From assembly GCA_037893225.1 (NCBI GenBank), contig JAZGUH010000199.1, positions 1,984,001-2,048,000 on the forward strand: a stretch of 64,000 nucleotides of DNA, written 5' to 3'. Each line of letters begins with the position of its first letter. The stretch's first letter is position 1. The notes below the pieces were generated by a model that saw only the letters and a list, made by a program, of their open reading frames with translations, had not been told where the DNA came from and did not search any database. This DNA is from Hippasteria phrygiana. Taxonomy: Eukaryota > Echinodermata > Asteroidea > Valvatida > Goniasteridae. Positions 1-64,000 of this stretch are shown here, piece after piece. Position numbers and translations under genes: made by a program.

Positions 1-876
1 CGTAACTTATACGCGCTCGTTTTAGGTGGCTTAAGTTGTCTGAAAAAACACCGAAATTACTACTTAGCTAGCTGAGTGTGAGCATAGTAGAGCTGTTAGT
101 TGCTCAAATCGTTTATTAAATTCACTAGACTATTTCAGAGCGTAATGAAATGATCATCATCTCTAGGTTTACCTGTAAGATATTTCCGAAAGTTGCCATC
201 ATTCCTTTTCGGAGCAAAGATTCAAAAGTGAAAAGTTTCAAAATGGCGCCCCACAGTTCAATTTTACGACTGTTCTATGTATTTTTATTGTTGTACTAAA
301 ACAGTCGTCGTAAAAGCGGCATTCAGCCTCGTCCGCAATGTATAAAACAAATAAAACATTGCGCAGCTACGCAATGTTTCGTGAAATGGATCGCAAGGAT
401 ATAGCGCAGCTGCGCAACATTTTGAAGTCCTACGCCATGGCGTAAGTTGCGCACGGTTTCGTGAAATCGGCTGCAGGTCATGGCCAAACAGTAACAGATT
501 TTTACGAAATTATGCAAATGAGAATACCATAGATGATAATTCCCTATGCAAAATTTCGTTCCAATTAAAGGGTTTCCTAGTTGTAATAGATTATACAAGT
601 CGCACCTTGTTATGTGGAAGCATGGTGTCATAGAAGTGATCACGTCAGTTTCCACCCGGTCGGAAAAAGTTCCATTATGTGAGCACAGCGCCCCTTTTTG
701 TATACATTGGTGTCAAAATTTTCCTAAAACGTTATAAACGCTCGGAGTAAAAAAACAAAACACCCAGACATTAGAGGTTCCCCTTCCCCTCCCCCCGGCT
801 CTTTGCAGGTGAAATTTTCATAATCTCACCTTTGTGGAAATTCTGCAGAGATAGATCATTTTCTGCGATATCTTAC
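1..876. other. Sequence left of the last recognised exon
   Basis: I see no convincing exon here. Short GC-rich imperfect repeats around GCGCAGCTGCGCAA lie near 360-470, and a pyrimidine run lies at 776-800. The 3' end of the minus-strand gene may be in or beyond this stretch. Confidence 0.4.
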
Positions 877-945
877 CGTTTTTTCCAAAGAAGCAGGCGT
901 TTTCTAAAGTCATCGTCTCTGGACAAGGCGGGCAGACCTCACCGA
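877..945 (-). CDS. Exon 23: short Cys-rich exon, possible start of NTR domain
   Basis: It is a 69-base exon in phase 1 at both ends with acceptor TTTGAATAG and donor GTAAGA, and it joins exon 22 in frame as Leu. It reads GEVCPPCPETMTLENACFF, so C-x2-C-x9-C. A C-x2-C...C start is seen in the NTR domain that follows the second Kunitz in WFIKKN. Too short for a firm domain call. Confidence 0.55.
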
Positions 946-3900
946 CTATTCAAAGAATTATAGACAGGAACAATCGTTTTTTGAGCAATCAATCAGTATT
1001 GTTCATTAGCTAATATAAACAAGCTTTTTTGCACAGTCTGGACATAGTATTACATCACTACTATAAGTACTTTCTCAATCTTATAACATCGTGCGACTTC
1101 ATAATCACTTTAGCTGTTTTCTGCTTTGTGTTTTTTTTTGGGGGGGGGGGGGAAACAGATGCATTTGATGTCCACAGCACCACAAGCCTCATTTGGCATG
1201 TTCTGTGTTCACAACACTTGTGCTCCATCCTTAACTAAGCTCTTGGAACTCAAGTTGCAGTATGCGTACACCCAAGCCCTTCATTGTGCGATTTTCATAT
1301 GACAGTGTGTAACACTGTTGTGAAAAATATTTAATGCGATTTCATTTTTCGGAGTTGTAGGACAAAAAAGTAGGAAACAGTGGGGAAAAAATTGGAATTT
1401 CAAGAAAAAAGTAGAAGCAAGGTAAAAAAGAATAATAATAATAAAAAATTGTTTGACTCACGGTAGCAGCTTCGCAAGCACTCGTTCACCATCTCAAAAC
1501 GATTTTGGTTGCTCCGAGAACCGCCACACCCGCCGTAGTCGAAGGGCTGACACAACTTGGTGTCTGAGTTGTAGGTCCAGTACGGCAGCGCCAAGTTGCA
1601 CGGTCCGACCTCACCGGGCGGGTCGTTGCAGAAGTTCCCTGACGACGGCAAGATAAACGAATATAATATGTGACCGCGTCCTACAGAATGAGTGTTAGCA
1701 CAGGTTGTTTTTTCATGCACTCGATAAAGTATACTCACCTGTGCACGTACATAGGACTTTACGGCTTTGTTAACTATGATCTTCATAATGTAAGATTGTG
1801 TCAACTTCCAGATACAAATACCATTTGCAGGGAATCATACTCTTCTTAAAGTGGTGTTAACCTTTAGATCCAAATACATGACCTCGATCTATGGATGGTG
1901 CATGATGCAAAACACTCGTACTGTACTTCTTTTCTGGATCAATATGACATTACACTTATGGAGAGGGTGGACTGCACATGAACTTGCACGCCAGGGCTGT
2001 AGTCGAGTCTTCATCCGAGTCCGATGCAAAAACGGTGAAAAAGTAGACTGAAGTCCACAGCGAGTCCAAAACTCACAAAACAAGCTGTAATCTGGACTTG
2101 ACTAGAGCCCTGGTTTGCAGCAAGATTCAAAAGTACGAGTCTGGATCAATGGATCAATGGATCAATGGATCAATCAGCAAATTGACCAATCAATCAATCA
2201 ATCAATCAATTGATAGATCCACCAATCAACCAATTGACCAATTGACCAATTAATCAATTGATCTATCTATCAATCAATCAATCAATCAAACAAGCCATCA
2301 ATCTATCATAGCCCGGCAAACCTACTTGAGCAGTTGCCCTCACAGTACGCTATGGACTGAAAGCCTCCCTCCGGCAGGCACTCATCGCTCTTCACGGCAC
2401 TGCAGCCGATCACACTCGGGTCCGGATTGTAATAGAAAGGCTTCTCACTGTTGGGGCAGGGGGGCGAGTCCTCCCCCATGACGATGGGACGGGAGAAGCA
2501 CAGACTACCTTTGGATCCCAACAAAAAAATGGAAGACATTTATGGATCACCTCCGTTCACAACTCTAGCAATGTTTCATTTTGGAAGCCTTTATACGGGC
2601 AGTAGTTTGATCAACAACTATTTTGATACAGTGGGATTCTCTTTTTTGTTGATAGATAAAATCATAAAATTCCATTTGTGAATCGGTGGTTAGGCAGAGC
2701 ATATTAATACATGCCATAAGTGTTGTGCAGGTTTGCAAGGCCTGAAGGATAAACCCAGAAGATTCTACTTTACTACATTTCTTGCTAAAGTGTGAAATGT
2801 TTCCGAGTGTGTGGTGTCACCGTAGGCATGACATTCCATATTATCAAAACAATGGGGCAAAGATGTTAAAAGTAATACCGTGAGCACACGGGCCATTGAA
2901 AGCTTTCTTGAGGGACGTGTCTCCCGCCTGGCAGGCAGTGACTGCAAGGATACAGTCGCTGGGGTAATCTCGGGCATCGGTGCCGCACACCGGTCCGTCA
3001 CCGTTAGCTGGTGGTGGGGGGCAGTCTGCCTCGGCCAGGCAGCTTGAGCATGCTGGCCCACCATCCACGAGGGTGCACCGCCAGCCCAGTGGACACTCCT
3101 GATCTAGGCAGGGATCTGTCGGGGAATGATGTGAAGGCAAATTACGGGAGCACCAAAGATATATACACTGCTGAGGTCTGGTGTTAAATTCACGCCATGT
3201 GGCATATTTTGTAATAATTCAGCATTAATTACATTGATTTTACATCGATTATTTCACTTGAAGTTTATGTTTTCTTTTCTTGGGTTTATTTTAAACTTGA
3301 ACTTAATTGTTTAATCAAGGGGGCCTGGCCAGCCTCCTCCATCCATCATCTAAATTTTGTATATAGGGGCCTATGTAAGTTAAAATCATTGTAAGAATTG
3401 TAAGAATGATGCATGGAAATAAATGAAATGAAATAAAATAAATTCGTCAAACAATCCACAAGGGAAACTGACTAGGTAAATTTGAATACATTTTCGAAGT
3501 GAACAAAGAAACTGGCAGGAGCGGGATTCGAACCTGCGACCTCCGGGTTACCGTACCGGCGCTCTACCAACTGAGCTATCTTGCCCTATGTTGGCGGTCT
3601 CCCAAATTGTCAGTATCTTTGTTCGGGTGGGCGCTAGTTGAATCCCGCTCCTGCCAGTTTCTTTGTTCACTTCGAAAATGTATTTAAATTTACCTAGTCA
3701 GTTTCCCTTGTGGATTGTTTAACGAATTATAAGTTAAAAAGTCGTATCACTCATTGAGTGATCCCCACAATGATTCCCAGGTTGTATCGTAAAATTGGGT
3801 GTGATCCCTGGCTATACGGCATTCTGGGTTCATGACTTCTGACTAGCGCCCACCCGCACAAAGGTACTGACAATTTTGGAGACCGCCAACATAGGGCAAG

Positions 3901-6900
3901 ATAGCTCAGTTGGTAGAGCGCCAGTACGGTAACCCGGAGGTCGCAGGTTCGAATCCTGCTCCTGCCAGTTTCTTTGTTCACTTCAAAAACAAATCAAATC
4001 AAATCAAATCTGTATTGAACCATTTGTCCAATGAAATACCATGTGGTGTTAATAAACACCAGTTTTAGCAGTGTAATAGCGTCTTGTATACTGAAGGACA
4101 ACCATAGCCACAGTTTGAAAAAGACAACCTGGCATGTTGTCTTATATACGCGCATTTCTGCGCATACTCAATCCATTCAAGTTCAACTATATTGTTCTTA
4201 ATTGAATGGGAGTATAAATTAATAGATGGAGCTTTTTCCCTTGTGAAATCGTATCAAGCCCCTCCTTTCCCCGTAAATAAATGTTTAATCAATCAATCAA
4301 TCAATACACAAACCTATACACCATATAAAATGAAGCATGGACAGTTTTACAGCATTCTGAGGCATCATCAGCTCAACTAACATGCATTGCCTTTTATAAT
4401 ACCCACGTACGTGCTCTAAAGTTTCAGTGAGGTCTTCTGCGTCTTTCGGCCATACATGAAATCTTTACCTGCGCACGTGGGGGGTCCTTGCGGTTGAGAC
4501 CACGCCCCGTCACCCATGCAGTCAACTTCCCGTGATCCAGAGAGCACCATGTTGTCCGGGCAACTGACGATGACAGCTGTTCCTATGGCAACTGGTTCAC
4601 CAACAGCACCGGGACTAATGGTGCCTCCGCTTGAAAGATTCAGTGCTGGACAGTACACAACTATTAAAGAATTAAAAATAGACAATTGATTTTCTTTTTA
4701 TGGAAGTCGCCCAATACAAAACTAAAAATCACTCTAGGTATAAAGGGCTACAACAGAGGTGGTGGGGTTGGCCACATTTTAGGTTGCCAGACCCACCAAC
4801 CTTACGGTTTTCCTGGGTCCAGATCTAATAGGGGATAAATCTTCAATAGATACCTAAGAAATTATCCCAATTTTCAGACCTATAGACCCGGACGGCATAA
4901 CGTCCACCGTTTGTGAGACCATGCAACTCCCTACCCCATTTCATAAGTACATTTTAATATTAATTTCTGAATCCTCCAATTTCGCTACGATTTTTCACAC
5001 CACCTAGGGAGTTAAATATCTTGCAGACCGCCGTTTTTTTTTTACATACACCATTATGGACACAGATGCACACTCCATTCATTTTCACTGCATTTCCGGA
5101 TCCGGATGACATCACATACACTCACGCAGAGGATAATCTGGATTAATCATTCTTTGAGAAAAGCCCGATCACAAACTCACCTATGCAGGTCGGTGATTGG
5201 CCGCTCCATTCCCCATTGGCCTGGCACTGCCGCTCCTGAACACCGTCTAGCTCGTAGAGCTCGGCACACACGTACGCTGCGATCGAGAGGTAGTGATTGC
5301 CTCTGGACAACACAAACGAGCCATTGGAGATCGGTGCGGGTGTCTCACACGGACCTAATCAATTCAACCACAGATGGCATCGACTGATCTTTTATTCGGT
5401 TCAACTATGCCACGTAAAATTGAAAAACTGCCACGTCCTTGCTCCGAATGAAAAGGTCCCTTTACTAATTTATTTTCCGCACTATGAATAAACATTAGCA
5501 CTCACTACACCGTGCGGTGCATTTGGTCTTAAAATAGAAACAGGAAATAGATAATATGCTCGTACTATTGTGAGACGTGGTTATGCGTGAAAACTAGTTG
5601 AAGTGGATAAGAACAGATTTTTGCCCCCACGGTGCTAAGCACTGTATGTTCATTGCTACGTACTGCTCCGAGAGTCTAAATACTAAAGACAAGGTTGCAG
5701 AAGGTCGTAGGTACTATTCCTACCCAAGTAATAGCCTGTGGATTTTTTTTTTCCAACAGATTTTTGGAAAAAATTGATCAGGGTCAAACTTTCTGTAATT
5801 TTCATTACATGTGCATCTTTCACACTGAAGTGGATGTTTAATACACAGTTTCTTCAACAAACTTACTGATGACAAGGAGTGTGACCGACTTTGTTTCAGC
5901 CGCCGTTCCGCAGACGTACTGTCCAGCGAAGTCTAGGGTCACATTGACCAATACTAACCGAAGCAGATCTGTGTCTCCATAGTCTATCAGGCGCCGGTGC
6001 GCTGCCATGGATATCCTATACAAAGTCCAGAAATCTTTTTTTACGGAAATAGTTGTAATGTTTGACGATGAGTTAACAAGGCTAAAAAGATCAGGACAGA
6101 TTCAGACAAGCTTCAACATTTACTCAGAGGATCTCAAGAACGAACATATTGTGAGTTTAAGAATTTCCACTTTTTTAATTCTCTCTCATGAGCATCTGAA
6201 CCTTAAAAACCAGGTGAATATGTAATGTTGCCGTGAAGAAAACATCGCAGCGATTTCACCAGTCCGCCATGCCGCACACTCGGTCCATTTCGTTCACAAA
6301 CACTTCACGGTCAAATCTCACAGCACTGACTTTCAGAATACATACAGTAAAAGGGTGCAGCCAGTGATACCCAAGTGAGTAGCCTACCATTCTTCGTTGG
6401 GTGTTAGCCTCGACCAACCAAGAATACCGGCATTGGACAGCTCGGCTGTGCCATGCCTAGACACATCAAGACAATCCAAGAACACGGAGGTTCCTGTCCC
6501 AGACAGCACTTCGGAACCATCTTGCAGGGCCTTCCCATTCTTGTATACAGTGAGTTCAACATCTGCTCATACCAAGAGAAAAACGAAATCGGTTATTTTT
6601 TTTTTCAGCTCACAGAATTTTAGGTTCTTTTTTTTTTTTTTTATTGGGAAAATGAGCCTGATTTGTTGATGAAAACAGGATTTGGGAAATGTTTAGTTGA
6701 TGGATTTCATTAAAGCATGTTTAGTTTATGGTTTGGGTAAACACCCGACGTTTAAAGCTACGCTCTTACTGAAATTTTCAACTTAATGTCCTCCTGCTAA
6801 CAAACTGTGGAAATGAACTGGATTCCTGAATTTAAAAACTATACTATTTGATCTTCTTCATCACATAGATTGTTCTAATAAGTTCGAAACGTCAGGCCAG

Positions 6901-9900
6901 CTAATTTTTTAATAATAATCCGCATTTAAGAACACTCAAATTGCAAACTATATCACAGCGCTTACAATATTATTATTACCCCTGCTCATCAGGCCGATTA
7001 ATCATTCCTGAAACCTTCTCATAACTCCCTGGGGAGTATACATCCCGGCACATGGGCTAATCAAACACATAGCCACCACTGCCATCACAGGTACTCATTT
7101 ACTCCTGGGTGGAGAAAAGCAACTTGTGACAAAGTGCCTTGCTCAAGGACAACAAGCACCCTGACCCCAGCCGGTCTCGAACCCACAATCTGTAGTATAT
7201 ATCACCAAGATCTTGATTCCGGTACACTTAGCCACCGGCACTCCACATTTCATTAAGTGCAAATATTGAGATATGTTAATACTTTAGGAATTAGGAGCAG
7301 GCTGTATATCTTAATTGACTTTGGTGGTACCATTAGCCCCCAATTGAGACCCGTAAAGGCATAAAAGATCCCAAAAGGGTTGCTGCTTTGCGACTGTTTT
7401 GGCATAAAAGCGAAGCAAAAAAGAATTGTCAACTAAAAGCAGAGGGATGGGGGTTTGACCCTTGCACCTTGAACACACTCGGGGAAAGCGTTGCTCCATC
7501 CATCTGGAGAGCATCGTGTTCGACTCTCTCCGTGCAGCACAAATCCATCGTCACAGTCGAATGAGATCACATCGCTGTCATAGTACGCCAGCTTCACTGT
7601 AGACGGGTCTATGTTCCCGTTGAGAATGGCAGGGGGATCACGGCATCTTACTGTTAAGGAAAAGAAACAGAAAAATTGCTGTGAATTCTTGTAATCTCTA
7701 AAATATCAGGGGTACAAAAAAAAATTGGACTAGAATTGATCCCCACAATGTTGCTTCCCATAGGTTGTATCGTAAAGTTGGGGAGTGATCCGTGGTTATA
7801 CGGCATTATGGGTTTATGACTTCTGACTAGCGGCCCCGAACAAAGGCACTGACAATTTGGGAGACCGTCAACATAAGGAGGGATATCTCAGTTGGTAGAG
7901 CACGGGTACGGCATTCTGGAGGTTGCTGATTCAAATCCCACTCCTGCCAGTTTTCTTTGTTCGCTTTAAAAAATTCATTACTAGAATCTGGAGAAAAATC
8001 ATTCAGTTTTGTCCCTAATTGCAGGAAATTAATAAAATTCACACTAAAGATATACCGAACAATTATTTTGCTTTCTAAAATGTTATTTTTCTAGCAATAC
8101 AAAACTTATTCACTTATGCATGAGACATCCAACAAAATAAATCCAGCCCCGTTTAGGGTCAGGTCATGTCATTATCTGAACGTTTCGTGTAGATGGCGCG
8201 TATACTATGCATCGACATTCCCAACACTTTGATGTTATCATCAAGAAACTAAACTGTGCATTAATCGGCCCTACATTCATTTCTCCAAAGTCGTAAGCAA
8301 GAGCCGGGCAATCAATGGATATTTTACCCATGATGTTGAGATTGATCTTCTCGCCATAGGACCCGTCAGAGCTGGTACACAGGTACATTCCCGAAACTTC
8401 AGCGCTCACTTTCGCTAAAAGCAGTACTGCATTGCTCCCAACGTTATTCACTTCTTGTTCCAGTATCTGAAATGTCAAGCACAAAGTGCTGTCAAGTTAC
8501 CTACATTGGATGAACATGATTTATTTTTGGGGGGGAAGGGGGCATGCAGGGGAAGTGGGTTCAACATATCCCGATGGTTGGGGTTGGAAGTTGCCCTCAT
8601 CACCTTGTAGCAAGTTTTTTTTTGGGGGGGGGGGGTGGGGCTTATTTTTTTTGGGGGGGTGGGGCTTATTTTTTTTCGGGGGGTGGGGCTTATTTATTTG
8701 GGGGGGGGGGGGGGGTTGGGGCTTTCTCGAGTGACTAGATCAGGCTGTTTATTGACCTTGTGGGTGAATTTTTCTTGTCTTTTGCTTAAACAGTCCGAGA
8801 CTTCGCGAAACCTCACACTGAGGAAACCACAGACTTTTGTGACAGGATTCTGACCAAACGTCATATAATAACCAAAATGTGGGTTGTTGTAAGGTGCGAC
8901 AGTCATTTTGCACAACCAATGAGAATATCACTTTGTGTGCGCCCAATTCCTTTTTTTTTGCCTTTACAAGTTAAAAAATATCTGTCCGGCCTAACCATCC
9001 CCTGCAAAGATTCCTAAATCAGCCTGTTACTAGAAGGCACAATGACTATGAACCAACAGTTATAACAAAGAACTGAAAAAGAATTAAACTGCTGCAAACT
9101 GCTGACTGACTGAATGGACCTGAAATATACAAATCAAAAAATTAGCTGGCCTGACGTTTCGAACTTAAGCAAGTTCTTTCTCAAAGGTGAATGACAGAGT
9201 ACAAGAAACAAACATGTAGGGAACACAGATGCATGACAGGGTGGGTGGAGAAACACAAAAGAGGGATGCAAAGGAGCATGGCAGATAGGCAGTGGGTGAA
9301 CATCAAAGGGAGAGGCAAGGACAGCCAGGATGACAGGAACAAAGAGGTGTGATTAGGGTAAGGAGGGATTAAGATGAAGGTAGAAGCTGGGGAATTGGAC
9401 AAAGGAGTGTGGTTCAGGGAAGGGGGGGGGGGTTTGAATTGAAGGTGGTAATAGGGCAAGAAAAGGAACAAAGAGAAGTGGCAAGGATAAACAGGAAATG
9501 GAAAGACAACACCATTTGGCCAAGAGACCCCAAGAGGGTTTTGCCAGGAGGATAATCTGTAAACAAATGACAATGGGGGAACAAAAATTTGAAGTTAATC
9601 ATTCCCTTCCTGGATGTTGAGACCATGTGGTTGAATAGTCCGAAGACGTTTCATCCAAACTTTCTCTCGGCTGAGGCGAACTGACTCCTTGCGGTGACAG
9701 TTTTACAATATTTATATCAGTTGCTTAACAATTATGCATTAATCCCACATGCTTTTATTTTTGATATTGTATTGTATTTATAATGTATTGTATTGTACAT
9801 GTGTGTAGTCATTTGTATTGCATGCAGGGCCCCAATAGAAACCAGTTTTTGAAACAACGTATCATCAATAAATGTGTCTGAAAAACCCATGATTATGCTT

Positions 9901-10146
9901 ACTTCATGGTCCTTTATTATTCTGAACCACCTCGGCTGTAACTCAGTCCCTTGCTGATTGCAGTTTACCTCCAATGCATCGCCGTCAAAGACAGAGATGT
10001 CGCGCCGCTCGATCAACACATTCGCTGTAATCGTGATCATGTTTGCACCTTCATTTGGAGATCAGAAATACACAAAATTATGATGTTGCTGTCATAAGAT
10101 GTACCAATTAATGTACCAATTACCCAAAACCCAAAACCCAAAACCC

Positions 10147-10178
<32 letters not shown>

Positions 10179-13100
10179 AAAAATTCCCAAAATCCAAAAA
10201 CCAAACCCCAAAAATGAAAAAAGAAAAAAAAAAAAAAACCACCAATCACAATCAATCGACTAATCACTGAACTAACCAGTCAAAAATCGGCCAAGCAATA
10301 GTTAAGAACATCAATCAATTAATAAACCCGGTGATACTTTATACCAGAAAACACCAGAAAACTACAGAAAAACACCTGAAAACTACCGGAAACCACTGGA
10401 AAACTACCGGAAACCACTGGAAAACTACCGAAAACACGTTTATATTTAACTGTCGTTTTTCATAAATACTTTTCTATTGTTAGGTTACTCGTGGTTTTGC
10501 ATGCATGTCTTATTTGGGGCCAAATTTGAGGCTACATTGCCTGATATCGATTTTTAGCCAAGACTTTTCATTTTTACGGAAAAGTAGCCACATTTTGATA
10601 TTATATCTTTAAAAAGGCAAACATGAAAATCAACAGTTAAATATGAATGTGTTCGAAAAACATCCGAAAAACATACTACATACGGAAAACATACTACATA
10701 CCGGAAAACACCAAAAACTCACTATGTTTTTCCGGTGTTTAGTGTGTTTTCCGGTAGTTTTCCGGTATATAGTGTCACCCAATAAACCAATCCATATCCT
10801 TGCTTCCTTACGCTGCACACAGCTAGGCATAGAACCGTCCCAGGCACCATTGCGGCAGGTTAGTACCAGACTCTCTGTGGGTACCGTCACACCGTTGTGG
10901 AGCATACGGTATCCCACCATGCACTGGAAGCTCTGCGTCGCTGATGAGCCATCTTCTACCACCGCTGTTTGACTGTATCCATGTGCAGGATCCGGCAGGA
11001 AGGCATCAAGACAGTTTGCTGGAGGAAGCACAAAATGAACAAAAACAGGAATCATACAATTTTGAGATCGAATTGATTTTCATTTGTGATCAAGACAGAC
11101 AGCCAAACTTACTTTGACCTTGGAAAGAGTGTACGAAACTCAAAGTTGCTTTTAAAATTTTGCTCCAGAATTACTTGAACATTTTGCTTGAATTTCCATA
11201 CTTGATTTTTGATTGTGACTAACAATCGTTTTTCATCACTCGCTTTTACTATCAGAACTTATTCAGTTTTGCCTGCATGACACACTGGGTCATAATCAAT
11301 TTTTAGCCAATTTTGTTTTTTAGCCGCGTCGCATCGCAGACGGGGGCTCTATAAGCGCTTAGCGTTGTTCTTCTTCTTCTTGTGCCAAATTCGTTTTCGC
11401 AACATGGCTAAACAGAAGAGGGCGCTACAACATTTACTATGATTTACTGATTCATAGGTGGACGACGCGGCTCCTGCACGAATTCGTGCTTGTTTACTGG
11501 AAAAATTGCAATGCTGCATTTTTTTATCTTAAAAAACAGGAAAAAACAAAAGTTTGACAAAACAAAAGGACAAATAATATCTGAAACAAATAAGATATTC
11601 ATGACAAATGAGCAGCTTCCAAAGGATCACTCCCAAGAAACAAAATATTAAACCATTCAGAGGTTTTTCAACTTACGTTTGACACAATCTGGTAGGTCGT
11701 GGTTCCAGTTGCCATCAATATCGCACCCAATCTGGTTGTAATCCCCACTCATCTCGTAGCCCGTGTCACAGGTGAATTTCACGAACCCCCCTCGGCCAGC
11801 CATCACACCCCCTGTAGTGTCGCGGTTGGTGCTCCGCCCTTCCTGGTACCCCGGGTCCTTACAGGTTGCTGAGATATTACGGGGAAATGCAGAATTAAGG
11901 GGTAAAGTGAGGTTGTCCTCAAGGTTTTTGTAAGATTGGAATTAGTAGCCTTTAAAACCTTGCGCTACAGTGGGGTTGACCCTAAATTTAATTTTGCATT
12001 TCCTGCTATAATTTGTTATATCGTATCATGATTTAAACATCCAGCTCAACATTATAACTATGTCTTACAACAATATGATGACAATAATTTTCTATACAAT
12101 ATTTAAGGCTGTCTGCAGAGATAAAAGAAATTCTCTAGATGTATATACAACAATGATAAAAAAATCTGGGTCAAAGTGTTCTATATAATTCTATGTTTCT
12201 ACAAAAATTAGAGACACGTATATATTTTGTAGGTGAATATACATACTTTTGACAAAAAACATTCATTTCAGACCATTTTGCAAATAACTACTTCAAAAAA
12301 ATCCTTTCCTGTCTTGAAAACATTCTATAGAATTCTTTTGTATGGAATTTTGAAGAACTGTTTTGTATGGGCTCAATGGTTGTATTCATTTCAAGTAAAA
12401 AGGTGGATTTCAGTTCTTTTTGATGCTCTGCACACCAAAGATAAGCCTATTGTATTTTTTTCCTAAAGTTCATAAGAAAAAAAGCTGACGAGAAACATTC
12501 TTGCACTTAATCAAAATTGCCACTATAATTTCAGACCAAGTGTTCATCAAACATCTAACCTTTCCAACAATAATTTTGTTGTGAATTTCAAAAACTTCAA
12601 AAAATATTGATCAGCCTACACATGAAGGCGTGTTTACACAAAGTGTTCACAAATGGCATGGACAGCAGTTTGTGATAAGCTGGCCTAGTACAATATTCTC
12701 AGTGCATAACAAATGAACTTTCAAAATGTTTGTAAATCACCGAAAGAAATCAGCAAAAGTCAAAATAACTCACTTATGACTTGTATTTGAACTCGGCTGC
12801 TATTCTGCTGGTCACCAGCTATGCATTTGTATAATCCAGCATCCGACTGTGCTATGTCATTTAAGCGGAGGCGGTACCACCGGTCTCCTGTATATATTGG
12901 GAAACAAAATCAACAAAACCAGTCCCTCTTATTTCTTCTCTTCGCCTTCTGTTTCACAGTATCTAAACTTGTCTCGCCTCGCTCTCGCCCTCGTCTCGTC
13001 CTCGCCCAGCTCTTTGCCCCGCTCTCGCCCCCTGTCCTCGCCTTTGCCTTTGCCTTTGCCCTCGCCCTCGTCCCGCTCTTGGTCCCGCTCTTGCCCCCGC

Positions 13101-16100
13101 TCTTGCCCCCGCTCTTGCCCCCGCTCTTGCCCCCGCTCTTGCCCCCGCTCTTGCCCCCGCTCTTGCCCCCGCTCTTGCCCCCGCTCTTGCCCCCGCTCTT
13201 GCCCCCGCTCTTGCCCCCGCTCTTGCCCTCACCTCGTCCTCACCCTCGTCTCGTCCTCACCCTCACCCTCATCTTGTCTCGCCCTCTTCTCACCCCATAA
13301 CGCCCTAGGCCTCATTTCGTCTACATCTCGCCCTCGTGTCGCCTCTCGCCCCCGTCTCGCTCTCGCCCCCGTCTCGCTCTCACCAGGGCCCCCATCTCAC
13401 TCTCGCCCGCGTCTCGCTCTCGCCCGCGTCTCGCTCTCGTCCGCGTCTCGGTCTCGGTCTCGCTCTCGCTCTCCGTCTCGTAATTGAGGGACTTGAGGGA
13501 CTTGAGGGACTTGAGATTTAATGTGCAAAATTTCTCGCCTGTATCATCTAACACAGGTGCCTATAATACCAGGTTACCGTACGCTCTCTCACTGTTGACC
13601 ACACTTACCTTCTTCATCTATCTCAAGAGAATGCTGTTGTCCGGATGGACTCTGTGAGTCCCGCTCCCAGACAGGGTCTCCGAGGGAGGTGGCCACCCTG
13701 CAGTCCAGCATGACCAGGGCCTCGTGCTGCTTGACCATCAGTACGCCGTCCACGATGGCATGCATCAGAGATCGGAAGGGGAATGACTGGGTATCACTGC
13801 TATCTGTGAAAGCCGGGAATGGATGGATGAGACCACTTGAAAAAGGTGGAACAAATGAGTTGAAATGGTGTGAATCTAATTTTGGATTGCCAACACTACC
13901 ACCATGTTGCTTTACCTCCACATGTTAACAAAGTAATGCATGGTAATATCCAAGACCCACTTCACATATCAAATTTTTGCCGTGTCCGATTCAGCTGATT
14001 TGTATTCAATAGAAGAGCGGAAGGGATGTGGACTAATGTCTGGTATGCGGACTTCTTGTTTTAAACTTTAATACATAAATCAAAACTTAAATTTCCCAGA
14101 CTAGGAATTCACTCTTGCTGCATCTCAAGATCTGGGGCAAGCCTCCGGCTTCGGAATGGAGACATCTTTCAGGAGGATGTTGACGGCTGAGAGATGTGTG
14201 CATCATTTTGCAGTTTTATGTAGATGGAGGTACACACTATCGTGCTCGACCTGAAACTACAAAATGACACAGATTTCTCTCAGCAATCGACATCCTCTTG
14301 AAACACGCTTTCCTAACGCTCTTTGGTATTTGTGACCCGCTCTGCAAAAAGGGCACATAAGTCGCTGTTTGCTTTTACGAGTTATGGGCTGTTCAATGTG
14401 AAGAGGGTGAAAAATTCTTCAAACAAGTGATTTTGAAGGGAGGGAATTTTTGGCATCTGTGATACCTATATTATTCTATTTCATAACCAAAATCTTTGAT
14501 TTGGAAAAAGAATGTGTTTTTGTCGAGTGCTTCCATCTATTGCTTTGCTTTTTGTTTTTTTTAAAGGCTTGTGTTATTCTTAAGTCATTTCAAGAAATTC
14601 CTGAAAACAAACATGCAAATTTCCAAATATCTCGTGATTGCAAAATGCTAGAGACCTCAGACATATACCATACGAAAGCTTATAAAATGGCCTTTCCAGC
14701 TATATATAAAACACTATTTTCAAATTTTGCAACATAAGTGCCCTTTTTGCAGAGCGGGTCACATTTGGTCAGTTTCCGCTTAATATTCACGCTGCACATA
14801 ACAGCTTGGAATTGACAAGGTCTCTTTGTACAGCACAAGAAGGTATGAGCCAACTATACATCCCCAAGAAAAAGGCCCGATACGTTTCCAAGATCGTAGA
14901 CTTACAGTCTACTTCACAGCGGGGCAGTTGGTCCGAGCTCCAATCGCCATTCTTACAGAAGAAGTTGCTGGTTCCCAACATGCGGTGGAACTCCTCGCAG
15001 AAGTAGATCTTTTGCCCGCTGTTCCAGTTGTACAGGGCTTGTGAGGGGACACTGAACGAGCCTCCACCGGCAATCCTGCTCTGCAGAACGCTGCAGATTT
15101 CTAAAATCATTATATATTTGTTAACTATATATTATTGGCAGAATAGAAGCATCTGAGCTTTTGTTGTGTACCAACCTAAAAAAATCCTTTTACAAATTGA
15201 ATTGCCAATTGATTAGCATTTGGTTAGGCCAAGTAAAAAAAAAAACATGCTTATTTTAGGGTCCGGTTTTTTTTTTTTTTTTAAGGAAGGAGGGGGAATT
15301 CTTATTTTTTATTTTAAGATGGCCGCCATTCTATTTTTTTATTTCCGACAACCGCAGGTTTTTCAAAGTTTTTCAAAAGGCACAAAAATGAAAGAGACAT
15401 GTTAATCAAGAGAATTAAACATGTTTACAGTGGTTTTAATGTTTTTCGTAAGCTTGCTTTTTATTTTCCGGTGGATCGGTTGACATTTTCGAATGATTTT
15501 TTTTCACCTCATTTTCCACTAGTAAAAAAAAAATATCCAGGCGGCCCCCAAAAAGGAAGCGGGCGGGGATGCTAAACATGTTTTTTTTTTACTTCGCTAA
15601 AGTTTTGAGCTCTCCAATGAGACCTTCCACACCATAAAAAAAACACGCAACGAAAAGTAACAGAATAAGCTTCACATTTTGAATAACGCTCCCACTTCCT
15701 GCAGCATTAATGGATATCAATATTCATGTGTGGCACATAAACCAATACATTCGACTAAGACTAAACATACCCCGACGTGGTAATCTTTATGCATATCACC
15801 ACTTGTAGGCATGGTGAACACAGTGTAACGTCATATGGTAGGTGTCAAAATGTGGTACTAAACAGAAAACAAATTTCAACGGCAAATTTAATTTGTGATA
15901 ATAAATCTCCAAAGTGCTTTATTGTAAAGCACTTCGATCACAGTCGAATGCTATGCCTAAATAACACAAACAGTCACATATGCAAAATTATGCAGAACTT
16001 TGCATAATTGAATATTCGTATTAAGCCACAGTACTCGGCCTGTTTTAGCCTACCATGACAGCTGGGTTCTCCGCCTGTCCACCAGCCTCCCTCGTCGCAT

Positions 16101-19100
16101 TGTCTGGTCTGATCACCATGCAGTAGTTCACGCCTCTTCAGGCACCTGTAAGTGATGGTCTCACCGTAGTTGAAGACCAGCCTGGATGTGGTGAGACTCA
16201 GACCACTGGTTAAGATGCTCGGTCGAGTACAGGTTGCCACTGTAGGGATGACCACACACTGTTAAGAGTGACTGCACGTCATGCACTCCACTACCATATC
16301 CCAGAATCCTCAATACTATGATTAATGCTTATATAGTTGCAGGTCAAGCCTACCTTCACAGATCGGTGGAGGGATACTCCATATTAACCCATCCAGGCAC
16401 TCGGCCGAGTCCAATCCCCTCAGATCGTAACCTTCTGGGCACTCGAAGGTCACTCGAGACCCAATGAGGGCGAGGTCGTCTGATAATGTGATGGTACCCT
16501 CCTCAAAGTCAGGAAGGGGGCAAGTCTGGGCTGTAGAGTTGCACACAAGTAACAAACAAAACGACATGATTAATTCAACAGGTATTAAGGCCTTTCTGTT
16601 GAATAATTCAACAGGTAAGGTTCATGGCTCGTTATGGTACTCTCTCCAACTAACATAAAAATTATGTATCTTTCACTTTTTTTATTATATACGGTGTTGG
16701 ATAGATATTTTATGAAGTTATAGTTTAAATTTGTTTCATTACATACGACATTTATATTGTAAAACAATTAGGGACCACAGACAATGTGAATGAATTGAAT
16801 AAATAAAAAAAGAAACATTAAAGTACGAAATTAGGTTTATAACAAAATTAATCAAATTCTGAAGAGTCACGTTAATGAAGTATGAACAGAAGAAATGGTA
16901 GCAAGTACCAGACGATTACAACTCTGGCAAGTACAGAAGCCTAAATTTTTTTTTTTTTCCATTAGGCCATGGACAACGTAAATTGAAGACAATGACAAAA
17001 TACAAAAAGATTAAACGGAGAAGGACCGAGAAAGGAAACAAGTGTCTGAAAATTACATACAGAAATATTTTCCGAATGGTGTGAATTATTACCTCATTGT
17101 TTTTTTACACAACCAAATAATTGAAAATGGAAAGAATAAAATGAGTCTTACGTTCGCAGGTAGGTACACCATTGTCCCAGTTTCCATCAAACAAGCAGGT
17201 GCGGGTTGCAGTGCCGTTAAGGAGGAATGATGCAAGACATTGGTAGGTGATGGTTGCCCCGTAACTGAAATCCAATGACGTCAGGAAGCCGTTGCTTGGT
17301 GAACCAGGACTCCCGCACTTCATTTCTGTTATATAACAAAACCTGGGCGGTCATCTTGGTGTCGTGTTGGGTTCTTAACTGATCCTCACCTCCCACCTCG
17401 GCTGACCCCGGTTCGGTTCCCTTCCTGGGCCCCAAATTTTCAAATTCTGGTTTAACCCCCTTCGGTGTTTTTCATATGGTCCTGCTAAATCCAACAACTT
17501 CTAACAAAATTGAAATGAGAAGCCTGCTAAATACCGTAAATCCAACACCAAATTTGGTTGGATTCTGCAGTGTACCACCTACACACCAGCCTGCTGAATC
17601 CAACAAAATACAACAGGTATTTGTTTGTATGAGCCCTGCCAAATCAACACTAAAATGCTTCCACCCTCCTGAATATGACAAACTCAAAACATATATATTT
17701 AGCTGCAACCCTGCTGAATACAACAATATCCAACACACCATGTAGTTTGTGTTGACTACCAAATCCAACAAATTACAACACCTTACCATTGTTGGATTTT
17801 GTTGGACTTAGCGGGGTTAGGGTTAAGGTAACAAAATTCTAGTTTAGGCACTTGACACCGTACAAAACGAAGACAAATTGTCATTTGAAGTACATCAATT
17901 ACATTCTATAAACCCTTGTACAACGAACCAGGCAATCTTTTTATTGCAAGATATATGCAGTTTTTCACCCTTAAGGATTCCACACTTACTGACGCATTCG
18001 ATCTCGAGTGGTTCCCATCCCACCCTGGGGATGCAATGGATGCTCGTCTGCCGTCCAATCACGGCGAAAACATCCAGACACTCATAGTTAGCCTCACTTC
18101 GGTCCCCCATCACCACAACTTTGCCATTCATTAGGGCTTCTGGCTCAGACGTACAGTCAGCCTGAACGTCAGCTAGTTAACACAAAGCCAACAAATAATT
18201 CATCATCTGATAATGACTTCAGATTCCAGGCAAGAAGGTTTTGATGACAATTTTCAAAGATTTTACCACAAACCATAAAAAGGCAAAAGTACTGAATTAT
18301 TACGAAATACCATACTAGACTGTAAGTAAATAACAGTATCATAACATCCTGTGAAATCATGGCACCTGTTGTGCTGTCGATTTCAAGAAAAGTGGAAATT
18401 TATCGTTTTCCAACGATTGCCGGCCGACAATCGTTGGAAATGGTCTAGTTTCCCTGACCAGATAATTCACTGACTCTATAAATTGCTCCATTAAATTTTG
18501 CCTGGAAAGTATGGTCAGGGAATTTGACTACAAGAACATTTTTTTCTTTTTCGTACACAAAACTTTAAACAGGTCAGTGTTACAGTATAGAGCACCGAAG
18601 TGATGACGTCAATGCAATGTTTGGAACCAGAATATTTTTGTTATGTTTGCATGACTGGCTGTTAACAAAGGAACAGTCGAAATTTACATTTGTTTGGAGC
18701 CAGTTGTCACGCCAACTGATGTCAGACTTTGGTACTCTATTTGCTAGCACGCTATAAAATACTAACCCCAAATCCATTTATTTCTGAAAATTACAGCAAA
18801 AGCAAATGGTGTATACTAACTTTATTACCCCCACCAAAATCGGTTAGGAACAGAAAAATCATATGAACCGATCTTTCTTGATAAACTGTCTAAACATGTG
18901 GCACAACCAGGTTTGTTCAAACTTTATGTCAGCAAAATCTGTAACAAAAAAATGAGGCAGAAATGAACGTGTATGTGAATATAGGAAAACCACTGACCAA
19001 ACTCTGTGCCCAGAACATAACAAAAACTTTCTTCGAAAATTTTCTGACAAAAGTCTCAAAATTAAAGGTTGTACCATGCGTTTGTACAATTCTATACATG

Positions 19101-22100
19101 AATGGATGGTTATTTTCTAAGATTTTCCTGATCAATTTTGATTGGAGGTATAGGTAAAAATTTTCCTTTTCAAAGTGAACAAATAGGTACCGTGAGGTTC
19201 ACAGGAACATCTTAGAAAATAGCCAACCCGATTGTCCGTGGCAGAACCCGTGTACTAGAGCCATAGCATACTTGTCCCTTGGTCCATGGTATGACTATGA
19301 CATGTGACCATCTGACCATACAAATTACAAGGACGTTTCCATACTATTGCCAAGAACACCCAGCACAGTAAACACACACTTTTTGGTAATCAATAAATCA
19401 TTACCTTAGGACACCTCTATTTCTTTTACGAGTTCCGTTCAAAACTAACTTTTGCAGACGACTTTACAGTACCAAAGTGACTTTTGCAGGCTAAAGTAGT
19501 TTTTTTTCTTGAGATTAACTCATGTTTGTTGTAATTTTGAAATGCACTTTCAAAGAAAATGTGACTTTCCTACCTTTTTTTGCAGTCAGAGACATTGCCG
19601 TTTTACCCAATAATTTCCCTCATAAATCAAAACCCTGCCCTCTTTCCACAACATTAAGCTTGCTCATATTCAACATGATATCTTAGCGAACTATTATGAT
19701 TCCAAGCACACAGAGGCACTTTTCCTGCCTGTACCATCGCAAAATATTGAATAAACTGTCTCCTTCGTTCTCTTAAGTTATATGGAACGGGGTCCTAAAG
19801 GTAACGATTACCGAATCTTGGATGTTTTCGTCAGATAATTCTGTTCCTCATTCGTTTTTCAATATACCTTTAGCGACCGTGCCGTGTTGACCTTGCAGGT
19901 GTCAACGGTTTTTAATATACAACAATGTGCTTGAAAAACAAAACATTGAAACAAAGGTGGATAACTAGATATTATTATTAAAACAGTGCATTTTTGCCTG
20001 GGTTCACAAGATAAACTAAAAACACGATTGCCTCCGTCTCCATATCCTTGCTGACAACATTAACACAATTTGAAACGACGTCAGGATACCGTCTGCACGT
20101 CCGGCGCGCCAGACTACAGTGACACGCCATGGTTTTATGCGTTTCTGATTGGACCGCTTCACGCACGTGACGCCTTCTTTCGACTGCGCACACTCCGTGC
20201 TGGTTCATTGCAGTGGCATGCACCAGCCTCTGTACTGATACCCGGTGTTTTCATTGATAGGCCTATATCCAGTTTTATGGTTACAAATCATTTAATCGAA
20301 TAGGAAGTGCAAGTTCCCTCTGTAATTGATATTTAGATAAAAGACATTTAGATGAATTAAACTGCTGCAAACTGCTAACTGACTTGAGTGACTAAAATAT
20401 GCAAATCAACAACATAAGCTGACCAAGGGTTTCGAACTTAAGCACCAAGTTCTTTCTAGAAAGAACCTGCTTAAGTTCGAAACGTTAGGCCGGTTAATTT
20501 TGTTCACCTGTTGTAACGTTTTGTACTCTTGTAACGTTAAAGTGGCAGTGCCTTTGGCACTAAGCGTTCGTTCTAAAATTGCTATGCCATTGGAAAGACC
20601 ATTCAAATTGTATAATGTTGGCCGACACTTTCCCTTGAAAATACGCCCAGTCTGCAACAATTGACGAAAATAATTTCGGGGACACCAGTTTGGTTCGGAA
20701 ACGGTCGGACCTAGGCTACACTATAGGTGCGGCGCCAATCTGAATGACCGAAAATCAATGCTTCTTTTTTCCCCCACACAAATTTTCGTCGTAAATATTA
20801 CACATTGTGGTAGAATATTTGCACATACCTTCAAGTTGGAAACAGGTAAGATAACTAACCAAAGAGATTAAATTATGGAGATTTTAGGGCAGCGGCGTAG
20901 CTACTGGGGGCGTAACCCCCCCCCCCAAAAAAAAAAAATCGTCACCCCCAGTCTCACCTCCCCACTGTAAATTTCGCAAATGCAGAAAATAATAGTATTA
21001 TTAAGAAAAAATACTGTCAGCCCCCCCCCCCCCCCCCTCCCCCTCCCCCACTCGCGCCCCTAGGCCCTATGGAGAGAGCCCTGGCTATTTCAGAGTAATG
21101 CCCTTGCAAGTAGACGCATTAAAAGCTATACCGGTAACTCATTTGAGTATTAATTGGTACCTCGTGCACCAAAACAATGAGAAACATAAAGGTAAGGGTG
21201 AGAAATAGAGTTGGGGTTTAGGATAGGGTTAGGGTTTTCATTATAAAAACCACAATTTTCTTGCAATGCGCCATGGGTATATATACAAAGAGTCGGATAT
21301 TCATGGGAGTCAGATTTTCATATATGACACTAGCCTCTGCACTAGTTTCAAAGCGGGAAGACGGCGTCTGTCATTAAAATAATCGACTCTTCGAATTAAG
21401 TTTTCCAAAGACATTGCAAACTGAAGAAACTTACGACTGAGGCAGTGCGGTGGGCCATTTTCCCACTGCCCATTGGACATACACGTCGACTCCTCGTACC
21501 CTATTAACTCGTAGTCTAAACTACAGCTGAAGTGGACGATCGTACCGAATCCCCCTGGCACTGAGGAACCCTGGGGTGGAGTCAGCCACATGATTCCGTT
21601 GCTAGGCGAGTCCAGTGGTAGCTGGCACGACCAAGCTTGACCTTAAAGAAAAACGCGGGAAAAATCGTGCAAACGATTAACTGAAAACAACATGCGTTCA
21701 TTAGTACACGCGCATCAAATTGAATTGTACATTTCAGTTTAGTAATAATTATAATATAGAAGTATAGGTTTTGCCAGAGCAGATCACATAGGCTTAAGCC
21801 TATGTGATCTGCTCTGGCAAAACCCGACGCTTCTCGGCATTTCCCATTAGGCCTACGCGGTATGGGCTCGCATAACGTTAAAAATGGCATCAGTGATACC
21901 AAAACCCCAATATTGAAATTTCACCCCATGTTTGGGTTTTGCTAGAGCTGGTCACAAATTTCAATTGGGGTTTTGGTATCATGCCATATTTTTAACGTTG
22001 CGGGCCCATACCGCTCAATGGGAAATGCCGAGAAGCGTCGGGTTTTGCCAGAGCCGGTCACATAACTATTTGAGGACCAGTTGTAAGTGATATTTTAGAT

Positions 22101-24147
22101 ATGAATACCTTTTGAGGGGAAATGTTCGGGTTTTTTAATGGGTTGGCTACTAATTAAAATAATGTTCATCATACCAGTACTTACTTATAATAACACAACT
22201 GAGCCCGCATCTGCCGTCACACACACACTGCTCAACGCCATCACAGTCGGCGTTGTTTTGGCAGACCGCTTTACAGACGTGACGCAGTGAGTAGTACTGA
22301 TCTCGTTCTGGGCATTCTACAAAAAACGACCAAACAGCGATGACTAAATGGACATAGTTGCGGGTGTTGAACAATGACAATATTTTTCAAGTTTCAATTT
22401 TGGTTAATTTCATTTTCAAACCTCACAAAAAATCCAACCGTGAAGGGAACAAACCACAAGGGAAACGGACTAGCGCCCCCCCCCCCCCCCAACAAAAGCA
22501 CTGGCTATTTGGGAGACGACCAACATAGGGCAATATAGCTCAGTTAGTAGAGCACCGATACGGTATTCCGGAGGTCGCAGGTTCAAATTCCGCTCCTGCC
22601 AGTTTTCTTTGTTCACTTTGAAAAGTAAAAGAAATGCAATGATTTTGTCTTCAGTGAGAGTCATCTGAAATGGGACATGTAACGATGCCCCTAACAGTGG
22701 GGTTAAATAATAGCAGAGTGGAAATCAATACAATTTTTTGAATCAAGCTTGAGGAATTTGGAATGGACAAACACAAATTAATAAGGATGTATACAATCCT
22801 TTGAAAACATTAAGCAAAAGTGTTTACACAAGGTATTTCTGACTCTACTATTGGAAAGCACCGAAAGTTTCTTCGAAACTAAGCAAACAGGAAAGACACG
22901 GGACTCGACACGTACCGGTACAAAAGCAAAAGTGTTTACACAAGGTACTTCTGACTCTACTATTGGAAAGCACCGAAAGTTTCTTCGGAACAAAGCAAAT
23001 AGGAAAGACACGGGACTCGACACGTACCGGTACAATAACACTGGACAACAATTTCTTGCTTTGTTTAGACTAGAAAAGAGCTGATTATAATGAAATGGTC
23101 GATGAAAGAGTACCGGTAATGAAAAGGTTGGTGATTATTAAAGTAAGAGGTCACTGGAAGCAACAAATAATCCGCAATATAATAAAACCCGGAGTCGTAT
23201 TCTAATTAATACCCACTTGTGGAAGAGTTAATTTAAGTAAGCGCCGTCCGTGCCACAACAGTTATAAAAATGCTTCTCTAATAAGCTTGCATGCAGAGTC
23301 CGTCAGCACCCTTATGAAAAAGTACTACCGTAGGCCTAATCATTGATATGCACTCTAAAAACTGTGTTTAGCAATTAAACACAATCTTGCTATCAGTTTG
23401 TAAACATGTTTAGAAGCTAAACATTACGTCCAATTCCTAAACATCAATGTTCAATGGCTAAAACACTGTCCGTCAACACTCTAAATACATTAAGTATTTT
23501 AACATAGGGCCTATTTACAAAATGTGAAGATGGAATTATTTTTGCGTCGGGGATGATAATGTAAATTAGAACAGAGATATTTACAAAATGATAGCAAAAA
23601 GTGTTTAGAAAAGTGTTTATAATAATTATTTGCTAAACACAGTTTAGTGCAGTGTGGTCGTTACCACGGTAAATCCATTGTAAAGACCATGTTCAAACCA
23701 TGACCGTGGTATGCGTGGCATGGTATATTAAGCACTTATCCAGAACCACCAAAATGACATCGTCGCGCGCACGCGCCTTGTGTGCCTATTCAATAAGGCC
23801 TTGTGCATATTCAATAAGGCCTAGTGCATTTTCAGTAATACATGACGATGTCATTTTGGTGGTTCTGGATACGTGCTTACCGCATGGCATACCTTGGTAC
23901 TGATGTTACCATGATAAATCCATGGTAATACCGTGGCCAATTTACCATGGATTTTGCACCATTTACCACGGTTTTACTATGGTACTTTTTTCATAAGGGT
24001 GTAGGCAGGGATGAGTACATTTACAAAAGTTAATAATATAGCACCTTCCTCAGCCGAATCCTGGTCACATAACACCGTCCCCCAACAATGCAGTAAAACG
24101 GACACTGCGAACACCAGTAGAACCGTCCCCGAAAAAAATCCTGCCAT
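877..24147 (-). CDS. Secreted WAP/CCP/Ig/Kazal/Kunitz multidomain protein, WFIKKN-like ends (23 exons, 3' end not reached)
   Basis: This is an extracellular mosaic protein of at least 1288 residues. Rough residue positions are signal peptide 1-26, WAP 36-77, CCP1-6 at 79-452, Ig1 453-555, CCP7-8 556-688, Ig2 689-775, CCP9 776-836, Ig3 837-944, CCP10-11 945-1066, follistatin/Kazal 1067-1145, Kunitz1 1146-1206, Kunitz2 1207-1265 and a Cys-rich start of another domain 1266-1288. Every exon has GT/AG borders and the frame is open across all 22 junctions. Module borders are all phase 1; the only other phases are inside Ig2 (phase 0) and Ig3 (phase 2). WAP, Kazal and Kunitz are protease-inhibitor folds, CCPs are typical of complement regulators, and WFIKKN proteins bind TGF-beta family ligands; the role here is unknown. 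The plan WAP...Kazal-(Ig)-Kunitz-Kunitz-(NTR?) resembles WFIKKN with CCP/Ig modules inserted. The last exon or exons lie left of 877 or outside the window. Confidence 0.85.
1190..1423 (+). repeat. Dispersed repeat shared with 61195-61420
   Basis: Shared CTCTTGGAA, CACCCAAGCCCTTCATTGTG, ATATGACAGTGTGTAACA and GGGACAAAAAAGTAGGAAA-like blocks, same orientation. Confidence 0.7.
1462..1638 (-). CDS. Exon 22: Kunitz domain 2
   Basis: FCNDPPGEVGPCNLALPYW, then KLCQPFDYGGCGGSRSNQ, RFEMVNECLRSCY form a canonical Kunitz/BPTI domain with six cysteines and FDYGGCGG. The P1 residue is Asn, not Lys or Arg, so its target is probably not trypsin. Confidence 0.92.
2143..2297. repeat. ATCA/GGATCAAT simple repeat
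   Basis: GGATCAAT units grade into a long AATC run. In the intron between exons 21 and 22. Confidence 0.9.
2326..2508 (-). CDS. Exon 21: divergent Kunitz domain 1
   Basis: Six cysteines fall in Kunitz order: LCFSRPIVMGEDSPPC, 17 residues including KPFYYNPD, C-SAVKSDE-C, 11 residues including GGFQSIAY, C-EGN-C. The residue after the second Cys (P1 position) is Pro and the usual FxYGGC is absent, so inhibition of trypsin-like enzymes is unlikely. A lustrin-type Cys-rich module is a weaker alternative. Confidence 0.65.
2879..3115 (-). CDS. Exon 20: follistatin-type/Kazal domain
   Basis: DPCLDQECPLGWRCTL and GGPACSSC form a follistatin N-terminal hairpin. A Kazal core follows: ADCPPPP, GPVCGTDARDYPSDC, a second Cys in VTACQAG, and FNGPC. 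The VCGTD...Y...C motif is the Kazal hallmark. WFIKKN proteins carry the same composite module after WAP. Confidence 0.85.
3443..3735 (-). mobile_element. tRNA-derived SINE, inverted partial copies
   Basis: It contains the reverse complement of a tRNA-like box B (GGATTCGAACC near 3524) and box A, plus the SINE tail. It is followed head-on by a second SINE tail (3638-3735). With the next entry it forms a head-to-head pair. Confidence 0.75.
3740..3990 (+). mobile_element. tRNA-derived SINE
   Basis: The tRNA-like segment 3894-3967 has box A TAGCTCAGTTGG and box B GGTTCGAATCC, the pol III internal promoter. It is preceded by a conserved GTGATCCCCACAATG leader and followed by CAGTTTCTTTGTTCACTT. 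It is not a functional tRNA: the anticodon-arm pairing and termini are poor. Confidence 0.8.
4469..4660 (-). CDS. Exon 19: CCP domain 11
   Basis: VYCPALNLSSGGTISPG, VIVSCPDNMVLSG, VDCMGDGAWSQP and PPTCA give the four CCP cysteines. Phase 1 at both ends. This is the last CCP before the inhibitor block. Confidence 0.9.
4697..4940 (+). repeat. Dispersed ~230-bp repeat, copy 1 of 4
   Basis: Shared blocks GGGCTACAAC, TTACGGTTTTCCTGGGTCC and ATTATCCCAATTTTCAGACC. Others at 56322-56545 (+), 56795-57015 (-) and 60097-60330 (+). They sit in introns of both genes. Confidence 0.7.
5181..5354 (-). CDS. Exon 18: CCP domain 10
   Basis: PCETPAPISNGSFVLSR, AAYVCAELYELDG, RQCQANGEWSGQ and PTCIG form a textbook sushi module. 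Donor GTGAGT. The exon was found only by splice-site and cysteine reading. Confidence 0.9.
5867..6015 (-). CDS. Exon 17: Ig domain 3, second half
   Basis: LVLVNVTLDFAGQYVC is the D-x-A-G-x-Y-x-C end of an Ig fold, followed by SVTLLVI. It enters in phase 2 and leaves in phase 1, restoring the phase used between modules. Confidence 0.88.
6388..6562 (-). CDS. Exon 16: Ig domain 3, first half
   Basis: VELTVYKNGKALQDGSE, then VFLDCLDVSRHG and GILGWSRL supply the first Cys and Trp. It leaves in phase 2 (TG|GTAGGC), and the next exon completes a Trp codon. Confidence 0.8.
7468..7650 (-). CDS. Exon 15: CCP domain 9
   Basis: VRCRDPPAILNGNIDPS, VISFDCDDGFVLHG, TRCSPDGWSNAF and PECVQ match a CCP. Donor G|GTGCAA, phase 1 at both ends. 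Confidence 0.88.
7738..7972 (+). mobile_element. tRNA-derived SINE, diverged
   Basis: Same leader (GATCCCCACAATG), box A TATCTCAGTTGG, weak box B GATTCAAATCC and TTTCTTTGTTCGCTTT tail. It lies in the intron between exons 14 and 15 of the minus-strand gene. Confidence 0.75.
8328..8466 (-). CDS. Exon 14: Ig domain 2, second half
   Basis: AVLLLAKVSAEVSGMYLC provides the second Ig cysteine in an S-G-x-Y-x-C context, then a G strand INLNIM. It enters in phase 0 and leaves in phase 1. Confidence 0.85.
8615..8720. repeat. G-rich repeat, quadruplex-prone
   Basis: About four units of T-run plus G-run around GGGGTGGGGCTTATT, ending in an 18-base G run. In the intron between Ig2 halves. Confidence 0.85.
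9903..10024 (-). CDS. Exon 13: Ig domain 2, first half
   Basis: VFDGDALEVNCNQQG and ELQPRWFRIIKDHE give the first Cys and core Trp. The exon enters in phase 1 and leaves in phase 0; exon 14 enters in phase 0, which supports the pair. Confidence 0.8.
10127..10240. repeat. AACCCAAA / poly-A low-complexity tract
   Basis: ACCCAAAACCCAAAACCCAA followed by A runs. It lies just upstream of Ig2 exon 13. Confidence 0.85.
10330..10779. mobile_element. Non-autonomous element with ACCGGAAAAC subrepeats
   Basis: Ends GGTGATACTTTATACC and GGTATATAGTGTCACC are inverted. The interior next to both ends is built of tandem CTACCGGAAACCACTGGAAA-type repeats in opposite directions. Confidence 0.7.
10812..11018 (-). 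CDS. Exon 12: CCP domain 8
   Basis: NCLDAFLPDPAHGYS, SFQCMVGYRMLHNG, LVLTCRNGAWDGS and PSCVQ give the CCP signature. Phase 1 at both ends. The acceptor is CTCCAG and the donor GTAAGG. Confidence 0.9.
11677..11868 (-). CDS. Exon 11: CCP domain 7
   Basis: TCKDPGYQEGRSTNRDTT, VKFTCDTGYEMSG, IGCDIDGNWNHD and PDCVK form a complete CCP of 64 codons, phase 1 at both ends. Confidence 0.9.
12774..12887 (-). CDS. Exon 10: Ig domain 1, second half
   Basis: RLRLNDIAQSDAGLYKCIAG is the Ig hallmark D-x-G-x-Y-x-C motif, followed by a G strand ending in VQIQVI. Donor A|GTGAGT, phase 1. Confidence 0.9.
13073..13228. repeat. 12-bp minisatellite CGCTCTTGCCCC, about 13 units
   Basis: Perfect tandem CGCTCTTGCCCC units sit inside a wider pyrimidine-rich tract (12960-13480, CGTCTCGCTCTCG). 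It lies inside the intron that splits Ig1. Long open frames here are repeat artefacts. Confidence 0.92.
13609..13803 (-). CDS. Exon 9: Ig domain 1, first half
   Basis: ALVMLDCRVATSLGDPVWER holds the B-strand Cys and core Trp of an Ig fold. It splices in phase 1 to exon 10, which carries the second Cys. The intron between them holds a long CT-rich repeat. Confidence 0.8.
14332..14762. mobile_element. 431-bp non-autonomous DNA transposon
   Basis: Inverted ends GTGACCCGCTCTGCAAAAAG and CTTTTTGCAGAGCGGGTCAC are about 30 bases long. There is no coding content. It lies in the intron between exons 8 and 9. Confidence 0.8.
14906..15100 (-). CDS. Exon 8: CCP domain 6
   Basis: EICSVLQSRIAGGGSFSV, IYFCEEFHRMLGTSN, FFCKNGDWSSDQ and PRCEVD supply the cysteines and Trp of a CCP. 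Phase 1 at both ends; the single trailing T joins Ig1 as Tyr. Confidence 0.9.
16054..16239 (-). CDS. Exon 7: CCP domain 5
   Basis: VATCTRPSILTSG, ITYRCLKRRELLHG, RQCDEGGWWTGG and PSCHG match the CCP pattern. It is only about 110 bases downstream of exon 6 on the plus map, the tightest exon pair in the gene. Donor GTAGGC, phase 1. Confidence 0.9.
16354..16530 (-). CDS. Exon 6: CCP domain 4
   Basis: QTCPLPDFEEGTITLSDD, VTFECPEGYDLRG, AECLDGLIWSIP and PICEG give the four cysteines of a CCP. The exon is 177 bases, phase 1 at both ends, with donor GTAGGC. Confidence 0.9.
17152..17325 (-). CDS. Exon 5: CCP domain 3
   Basis: It reads KMKCGSPGSPSNGFLTS, then TYQCLASFLLNG, RTCLFDGNWDNG and VPTCE: a classic sushi module with all four cysteines and the Trp. 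Phase 1 at both ends. A broken partial copy lies at 32749-32821. Confidence 0.9.
17990..18172 (-). CDS. Exon 4: CCP domain 2
   Basis: CCP cysteines appear in DCTSEPEALMNGKVV, ANYECLDVFAVIG, SIHCIPRVGWEP and IECV. The acceptor after AACTAG gives the in-frame start PDVQADC; a second AG 11 bases downstream would bring a stop and is rejected. No counterpart was found in copy B. Confidence 0.85.
18587..18740. mobile_element. MITE, TAGAGTACCGAAGTGATGAC family
   Basis: Inverted ends TAGAGCACCGAAGTGATGAC and CAGACTTTGGTACTCTA. It lies in the intron between exons 3 and 4 of the minus-strand gene. Confidence 0.75.
20340..20520. repeat. Dispersed GACGTTTCGAACTTAAG repeat (copy A)
   Basis: AATTAAACTGCTGCAAACTG at the left, then GCTGACC..TTTCGAACTTAAG and CTTAAGTTCGAAACGTTAGG. 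Relatives lie at 33855-34015 (copy B), 9068-9185 and 6880-6905. Confidence 0.65.
20530..20705. repeat. Dispersed repeat GCCTTTGGCACTAAGCGTTC (copy A)
   Basis: Matches 34125-34300 in copy B, and in reverse 43330-43490 and loosely 45400-45600, through TTGAAAATRCGCC and GACGAAAATAATTTCGGGGA blocks. Confidence 0.6.
21435..21641 (-). CDS. Exon 3: CCP/sushi domain 1 (copy A)
   Basis: The four CCP cysteines lie in SCQLPLDSPSNG, VHFSCSLDYELIGYEES, TCMSNGQWENG and PHCLS, with the conserved Trp before the last Cys. Phase 1 at both ends. It differs from the copy at 35080-35286 by two bases, both synonymous. Confidence 0.9.
21772..22070. repeat. Nested palindromes
   Basis: A perfect hairpin (GCCAGAGCAGATCACATAGG and complement) sits inside a larger foldback whose arms contain GATACCAAAACCCCAAT and ATTGGGGTTTTGGTATC. 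Copy B (35405-35670) lacks the first arm of the inner hairpin. Confidence 0.8.
22185..22316 (-). CDS. Exon 2: WAP four-disulfide core domain (copy A)
   Basis: It begins ECPERDQYYSLRHVC and contains eight cysteines in WAP spacing: C, 12 residues, C-KAV-C, five residues, C, then CVC, DGR, C-GLS-C. The usual adjacent CC pair is replaced by CVC. The exon is phase 1 at both ends, with acceptor TTTTTGTAG and donor GTAAGT. WAP domains are usually serine-protease inhibitors or antibacterial. Confidence 0.75.
   Translation of the reverse strand, partial: NAQNEISTTHCVTSVKRSAKTTPTVMALSSVCVTADAGSVVLL
22460..22626 (+). mobile_element. tRNA-derived SINE fragment (copy A)
   Basis: TAGCTCAGTTAGTAGAGC and GGTTCAAATTCC boxes with the TTTCTTTGTTCACTTT tail. 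The same insertion is present in copy B, so it predates the duplication. Confidence 0.75.
22811..23035. repeat. Two-unit ~113-bp tandem repeat (copy A only)
   Basis: AAGCAAAAGTGTTTACACAA to GACACGTACCGGTACAA, twice, almost identical. Copy B keeps only the first 45 or so bases. Confidence 0.85.
23727..23881. mobile_element. Palindromic MITE, same family, 9-bp target duplication
   Basis: Arms share AACCACCAAAATGACATCGT with 25127-25251. It is flanked by GCATGGTAT and GCATGGCAT. Absent at the matching place in copy B. Confidence 0.8.
24045..24147 (-). CDS. Exon 1: signal peptide (copy A)
   Basis: It starts at MAGFFSGTVLLVFAVSVLL, followed by HCWGTVLCDQDSAEE: a hydrophobic core, then a polar tail, typical of a secretory signal with cleavage near VLC/DQ. 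The donor is G|GTGCTA in phase 1, which joins the WAP exon as Glu. The paralogous exon at 37548-37650 differs by F4P. Confidence 0.8.
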
Positions 24148-25126
24148 GTTCCCCAAGACCAACCAGCCTTTGCAGTCATGTATGCAGAAGTTACATTCTT
24201 TTCCCCGTACTTTTCATTTTTATTCAGAAATGTCTTATTGATAGGTGATTGATAAAGGAATGTGGTTGTCACACCATTTGTATTATGAATAAAAACCAAA
24301 CCGGGCGTGTTTTTGTTTGGGACGCCGTCCGGTATTTATTTCAGGGATAATACAGAAAAATATGCAACACAACTGGAGGAATGTTTTGTTGACGAAAGAA
24401 ACTTGAATTATTTGCAACAAAACGTGGGAATCCGAACCATTGACCGACAGATTAGGCCTAAATGACAGGGCCGTCCAGTTGAAATCCCACATTACTCTGA
24501 GAACCACTCTATCGAACTTATTTTTACATATGGTTCGAACAACAGTTCAATTTCCCACGATGCAAAGTCTCAATTTTGATACTACAAGCCGGCAGTGATG
24601 CCATTTCTAGTTTCGGCAAACAAACAAAATCAGCATGAATGAATTTGATTTTTTTTTCTCAGGTCAGTTTCTAAGTAAATTGAGGGCGATCTTTGAAACA
24701 TTTAAATTCATGTTCTAATTGAAATTGACACTTTCTTCATAGGTAAATTGGGGGCGCTCTTCTGGCTTCTTTGACTTTGGTGGCGCCATTTCACTGCTAC
24801 TTGATGAGCAACTGAAAATAACTATGCCTATAATCAGATAATGGCGGGAAACTTTCTTGCATTGACGATTATTAGTAACGATTTTTGTTTTTGTTTGGGC
24901 ATGGCCCCTCTCCCCCATCCGTCAGTGGAACAAATTTTGTTTTTTCCGACATGAAAAATACATATAGGCATGAATGTGAAAAGTTAATGTGGCTCTGATT
25001 CAAGTATTTACAATAATTGCATTCAAAACTACAGTTGTTGAATCGCAGACATTCACTCTCTATGCATTCGATTTTCCAGAGGGAGTACGTTTCATTTTTA
25101 CTCAATGCTCACTTGACGTTCGAGAT

Positions 25127-25251
25127 GGTAAGCACTTATAAAGAACCACCAAAATGACATCGTCACGCGCATCGTGCCTATTCAATAAGGCATTGTGCAC
25201 TTTCAGTAATACATGACGATGTCGTTTTGGTTGTTCTGGAACAGTGCCTTC
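25127..25251. mobile_element. Palindromic MITE, 10-bp target duplication
   Basis: Inverted ends GGTAAGCACTT...AGTGCCTTC, with inner arms AACCACCAAAATGACATCGT and its complement, flanked by CGTTCGAGAT on both sides (25117-25126, 25252-25261). Copy B near 38950 has a single GTTCGAGAT, the empty site. The TSD length suggests a Mutator-like family. Confidence 0.85.
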
Positions 25252-25874
25252 CGTTCGAGATAGGCCTACCAGTAATTTCACCGAACTATAGCTGAATAGA
25301 TTACGTGACAGTCTATGGGGAAAATTCCCCCCCCCCCCCCCCCCCCAAAAAAAAAGTCTACTTTCGCCGCTAGCTGTGATGGCAGTTATAACGCACAGCG
25401 GAGCCAAAGGTCAAGTTTTATGTTCTTAAAAACATGATCAGGTTACAGAAAATCATGTCTCAATTCTGCAGAGCCGTGCACACTATAAATATTGCAAAAG
25501 GAATTAAGCATACAATGGATATCCAGTTCAACTTGTTTTCACGCCCATTATGTCTTACAAAACTACAAACATGCTAAATGTTAGGTTTTTTTTATTGAAA
25601 GTGAAAGTAGTGAAAGTAATGCCGTATAGTTCTATAAAACGTACGTATAGTAGAAGGCCTCGATTATATGAAGACCCTGATGAAGACATGTCTGTTCGCC
25701 TATTTATGCTTAGCACATTATTATATCCATTATGATCTATGAAATTGGGCCCTGAACTTAAGAAGCATTTGCTTGAACAAATGAACAGACAGCCAGACAC
25801 ACAGCCTGCCCGACAGCCCGCCCGACAGATACATTGTGCCACAATCAAGTAGAAATCTTCGTAAAGGCCTACGC

Positions 25875-26062
25875 TTAAGGCCAGTTTATACTTCACGCGA
25901 ATGCGAAGCGAATTTGACGTCATGAAACGTTCGCGGCGAAGATTCGCGTATCGCACAAGTTGAAATGTGTTCAACTTTTGCGAATTCGCAGCGCGAATAT
26001 TTGGCGTTGACGTCATAGATTCGCTTCGCATTCGTATTCGCGTGAAGTATGAACCGGCCTTG
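25875..26062. mobile_element. Palindromic MITE (copy A)
   Basis: Arms GGCCAGTTTATACTTCACGC and GAAGTATGAACCGGCC, with GCGAAGCGAATTTGACGTCA inside. The matching element in copy B is 39787-39957, lacking the outer left arm. Confidence 0.75.
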
Positions 26063-26890
26063 GCGTTAAGCACGACTTTCCCGTGAACTTACGCATTCGG
26101 TAGGTTAGCATAAATATTTTTTCTGCTAAATTTTGCAAAGCTTTTCTCCAAACCGTTTAGCAGTTAGCTCTATGAAACTAGGCCATGGTGGCACGGTTTA
26201 CATAAAGTCAAGGATTCGGTGGTCCATGGAGGAAGGATATCCTTCCTCCATACGTGGTCCAAACAGCCAGAGATCTACTCTTGACTTCAGATAAACATGG
26301 TCCCTTGTGCTTTCCGGAAGCGCCTTTCCGCTCGTCCGGTGGACAGTTCCCGCTGGGTTTTTAATAGTGAGAATTTCCCATGAAAAAACCCTTAAAATAG
26401 TATCATCCCCGTTTCGCGGTAAAACCGTGTGGATATATCGTCACCGACACCACGAAGTAACACCCGAGTTGACTTCAGTGCGCCCCACGCAAGCGTATTT
26501 CAGAGAACCGAGTATTTTTTGTTTTCACGAAGTAACACCCAAGTACACCGTCGTTCACTCGGTACATTTTCGCTTCCACTAACTAAACACCCATCTTTAT
26601 TTCGCCAGTTTGAAGGTTTTGTTTCTGTAACCCAACATTCCTGTCAAACCTTTCAAGGCGTTTTTCTCCGAATTGTACAGGGTGTTAAAAAAAGTCCAAA
26701 CATTTAGATCGCTTATATAATTCAGATTAGGCACCACAGTCAAAAATCTGTGGTAGAAATAGAAATTAGGAGCTCAGGCAATTTTATCCATGAGAACTTG
26801 AGCCCCGTTCCAGTGACTGATTATTACGTAACAGGTGCACAGAAAAGACTGTTGATTTTTAGACCATCCAATTCAATACTTACCTCTTAG

Positions 26891-27305
26891 AACCGATGCC
26901 ACTGTTCCCTACGACTTGGAGAACTGCCAAAACGGGGACAGGTTGAATCGTCTATCTTCCCCTGTGCTGAAGGAACTTGTCATTCCTCTGAAAACAGACG
27001 AAGAATGCAGGGACAGTCTCGATGATCATTACAAATGTAACTATGTTTCCTCTTACAAGGCCGATATAGCATTTTGCGCAGGCTATGCCGAAGGGAACTT
27101 AGATTCTTGCAAGGGGGACTCTGGAGGCCCCGTCATGAGGTACATGCCTCTTCCTGATGGAACCGAACGGTGGGTCCAGATCGGTATCGTTAGCTGGGGG
27201 GAGGGGTGCGCCCAAGATGGCCGTTACGGTATTTACACGAGACTTTCCAATTATAAAGACTTGATCAAGAAGCACATTGGCACGGCGGCCTACCTGATAC
27301 GTTAG
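26891..27305 (+). pseudogene. Orphan last exon of a trypsin-like serine protease (probable factor B-like gene remnant)
   Basis: The exon follows acceptor CCTCTTAG and enters with one base completing a codon (two bases on the prior exon). It encodes TDATVPYDLENCQNGDRL, cysteines at KTDEECRD and NYVSS..FCAGY, the catalytic Ser in LDSCKGDSGGPVM, IGIVSWGEGCAQDG and a C-terminal helix YKDLIKKHIG, ending at TAG. Asp six residues before the Ser predicts cleavage after Lys/Arg. No His or Asp catalytic exons are found upstream, where the 5' end of the minus-strand gene lies instead. The exon itself is intact, so a chimeric transcript is possible, but a remnant is more likely. Confidence 0.8.
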
Positions 27306-27986
27306 AGAGTTTCACATACATTGTATCGATGCCCTGCTTTGTGTTGCAAAGTTGGCCATACGAAATTTTGGAGAAAAGGGAAATCATCTTTTCCACATTT
27401 TCATAAAGAAAAAAATGCTATCTGAAACATTTCCACACGCAATAGGGCCTACCAGTGCGTTCAAGTTTTAGAATGCTCCTCTGAGAATCGTGCTATAATC
27501 ATGTTATAATAATTTTACCTTCAGTTAGAGATTTGGAAGCAACAGTCACCGGGAATCTTTAGACTTCTTCTGTTGATTAGAGTCTGAAGGCTGCTTTTTG
27601 ATTTGCTTAATCATCGTCTTTTTGGAAACGCTGAAGTTCTGAAAATGAACAAAACACGAGTTAATAATTGTTTATGACATTTTAGAGTAGTGCATCTCTT
27701 TAACATGAAGCACTTTGATAAATTTACTCTGTACGCTTTGCTACGCTGAACTACGCTTAAAATGGTCCATAATGGTCAGCAAAATATTGCTGGTAACTAT
27801 AGCAGAGATTCGGTTAGCATATTTCATGAGTTTAGCAAGGAATCTGGGCTTATCCACTTGCATACATATAGGATTCTGGGCTTACGGAGTATGTATTTCT
27901 TTGTTAGTTCGGGTAGCAGAATTGCACACAGTTAGCACAGAATCTGGCTGAATACAGATTCGCCAGAGAAATGTTGCTATCATTGA

Positions 27987-28131
27987 GGGCCTGTTTGTTT
28001 CACACGCATCCGGATCGCGATTAGTGATCCAGCCGCTGGTTCGCTCCATCCGTTTATAGGCGGAATCTGGTGTGTGAACCAAAGTACAGATTACTGATCG
28101 CAATCCAAATTCTTGTTAAACAAACAGGCCC
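27987..28131. mobile_element. Palindromic MITE, GGGCCTGTTTGTTTCACAC family, copy 1
   Basis: The ends GGGCCTGTTTGTTTCACAC and AACAAACAGGCCC are inverted; the inner arms carry GATCGCGATTAGTGATC. Other copies are at 40812 and 49078. Confidence 0.8.
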
Positions 28132-29099
28132 TTAGTTTTACGGCCTAGATGTGCATGGATATTTCTACTGTTGCATATAGCTTAAGCAAATTCTACCGAC
28201 TTCTGAAGTTAGCGTAATCTTTCCCTAACCCCCTAGAGTGCATGCAAAATCATATTAAAATGGCTGGATTTAGCAGGGTTAGGGTGTACAGGCCTATGTG
28301 TACATGTACTCTAAAGAAAATCCAGTTTTTAACAGCCCTATAAATCGGACCACTGAATGAAATTTTTTGCTTGCTTAAGGAACTACATGCATTTTCTTAT
28401 GACATTCCAATGTACATTCATGCAGGAAGGTCTGTGAGCTAATAACCAGGTTTGAATGGGTTTTTGCTGTACAAACGTAAGCTCAGTGGACAAATGGCTC
28501 AGAATTTTGGGTGTAAAAAAGTACAGATTTTGTTCACTCTTGTGACCATGAAATGTGTACAAAACCATCACGTGTGGATCGCCTTGGAGTAATCATACAT
28601 GTATCATATGGGGCGGGTAAACCACATGGAGACACGTCATGCACGCTTGACTGATTTACTTGAATAAACACTTCATTAGCATCACTACACTATGCGGTCC
28701 ATGACGACATGTGAAAGAGGTCTACATACTGTAACTTTAAGCATAGTTTGGAAAGGTCATTCAACCTTTACAACAAATTTGTAAATATAAAATTAACAAG
28801 AAGCAAAAAAGGGGGAATCATTACCATCGTAAAGAAAATATACCTTTTGTCTGTGCATGGCATCTTTTTTAGTATTGTGCATTCAGATATATATATGTAG
28901 TACTTTAAAAAATCTACTTATGCCTGCATGTTAATAAAGACAACAAAATCTGGCTCATGAGGCCTAACACTGCTTGGAGAAAAGCTGTTTATTTGTTGGT
29001 AACTTTCTCATACATGTATACATGTAGTATGCTTCATCACCCCATTATCAATATTGTGGTACATGATAGTATACAAGTAAGTATAGTGAATGTTTATGA

Positions 29100-29222
29100 G
29101 TGCAATGGAAGGAATATTTTCATAAAGTGAAAGAATGACTGTTCCATTCAACGAGGTGTAGCCGAGTTGAATGGAACAGTCAATCTTTCACCTCATGAAA
29201 ACATTCCTCCCGTTGCACGAAT
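29100..29222. repeat. Foldback repeat
   Basis: Arms GTGCAATGGAAGGAATATTT and AACATTCCTCCCGTTGCAC, inner GACTGTTCCATTCAAC / GTTGAATGGAACAGTC. Confidence 0.75.
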
Positions 29223-30999
29223 TAAAAACGTTCATTATTTGTAAATTGTTTCAAACTTTTATAAAACACCAAAATAGATGCTTGTCATTTTATGAAAAAA
29301 TACTTAGGCTTGCCTCCAATTTTACTTCATTTCCATGGCCATGTAAATTGTACAGTCAATGCGTAACACTGCAATCTCATAGCAATAGCAAAGTTCATGC
29401 TCCGCAATTGATATCAAGGCGTACATGCAATGGAGTGAAACGAATGAAACCAAAATGCAGTGAATAGAACCAAATTGAATGATGGTATGACGTAAATCGT
29501 ACAATAGAATATTTGTCAATGATATGGGCACATATGATTCAATGTAATGTGACTAAATTCCACCAATCAAATGCAAAGATCTATTTCACAAGCGCGAGTG
29601 GAACACAGAATAATGTACCGCACGCATGCGGCCGAGTGGCATACGTACTGCAGAGACACTACATTCTTCGTGTTCCTTACTAACACAACATTTTGCAAAA
29701 CCCCATAAGGATATGCTGTCCGTGCTCTTCAAAAAGTTGATTTTTTTTTGTGTGTCTCCTGGATATTTTCTTGGAACATATTTCATGTTAAGAAAAACCA
29801 AATTTTTCTATTTTAGGCATCGACAACCCTCCAAAAAAGGCTTTTAGTCTTGGTTGCTTTCGTGCATCTGATGTACAAAAGGATATTCCCTGATTATTGT
29901 TCGGCCACAAATAATTTGACATTTGTAAAGTAATGGGAGACTTTTGAGACGCTAGTGGCAGCAGACATACCGGTCCTTTTCCATGGTTCTCACAATTTGT
30001 GCACATGCTCAGAACTAGATGTGCATGCTCAGAACTAGGTGTGCATGCTCAGAACCAGCAAAAAGGACCAGTTCATGTACATGTATGTCTGCTGCACCCA
30101 GTGTCTCCCGGTATTTGATAACTAAATTTGGGAAGATTTTTTTCTGTTCCGTGTCGCATTCAAAAGTGAATAACTTTTGTTTGTATAAAAATATCTGTGT
30201 AAAACTCGAGAAAAGTTGACAAAAATTCACCGTAGGGCATGTGTATCACCCTACCATTCCCCTTCCCCTCCACGACACGATTGTGTGACGTCAGATGAAT
30301 GTCCCAATGAGAATTTAACCAAAGCATTACCTTTCGTTTTTTGCGCGCCATTAGCATCACCGATGTCCATCGTAAAGTTAAGACCAAATGGACTGCAAGT
30401 AAGTACAAGTGTTGTTTTTTTTTCATTCAAAAATACAGTTTTCCTCCATTATTCGTTTGTATCATTATTGAGATAAAGGTGGTGATTTCTGCATAAAAAA
30501 ATGTGTGCTATGATAATACTGGAAATCGAGACTGATATTGTCCCAAGCTAATCTGCTAATCCTGCTCTGACGTGAGATTAATTGCTTTTGTGCCCGTGTT
30601 GGGAGGCAGGAACAGGTGTTTTTGTTGGTAATGGTTGAATGGCACTTCCGTCTAATGACCTTCATTCTTTCAATGAGGTTCGGTCGCACTAGTCACAGAC
30701 AGTTGGGTAACGAATGCAGCATTTGATTGGCCCGTCTCTGTTAGGAGCCCTCTTAATCCGAATCACCGATTTGTGGGTTATCTAAAACGAAAGAACACCA
30801 TTTACAACTGCTACCATGGCTACATGTATTTAATTACTTGCCCCTTAGAAATCTGATATTTTGACTGCCCCAAAAAATATTTCCTTTCCCCCTACTCCCC
30901 CCCCCCCCCCCCCAAAAAAAATTGTACAATCTAGCGCCGCCACTGCTCATACCCCATGTCACGTGCCATGAGCCTTTTGTTTCCTTGCTCTATACAAAT

Positions 31000-31128
31000 A
31001 CCGCCTGGTTGAGATGTCACAATAGTCAAAAGGCATTGTTGGGGAAGGATAAAGGAGCAATGTTTGTGCTTTTTTCCTTTCCACAATGCATTTTGACCAT
31101 TGTGATGTTTCAACCAGGCGGTATTTGC
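31000..31128. repeat. Foldback repeat
   Basis: CAAATACCGCCTGGTTGAGA / TCAACCAGGCGGTATTTG arms with ACAATAGTCAAAAGGCATTG inside. Immediately left of the Tc1 element. Confidence 0.75.
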
Positions 31129-31212
31129 GATAGGCCAAGAAACCTCCCAAATCTAGCCAAATTTTAATTTACCATCAAATTATCCCAACCCATACAAACA
31201 TATGCAGACATA

Positions 31213-32615
31213 CACTCAACCAAAGAAATACGTCCCCGTCTAATATTTTTTGATGTAACTCAAAAAGTATTTTATTGATTTTTGTCATTTAAAAAGTGAT
31301 GAATGCACAGATTTCTTACACAATGAGTGATTACTGTTGGCCAATAGACAGCGTTTTCACTATGAAATCATGCATTTTATGAAATTGCGTGCAAATAAAA
31401 AGTTGCACTTTTCGTCTCATATGCAATGTTGGATTTATGCCTTTTAAAGTTTCTTTCCTGCCTTCAAGACAAGACTCACAATTTGTTATGCAAGTCAATA
31501 ATACTGCTGCACTGTTCGTGTGTTATTACATAATCACACCTAATCAGAAAAGTCGACGTCGGCCGCCTGCATGAGTCGGGTCTGAGAGCACGACGCCCAA
31601 AGAAGAAGCTGAAACTCACAGATCGGCATCATCGTGAACGTATTCGATTTGCAAGACAACATCGGCGATGGAGCAGACGTCGTTGGGCAAACGTCCTCTT
31701 CAGTGACGAGTGCAGGTTTTACTTGAAAAAGGCCGATGGAAGAGTTAGAGTATGGAGAAGAGTGGGGGAACAACTAAATAGAGACTGCCTCCAAGAAGTG
31801 GAGCCCTACCAAGCTGGAAGTGTTATGTTGTTGGGTGGCATCAGCACCGATGGCCCGATGTTCCCATTCCAGGTCGGTTCACAGCCCGACGATATGTTGA
31901 CGAGGTGTTGCAACCACACGTGTTATCGTATGCAGCAGCCATTGGAGACGAGTTTGTCTTTATGGAAGACAATGCAACACCTGCTCAAGTCACCAACCAG
32001 TATCTGGAAGACAACGGGATTGAGCGTATGGAATGGCCAGCAAGATCCCCAGACTGCAATCCTATAGAGAACCTCTGGGATGACATCAAGCAGACACCCA
32101 ACAAGAAAGTGAATGACAACACTTATTTGCAGGAATTGCAGCACATCTTACTACGGGCCTGGGCCAACTTGGATCAGCAGCGCATAAGCAATTTGATAAA
32201 CAGTATGCGCAAGAGGTGTCTTGAGGTGATTGCAGGAGACGGCGGACATACCCATTATTGAACAGTTCTTGCGGATAAGCACAAACATCTTCTTCTTTTT
32301 TACTGGGCCACTTAACTAAAGTTAAGACATGGAGTAATAAATTGTGTTTTAATGACCAGAAAACAATGAGTACTTCTTCCTTCCTGTGTATAAAAGTGAA
32401 CATGCTGACAAAAGTGCAACTTTTTTTCTTGCACGCCAATTTCATAAAATGCATGATTTCATAGTGAAAACGCTGTCTATTGGCCAACAGTAACCACTCA
32501 TTGTGTGAGTAAGAAATCTGTGCATTCATCACTCTTTGAATTACAAAAATCAATAAAATACTTTTTGAGTTACATCAAAAAGTATTAGACGGGGACTTAT
32601 TTCTTTGGTTGAGTG
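31213..32615 (+). mobile_element. Tc1/mariner-type DNA transposon, decayed
   Basis: Ends CACTCAACC...GGTTGAGTG are inverted repeats of about 200 bases, flanked by TA target duplications at 31211-31212 and 32616-32617. The interior encodes DDE transposase pieces: VLFSDECRF near 31693, VFMEDNATPA near 31950 and SPDCNPIENLWDDI near 32050. The two halves are in different frames, with a shift between about 31870 and 31905. The N-terminal DNA-binding part is not readable, so the element cannot move on its own. Confidence 0.9.
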
Positions 32616-32748
32616 TATTATGTCATTGAGCAATCATGGCTGCAGTTTTCACGAACTGTCTTGATAAAACATTTGTGTCTTGTGCAAAAAGCGGACTTAC
32701 GACACAATTATAAGCGTCAGTGTTTTTATTGGTTAACCGGTTCAAGAC

Positions 32749-32821
32749 AAAATGAGTCTTACGTAGGTACATCATTGTCCCAGCTTCCATCAAACAAGCA
32801 GGTGCGGGTTGCAGTGCCGTT
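32749..32821 (-). pseudogene. Truncated copy of CCP3 exon
   Basis: It matches the 3' part of the exon at 17152-17325 (NGTATRTCLFDG, WDNDVPT) and the donor side, but seven bases that include the last Cys codon are missing. It stops abruptly where a palindromic repeat begins at about 32827. Confidence 0.85.
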
Positions 32822-32826
32822 GTATA

Positions 32827-32974
32827 TCGATTATCGGCCAGCGGCACTGCGCGCGCCTCCCTAGCTCGCGGCTCGATATCCAACGGCTATTTGCTGATTG
32901 CTGTCATTATTTCAGCAAACAGCCGTTGGATATCGAGCCCCGAGGCGCGCGCAGGCCGCTGGCCGATAATCGAT
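32827..32974. mobile_element. Palindromic MITE beside the CCP3 fragment
   Basis: Arms TCGATTATCGGCCAGCGGC and GCCGCTGGCCGATAATCGA with inner CTCGATATCCAACGGC. It sits exactly where similarity to the CCP3 exon ends. Confidence 0.75.
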
Positions 32975-35079
32975 CGGAAAACATTGTTCATGTAAAAAAA
33001 TCCGCTCCATTACTTTGTACACAGCTAGTTTGTGCATGCACCGAAGTTGCACGAAAAATTCACTTTTTTCGGGTTTAACTTGAGCATATTCTCATTTTGA
33101 GGGGATCACAAGCTGCATGAATTATTACTCTGCCGGTAAGGTGAGTGTTTGGTTGATATATTCAGGGAAACGGAAGATATCGGATTATATCGGCAAAAAA
33201 CAACACACCGCTGGAAACCCAATACGAGTGTTTCCAGCTCTAAACGGCGAATCTCACGTCATGAGCCTAGAGCTGGAATTTTCAAGCTAGTTCTAGGGGT
33301 AGGTGAGACCAACCTCCGGCTCCTCCCCGAAGAATCTTTGATGTTTTCGTCAGATAATTCTGTTCCTCATTCGTTTTTCAATATACCTTTAGCGAAGTGT
33401 TGGTACTTCGTGTTGACCTTGCAGGTGTCAACGGTTTAATACACACAAATGTGCTTGAAAAACAAAACATTGAAACAAAGGTGGATAACTGGATATTATT
33501 AAAACAGTGCATTTTTGCCCGGGTTCACAAGATAAACTAAAAACACGATTGTCTCTGTCTCCGTGGTCATATGCTTGCTGACAACATTAACACAATTTGA
33601 AACGACGTCAGGATACCGTTCGCACGTCCGGCGCGCCAGACTACAGTGACATGCCATGGTTTTATGAGTTTCTGATTGGACCGCGCTTCACGCACGTGAC
33701 GCCTTCTTTCGACTGCGCACACTCCGTGCTGGTTCATTGCAGCGGCATGCACGGTGTTTTGATAGGCTTTTTTCCCCAGTTTTATGGTTACAAATCATTT
33801 AATCGAATAGGAAGTGCAAGTTCCCTCTGAAATTGATCTTTAGATAAAAGACCTTTAGATGAATTAAACTGCTGCAAACTGCTAACTGACTTGAGTGACC
33901 TAAATTATGCAATATAATTAAGCTGGCCCGGCGATTCTAACTTAACCAAGTTCTTTCCAGAAAGAACCTGCTTAAGTTCGAAACGTTAGGCCGGCTAATT
34001 TTGTTCATCTGTAATTTTATAGGGACTACAATCTTTTCGAAAAGGCACAAAAAATATGACACTTCAACCAGTATATCTTCTCTGCTCCTTGAACTATTGC
34101 GTGTAGGCCTACTGTTGTAACGTTAAAGTGACACAGTGCCTTTGGCACAAAGCGTTCGTTCTAAAATTGCTATGCCATTGGAAAGACCATTCAAATTTTA
34201 TATAATAATGTAGGCCGACACGACTATCCCTTGAAAATGCGCCAAGTCTGCAACCATTGACGAAAATAATTTCGGGGACGCCAGTTTGGTTCGGAAACGG
34301 TCGGACCTAGGCTACACTATAGGCTAGGTGTGGCGCCAATCTGAATGACCGGAAATCAATGCTTCTTCTTTTCCCACATTTCTCCGTAAATGTTACACAT
34401 TGTGGTAGAATATTTACACATACCTTCAAGTTGGAAACAGGTAAGATAACTAACCAAAGAGATTAAATTATGTAGATTTCAGGGCAGCGGCGTAGCTACT
34501 GGGGCGTAACCCCCCCCCCCCCCCCCAACAAAATCGTCACCCCTCAGTCTCCCCTCCCCACTGTAAATTTCTCAAATGCAGACAATAATAGTATTATTAA
34601 GAAAAAATACCGTCACCCCCCCCCACCCCCCCTACTCGCTCCCCTAGGCCCTATGGAGAGAGCCCTGGCTACGCCATTTGTTCAGAGTAATGCCCTTGAA
34701 ATTAGACCCATTAAAAGCTACCGGTAACTCACTTGAGTATTAATTGGTGCCTCGTGCACCAAAACATGATAAACATATAGGTAAGGGTGAGAGCATGAGG
34801 GTTGGGGTTTAGGATAGAGTTAGGATTAGGGTTGAGATAGTGTTGGGGTTTGGACAATGTTTACGGTTACGTCCGAATTGCAATTTATAAATACAATTGT
34901 AAAAACCACAATGTTCTTGCAATGCACCATGGGTATACAAAAAGTCGGATATTCATGGGAGTCAGATTTTCATATATGACACTAGCCTCTGCACATAGCG
35001 GGAAGACGGCGTTTGTCATTAAAATAATCGACTCTTCGAATGAAGTTTTCCAAAGACATTGCAAACTGAAGCAACTTAC

Positions 35080-35286
35080 GACTGAGGCAGTGCGGTGGGC
35101 CGTTTTCCCACTGCCCATTGGACATACACGTCGACTCCTCGTACCCTATTAACTCGTAGTCTAAACTACAGCTGAAGTGGACGATCGTACCGAATCCCCC
35201 TGGCACTGAGGAACCCTGGGGTGGAGTCAGCCACATGATTCCGTTGCTAGGGGAGTCCAGTGGTAGCTGGCACGACCAAGCTTGAC
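35080..35286 (-). pseudogene. Copy B CCP1 exon, sequence intact
   Basis: It encodes the same residues as 21435-21641. Only two base differences were seen across 207, both synonymous (AAT/AAC and TCG/TCC). The splice sites are kept. Confidence 0.9.
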
Positions 35287-35791
35287 CTTAAAGAAAAACG
35301 CGGGGAAAATCGTATAAACGATTAACTGAAAACAACATGCGTTCATTAGTACACGCGCATCAAATTGAATTGTACATTTCAGTTTAGTAATATAGCAGTA
35401 TAGGATTAAGCCTATGTGATCTGCTCTGGCAAAACCCGACGCTTCTCGGCATTTCCCATTACGCGGTATGGGCTCGCATAACGTAAAAAAATGGCATCAG
35501 TGATACCAAAACCCCAATATTGAAATTTCACCCCATGTTTGGGTTTTGCTAGAGCTGGTCACAAATTTCAATTGGGGTTTTGGTATCTTGCCATATTTTT
35601 AACGTTGCGGGCCCATACCGCTCAATGGGAAATGCCGAGAAGCGTCGGGTTTTGCCAGAGCCGGTCACATAACTATTTGAGGACCAGTTGTAAGTGATAT
35701 TTTAGATATGAATACCTTTTGAGGGGAAATGTTCGGGTTTTTTAATGGGTTGGCTACTAATTAAAATAATGTTCATCATACCATTACTTAC

Positions 35792-35925
35792 TTATATTAA
35801 CACAACTGAGCCCGCATCTGCCGTCACACACACACACTGCTCAACGTCATCACAGTCGGCGTTGTTTTGGCAGACCGCTTTACAGACGTGACGCAGTGAG
35901 TAGTACTGGTCTCGTTCTGGGCATT
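35792..35925 (-). pseudogene. Copy B WAP exon with 2-bp frameshift
   Basis: It is identical in layout to the copy A exon, but the CA run (13 versus 11 bases) is longer by one dinucleotide. After VEQCVC the reading changes to VTADAGSVVLI, removing the last two cysteines and shifting the frame into the next exon. One more change is Gly to Asp (DCDDVEQ). Confidence 0.9.
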
Positions 35926-36069
35926 CTACAAAAAAAAACGACCAAACAGCGATGACTAAATGGATGAAGTTGCAGGTGTTGAAAAATAACAATATTTTTC
36001 AAGTTTCAAGTTTGGTTAATTTCATTTTCAAACCTCACAAAAAATCCAACCGTCAAACAAACCACAAGG

Positions 36070-36208
36070 GAAACGGACTAGCGCCCCCAACAAAAACATT
36101 GACAATTTGAGAGACGGCCAACACAGGGCAATATAGCTCGGTTGGTATAGAGCGGTCGCAGGTTCAAATCCCGCTTCTGTCAGTTTTCTTTGTTCGCTTT
36201 GAAAAGTA
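36070..36208 (+). mobile_element. tRNA-derived SINE fragment (copy B)
   Basis: It is the counterpart of 22460-22626 with a deletion between box A and box B (TATAGCTCGGTTGG, then GGTTCAAATCCC). Confidence 0.75.
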
Positions 36209-37020
36209 CAAAAATATCCAACTATAAAAGAAGAAAATTATTTTGTCTTGAGTGAGAGAGATCTAAAATGGGACATGTGACGATGCCCCTAACAGTGGGG
36301 TAAATTAATAGCAGAGTGGAAATCAATACCATTTTTAGAATCAAGCTTGAGGAATTTGGAATGGACAAACAAATGAATAAGGACATATACAATCCTTTGA
36401 AAACATTAAGCAAAAGTGTTTACACGAGGCATTTCTGATTCTACTATTGCACCGAAAACAAGGCCAGAAAATTTCTTGTCAAGTTGACCAGATTGCATCT
36501 TGTCATACGTTATTGACACGACATTCGAGTCATACTGACAAGATTGCAAGAAGTTAACAGAAATATTTCATTTGACAAGAAAACGCCGTCGTGTCTTTGT
36601 GCATGATGCGCCCCTTCTGTTACCGGTATGTGACAATGACAATTGTAACCACGGGTTAAATGTGGTCAGCGGGCAGAGACACCGTAAATCACCTGGTAAA
36701 AGCATAAACATTGAAGGTATGATTGCTTCTAGCTTTTATGTTATTTTTGAAAAGATTTCCATGAAGATTCCTTCGCGTCCTCGCCCATTCGAATCAAAGA
36801 ATGTCCACCCGTTTTGAGTCGTTTCTCCAACTTAAACTATTTCAAGGGAACAAAAAGTGTCCATTTTTAATAATGCTTTGAGCTAGGTATGAGATGAATT
36901 AAATGAATTAAGTTAACTGTACATTCTTGGAAAAGAATCGATACTTTTCTGAATAGAGTGACGTCACGAGAGTAGTTTAATGCTACTGAAACGCCTACCG
37001 GAAGTAGTCTCACAAGGCTA

Positions 37021-37135
37021 TAGAGTACCGAAGTGATGACATCAATCAATGCTATGTTTGGAACCAGAATACATTCTAAACTGCATGTGTTTGGAACCAT
37101 TGCCGCGGCAACGGACGTCAGACTTCGGTACTCTA
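37021..37135. mobile_element. MITE, TAGAGTACCGAAGTGATGAC family
   Basis: Ends TAGAGTACCGAAGTGATGAC and CAGACTTCGGTACTCTA, with an internal deletion relative to the 47163 copy. It is part of the block unique to copy B. Confidence 0.75.
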
Positions 37136-37547
37136 TTGGGCTTGGTATAAAATGAGATTACGTGAAAACTAAAATATCGAACGTCAACACTCTAACCACG
37201 TTTAGTATTTTAACATTATTTACAAAATGATAGCAAAAAAGTGTTTAGGAAAGTGTTTATAATTGCTGAACAGTTTTTGCAGTGTGGTGGTTACCACGGT
37301 AAATCCATTGTAAAACCATGTTAAAACCATGACCCGTGTTACTACCATGACATTACCTTGGTACTGTTACCATGATATTACTGTATAGTTACCATGGTTA
37401 AATGGTGGTTACCATGGTAAATCCATGGTAATACCGTGGCCAATTTACCATGGATTTTGCACCATTTACCACGGTTTTACCATGGTCCTTTTTTCATAAG
37501 GGTGTAGGCAGGGATGAGTACATTTACAAAAGTTAATAATATAGAAC

Positions 37548-37650
37548 CTTCCTCAGCCGAATCCTGGTCACATAACACCGTCCCCCAACAATGCAGTAAA
37601 ACGGACACTGCGAACACCAGGAGAACCGTCCCCGAAAAAGGTCCTGCCAT
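37548..37650 (-). pseudogene. Copy B signal-peptide exon
   Basis: MAGPFSGTVLLVFAVSVLL with the same tail as copy A; one residue is changed (F4P). The donor is G|GTTCTA instead of G|GTGCTA. Confidence 0.8.
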
Positions 37651-39130
37651 GTTCCTCAAGACCAACCAGCCTTTGCAGTCATGTAGGCAGAAGTTACATT
37701 CTTTTCCCCGTACTTTTCATTTTTATTCAGAAATGTCTTATTGATAGGTGATTGATAAAGGAATGTGGTTGTCACAACATTTGTATTATGAATAAAATCA
37801 AACCGGGCGTGTTTTTGTTTGGGACGCTGTCCGGTATTTATTTCAGGGATAATGCAGAAAAATATGCAACACAACTGGAGGAATGTTTTGTTGACGAAAG
37901 AAACTTGTAACAAAACGTGGGAATCCGAACCTTTGACCGACAGAGTAGGCCTAAATGACAGGGCCGTCTCGTTAAAATCCCCCATTTATACTCTGAGAAC
38001 CACTCTTTCGAACTTATTTTTACATGTGGTTCGAACAACAGTTCAATTTCCCGCTATGCAAAGTCTCAATTTTGATACTCGCAAGCCGGCATATGCAGTG
38101 ATGCCATTTCTAGTTTCGGCAAACAAAAAAATCAGCATGAATGAATTTTTTTTTTTTCCTCAGGTCATTTTCTATGTAAATTGAGGGCGATCTTTGAAAC
38201 ATTACCAGAAATTATAAATTCCATGTTCTGATCAACATTGACACTTTCTTCATAGGTAAATTGGGGGCGCTCTTCTCATTTCTGGCTTATTCTTTGACTT
38301 AATAGGTAGCGCATTTCACTACATGTAGGCCTACTACTTGCTGAGCAAGTGAAAATAACTATGCCTATAATCAGATAATGGCGAAAACTTTCTTGCATTG
38401 ACGATTATTTAGTAATGATTTTTGTTTGGGCATGGCCCCTCTGCCCCTCCCCTCCCCCATCCGTCAGCAGGGGCGGATCCGGGGGGGGGGGGGGCAAAGG
38501 GGGGCCATTCCCCCCCCCAAAAAAAAAAACAATTAAATTTTATTTCAAACTGACGTCGCAAAAAGGCAGCCACTGTTAAATAAAACAAAGTAAAAAAAAA
38601 AGGAAGCAAAAACCCTTTGTTTTATCTGTGATTTGTGCACGTTTTTTTTTTTTTATTCCCTTTTTCGGGGGAAAGTTTTTTTTGCCCACCCCCCCCCCCC
38701 CAAAAAAAATTGTGTTCTGTTCTGGATCTGCCCTTGTCCGTCAGTGGAATAAATAATGTTTTTCCGACATGAAAAAATACATAGGCCTAAATGCGAAAAA
38801 TTAATGTGGCTCTGATTCAAGTATATAAGGCTTACAATAATTGCATTCAAAATTGCAGTTGTTGAATCGCAGACATTCACTCTCTATATGCATTCGATTT
38901 TCCAGAGGGAGTAAGTTTCATATGATTACTCAATGCTCACTTGACGTTCGAGATTGGCCTACCAGTAATTTCACCGAACTCATAGCTGAACAGATTACGT
39001 GACAGTCTCTATGGGGGAAATCCCCTGCCCCCCCCCCCCCCCCCCCGAAAAAGTCTACTTTCGCCGCCAGCTGTGCTTCCAGTTATAACGCACAGCGGAG
39101 CCAAAGGTCAAGTTTTATGTTCGTAAAAAC

Positions 39131-39529
39131 GCAGGTTCGAATCCCGCTCCTGCCAGTTTCTTTGTTCACTTTGAAAATGTATTCAAATTTACCTAGTCAG
39201 TTTCCCTTGTGGATTGTTTGACGAATTATAATTTAAAAAGTCGTATCCTCATTGAGTGATCCCCACAATGTCGCTTCCCAGGTTGTATCGTAAAATTGGG
39301 TGTGATCCCTGGGTATACGGCATTCTGGGTTAATGACTTATGACTGGCGCCCACCCGAACAAAGATACTGACAATTTGGCAGACCGCACAAGATATCTCA
39401 GTTGGTTGAGCGCCAGAACGGTAACCCGGAGGTCGCAGGTTCGAATCCCGCTCCTGCCAGTTTCTTTGTTCACTTTGAAAATGTATTCAATTTTACCTAG
39501 TCAGTTTTCCTTGTGGATTGTTTAACGAA
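39131..39529 (+). mobile_element. SINE insertion specific to copy B
   Basis: A tail piece followed by a full SINE, flanked by near-identical 11-base repeats TTCGTAAAAAC (39120-39130) and TTCTTAAAAAC (39530-39540). Copy A near 25420 has one TTCTTAAAAAC and no insert, so this is a filled site facing an empty site. Confidence 0.85.
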
Positions 39530-40811
39530 TTCTTAAAAACATGATCAGGTTACAGAAAATCATGTTTCAATTCTGTAGGGGTTTCGATTGAACCTAGTGC
39601 GCCGTGCACACTATAAATATTGCAAAAGGAAGCTTTATTGAAAGTGAAAGTAAGTACCTCGTGAAAGTAATGGCGTATATAGTTTTACGAAAACGTACGT
39701 GTAGTAGAAGGCCTTGATATACACAAAGCTTTAATATGAAGACATGTCTGTTCCGTCGCTTATTTATGCTTAGCACATATTCTATCCATTACACGCGAAT
39801 GCGAAGCGAATTTGACGTACGTCATGAAACGGCCGCGGCGAAGATTCGCACAAGTTGAAATATGTACAACAGTTTTGCGAATTCGCAGCGCGAATATTTG
39901 GCGTTGACGTCATAGATTCGCTTCGCATTCGTATTCGCGTGAAGTGTGAACCGGTCTTTCGGTACGTTAGCATAAATATTTGTTTCTGCTAAGCAAAGCT
40001 TTTCTCCAAACCGTTTAGCAGTTAATAGCTCTGTGGAGCTAGGCTATGGTGTCACGATTTACATAAAGTCAAGGATTCGGTGGTCGAAACAGCCAGAGAT
40101 CATGGCTACTCTTTACTTTAGCCCGGATAAACCATGGATAAACATGGTCCCTTGTGCTTGCCGGAAGCGCCTTTCCGCTCGTCCGGTGGAGAGTTCCCGC
40201 AGGGTTTCAGTGGGAATTTCCCCCCCAAAAAAAACTTGAAATAGTATCATCCCCGTATACGCGGTAAAACCGTGTGGATACAACCACTTTCATCCGGCTG
40301 AAAGGCTATTCATAAATTTCCCCCTACTGGGTTTCAGAGAATGGGACACCAACGGGGTAAGAAGGGGCTTCTGGTTCGGTCATCTGCGGTCATAGAGGAC
40401 CGGGGATCGTGCAGAGATCTCAGGGACAAGAGGAAATCCTGTAGTGACGTCTCGGCTCAGTTTCTCATCTTTCACAACTTTTCTCAAAGCAGAGGGGGCT
40501 CCTTGTCCCCATGGAATGGTGGCTTTTGAGTGTAACCACAAGAGGGCACCCATAGGAGTAGCAAGGTCATTTTTATTAGGGCGGGGGTAAACGTGAAAAA
40601 GGGCACCCGATATATCCATGCTGAGAGGTAGACAGGATTTGTTTACAGATCAAAAAGGGATAATTTTCCTGCTGTTTAAAGTGGACATTTTACGGAAAAT
40701 AGTACAAATAAAATATGCTTGTATAAAACACCCTGTATATAGTGTATAAGATCTGAATGGCCCATACCACTATTCATCTGGGCGTGTCAGAGCCATAGAT
40801 AGATAGATAAA

Positions 40812-40958
40812 GGGCCTGTTTGTTTCACACAAATCCGGATCGCGATCAGTGATCTGTACGTTAGTTCACACACCAGATTCCGCCTAATGGATGGAGGAAA
40901 CTAGCGGCTGGATCACTGATCGCGATCCGGTCCGGATTCGTGTGAAACAAACAGGCCC
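40812..40958. mobile_element. Palindromic MITE, GGGCCTGTTTGTTTCACAC family, copy 2
   Basis: It has near-perfect arms, with AAA on both sides as a possible short target duplication. Confidence 0.8.
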
Positions 40959-41906
40959 AAAGTTGCCTCGGTGACATGATTGGTCCCAAATGTTGGACCA
41001 AACATGGCGGATTATGCATTAGTGCGCCCATAGACAATAACCGTGCACGCTCTACTGTGCACGTAATGAGCGGCCATCTATTATGTCTCAATGTTCCGCG
41101 AAGCACGCCGTTGTCTTTGGGACTCTATGAGTGAGGCGAACGCTCACAATTCTTGGACTTGACAAAATTAGAAAATAAAGCCGCTATACAAATGCATTGT
41201 GACACAACAGGGAATGCTTCTTACCATACCACACACATACCTTTCCTGCACTTCTTGTACCATAGAGATATTCAAATACGTAGACTTATCTCAGTCCTCC
41301 CTCCCCAGCATAACTTTTGTATGTGCGGTGATTTACTGATTGTGAAAGATTTTGTTTTTTGTTGAAAGGAAAATAAGGTTCGCAAACCATGCTAAATATA
41401 TTTCCCACTGTGCTTTGGCTTTACCAGCACGGGTTGCCTGAACATGCCTCTACCCTCTTCCAAACCAAATTAAATTAACTTAAGGGTGAACAATTTTACA
41501 AGCGGCTCGCCATACCCTAAAAAATCTATTTTTGAAACTAACCATCAGAGGATCAATGGGTTAACTCATTCTATATTAAAGATCGATGTGGCGATTTCTT
41601 TGGGGAAGTTCGAAGAATTACAGAGTATATAGGTCCATAGAGTTGAATTACAAAGAAAATACATTTGGAAACCGATAATTCAGCTCTAGCTCTTTTCGTA
41701 TTCGGCTCAATTTCTTTTCCTTTTTTGAAGAATCACTAAATTGACTTTAAAAAGAGGTTAGTGGTAGTGTAGGTGGAATTCGGACCTTTAACTTGGGAAG
41801 AGGAGCCTTTCCTGCGAGGTACGCGTAAGCTAGGCTTCCCCTTTCTCCAAGATACAACTCCGGAAGCCGCTGTTCTAAAACCATAGGCTGCGAATCCCAA
41901 ACCATG

Positions 41907-42555
41907 CACTGTAAAAAAAAACAACTGTTTTTTCACGGGAATTTCCTGGCAGTATTGACGCCAGCGCAATCCCGTAAAAAACGGTGCAAGTTGCGACCCA
42001 TGAACACTGTTATCACGTTGCTGTCCCTTAAAATAACCCTGCTATTCACTAAAAAAAATTCACCCAGTTACTGGAAACTTGGTGTAAGTAATCACGAATT
42101 TACAGAAATGGGAACCAGACTAAATAGAAGTGATTCATGTACATTATTCCAGATAACAATGTACAAATGCTACAGTAATTTACTACACACTGGATAGCGT
42201 CGCCCTTTAGCTTCGCCTTATCCTGACATCATGAAGTCACGGTTTCCGATTAATAATTTCAATATTTGAATACGAAAGAAGATGTAATGCGATTCTTCAG
42301 CTCTGTTTACAAAAAGTCTAAATTCCTATGTGGATTTGCTTAAATAATTAAATATTTTAGTCAAGAAATTGTGTTTTTGGACGAAACACTGCAATATAAC
42401 ATGACTTGTGTGAACACAAATTTCCTCAGTTCTGATTGGTCAGTTGCTGCGTAATGAGATTCGTGTCGGAGAACACCCGTTCAAACTAAAATACGGTGAT
42501 AGTCTGTTTTTTACAGGGGGAAAAACCCGTGATTTGACGGGATTTTTTTACAGTG
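41907..42555. mobile_element. Possible non-autonomous DNA element with CACTGTAAAAAA ends
   Basis: CACTGTAAAAAAAAAC on the left and GATTTTTTTACAGTG on the right are inverted, with similar TTCACGGGAATTT / CCCGTGATTTGACGGG inner arms. No clear target duplication. Confidence 0.5.
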
Positions 42556-43491
42556 TGGCCATCATTGCGTGTGACGAAACAATCACATATCACTTCCCTG
42601 TCTTATTTCCCCTTTCTATGCAAGTCCGCCCCTAACAATGCTAAAAGCCACCAGAGATACAGATGTGCGAACAGTATAGGCCTACTCCAAAAGGACGTAC
42701 AGCAGTTGTCTTGTAAAGACAAAGGTTAGCATCAGCAGGTGAATACCGTCCCAGCTCGACAACGGGAATCACCAGGGCCTACTTCTCCCCTAAGACGTGG
42801 GTCATATCTCAGGCAAAGTCAATGGGCCAATACGAACTGAAGGAAATGAGTAGTCTCCAAATCGAGACAAAGACAACAGTTTAGTTTTATTCAAATTGAA
42901 GGTTACAGCCAGTCGTCGCCCCCCCCCCCCCCCCCCCCCCCCCTCCCCGTCAACACACTCTCAAGATCATTACTGAGTGTGAAGCACTTGAGTGAAGTAA
43001 AAATTGGACTAACTGGAACAAAAGAATAAGAAAGAAAAAGGATAGAGAGAGAAAGAGAGAGAAAACTGACAGGCTACTGTCTAATCCTGAAATAATGTAG
43101 AACCTCTTCACTATATACGCCAGCCGGAAAAGCACTTTTCCTTCCCCTTCTCTAAACAAAGTTTGACGGGAAATTCTGTGCTCTTAGCACAACATTTCAC
43201 AAAATGCAATGTCTTTGTTGGGTTACCTAACATATTTCCAAAGTTTGTGTGTAAAGGCTTCACTGTAATGTGTAACATTTACGGAGAAACCAGAAAAAAA
43301 CCGAGGCGCTGATATCCGGACATTCCGAACGTCAATATTTCTGAACTGGCGTCCCCGAAATTTACTTTCGTCAATGATTTTCAAACAAACGGCGCATTTT
43401 TAGGGGACGATCGTGTAGGCCTACATTATTATATTTTGCCTTTGAATGATCCTTAAAACCAGAGCATTTTCAGGACGAACGTTTTTTGTAG

Positions 43492-43720
43492 CCCAATAAT
43501 AAGCCAGTTCGGTATTTCAACTGCGCATGTGCACAATGACATTTTATCCCGAATGACCCGCGTAAACGTGCGCGTGTAACGTGACCGCAAAAGGTGATCG
43601 CACAATGCGCACGTGTTAAATTCAATCAGAATGGGCGTTCGCGTAACATGGCGTGACATTGCGTCAGCAGTTTTATCCCGAATAAAATTTGACCTTTGAG
43701 ATACCGAACTGGCTTATTGG
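43492..43720. mobile_element. MITE, AATAAGCCAGTTCGGTAT family, copy 1
   Basis: Inverted ends CCAATAATAAGCCAGTTCGG and CCGAACTGGCTTATTGG. Confidence 0.75.
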
Positions 43721-45802
43721 ACGGCCTCAAAGATCCTAGAAGGGGAAGATTGGACACTCCGCTGAAAAAGTGAAACAGGAAGTAGTTGCTCATGGGGAAG
43801 GGCGCCATCATACCTTTGATAGGTAAAACTTGCGACCAACCGAAGTGTTCTCTGTAGTTCAGAATGGAGAAAAAACAAAGACTTGGTGCTCCGCACTGAA
43901 TTAATTGCACTAAATGACACCTCCAACATAATTTGGCAAGGATTGGTGTTAACATCATATACTTAATTTTTCTCCCTCCTTTTTTCTTTCTTTCTTTCGA
44001 TATTTATTTAATAAAATTCTGAATTTCTGATATTCAATTGTGGAGAGCTACCTTTTGCAAATATCATTAAAAACAGATGTAATTGTATTATGGCACAAAC
44101 CTAAATTAATTCTCAGAGAAATTGATAATTAAAAAGTATTTCCAAATAAAAAATACACAATGTTGTTATTTACTATAATATTTATTTATTGCAATTTTAT
44201 TCATCTTCAATTATATTATTAAAAAAAACAGATTTTGTTTTCAAAATGATATTACTGGGTGTGTCTTATACTGACTGTCTGAAGTAGCAGTTATGAAAAT
44301 TGCTATAAGTGAACCATTGACAGAAATTAACACTTCTCGAATGGAGCAAAGTTTGATTTCATTTATTTTTCGGATGCTTCATTTAGCTTCATTAAATCGT
44401 TCAAGTACAACATTACTTTATAATTAAAAAAAAAACTCAAATATGGATATACTTCCCGTAACAACAAAGATGTTTTTTTTACACATAAACACATTCCACC
44501 CATAAGGAATTAATAAAATCTGATTCCTGCCAACTTAAAACCAATATCTCAACATTTCAGTCTGGTTTTCACATGTGAAAAAAACTTCAGTCCTTAATTG
44601 TATTGGCCGGAATCATCGCCTCAATAACTAAATGACAATGTAATGTATTCCCTGATTTATAGAAATCACTAAATCAGCACAAAAACACGTAACTACATGT
44701 ATTATAATGGAGGTACCTCCGTGATATTATTTATCCATTCCTTATTCCCTTGTTTGTCTCTTCAATTTTTCATCTCTGTGAAGTTTCTTCTTCATCAATG
44801 AAAATCCCACTCGCATTTTACACCCGATGCTGTACTTCTCGTATGGATTCACTGCAGTAGCAAGCACGCGTTTACCTATCAATCGCTAGGGGCGCCCCTC
44901 CCCATAGTCGAAAATAATGACGTCATATAGTGTTTCATCGGGCGCTGTACAAAAATATACCCAGTGTCCGATCTGCCCCTTTTAGGATCTTTGGCGGCCT
45001 TCAAGGCAAGGTGTTCCTTTAAAGAAATAAGCATGAAGGCCACGTGCATGGGTCACGGCAACTTTGCCATTTTTTGGTCTTTCCCTTGACATCTGCACGT
45101 CTGTTGGGAGTAAAAGTAAAACGAGTAGCCCCATTTGTCTGGCATTCCGTCACGCCCTATACTACGGGATTCGATTGGGCCTGTTAATGTACATGGCAGA
45201 CCTACAGGTCAAATAGCACCGCCAAAACACCTGTTCAAATGCAACCATGACGACACGAAAGTTAACGAAATTACACAGGGGGGAAGTTTACTCGGTGTTA
45301 TTTCACAACATATATTAATGCAACCATATTAAAGGGATGCATTGCCTCGGGTTGGAAAAACTCAGTCATGTATAGGGGCTATATAACAATGTACAAGACC
45401 ATCCCTTGAAAATGCGTCGTTTTCTATGACGCAAACACTTTGTGGAGACTGTAATCGGCGGTAGTTTCTCGTCAGTGATTTTTCAGATAAACGGCACATT
45501 TTCGAGGAAGGGTCCATTTTATTGCGCTTTTTAATGAACTTTCCAACCACAGCAATTTCAGGACGTATTTGTTTTCGCCTCTAAGGCAAAGTGCTCCTTT
45601 AAAGATGGCACCATTATCCTATTGGTCCGTGCTAGCGCTCAATCACACACACTCCACATATATTTCCTGGTCAGTGCGGACGTCCATAATACTTCTTTGC
45701 ACAGCCGCTTTCGCCAATTGTTTGCAACAACATTGATTGGTAGGTTCGTGAAATCTGATAATTATTGCAATCGTCACCGGGACTCAAACAAGGGTCACCA
45801 AG

Positions 45803-45869
45803 ATGAACTACCCCGCTGCCGGGTTCGTGATCGGTCTAGCTGTTCTTCAATCGATTACTGCTTATTCAG
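45803..45869 (+). CDS. Factor B-like exon 1: signal peptide
   Basis: MNYPAAGFVIGLAVLQSITA then YS, ending in phase 1 at G|GTACGG. It is a short hydrophobic secretory signal. It joins exon 2, 2.7 kb away, as Asp in frame. The distance means another first exon cannot be fully ruled out. Confidence 0.75.
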
Positions 45870-48800
45870 GTACGGACGATTCTTTGATATTTGTCCCCTT
45901 TTCTGGCCGGTGCGACCGGAGTTGTTTAAGCACACGTTTTTGCTTGGCACAGGAAAGATTTGCTTAGTAAAAACCGCTGACAGCCAAAATACCGCGTGTT
46001 AGGTATCGCCTGTTGTCAGTTCAGTGCTCTTTCTTTTGCCTTGCAGTTTGCTTAACATTTTTTGTTGCATATTTAGCGGCTAAGTTAAACTGGGACTAAG
46101 TCGATTCCCTGTACTCAACAAAGACTATACATAACTCATAATTTTCAAGTTGAGTTCCGTAAATGTCGTTGTTGGTTTTGTTGTAGTGTTTTGTGCACGT
46201 GCTTCGAGTAATGCGTTAAAATATGATTTTTAACCGGGATGCTTTCAAAAGGTTCATCTATATTATTACATGCATGGACAAACTATTTACATAAACCGAA
46301 TTTGCCAAAAATCAATACTGATGTCTCAATTTAATAAATGCATACGAAACGGACTTTTTACAACTTAAATCCAATACAGGCACCTTTACTATCACTTTCA
46401 ACTTTTCCTTTTCTCATGAGGGCGTTTCATATGATCCTTTTAGCAATTTCTTGGATTGGATGGTAATGTGAATTTTCATATAATCACGAATGCAGCAGTG
46501 ATGCCGCAAAAGTTTCGGCGTCATGTTGATTTGTGCATAATTATGAACGCTGCTACAATTCCAGGCTCTCTGTTTCCCCGTCAATGTTGTTCTTGGTGTC
46601 CGATCGATAAAATATACACAATATAAAAATGCCAATTAACTTTGAACTCTTGTTTAGTGCACAATTGTTCGTGTCACCTTGTAGTACTTGACGGGGAACG
46701 GATTAAAATAGTCACTTAGGCCTACAAATAGTTTACATCACTGAAAATCAGATAATCCACGTTGTCATTGCAATCGAACGGAATAATTAGGGGGTAAAAT
46801 CAGGCCCCTTGAGACGTATGGACATCCATAAGATTTAAACAAAGGTGTAAGCACACCCACGTGACAGGATCTCGACCAATAGGAATAGACGAATTCTAAA
46901 TTGACGAAAATAGCACCGATCCGCGCACTTCCTGGTTTGTAAAAGACGCTCCCAGTGCTAAGTAATCAGCTGACTATGCTAAACGTACGGCGCGCTGCCA
47001 TTTCATGGCGTGATTCATTCATACATGAATGAATTTGTTGAATACCACTGTTTTTGTTTATAGCATTGACATCCTCGCTTTCAACCCGGAAGTGCCCAGA
47101 CGGAGCTAAATGTGAAATTCCTATAGTGAATTGCTGTCTCAGGCATTTATAACACGGTGTTATAGATCACCGAAGTGATGACGTCAATGCAATGTTTGGA
47201 ACCAGAATACTTTTGTTATGTGTTTGCATGACTGGCTGTTAACAAAGGAACAGTCGAAATTTACATTTGTTTGGAACCAGTTGTCATGCCAACGACGTCA
47301 GACTTCGGTATTCTATTGACAGTGACCTTTATGTACAGTGCATATGCATGGGTCGTTTTTTTACAGGCTGCTATAAGTACACAAATCTGCGTAGCTCCGA
47401 AAGCCTGAGAGCTTGCCAAGCAAAAACATGTTTTACAGGCCCGCGGGGAGCGATTCTCAGCTAACTTTTAACAGGACGCACAGATTTGCTAAGCAATGGT
47501 TTCTGCTTTGCAGTTCCATGAACCATAAGGTGATTGTTTCCGGCAAACATCATTTGGCAATCTCCGTTTTGAGTACTGTTGAAAACGTTGTGCGCCTTGA
47601 ACCGGTTCCTCTTTTGGTTCTAAATAGGAACCGGTTGCGCACAACGTTTTCAACAGTATAGAGTACCGAAGTGATGACGTCAATCAATGCAATGTTTGGA
47701 ACCAGAATACATTCTAAACTGCATGTGTTTGGAACCATTGCCGGCCGGGGAAACTGACGTCAGACTTCGGTACTATATATGCTTTCTTCGTCGTCAGGTG
47801 AGACCAAAAATAGATAAAAATGCATACAGCCTCACCGTGCAACTTTATGGAGCTGCATGAAGTAAGCACAAAAATGCTCTCAGCACACGAAACAGCGTAG
47901 CTTTAGTAAACAGAGTTTACCAGCCAAAACTCCATGTGATTTTCCTGCTAAGCAAACAATAGCTGCATATACTAGACACAAGGAATAAATGTCACATGTA
48001 CAATAATCAGTTGGTAGGCCTGTTTTTACCACGGAAGATTTTTTGAATGCAAAGCAAATTTTTGTGCTTTGGATTTCCATGAAATTGATTGGTCCTAGAA
48101 TATCCAGCTCAGTGGACGTAAACCCGGATAGTTTACATTATATATTACAGTTAGCCTACATTTCTTTAACCCCTTGAGTACGGTATTTTACGGGAGACGT
48201 CGGGGTGCCGCGGCGGTTACGGCAGCCAAGCAAACCGCTACAATGTGTTTGTGCAGTCAAGCGTAACCTATACACAATAATCCATGGTGTCATCCGGCCT
48301 GGTGGCACTGTTTAATCCAACAATGGATTGAAACTGCACAAACGGCGGACAATTGCGTCATCCGGCCTGGTGGCACTGCTTTTTTTGCGCACATTTGCGG
48401 CATCCGTACGCAAGGGTTAACCAGGGTATGCCCAAACAGTTTAAAACTGGTTTTCATTGGGGCCCTGCATACAATACAAATGACGACACATTGTACAAGT
48501 ACAATACATTATAAATACAATAAAATAAAATTAAAATCATATGTGATTAATGCATAATTGTTAAGCAACTATTACAATTACATGTTCTCCCGATAATTGT
48601 TTCTCCAACTCCAGATGGAGCAGGCTGCCTGGAACCGCCTTCCTTGGCGGGCGGGCGGTTTGAGTTCGGTGCTGGGGTCACGCCCGGAGCAGATGGGCGC
48701 TACCCGACGTATTCTCTGGTTTCTATAGCTTGCTACACGGGCTATAAACTCAAAGGTAACACAAAACTCAATTTGCGCTTGTTCCTTCATAGTTGGAAAC

Positions 48801-51800
48801 AACATGGCATGGCAAAATCCTACCCATGGGGAACGAGTGAGGGCTTTCAATGAGCATGCGTGATGGTTTACTCAGGGCCTGTGGTGCGTTTTGGCGGTCA
48901 TAACCGAAAACTGGTTCTGTTGTTTCTCTTTGTTTAATCACTTTGGAGATTTGAGGATTTCATTATGATGCGTAATTTTCGCCTATTTCAAATTCCAAAA
49001 GAAATTCACCGACAAGGAGCGACCGAACCAATTCTTGGTTTATGGCTGTTTGTGACCGCCAAAACGCACCCCTGTCTGGGCCTGTTTCACACGAACCCGG
49101 ATCACGATCAGTGATCCAGCTGCTGGTTCGCTCCATCCACTAGGCGGAATCAGGTGTGTGAACCAACGCACGGATCGCTGATCGCGATCCGGATTCAAAA
49201 GCCACCAACGTCTCAAAAGTCACCAACTGTTTGACATTTTAAACCTTTCAGACATTCACTAAAGAATATGGCTTCTGCTTCAATACTGCGTAACCACCCT
49301 CGGGGGGGGGGGGGGGGGGGGTATAAAACACGCAGGCGTAGATAGAGCAGACAGTAAAGGGTGGACACGATTGATGAGGTCCCTAAGGCCAAGTAAAACA
49401 AATACCAGTTGATCGTCCAGGTTTTTAAAAAGACGAGGATGCGGCCTTTTTATTTGTAATTTTTTTCCCAAGTTGGCCGCCAAGCCTTTCAATTCAAAAT
49501 GGTCGCCAACTTTTCAGTTCAAAATGACCGCCAGCATTTTATTAGCTATTCTACCACATGTGTTGAGTCAAAATATCCATATTAAACAATGTTCTATGTA
49601 TTTTATTAATTAAAGTACTCGATTGTTTGTGCATGGTTTTTCAAACATGAACAATCTAACTTTTTTGGAGGGAAAAAATAACAAAAAAAGAATGCGGCTT
49701 CAAAAAAGGATGCGGGTGGGGACGATCATGGAGGAATAAGAACAAATTCTTCCATTGGACGACCTTTTTATTTGTAATTTTTGGACGATCAACTGGTGTG
49801 TTTTTTTTTACTTGGCCTAATATTAAAAGTTGATATGTCCGATTTGAAATTTGCTTTCTGTGTGGAGAGTGGATATTGTAGCAGTCCTTTTTAGTGTGAA
49901 GTAGAACAAACGTTGAGTTGGCAGTGCAGCCCCTGAACTGGTTGACCTGTTAAATCTGATGGGGCCCCCTGCCCAAGTTTGGCAACATTTTGCGCCAAAA
50001 CAGATGCAGCAGTCGGTTATTATTGAATTCCATTGCTGCCATTTACAATAACGAATAAAGGTATTGTTTTGCTGGTAGCTCTTACGCAATGTTGTTTACA
50101 CACGAAAGTGTGTACATAGCGGATAGGCCTACTCATTAGAGAAGGTTTGCTATAGAACCGAGGTGACCTATTAAGCCAACACGTGTATCGACTGAAAAAG
50201 TCACACTTTGTCCCTCACCTTGGATTTTGTTTTTTTATAACGAAACAAAGAAACTAATATTATGATATGAATTGGTGAATGTTTCCCAAACGCGTCATGT
50301 AAATTTGACTACCTGTACACAATGTTCTTCCATTTTAAAGAAAACAAATATTGAAAGGACGATGAAGGGAATCCTCAATGTTGGAAAAGTTTGTACAGAT
50401 AAATACATGAATAAATGAGTGAATACACATGAACAAATATTGAATTTGAGTTTTATTGCAAAATGGAATAGGTTTACATGACGGCTATAGACTCGTATAT
50501 TCCTTCCTCCGTGGTATGCCGCCCGGCCTGTCTGCGGTATGAACGAGCTGACCCGACGCAATCATTTCAAGGGTCCCAATACAGCGTCTCCAAGTATACG
50601 AAACTCCCCAAAGAAAAATGTTTGTCCCGAGCATGTTTGTCCCGAACACGAGGAACACAAACAGAGTATATTAGAGAAAAATGTCCCAAACCCATCAATT
50701 AACTATATAATCATTTACACTATACAGACCATTTATAGTATACAGACCTAGAGAACAGTACCAGGCTGATTAAAACTTAATAAAAGCATAGTCCTCTTGC
50801 CCACCAATACTATATAATCCTTTTGTACTGACCTTCCACCGTAGTTGCAACCAACTCTTTACATAATCCATACACAATACATCCTGTAATCCTCTTATCT
50901 ATTGTGTACTGTGACCTTCCACTTCCCTCCTCAATTCCCTCCACAAATCTAGCCACACCTCTTCTGCAATTCCTATACAATGTGCACAAAAATAACGACC
51001 AAACACCGACTATACTGACCCACTGCACTACTGTCGTGCCGTCGCATAGTCGCGTCGTGCCGTCGCATAGTCGCATTGTTGATTTTCAGGGTTTACGGCG
51101 TAAACGGCTAAGGACCCGAAATCAACAATGCGACAATGCGACTACTCGACGGCACGACGCGACTATGCGACGGCACGACACGACACTACCGCACATGCGA
51201 CAAGTAAATGGCAGCAATGGGATTCCATAGGTTTTCGTGTTCGCATGATGACGAAAAAGAACATATATATACACGACGCTCTGATTTTTATATTCTAGAA
51301 TTTCAATTGTTTCATGTTGTGCTACGCGCGAAGACCGATACACATTAATACACTGTATAAATGGCGTTTAGATTTTAAACACATTTCTTGTACCCACCTT
51401 TTTGACACGTTTAGCCCACGACATGTTTAGATTTAACGTTTAGCTTTGTGACGTGTACCGGGATAACACGTTTAGCATTTAAACACTTTTTCTAAACATT
51501 GTCGTGGGCTAAACGTGTCAAGAAAGTGGGTAGGCCTACAAGAAATGTGTTTAAAATCTAAACGCCATTTTCACAGTGTAGTGTAAGAATAAGGAGCCTC
51601 TCGTTTCAAATTCAAGTCTGGGATATATTTGAATTTATCAAATTTGTTGCTTATCCGGTCGATTTTTGTGTGGATTGTCTTTAAACTGTAAAGTTCGTAA
51701 CTAATTATGGTGCTAGCAGGTTATTAGCAATTCAATTTGAAAATTTATTTTTCAAGGTCGAAGCCCAAATGCACAGACATGGCAGCTTTCAGAACATATG

Positions 51801-54800
51801 CGATGAAATCATGCCGTTTTTTGTTTATAGGTGAAGGGTCAGTTATCTACTGTAAGGATGATGGAGAGTGGTCTCAGCCAGCAAAATGTCAAGGTGAGTG
51901 AGCTAATAATGATGAACAATAATAAAATACACGCTTTGATATACATTTGGCTTGATATAAATTTGGTAATAATAAAAACAAAAATGAATACTTTCAATCT
52001 CAAAGCTACTGCCATAATATTATTATCCTAAGAAATATTCGTCTTGAAATTATGTCATCATCTTCGAGAAAAACAAGTCTGAAGGCCTTCAAAAGCGTCG
52101 TGGCCATTGTCGCTGTCAACAATCAAAATAAACGCATGTAAACGTTAACAAAATCACTGTTAAGACAACGATATTTCACTTTAAGGAACGATGCAATAAA
52201 TATCCACTTCTGGCTGTTTCTTTACAACTCTAAAATGCTTATTTTCAGATGAAGTAAAAATCGTAGGTGATGGTTTGCAAATTTTAAATCGAGCCAGTTT
52301 TCGATGTTATTTTTTCTTGGTAATAGACATTTGAAAGAATATGGATTTCAAGCTATAGGTATATAATTCAAAATCGACTAAAGCACGGAAAATTTCCCAG
52401 AAAAATGTGGGCAAACCACTGATTACACCATGCCTTGACTTTATGTGAACATCTGAATTGATATGACACCACAGCAACATTGAGACTGAAAACCCACAAT
52501 TAGTTTTTTAAAATGTGTGGGTTTTTTGCCTGCAATGCCTGTCATTCTGGGAAAATTACAAACCATTTCAGCAAGTAACTGTGACGAGCCACAGGCGCCC
52601 TGGAACGGAGAAGTGAAACTCCGGAATGGCCATGCAATCACCATTTGCAAGCCAGGGTTTAGCCGTGTCGGCCCCCGCCGAAAAACCTGCTCCAGGACAC
52701 AGCGCGGCCTCTTATGGACACCTGCAAGAGCCACACGATGCATCAGCGTAGGTGAGTAGACATGGCAAGCAGTTTTGCAACATTATTCCCACTGGGTATA
52801 CGATCTTGCGACGCAAGTGTTGAGAAAGTAGATGCTGCGCTGCATTGTGGGTAACCTTGTGCTACACAAAATCCCCATTTCTATCTAAAACTGTCCAACA
52901 ATACCTCCAACCTCATTTCCACTCTCAGGAAAAAGGGCAGGGAGGGGGAGGGGAAGGCAGGCAAGAGGGAGGGGTGCGCAATGCACTAACCCCCCCCCCC
53001 CCCCCCATTCCCCAAAAGTTTGTTTGTTTTTTGGGGGGAGGGGGGAGGGTGGGGGGTTCTCTTCTGTTGTATTCTTATACACATTTTGTTTGGATATATG
53101 TAAAAGGCTCCTGAAAACACTTCGAATGACAAACTGGGAGCCCCGCCCCTTTTTTTGTGCTGCATTTTAGTCACAATGAAATACGTCCTCTTTGGTAGTA
53201 TTGCACATGCCCAAGTGAAGATAATTGGGAGAATGGCCGGTCACGTGAGAGGGTTTAACCAATAATAGGGAAAATGGGTCCGATTTTGGAGTCGGATATT
53301 CACATCACACCGGGATAACTTTTTCCTGACAATTTTACATATGGTCTCGAACATTTGGCAGCAGACAGACCCAACGACACTCCCCCCCCCCCCCCCCCCC
53401 CAGCATATTCCCCAAATAATTCCAAGCCTGAAATCACTTTCTCACCAAAGGAAATAAAAACCAACCCCGCATTCTGCTTTTCCAATTTCCCACAATCAAA
53501 TTGGCCAGTGTCCAAGACACGTTTGCATGCAAAGCAGAGACTCGTCAACTGCTGCCGGTACCGCAGACCTTGAATTTATTTCACAGAGGGTGACGAGATT
53601 TTGAACTTGAAAACTTTAAGGCCCATTGGAACAGTGGCAACCATCCAACAATAGACTGAACGAATTAACATACTACAAGGCAGTTGTACGGGAAAGTGGG
53701 TGGGGGGGGGGCAGAATCCCCATTTTCCCCCTTAAAAACAATAAACAAGTAAATCAGTTCAGTACATGTTAATAAGTAAATTTTCAAAGTGAACAAAGAA
53801 AACTGGCAGGAGCGGTATACCGTACCGGTGCTCTACCAACTGAGCTATCTTGCCCTATTTTGCAGGCTCCCAAATTATCAGTAGCCTATGCAGGCCTACC
53901 TTTGTTCGGGTGGGCGCTAGTCGAAGTCATAAACCCATAATACCGCATTGCAAGGGATCACGCCCAATTTGTACGATACAACCTGGCAAGCGACATATAA
54001 ATAAGTAAATAAATAAATAGATACATCTCTGCAACCCCCCAAAGCGAGCAGACTTTTGGAAAATTTCTTAAATCAAAGACAGATTCTGTAAAATATTCTT
54101 TTAAAAAAATACTGAAATTGAACCCTCTCCTACAGTCCGTTCTCAGATTCCCCTTGCAGACAATTCTGCGCTAATGCCACGTGGGTTTCACGGGTTAGCA
54201 AGAAATTCTGGATTGTATACATTTCGTAACTAAGAATTCTGTGTTTATAGGGTTAACACAATTGTTGTTTTCTTGTTTAGTATAGCATAGAATTGCGACC
54301 GTAAGTGCAGAATCCATTGTTACGGACTCTGTAAAATTTGATCCTGATCTTGTCTATATTGAGAACTTTATTATGATGGTCATCATAAAATTGCAGCCGG
54401 CAACAGCTGCAGAAATCCTGGAGTGCTCCACGGTGCCAACTGGACGCTTGCCCTCTCGGACCGGAGGAGTCGCCGTGACGATGAGACATTCAGCCCCAAC
54501 ACCCAGATCAACATCACCTGCTGGCCGGGCTTTGCCTCAGCCGGGGCCCCCGCCCAGATTACCTGCGGAATGTCCGGGGAGTGGAGCCCAGTTGTTCCCA
54601 CTTGCCAAGGTGAGTATCTATCATTCTGAAAACAGGGGTATTTGGTTGGAGCGGGGTTGGTACTTTCCACGCCTTCCGTCTTTGCGACCCAGGGTTGAAT
54701 CCCGCTTGGGGCCAACAATTAGATTTGGTCGCCCGCCTGATTCTGTGGGTTTTTCCTCAGAACATGAATCTGGGGTTTTCATCCCATTTCTAAAACTGAG

Positions 54801-57800
54801 CATTTCTTCATCCTTGTTTCTTTACGCATGTGGATACGATATAAATGTAAACTAAAAAATGCATATTAATGCCCAGCAAAGATTTCAAAATACTCATCTA
54901 TTCCCAGCAAAGAAAACAAATGTCTGTCGTATCCAAGTGAACTAAGATTTAAAATACTGCGTGTCCACTCCAAGCCAGATTTCCACACCAATTTGCTGCA
55001 GTCTAACCATTTCACCCACTGGGTAAAATATGAGATTGCGTTTGCCAGCGTTGAAGAGTAATGTAAATGGGGGGCTTGTACATTTTCACCAAGGAAAATG
55101 CTTCCTGTCCAATATTCAGTTTACCTGTCCACTGCACAGGTGGCAGATGAGATACCGAAGGGAATGCTCATGGATTCCTGATCTTTCGCCACAAAATAAG
55201 CGACTCACAGAAGAACTGGTGTTCCCATCTTTCATGGCTCATCCAACTATCTTCTTATACAATTCCCACCATTTTTTTATAATTCGCTTATAGAATCGCA
55301 CTTCACAAATTTCAATTGCCGTGTTTTCATTTAATATAATTCATGTGGCCCATTCCCCTCCCCTCCGCTTTTACAACCGTTTTTGGAAAGAAAAACTTGA
55401 AACAAAAGTAAAATCTATTTTGATTTGAGGTAGCCATTTTCCAGTTGGACTTACAACTTCATGCGGTCACCTTTTGTTTGTACCTCATAACATTAACGCT
55501 AACAGTCCTAAATCCTACAATTTCAATACGATTTTAACACCACATAGGGAGTTATAATAGTAATAACTCGGAGATTTATACTCAATTTTGAACTTGTGAT
55601 TATTTATCCAGAGGTGCTATGCCCATCGCTTTTGGACAGCGAAGCAAACATCGACCATCTACGCAGTACCATGGAGAACAAGACTTACATGCTTGGGGAG
55701 GCAGTGGACTACCACTGTGACCAGGGGTATCGTATCCTGGGCAAGACCTGGAGGGAATGCTCCGGACCAAACTCGGACTTCCCCAACCGGACGTGGACAG
55801 AACTCGACCCAGTCTGCACGGGTACGTGAACCTCGATCACCACACGGCAGAATGCACCTGAGCTGCAAGGGGTGGGGGATGGGGACTGCAGGTCAGCCAA
55901 TGTGTGTGGCTGGACCCGAGAAAAACGGCTGACTCGGAACAGTACAGTACTATTCAACTTCAAAAAGATTTGAAAAATCAGTTCATATATTTCATTAAAA
56001 AAATCATCCATTTTAATACAAAATGAATAATGCTTGTGCATGAATTGTTTAAGCAGCTATATACGTGTACATGCAGCTTGGCAATTTAAGATGTTGGTTG
56101 TTCTTATTTGGCAATAATTAGGGTAATCATTCATCTGGTGCGAATTAACTCCACAGACATTTTTGACTGGGAATCTTTCTGAGTCTTAAAAAATCCAATA
56201 GGTTTAGAAGCACACACAATGCGACAGCACTGAATCCACCAAACGCCAGCAGCACACAATTTGCATTGGTACCCAGGCTACGTACATCAAAATCCATAAT
56301 TTTGTTTCTCATAGAAATCGCCCAATTAAAGGCTAAAAGCCACTATGGTCAGAGGTAGGTGGTATGGTTGACAACATTTGAAATTGCCAACCCACCCTTA
56401 CAGTTTTCCTGGGCCATCATCTAAATAGAGGATAATTCTTCAACAGATTCCAGAGAAAGTATCCCAGATTTCAGACCTATAAACCCGGGGAGCCTAACTT
56501 TAATTCCGCCATTGGTAACATGTTGAGACCGACTCACCTCCCTCAGTATGTGTTTGTGTGATTTTAGCACCTCGGTAAACTTCTCAGATCTTTGCAACAG
56601 GTCAGTTTGTTGACACTACCAAATCCAATTTGCATCAGTCCAGAATCCATCAAAAGCCTTGGAAATCCCTTTAAATTCTGCAGTGTGTAGACCTGATGCA
56701 AATTTGATCCACTAAAGTGCTAACTTAGCAAACTGACCTCCTGCCAAGGGCAGAGAAGCCAAATGTACCGGGGCCTATCAAATCTCACAAATGGGAAGGC
56801 GAGTTGGTCTCACCAACGGTGGAAGTTACCTCACCTAGTCCGAGAATTAGGATAATTTCTTTCGTATCTATTGGATCGATTCTCTATTTAGATCTTGACC
56901 CAGGAAAAACATAACTGTGGTAGGGCTGGCAACCTAAAATGTGGCCAACCACACCACCTCTGCTCAGCTGTTGCAGCCCTTTACCTCAAGGGGTTTTATT
57001 GAGCGACTTCCATACAAAAAATGCTTGCTGATTTTTGATGGAGTAAGCATAAATCAGCTGAGAAACAACCACATAGCTGGTAACTTGTTTTGAGGGAGAA
57101 AAAACTCGTGTGATTAGCATTTCTATAAAACTAGCTCTGGGCCCGATTTCAGGAAGTGCTAAAAGATGAGTTAAGAACAGTACCAGTAGTATTTGTTCAG
57201 CACCGAGTGACGTAACAAATCACTATGTGATTGTGAAAGCCCTGAACAATTAAGATGCGATTCTTTTTGTGAAATCGAGGCCCGGTTCTTTTGCAAATCC
57301 TGCATAGCTCCAAAAGAGATGAATGTATTTAATTTGTGTTGTCACAGTACTTGAACAGTGAAAATCTCTATTTATGATGTTTTGATTGACAGAGATTCTA
57401 TGTCCAGACCCTGGTAACATCCAGTATGGAGGCAGGTACTTAGTATCTATGCACATTGGAGGAAATGTGACTTTCCGTTGCCGGTCCGGCTACAGCCTCC
57501 GAGGATCGGCTGTCAGACACTGTCTGCCCAACGGGAAATGGAGTGGAACCCTCACCACGTGCGATCATGAGAGTAAGTTCACCATGGACCATGACCATTG
57601 GGTACCGCGACTGAGACCATGACGTACCACGACTGAAGCCGCAGGGTACTAAGACTGAGGAAATTGGGTACCAAGACTGAGGCAATTGGGTACTGAGAAA
57701 ATGACGATGGGATACCAAAATTCTGACCACGGGATACCATGACCACAAAGTACCAGGACTGAAGCCACAGGGTACAACGAATGAGGCCACAGGGTACCAC

Positions 57801-60800
57801 GATTAAGGCCACAGGGTACCAAGACAATGATGATGGGGTACCAAGGTGATGACCACGGGGTACCAAGACTGGTCCCTAGACTGAGACCAGTACCGAAACT
57901 GACAACACTGTAGTTCACACTCACAGATACTTTTGGCTTAAGGACGTGGGCTCAAAGGGTGATTACATGTATATGAGATCTTTTAAAGTTGAGGAAACTG
58001 CTAAATAAAATGCAGATATTAAAATATATCAAAAATGAATACAAATTGTACGTACGTCACTGTTACAGGTTTCTACTGCCCAAATCCTGGGATCCCCATT
58101 GGTGGGCGCATGGTGAATGCTTATGACGTGCGATTCCGGAAGGGAGAAACAGTGGCATATGAATGCAATGGAAATAGGGTGTTGATTGGATCAGCCGAGC
58201 GAGAGTGTAACAGGTCAAGAAGTTGGAATGGGGAAGCCCCTACGTGCCAAGGTAAGTCAGGGTATACCCTGGTTGTAAGCATTCTATTGTTGTTCCGAAT
58301 ATACCTAATATTCGAATATTCAATCCTCAACCAAAGCCGGTTCGAATATTCAAAAAAGGAACATAATGCACTAGGATCCGTCGATATCAGAATTTTTTTT
58401 AAATATGATAAAAATCGGACATCCAACATCGATTATTGATATATCAACAAGTTAAAGACTAAAGACGGCACCTGATTCACCTATTTAGGGATTGATCCAC
58501 CGCAGTCGTAGACTTCTAGCTCATTCAAAGATATCGATGTGCCGGGCGCCATCCAGAACAAAACTTTCTATAGATCAATGTCGGGTACGGAGAATATTTT
58601 TCACAATATCAATTTAAGGCCGGTGTACGTAGCGTGAATTTAAGTCACTTATGAAATATGGTATAGTATTGCACAAGTAATCGATGATATCGATAATTAG
58701 GAGAGCAGCCGGTCACTTGAGATGGTTTAATCAATAATAGGGAAAAGGAGTCCAATTTTCATGGGAGTCGGATATTCATATGACACCGGTTCATACCGAA
58801 CGCGAATTTGTGACGTCAGGGCATGCAATTGCAGCTGGAAAAAACCTGATTGGCGAGTGTCAAATTTTCGAATATTCGGTCAAACCCAGTTTCACATAAG
58901 CATGCGAATACAGTAGATTATTTCAAAACGTACAAACCTAAAACATTGAGGGTTTAAAGAGATTGTCCATAGTTGCAATGTACCAAGATAAGACACCCGA
59001 TACTACTTTGGTTGTAACAACCATTGAAGGTTTCAAGAGACAGGGATTGTCCATGCAGCTGCGCCTTGCTGTACAAATATGTCAGTTGTTGGAATCAGGA
59101 ATTAACTAGAAAATTACATTTTTGGGTTAAATATATTATTAAAATTAACATTTTGCAGCAATTTTTCAACTACTATAGGAATAAGTCTTTAGCATGCAGC
59201 GGCAGAGGTATTTCAAATTTATTCTTGGGATAAACCACAGATTCCAAGGCAATAACAATTATTACTATGCAGACAAGAACCAATATTAAAAGAAAAGACA
59301 AGATAATATTCAGTTTGGGAAGAAAAACCAAAGATTTTCTGCTTGGGGACTATGAAACTGATTCATGGAAAATGAGCAAACTGGATATTTCTCAATTTCC
59401 AATCTATACCAACCTCATTTTTCATTCATTTTTATAAGGGGACGGGGGAAACCCCAAACAAAGCACATGATTCCCTCTTTGGTTGAATTACAACTGAGGG
59501 ATTGGACAATATTATGTCACTCTGCATTCACGAAATTCTGCCACCAAAGAATTCACTACGTACACACACTGTTTCTTCAGGGCCCTACGACTTTGACGAT
59601 CCAGTGGAGATAGCGAAAAGGATAGGATACAAAGCAGAAGGCTATGCTATCGATGCCCACACCCCTCCCACAAACAACACCACGAGTTATAGAGGCCGAA
59701 GCGTCGATCTTGGATACACTGGGGGAATGGACATCTACTTTGCTTTTGACGCATCTGGTAGCATTCCTGCAGGCTACTTTGAAGACGGCCTAAAATTGGC
59801 AAAAGCGCTCGTCAGAAAGGTAACTGCATGTCGTTCAATACCACTTCATAGTATTCATTAAGATGGAATTTGCGTCGGGTGATGTAAATTCAATATATGC
59901 ATTTTGCCTTGTATTTATAAACACTGTATACTCAAAACCTCCTGCCTTCTGGTGCAGACCTCAGTGAAGGGCAAAATTTGAAAGTATTTTTAAATCATGT
60001 AGATGCGTTCTCAAGATTTCTGTCATGCATCTGTGCACTTTTTCAAACTCATAAACCATGGTGACTTGTACGAATAATTCTAGGTGTTTTTTTTTATGGA
60101 AATCGCCTAATAGCTAAAAGCCACTCTAGGTAAAGGGCTACAACAAATGTGGTAGCCAGGGTGGCCATATTTTAGGTTGTTAGCCCTACCACCCTTACGG
60201 TTTGCCTGCGTCCAGATCTAAATAGAGGATAAATCTTCAATAGATACCAAAGAAATTATCCCAATTTTCAGACCTACAGACCCAGGCGGAGTAACTTCCA
60301 CCGTTGGTGAGACCAACTCACCTCCCCAAAGAAAAAGGGGAAAATGCTGAATTAAAAAACGGGTATTTCCAAAAATTGCTTGCCACACCCCCTGATGTCC
60401 AGAGCTGTGTGCAGAACACAATAAAAATGCATCAAAATCCATTTTTCTAACAAAGTATGTTTCTTATCATTTCAAAATTTTGTATAGCATTTTTCCGATT
60501 GTGATTTCAGCGAACCTTTATTTTGTTGGTAGACTTCTCAAAGTACACACAATGGATTCCAGGACACAAATTATCGCAATTCTGTTTCTGTTTTATAGAT
60601 TGGTGTAGCAGATGGTCCTCGGCGCGCACGCTACGGAGTTGTTGTATACGCGTCAACGCCTGAAACAGTTTTGCTTGTCTCGAATCCACAACCATCTGTG
60701 GACGACGTAAATGAACGGATCAACAGTGTATCAGCACTTCGCACTGATGACATAGGTGATTATCAAATGTGATTTAGGTCATAGAGCTATATAAAATAAT

Positions 60801-63800
60801 TCAAGCACTAACTCCTCATAAAGGCATGTCTGGAAACCAAAGTCCAAGTGTGAGATTTGTGTATGTTTATGAATTTAGTATGCTGCCTTTTCAATATACA
60901 CACCAGTTGTGGAATGTACATGCAGTTGATCTATCGCTGTTTAACCACATTCCTATTGCTGATGAGTTTACGACATCCCTTACACAATCCTATGGTATTT
61001 TATTTGTTAACTTTTGCATATGATTCTTGCATGTCCGGTGCCGAATGTAAATTAATGCAAGCTTTCAAGCAGACCCAGGTGAAAAAGTAGAATAGCAGGA
61101 TAACATTTTTCAAAATATTAGGACAAAAGTAGGACTTTTGCGGGATTATCAGGAGTATAGTTTTCGTTGATACTCACCCATATCCACATCAGCATCACAA
61201 GCCTCATTGGACATGTTCTGCACTCAAAATACTTGTGCTCTATCCTCAACTAAGCTCTTGGAAACTTGCAGTACACCCAAGCCCTTCATTGTGTCATTTT
61301 AATATGACAGTGTGTAACATTGTTATGCAAAATATTCAATGAGATTTCATTTTTCAGAGTTGTGGGACAAAAAAGTAGGAAAAAATAGTTATTTCAAGAA
61401 AACGTAGGGACAATAGGAGTAAGGTGAAAAAAAATTGGGGAAAGTAGGAAATTAGTAGGAATAATTGAAAGCTTGTTAATAATTGGCAATCTGTATTCAT
61501 GCGATTCTACCTCAGTCATTGCAATGTGAGAATGTTTGTCTGTCCACAGGAAAGGGGACCGCGACTGGCTTAGCACTCCGGCATATCCATACAGATATGA
61601 TCCCTGCATCCCACAGGCCTGATGTAAAGAGAATCTTGTTCCTCTTCACTGATGGTACGGGGTTTGATTATGGTACTTTGTCTGGAGAAACAAGTAGATG
61701 ATATGTTAGTTTTTCATATGCGCGTTCGGGCCACGGTGCTAATCTTTCTTTCCTGACTAGCCCCCTGGGCTAGTTCACTCGAGTCATTACAACTCTGCAG
61801 TTAATGCCCATAGCTTTATAGGCAATTAGGCATGATCGACCTCTAACAGGTTGACAGAGGATCCGAGATGTGAATGGAACCTGGACGGTGGGGTAAGTAA
61901 ACAAACCAAGCAAGGGGGACTATTAACCAGGTCAAGGCTTGAAAAAAAAGATATCTCAATAAGCCAGTTTGGCATCTCGAAGGTCAAAGGTTAGTGGGGA
62001 TAAAATTGCTGACGCCCATTCTAAATTAAATTTAACACGAGCGCGTTGTGCGACCACCTTTGCACGTTCATACGAGCGTGTTAGGTCACGGGTCATTTGG
62101 GATAACTACATATGTATGTCATTGTGCACATGCGCAGTTGAAATACCGAACTGGCTTATTTGGAAGTCATCCTTCCATGCAGTGGGTCATGTATTAAAGA
62201 GAGCATGACCATGAGCTTTAACCTCTTCGATATGGACGACGGTCGGTTGTTGTCTATATGCACATTCCTGCATGTACTCAATCCACTCATGTTTGAAGTA
62301 TATTGTTCTTGAATGGGAGTGTAATGAATAGATGCAGCTTTTTCCAAACAAAGCTTTCATTCACACGAAAGGGGGACTCCAAGTGCATTGAATGATCGGA
62401 CCAATCAGTGTGGTGGCTATTGTTTAATTGCTTTTAAGCTTATAGCTTCCCCAATAAATAACAGCCTGAATACAAGGGGTTCAAGTCTGTGCCAACCACA
62501 ATCTGCCTTTTGTTGAAGCAATATAAATGTCTCATGGTCTGGACCAGAGTACAGGACATGCTCGAGTCGGGATGGCATCATGCCCTTGAACCAACCGGCC
62601 TGAGAGGGATTGTATATTTTAGGCAACCAATCCTGGTTCCCAGACGCTCTACTGTAAATGGAGGACGTGTCTTATGGAGCTTGAACGGTGTAGTTTTCTT
62701 CACAAATAGGCAAAACTAACATGGCCGGCAATGAGGCTCTACCCAAGAGGGAAGCCAAGATCCTCCGGGATGACTACAAAGTTCAGATCCACTGCATTGG
62801 AGTTGGTACGGAGATAGACAGAGACGAGCTGCAGCAGATTGCAACCAAGCCTCTGAGTGACCACCTTTTCTTCATCGAGAGATACAGGGACCTAAATCTC
62901 CTTGCCCAGGAAATCACAAAGCAGAAACTAGGTGAGGGAAGTTTCTATTATTAAGGGTTAGGTCACTGAGGCTTTGAAAGTTACCAACTTCCAATATCGA
63001 GGGGAGCTGGTACACTGCAAAAACTGTGGTGTTAATATAACACCATGTGGTGTCTATATTGGGCGAGTGGTCCAATATAAACACCACATGGTGTTAATTT
63101 AACACCACAGTTTTTGCAGTGTAACCCCTGTCCACTTAACATAAAACAAATAGAGGAATCCCACTACGACGAGTTTAGCGCCGATCTGCGCACTTCCGCG
63201 TTTGAAAACGAGGATCTCAATGTCACAGCTAAACAACTTTATGCTGATCGTGCACCTGCGCTTCCTTTTATGGCCCGATTAATTCATGCATGGATGAATG
63301 TGCTGAAAAGCGTTGTTTTGCTTGCCACTGACACTCTCGCTTTCAACCCGGAAGTGCGCAGAAGGAGCTAATGTGAAATTCCTCTATATCTGTACCTTAG
63401 ACGTAGTAAGTTCCAGTTTTTACTGGGCCTCCCAAATTTCATCCAGATTAGAATGTTTTCTTGGCAAACTACTGCTAACTGCACGTGCCTGCACCTTGCG
63501 GCCAGAACGATGTCCGCGCACATTTTTAATTATGGCACTTTTGTGCAATAGCGATTTAACGCACTCACATGCACATGTTCAATGTAGTCGGAAGAGTGCT
63601 TGTTTGGGTAGTCCGGAGGTTGCAGGTTGGAGTCCCACTTCTGGAAGTTTTCTTTGCTCACTTTGAAAATTGAAGGGTTTTTTGGTTTTAATTCCTTGCA
63701 GATTACTCTCCATGTGGGTACAATGGAGCGCCAAACCAAGCAAGAGGAGGCAGGATATCAGGTGGGGACGAGGCAGAGGATGGAAAGTGGCCCTGGCAGG

Positions 63801-63847
63801 TGGCGCTGTTCTGCGATCAGGGCATTGCCAACTGCGATGACTGTGTG
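45803..63847 (+). CDS. Complement factor B/C2-like protease, 6 CCP + vWA + start of trypsin domain (13 exons, 3' truncated by window)
   Basis: This is a secreted zymogen of the factor B/C2 family, which pairs with C3b/C4b through Mg-dependent vWA contacts to form C3 convertase. The 702 residues encoded here run as signal peptide 1-22, CCP1 27-89, CCP2 94-147, CCP3 155-220, CCP4 225-290, CCP5 295-348, CCP6 355-411, linker with a likely activation site at Arg452 (SYRGR|SVDLG), vWA from about 462 to 650, and trypsin domain from Ile672 (GGR|ISGGDEAEDG). The MIDAS is complete: DASGS 469-473, Thr in GTATGLAL near 548, Asp579 in LFTDG. All 12 exon junctions keep the frame. The CCP-vWA-trypsin order is known only from factor B/C2 proteins; vertebrates have three CCPs and sea urchin Bf has five. 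His57, Asp102 and Ser195 would lie right of the window. Confidence 0.93.
46881..47122. mobile_element. MITE, AGGAATTTCACATTTAGCTC family, copy 1
   Basis: Imperfect inverted ends; shared right arm TCGCTTTCAACCCGGAAGTG and GAGCTAAATGTGAAATTCCT. Confidence 0.7.
47163..47315. mobile_element. MITE, TAGAGTACCGAAGTGATGAC family
   Basis: Closely matches the 18587 copy through AACAAAGGAACAGTCGAAAT. It lies in the first intron of the factor B-like gene. Confidence 0.75.
47573..47658. repeat. Near-perfect hairpin
   Basis: Arms TACTGTTGAAAACGTTGTGC and GCACAACGTTTTCAACAGTA with inner GAACCGGTTCC/GGAACCGGTT. Probably another MITE nested beside the 47659 copy. Confidence 0.75.
47659..47776. mobile_element. 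MITE, TAGAGTACCGAAGTGATGAC family, short form
   Basis: Short form like the one at 37021. It directly abuts a hairpin at 47573-47658. Confidence 0.75.
48615..48755 (+). CDS. Factor B-like exon 2: CCP1, first half
   Basis: GCLEPPSLAGGRFEFGAG and SIACYTGYKLK hold the first two CCP cysteines. The exon ends in phase 1 at AAAG|GTAACA inside the domain. The remaining cysteines are in exon 3. Confidence 0.82.
49078..49197. mobile_element. Palindromic MITE, same family, copy 3, truncated right end
   Basis: The left end GGGCCTGTTTCACACG is kept; the right arm stops after GATCCGGATTC. It lies in the intron between factor B-like exons 2 and 3. Confidence 0.7.
51033..51183. repeat. Foldback of 18-bp subrepeats
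   Basis: GTCGTGCCGTCGCATAGTCG units on the left mirror CGACTATGCGACGGCACGAC units on the right around ATTGTTGATTTTC. In the intron between factor B-like exons 2 and 3. Confidence 0.8.
51351..51578. mobile_element. 228-bp palindromic MITE with TA target
   Basis: Ends CACTGT...ACAGTG, inner arms GGCGTTTAGATTTTAAACAC and complement, TA on both sides. A related, more diverged element rich in TGTTTAG occurs at about 23350-23655. Confidence 0.8.
51831..51893 (+). CDS. Factor B-like exon 3: CCP1, second half
   Basis: GEGSVIYCKDDGEWSQPAKC completes CCP1 with Cys3, Trp and Cys4 in a 63-base exon, phase 1 at both ends, donor G|GTGAGT. A split CCP is unusual beside the one-exon CCPs that follow. Confidence 0.88.
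52572..52751 (+). CDS. Factor B-like exon 4: CCP2
   Basis: NCDEPQAPWNGEVKLRNG, TICKPGFSRVG, KTCSRTQRGLLW and TRCISV give a complete CCP. The donor is G|GTGAGT after GTA; reading on would hit TAG at once. Confidence 0.9.
53785..53995 (-). mobile_element. tRNA-derived SINE, reverse
   Basis: Reverse-complement SINE with CTACCAACTGAGCTATCTTG (box A) and the leader end; box B is deleted. It lies in the intron between factor B-like exons 4 and 5. Confidence 0.75.
54397..54609 (+). CDS. Factor B-like exon 5: CCP3
   Basis: SCRNPGVLHGANWTLAL, INITCWPGFASAG, ITCGMSGEWSPV and PTCQ match a CCP. There is an extra basic stretch RRSRRDDE between Cys1 and Cys2. Confidence 0.92.
55612..55821 (+). CDS. Factor B-like exon 6: CCP4
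   Basis: VLCPSLLDSEANIDHLR, VDYHCDQGYRILG, RECSGPNSDFPNRTWTE and PVCTG form a CCP with a longer loop before the Trp. Phase 1 at both ends. Confidence 0.92.
56322..57015. repeat. Inverted pair of the ~230-bp dispersed repeat
   Basis: Forward copy at 56322-56545 and reverse copy at 56795-57015, with a spacer holding AGTTTGTTGACACTACCAAA. Possibly one larger foldback element. In the intron between factor B-like exons 6 and 7. Confidence 0.65.
57393..57572 (+). CDS. Factor B-like exon 7: CCP5
   Basis: LCPDPGNIQYGGRYLVSM, VTFRCRSGYSLRG, RHCLPNGKWSGT and TTCDHE form a CCP. The donor is A|GTAAGT in phase 1, continuing as Ser. Confidence 0.93.
57580..57890. repeat. Degenerate minisatellite, GGGTACCA-based
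   Basis: Repeated units like GGGTACCAAGACTGAGGCCA, about 20-24 bases each, start right after the donor of factor B-like exon 7. Confidence 0.8.
58069..58251 (+). CDS. Factor B-like exon 8: CCP6
   Basis: YCPNPGIPIGGRMVNAYD, VAYECNGNRVLIG, RECNRSRSWNGE and PTCQ form the last CCP before the vWA domain. The CPNPGIP.G start resembles the CCP next to vWA in factor B. Confidence 0.93.
59581..59819 (+). CDS. Factor B-like exon 9: activation linker and vWA MIDAS
   Basis: It starts GPYDFDDPVEIAKRIGY, passes through SYRGRSVDLGYTGG and enters vWA at MDIYFAFDASGSIPAG. DASGS is the DxSxS metal-binding motif. The exon enters in phase 1 and leaves in phase 0, as does exon 10's start. Confidence 0.95.
60097..60330 (+). 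repeat. Dispersed ~230-bp repeat, copy 4
   Basis: Closest to the 4697 copy (AATAGATACCAAAGAAATTA, CCAATTTTCAGACCTA). In the intron between factor B-like exons 9 and 10. Confidence 0.7.
60599..60755 (+). CDS. Factor B-like exon 10: vWA middle
   Basis: ARYGVVVYASTPETVLLV and SVDDVNERINSV match the vWA beta-strand and helix after the MIDAS helix. Phase 0 in, phase 1 out. It contains no stop. Confidence 0.92.
61195..61420 (+). repeat. Dispersed repeat shared with 1190-1423
   Basis: Second copy of the repeat described at 1190, in the intron before factor B-like exon 11. Confidence 0.7.
61550..61654 (+). CDS. Factor B-like exon 11: vWA MIDAS Thr and Asp
   Basis: GKGTATGLALRHIHTDM and VKRILFLFTD carry the second and third MIDAS elements. 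The donor is D|G at GATG|GTACGG; this choice makes the junction TDGKTNMAGNEAL, as in factor B. Confidence 0.92.
61957..62162. mobile_element. MITE, AATAAGCCAGTTCGGTAT family, copy 2
   Basis: Ends CAATAAGCCAGTTTGG and CCGAACTGGCTTATT; reverse orientation relative to the 43492 copy. In the intron after factor B-like exon 11. Confidence 0.75.
62710..62931 (+). CDS. Factor B-like exon 12: vWA end
   Basis: GKTNMAGNEALPKREAKI, VQIHCIGVGTEIDRDEL and HLFFIERYRDLNLLAQEI are the last vWA strands and helix and the linker to the protease. Phase 1 at both ends. Confidence 0.95.
63013..63121. mobile_element. Short palindromic MITE with TA target
   Basis: CACTGCAAAAACTGTGGTG arms of about 48 bases are almost perfect, flanked by TA on both sides. 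It lies in the intron before factor B-like exon 13. Confidence 0.85.
63154..63383. mobile_element. MITE, AGGAATTTCACATTTAGCTC family, copy 2
   Basis: Shares TCGCTTTCAACCCGGAAGTG with the 46881 copy and GATCTGCGCACTTCC on the left arm. Confidence 0.7.
63590..63675 (+). mobile_element. SINE 3' remnant
   Basis: GTCCGGAGGTTGCAGGTT and TTTCTTTGCTCACTTTGAAA match the SINE 3' half. It lies just before factor B-like exon 13. Confidence 0.55.
63702..63847 (+). CDS. Factor B-like exon 13: start of trypsin-like domain
   Basis: DYSPCGYNG, then GGRISGGDEAEDGKWPWQV and ALFCDQGIANCDDCV. There is a trypsin-type activation motif R|ISGG, which vertebrate factor B lacks. Cys658 probably tethers the two chains. 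Donor GTAAGG, phase 0. The gene continues beyond the window. Confidence 0.9.
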
Positions 63848-64000
63848 GTAAGGCCACTGGTACCCTCTCTATGAAGGGTACCAGTAAAACTTATTGACAA
63901 AGACCTCCATCTCAAACTGTCCGGGAAAAAAAAATCTTTTTTTTTCACAGGATTACAGTTCTAAACAGAGGTTATCAACAGACATTTACTGATCCTTAAA

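What the first reader, a model, noticed from the sequence alone, without database searches (positions are those of the whole stretch)
877..24147. Undescribed domain order: WFIKKN-like ends with 11 CCPs and 3 Ig domains inserted
Seen: 23 exons joining in frame give WAP-CCP6-Ig-CCP2-Ig-CCP-Ig-CCP2-Kazal-Kunitz-Kunitz-(Cys-rich). Known: WFIKKN proteins are WAP-follistatin/Kazal-Ig-Kunitz-Kunitz-NTR, with a first Kunitz that is divergent, as here. Inference: this is a lineage-specific expansion or fusion merging a WFIKKN-type inhibitor with complement-control modules. I know of no named protein with this plan.
Basis: partly seen in the sequence, partly recalled or inferred. Interest (0 to 1): 0.88.

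Follow-up and report, generated by a model that had tools for sequence, protein, structure and literature searches.

The report
Starfish WFIKKN-like protein with complement modules
A starfish gene encodes a large secreted protein whose two ends resemble a known growth-factor-trapping protein, with eleven complement-type and three antibody-type modules between them; the same order occurs in two other starfish, where databases call it SVEP1-like.

Summary
On the minus strand, 24147..877, 23 GT-AG exons join in one open frame of 1296 codons: signal-like leader, WAP, CCP x6, Ig, CCP x2, Ig, CCP, Ig, CCP x2, follistatin/Kazal, divergent Kunitz, Kunitz, and the first exon of a further domain. It is one conserved gene: Acanthaster planci P0001 (60% identity over 100%) and Asterias rubens P0002 (48% over 90%) align in the same order. 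So both ends are WFIKKN-type. But the Ig that WFIKKN carries between Kazal and Kunitz is absent, CCPs are foreign to it, and domain-level descent is unproven: only the second Kunitz matches WFIKKN2 strongly. Databases name the orthologues SVEP1-like, yet Pfam shows no VWA, EGF or pentraxin domain in them. Most likely role (inferred): a secreted GASP-like trap for a TGF-beta-family ligand, placed by a CCP/Ig arm; both Kunitz domains look unsuited to trypsin inhibition. New variant of a known kind; interest moderate.

The parts
24045..24147 (-). exon 1: start codon and hydrophobic leader (signal-peptide-like), phase 0-1
   Evidence: leader judged by eye, no signal-peptide program run
22185..22316 (-). 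exon 2: WAP four-disulfide core (8 Cys by eye), phase 1-1
   Evidence: Pfam PF00095 22.2 bits scanned alone; 66% identical to Acanthaster
21435..21641 (-). exon 3: CCP/Sushi 1, phase 1-1
17990..18172 (-). exon 4: CCP 2
17152..17325 (-). exon 5: CCP 3
16354..16530 (-). exon 6: CCP 4
16054..16239 (-). exon 7: CCP 5
14906..15100 (-). exon 8: CCP 6
13609..13803 (-). exon 9: Ig domain 1, first half (internal intron phase 1)
12774..12887 (-). exon 10: Ig domain 1, second half
   Evidence: I-set 26.2 bits for Ig1 alone, cut-off 23.7
11677..11868 (-). exon 11: CCP 7 (80% identical to Acanthaster, the highest of the exons)
10812..11018 (-). exon 12: CCP 8
9903..10048 (-). exon 13: Ig domain 2, first half (internal intron phase 0)
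   Evidence: 'ig' 25.5 bits in the whole protein, best stretch 707-771; below cut-offs when Ig2 is scanned alone
8328..8466 (-). exon 14: Ig domain 2, second half
7468..7650 (-). exon 15: CCP 9 (best Sushi stretch of the protein, residues 786-842)
6388..6562 (-). exon 16: Ig-like domain 3, first half (internal intron phase 2)
   Evidence: no Pfam hit alone; profile match to Ig1
5867..6015 (-). exon 17: Ig-like domain 3, second half
5181..5354 (-). exon 18: CCP 10
4469..4660 (-). exon 19: CCP 11
2879..3115 (-). exon 20: follistatin/Kazal module (10 Cys by eye)
   Evidence: Kazal_2 28.9 bits in the C-terminal piece; the Acanthaster counterpart finds follistatin and agrin at about 40 bits in the PDB
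2326..2508 (-). exon 21: divergent Kunitz A; residue after the second Cys is Pro in all three species
   Evidence: no Pfam hit; weak AF2 model whose 50 listed fold matches, of 116, are Kunitz-type chains, none significant (best E 0.27)
1462..1638 (-). exon 22: Kunitz B; P1 position is Asn here and in Acanthaster, Asp in Asterias
   Evidence: PF00014 45 bits; alignment
877..945 (-). exon 23: first exon of the C-terminal NTR domain; donor at 877, rest outside the window

Best explanation
One starfish gene encodes a secreted mosaic protein: WAP-CCP6-Ig-CCP2-Ig-CCP-Ig-CCP2-follistatin/Kazal-Kunitz-Kunitz-NTR. Shown by sequence: the exon chain, the conserved order in three starfish, the NTR end in two orthologues. 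Inferred: it works like WFIKKN/GASP, as an extracellular trap for a TGF-beta-family ligand, the follistatin module holding the mature ligand and the NTR domain its propeptide, while the CCP/Ig arm places the protein on a matrix, cell or complement-coated surface. Neither Kunitz domain is expected to inhibit trypsin by the canonical loop. Confidence in the gene and plan is about 0.95; the stated figure is for plan plus mechanism.
Against: No binding or expression data. Against recalled human WFIKKN2 follistatin and WAP match only weakly (hhalign probability about 61 each), NTR hardly (14; 30% over 67 columns), and Kunitz A not at all with its counterpart Ku1 (0.12; 11.65 with Ku2). The follistatin module does not find 6maa at E up to 1, and the WFIKKN1 Kunitz 2ddi is not among the 60 shown of 130 matches. 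Pfam passes 10, not 11, Sushi stretches in P0001, and 10 in P0002, which lacks most of CCP1. The Ig between Kazal and Kunitz is missing. Follistatin modules also occur in agrin and SPARC, so a module does not prove a ligand. CCPs are 11 of 19 modules, so the main role may lie there.
Confidence: 0.4

Rival explanations
1. It is mainly a complement regulator: the six-CCP run binds a C3b-like protein and the other modules are structural.
For: 11 CCPs, six of them contiguous; three consecutive CCPs are the usual minimal regulatory unit, the regulator motif pattern was reported in Echinodermata, and human polydom (SVEP1) was shown to regulate complement (PMC6683126, abstract and sections); a CCP-VWA gene and a trypsin-type exon lie in the same window.
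Against: CCPs also occur in proteins of other functions (PMC6683126 abstract); the published motif pattern could not be scanned, because the sections read give the motifs as a figure only; five of the eleven CCPs lie in runs of one or two, set off by Ig or Kazal modules.
Confidence: 0.25
2. It is a structural or adhesive protein of the extracellular matrix without a specific ligand-trapping role.
For: Large secreted mosaic; Kunitz P1 residues unfit for trypsin; the follistatin module resembles that of agrin, a matrix protein, as much as that of follistatin.
Against: The C-terminal modules are conserved about as well as the best CCPs (to Acanthaster: KuA 72%, NTR first exon 70%, Kazal 67%, KuB 61%; CCP7 80%, CCP5 74%), which fits specific binding but does not prove it.
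Confidence: 0.2
3. On origin, not exclusive of the functions above: the likeness to WFIKKN is convergence. Phase-1 modules were assembled independently (an epaktolog), not by altering a WFIKKN gene.
For: Every intron at a domain border is phase 1, so such modules can be joined freely; weak or absent domain-level match to WFIKKN2 except Kunitz B; sea urchin already has a GASP of 657 aa, reported to lack the follistatin domain (PMC3427181, section read).
Against: WAP at one end and follistatin/Kazal-Kunitz-Kunitz-NTR at the other, with a degenerate first Kunitz, is the WFIKKN order apart from the Ig; repeating it by chance is unlikely.
Confidence: 0.35
4. Two neighbouring genes were joined by the reader and by automatic annotation.
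For: RNA evidence was not available here; P0001 and P0002 are taken to be computed gene predictions.
Against: Same order in three genera, with in-frame junctions throughout.
Confidence: 0.04

Closest known systems
P0001 (Acanthaster planci) and P0002 (Asterias rubens), deposited as 'sushi, von Willebrand factor type A, EGF and pentraxin domain-containing protein 1-like'
   Same: Same order over the alignable length; 60% and 48% identity. These are taken as the orthologues.
   Different: The deposited name does not fit: Pfam lists no VWA, EGF or pentraxin domain in either at E up to 1. P0002 as deposited lacks the leader, WAP and most of CCP1. Pfam passes 10 Sushi stretches in each.
WFIKKN1/WFIKKN2 (GASP2/GASP1)
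   Same: WAP first; follistatin/Kazal, two Kunitz and NTR last (PMC3427181).
   Different: GASP is 482-657 aa in deuterostomes (PMC3427181) with one Ig between Kazal and Kunitz; here no Ig there, but 11 CCPs and 3 Ig between WAP and Kazal.
SVEP1/polydom
   Same: Many CCPs in a secreted protein.
   Different: No VWA, EGF or pentraxin domains here; the SVEP1 domain list is taken from its name.
Papilin
   Same: Kunitz and Ig modules, in flies also WAP (PMC3427181).
   Different: No thrombospondin repeat or PLAC domain listed, and an NTR end instead; those papilin domains are recalled.

Membership tests
WFIKKN/GASP | N-terminal WAP domain | tested here: met
   PF00095 22.2 bits against cut-off 20.8 in the window piece alone; not listed for the whole window protein, and 16.6 bits, below cut-off, in the Acanthaster piece
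WFIKKN/GASP | One follistatin/Kazal module | tested here: met
   Kazal_2 25.6 bits; follistatin and agrin hits in the PDB for the Acanthaster module
WFIKKN/GASP | One Ig domain between Kazal and the first Kunitz | tested here: not met
   Kazal exon is followed directly by the Kunitz A exon, and the two modules adjoin in both orthologues
WFIKKN/GASP | Follistatin/Kazal directly after WAP, no CCP modules | tested here: not met
   11 CCP and 3 Ig domains lie between
WFIKKN/GASP | Two Kunitz domains | tested here: met
   Kunitz B by Pfam; Kunitz A rests on a weak model with non-significant but uniformly Kunitz-type matches (50 listed of 116) and on its six conserved cysteines
WFIKKN/GASP | C-terminal NTR domain | tested here: met
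   In the two orthologues; the window holds only its first exon
WFIKKN/GASP | Module-by-module descent from WFIKKN | tested here: inconclusive
   Against one recalled human WFIKKN2: strong for Kunitz B, weak for WAP and follistatin, near nil for NTR and Kunitz A; no invertebrate WFIKKN could be fetched
WFIKKN/GASP | Binds GDF8/GDF11-type ligand | not testable with these tools
   needs protein
SVEP1/polydom (deposited name) | VWA, EGF and pentraxin domains | tested here: not met
   none in the Pfam scans of the window protein, P0001 and P0002 at E up to 1
Complement regulators (RCA) | At least three contiguous CCPs | tested here: met
   CCP1-6
Complement regulators (RCA) | M5-M3-M1-M2-M4 motif pattern (PMC6683126) | not tested
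   motif matrices not in the sections read
Papilin | Thrombospondin repeats and C-terminal PLAC (recalled) | tested here: not met
   no such Pfam hit at E up to 1

The most novel reading that the evidence does not exclude
A starfish GASP-type gene took up CCP exons from a neighbouring complement-type gene (a CCP-VWA gene lies about 25-30 kb away, and one of its CCPs resembles CCP3 and CCP5 about as much as these resemble each other), giving a protein that couples trapping of a TGF-beta-family ligand to complement-marked surfaces, for instance at wounds or in regeneration.
Probability: 0.1. Interest if true: 0.65.

Novelty: new variant of a known kind. Interest (0 to 1): 0.42.

Why it matters
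It is a clear case of a domain plan built from phase-1 modules and then kept across three starfish genera, and it exposes a misnamed family: the public name SVEP1-like hides a protein whose ends are WFIKKN-type. If it binds a myostatin/GDF11-type ligand or a C3 fragment, starfish, which regenerate well (general knowledge), would offer a test of whether growth-factor trapping and complement were joined in one molecule.

Tried and rejected
Two genes joined by mistake: rejected on conserved order. A CCP-CCP-Ig cassette copied in tandem: not supported, because the introns inside the three Ig domains are in phases 1, 0 and 2 and the best CCP pairs within the gene are CCP9-CCP10, CCP3-CCP5 and CCP1-CCP7. 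CCPs taken from the neighbouring CCP-VWA gene: CCP3 scores 56.7 both with CCP5 of its own gene and with the neighbour's CCP at 58 kb, and the tree joins that CCP with CCP5 at 96/92, but it has only 63 columns for 37 rows and 17 of 34 inner branches open; five of the six neighbour CCP pieces were given to it. Left as an idea. Naming the neighbour factor B: its second VWA piece finds PTMP1 and integrin alpha-M (3 matches at E up to 0.1), not factor B, in the PDB. Left open. The CCP profile was built from this gene's own CCPs, so its matches inside the gene are by construction and are not used as evidence.

Protein searches: one search gave 7 proteins among the 7992 candidates scored: P0001, P0002 and five whose listed domains are CCP-type (P0003 unnamed, P0004 CUB/Sushi-type, P0005 factor C, P0006 factor B, P0007 unnamed). 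Search for canonical WFIKKN or orthologues in other echinoderm classes: (alignment A1) gave 10 proteins, the named ones agrin-like, dipetalogastin-like, hypothetical or uncharacterised; one search gave only P0001. One search did not recover even P0002, which is in the database and within the allowed length, so these absences mean nothing. PDB sequence search with the NTR tail profile: 0 matches. Print: the searches listed no paper whose title or abstract start describes this domain plan (listings capped at 8 to 20 rows). Beyond listings I saw: PMC3427181 (abstract, section 4 part 1, sections 9 and 12), PMC6683126 (abstract, sections 6, 8, 16), and passages of PMC6071037, PMC4967905, PMC2874008, PMC3906830 and PMC10381214.

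Full report
What was checked. The finding claims 23 in-frame exons at 877..24147 with the plan WAP-CCP6-Ig-CCP2-Ig-CCP-Ig-CCP2-Kazal-Kunitz-Kunitz-(Cys-rich). I located each module on the minus strand, listed splice sites around it and chained them. In one search one acceptor for the CCP2 exon broke the frame; the alternative acceptor at 18172 restores it. The result is 23 exons, 1296 codons, no stop, with phase-1 introns at every domain border; the three Ig domains are each cut once inside, in phases 1, 0 and 2.

Domains. Pfam gives 11 Sushi stretches, Kunitz, Kazal and Ig families for the joined protein. WAP passes its cut-off only when scanned alone, and in the Acanthaster piece it stays below it (16.6 bits). 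Ig1 passes alone; Ig2 alone stays below the cut-offs; Ig3 alone has no hit but matches Ig1 by profile comparison (probability 86 one way, 79 the other). The first Kunitz has no Pfam hit; a model of mean pLDDT 60, the other four models at 35-37, matches Kunitz-type chains in all 50 rows listed of 116, none significantly (best E 0.27; a few rows are recognised as Kunitz from recall, not from their titles).

Conservation. The protein search found P0001 of Acanthaster planci and P0002 of Asterias rubens. Alignment shows the same order throughout. Per exon, identity to Acanthaster runs from 43% (CCP9) to 80% (CCP7). Pfam passes 10 Sushi stretches in each orthologue rather than 11: P0002 lacks most of CCP1, and in P0001 one CCP falls below the limit although 84 of 85 window cysteines are kept there. 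tblastn of both proteins against the window gives the exons in collinear order; for Asterias the two Ig2 exons fell below the threshold. In most exons the window is closer to Acanthaster than Asterias is, so the window most likely comes from a starfish; the species is unknown.

Relation to WFIKKN. [quoted passage not shown] Two lancelet papers say that lancelet WFIKKN keeps the vertebrate plan (PMC6071037, PMC4967905, passages). The starfish protein shares the two ends but not the Ig between Kazal and Kunitz, and carries CCPs. In the PDB the follistatin module does not reach WFIKKN2 6maa, and WFIKKN1 2ddi is not among the 60 shown of 130 matches to the C-terminal piece.

Mechanism. In WFIKKN1 the follistatin domain binds mature myostatin and the NTR domain its propeptide (PMC3906830, passages). 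Both module types exist here, hence the inferred ligand-trap role. In Kunitz B the residue at the P1 position is Asn (window, Acanthaster) or Asp (Asterias), followed by Leu or Gln; in Kunitz A it is Pro. From general knowledge (trypsin-inhibiting Kunitz domains carry Lys or Arg at P1) neither is expected to inhibit trypsin. The CCP/Ig arm may give surface or complement contact; this step is conjecture.

Surroundings. The 5' part of the gene is duplicated in direct orientation upstream. A plus-strand CCP-VWA gene runs off the right end, and a plus-strand trypsin-type exon lies at 26.9 kb. The searches of print named in Tried and rejected listed no description of this plan.

Noticed in passing
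32749-40280 against 17138-17218 and 19813-26435: Direct tandem duplication, pieces at 76-90% identity, holding a second copy of the leader, WAP and CCP1 exons and a piece of CCP3. The WAP copy has a 2-base insertion that breaks its frame; the CCP1 copy differs at 2 of 207 bases, both silent, far fewer than expected from its surroundings (10.6% assumed; P 2.7e-8). A false duplication from two haplotypes is not excluded.
   Followed up: partly
48551-62951, plus strand: Gene with four CCP pieces above the Pfam cut-off (54363, 55548, 57386, 58023), two below it (48551, 52490) and VWA pieces (59487 below, 62694 above), apparently running off the window; layout recalls complement factor B, not confirmed.
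   Followed up: partly
26856-27302, plus strand: Trypsin-type serine protease exon, PF00089 64.5 bits, with GDSGGP; upstream exons not sought.
   Followed up: partly
31534-32258, plus strand: Broken Tc1-type transposase in two frames (HTH_Tnp_Tc3_2 31.8 bits; DDE_3 27.2 bits, below its cut-off of 28.6), about 0.5 kb from the edge of the duplicated stretch.
   Followed up: partly
3513-3585 (minus), 3895-3967 (plus); similar stretches at 7737-7983, 22507-22624, 39130-39531, 53770-53996: Dispersed repeats; at two places ARAGORN reports tRNA-Thr (similarities). They look like a tRNA-derived SINE rather than ordinary tRNA genes (inference).
   Followed up: partly
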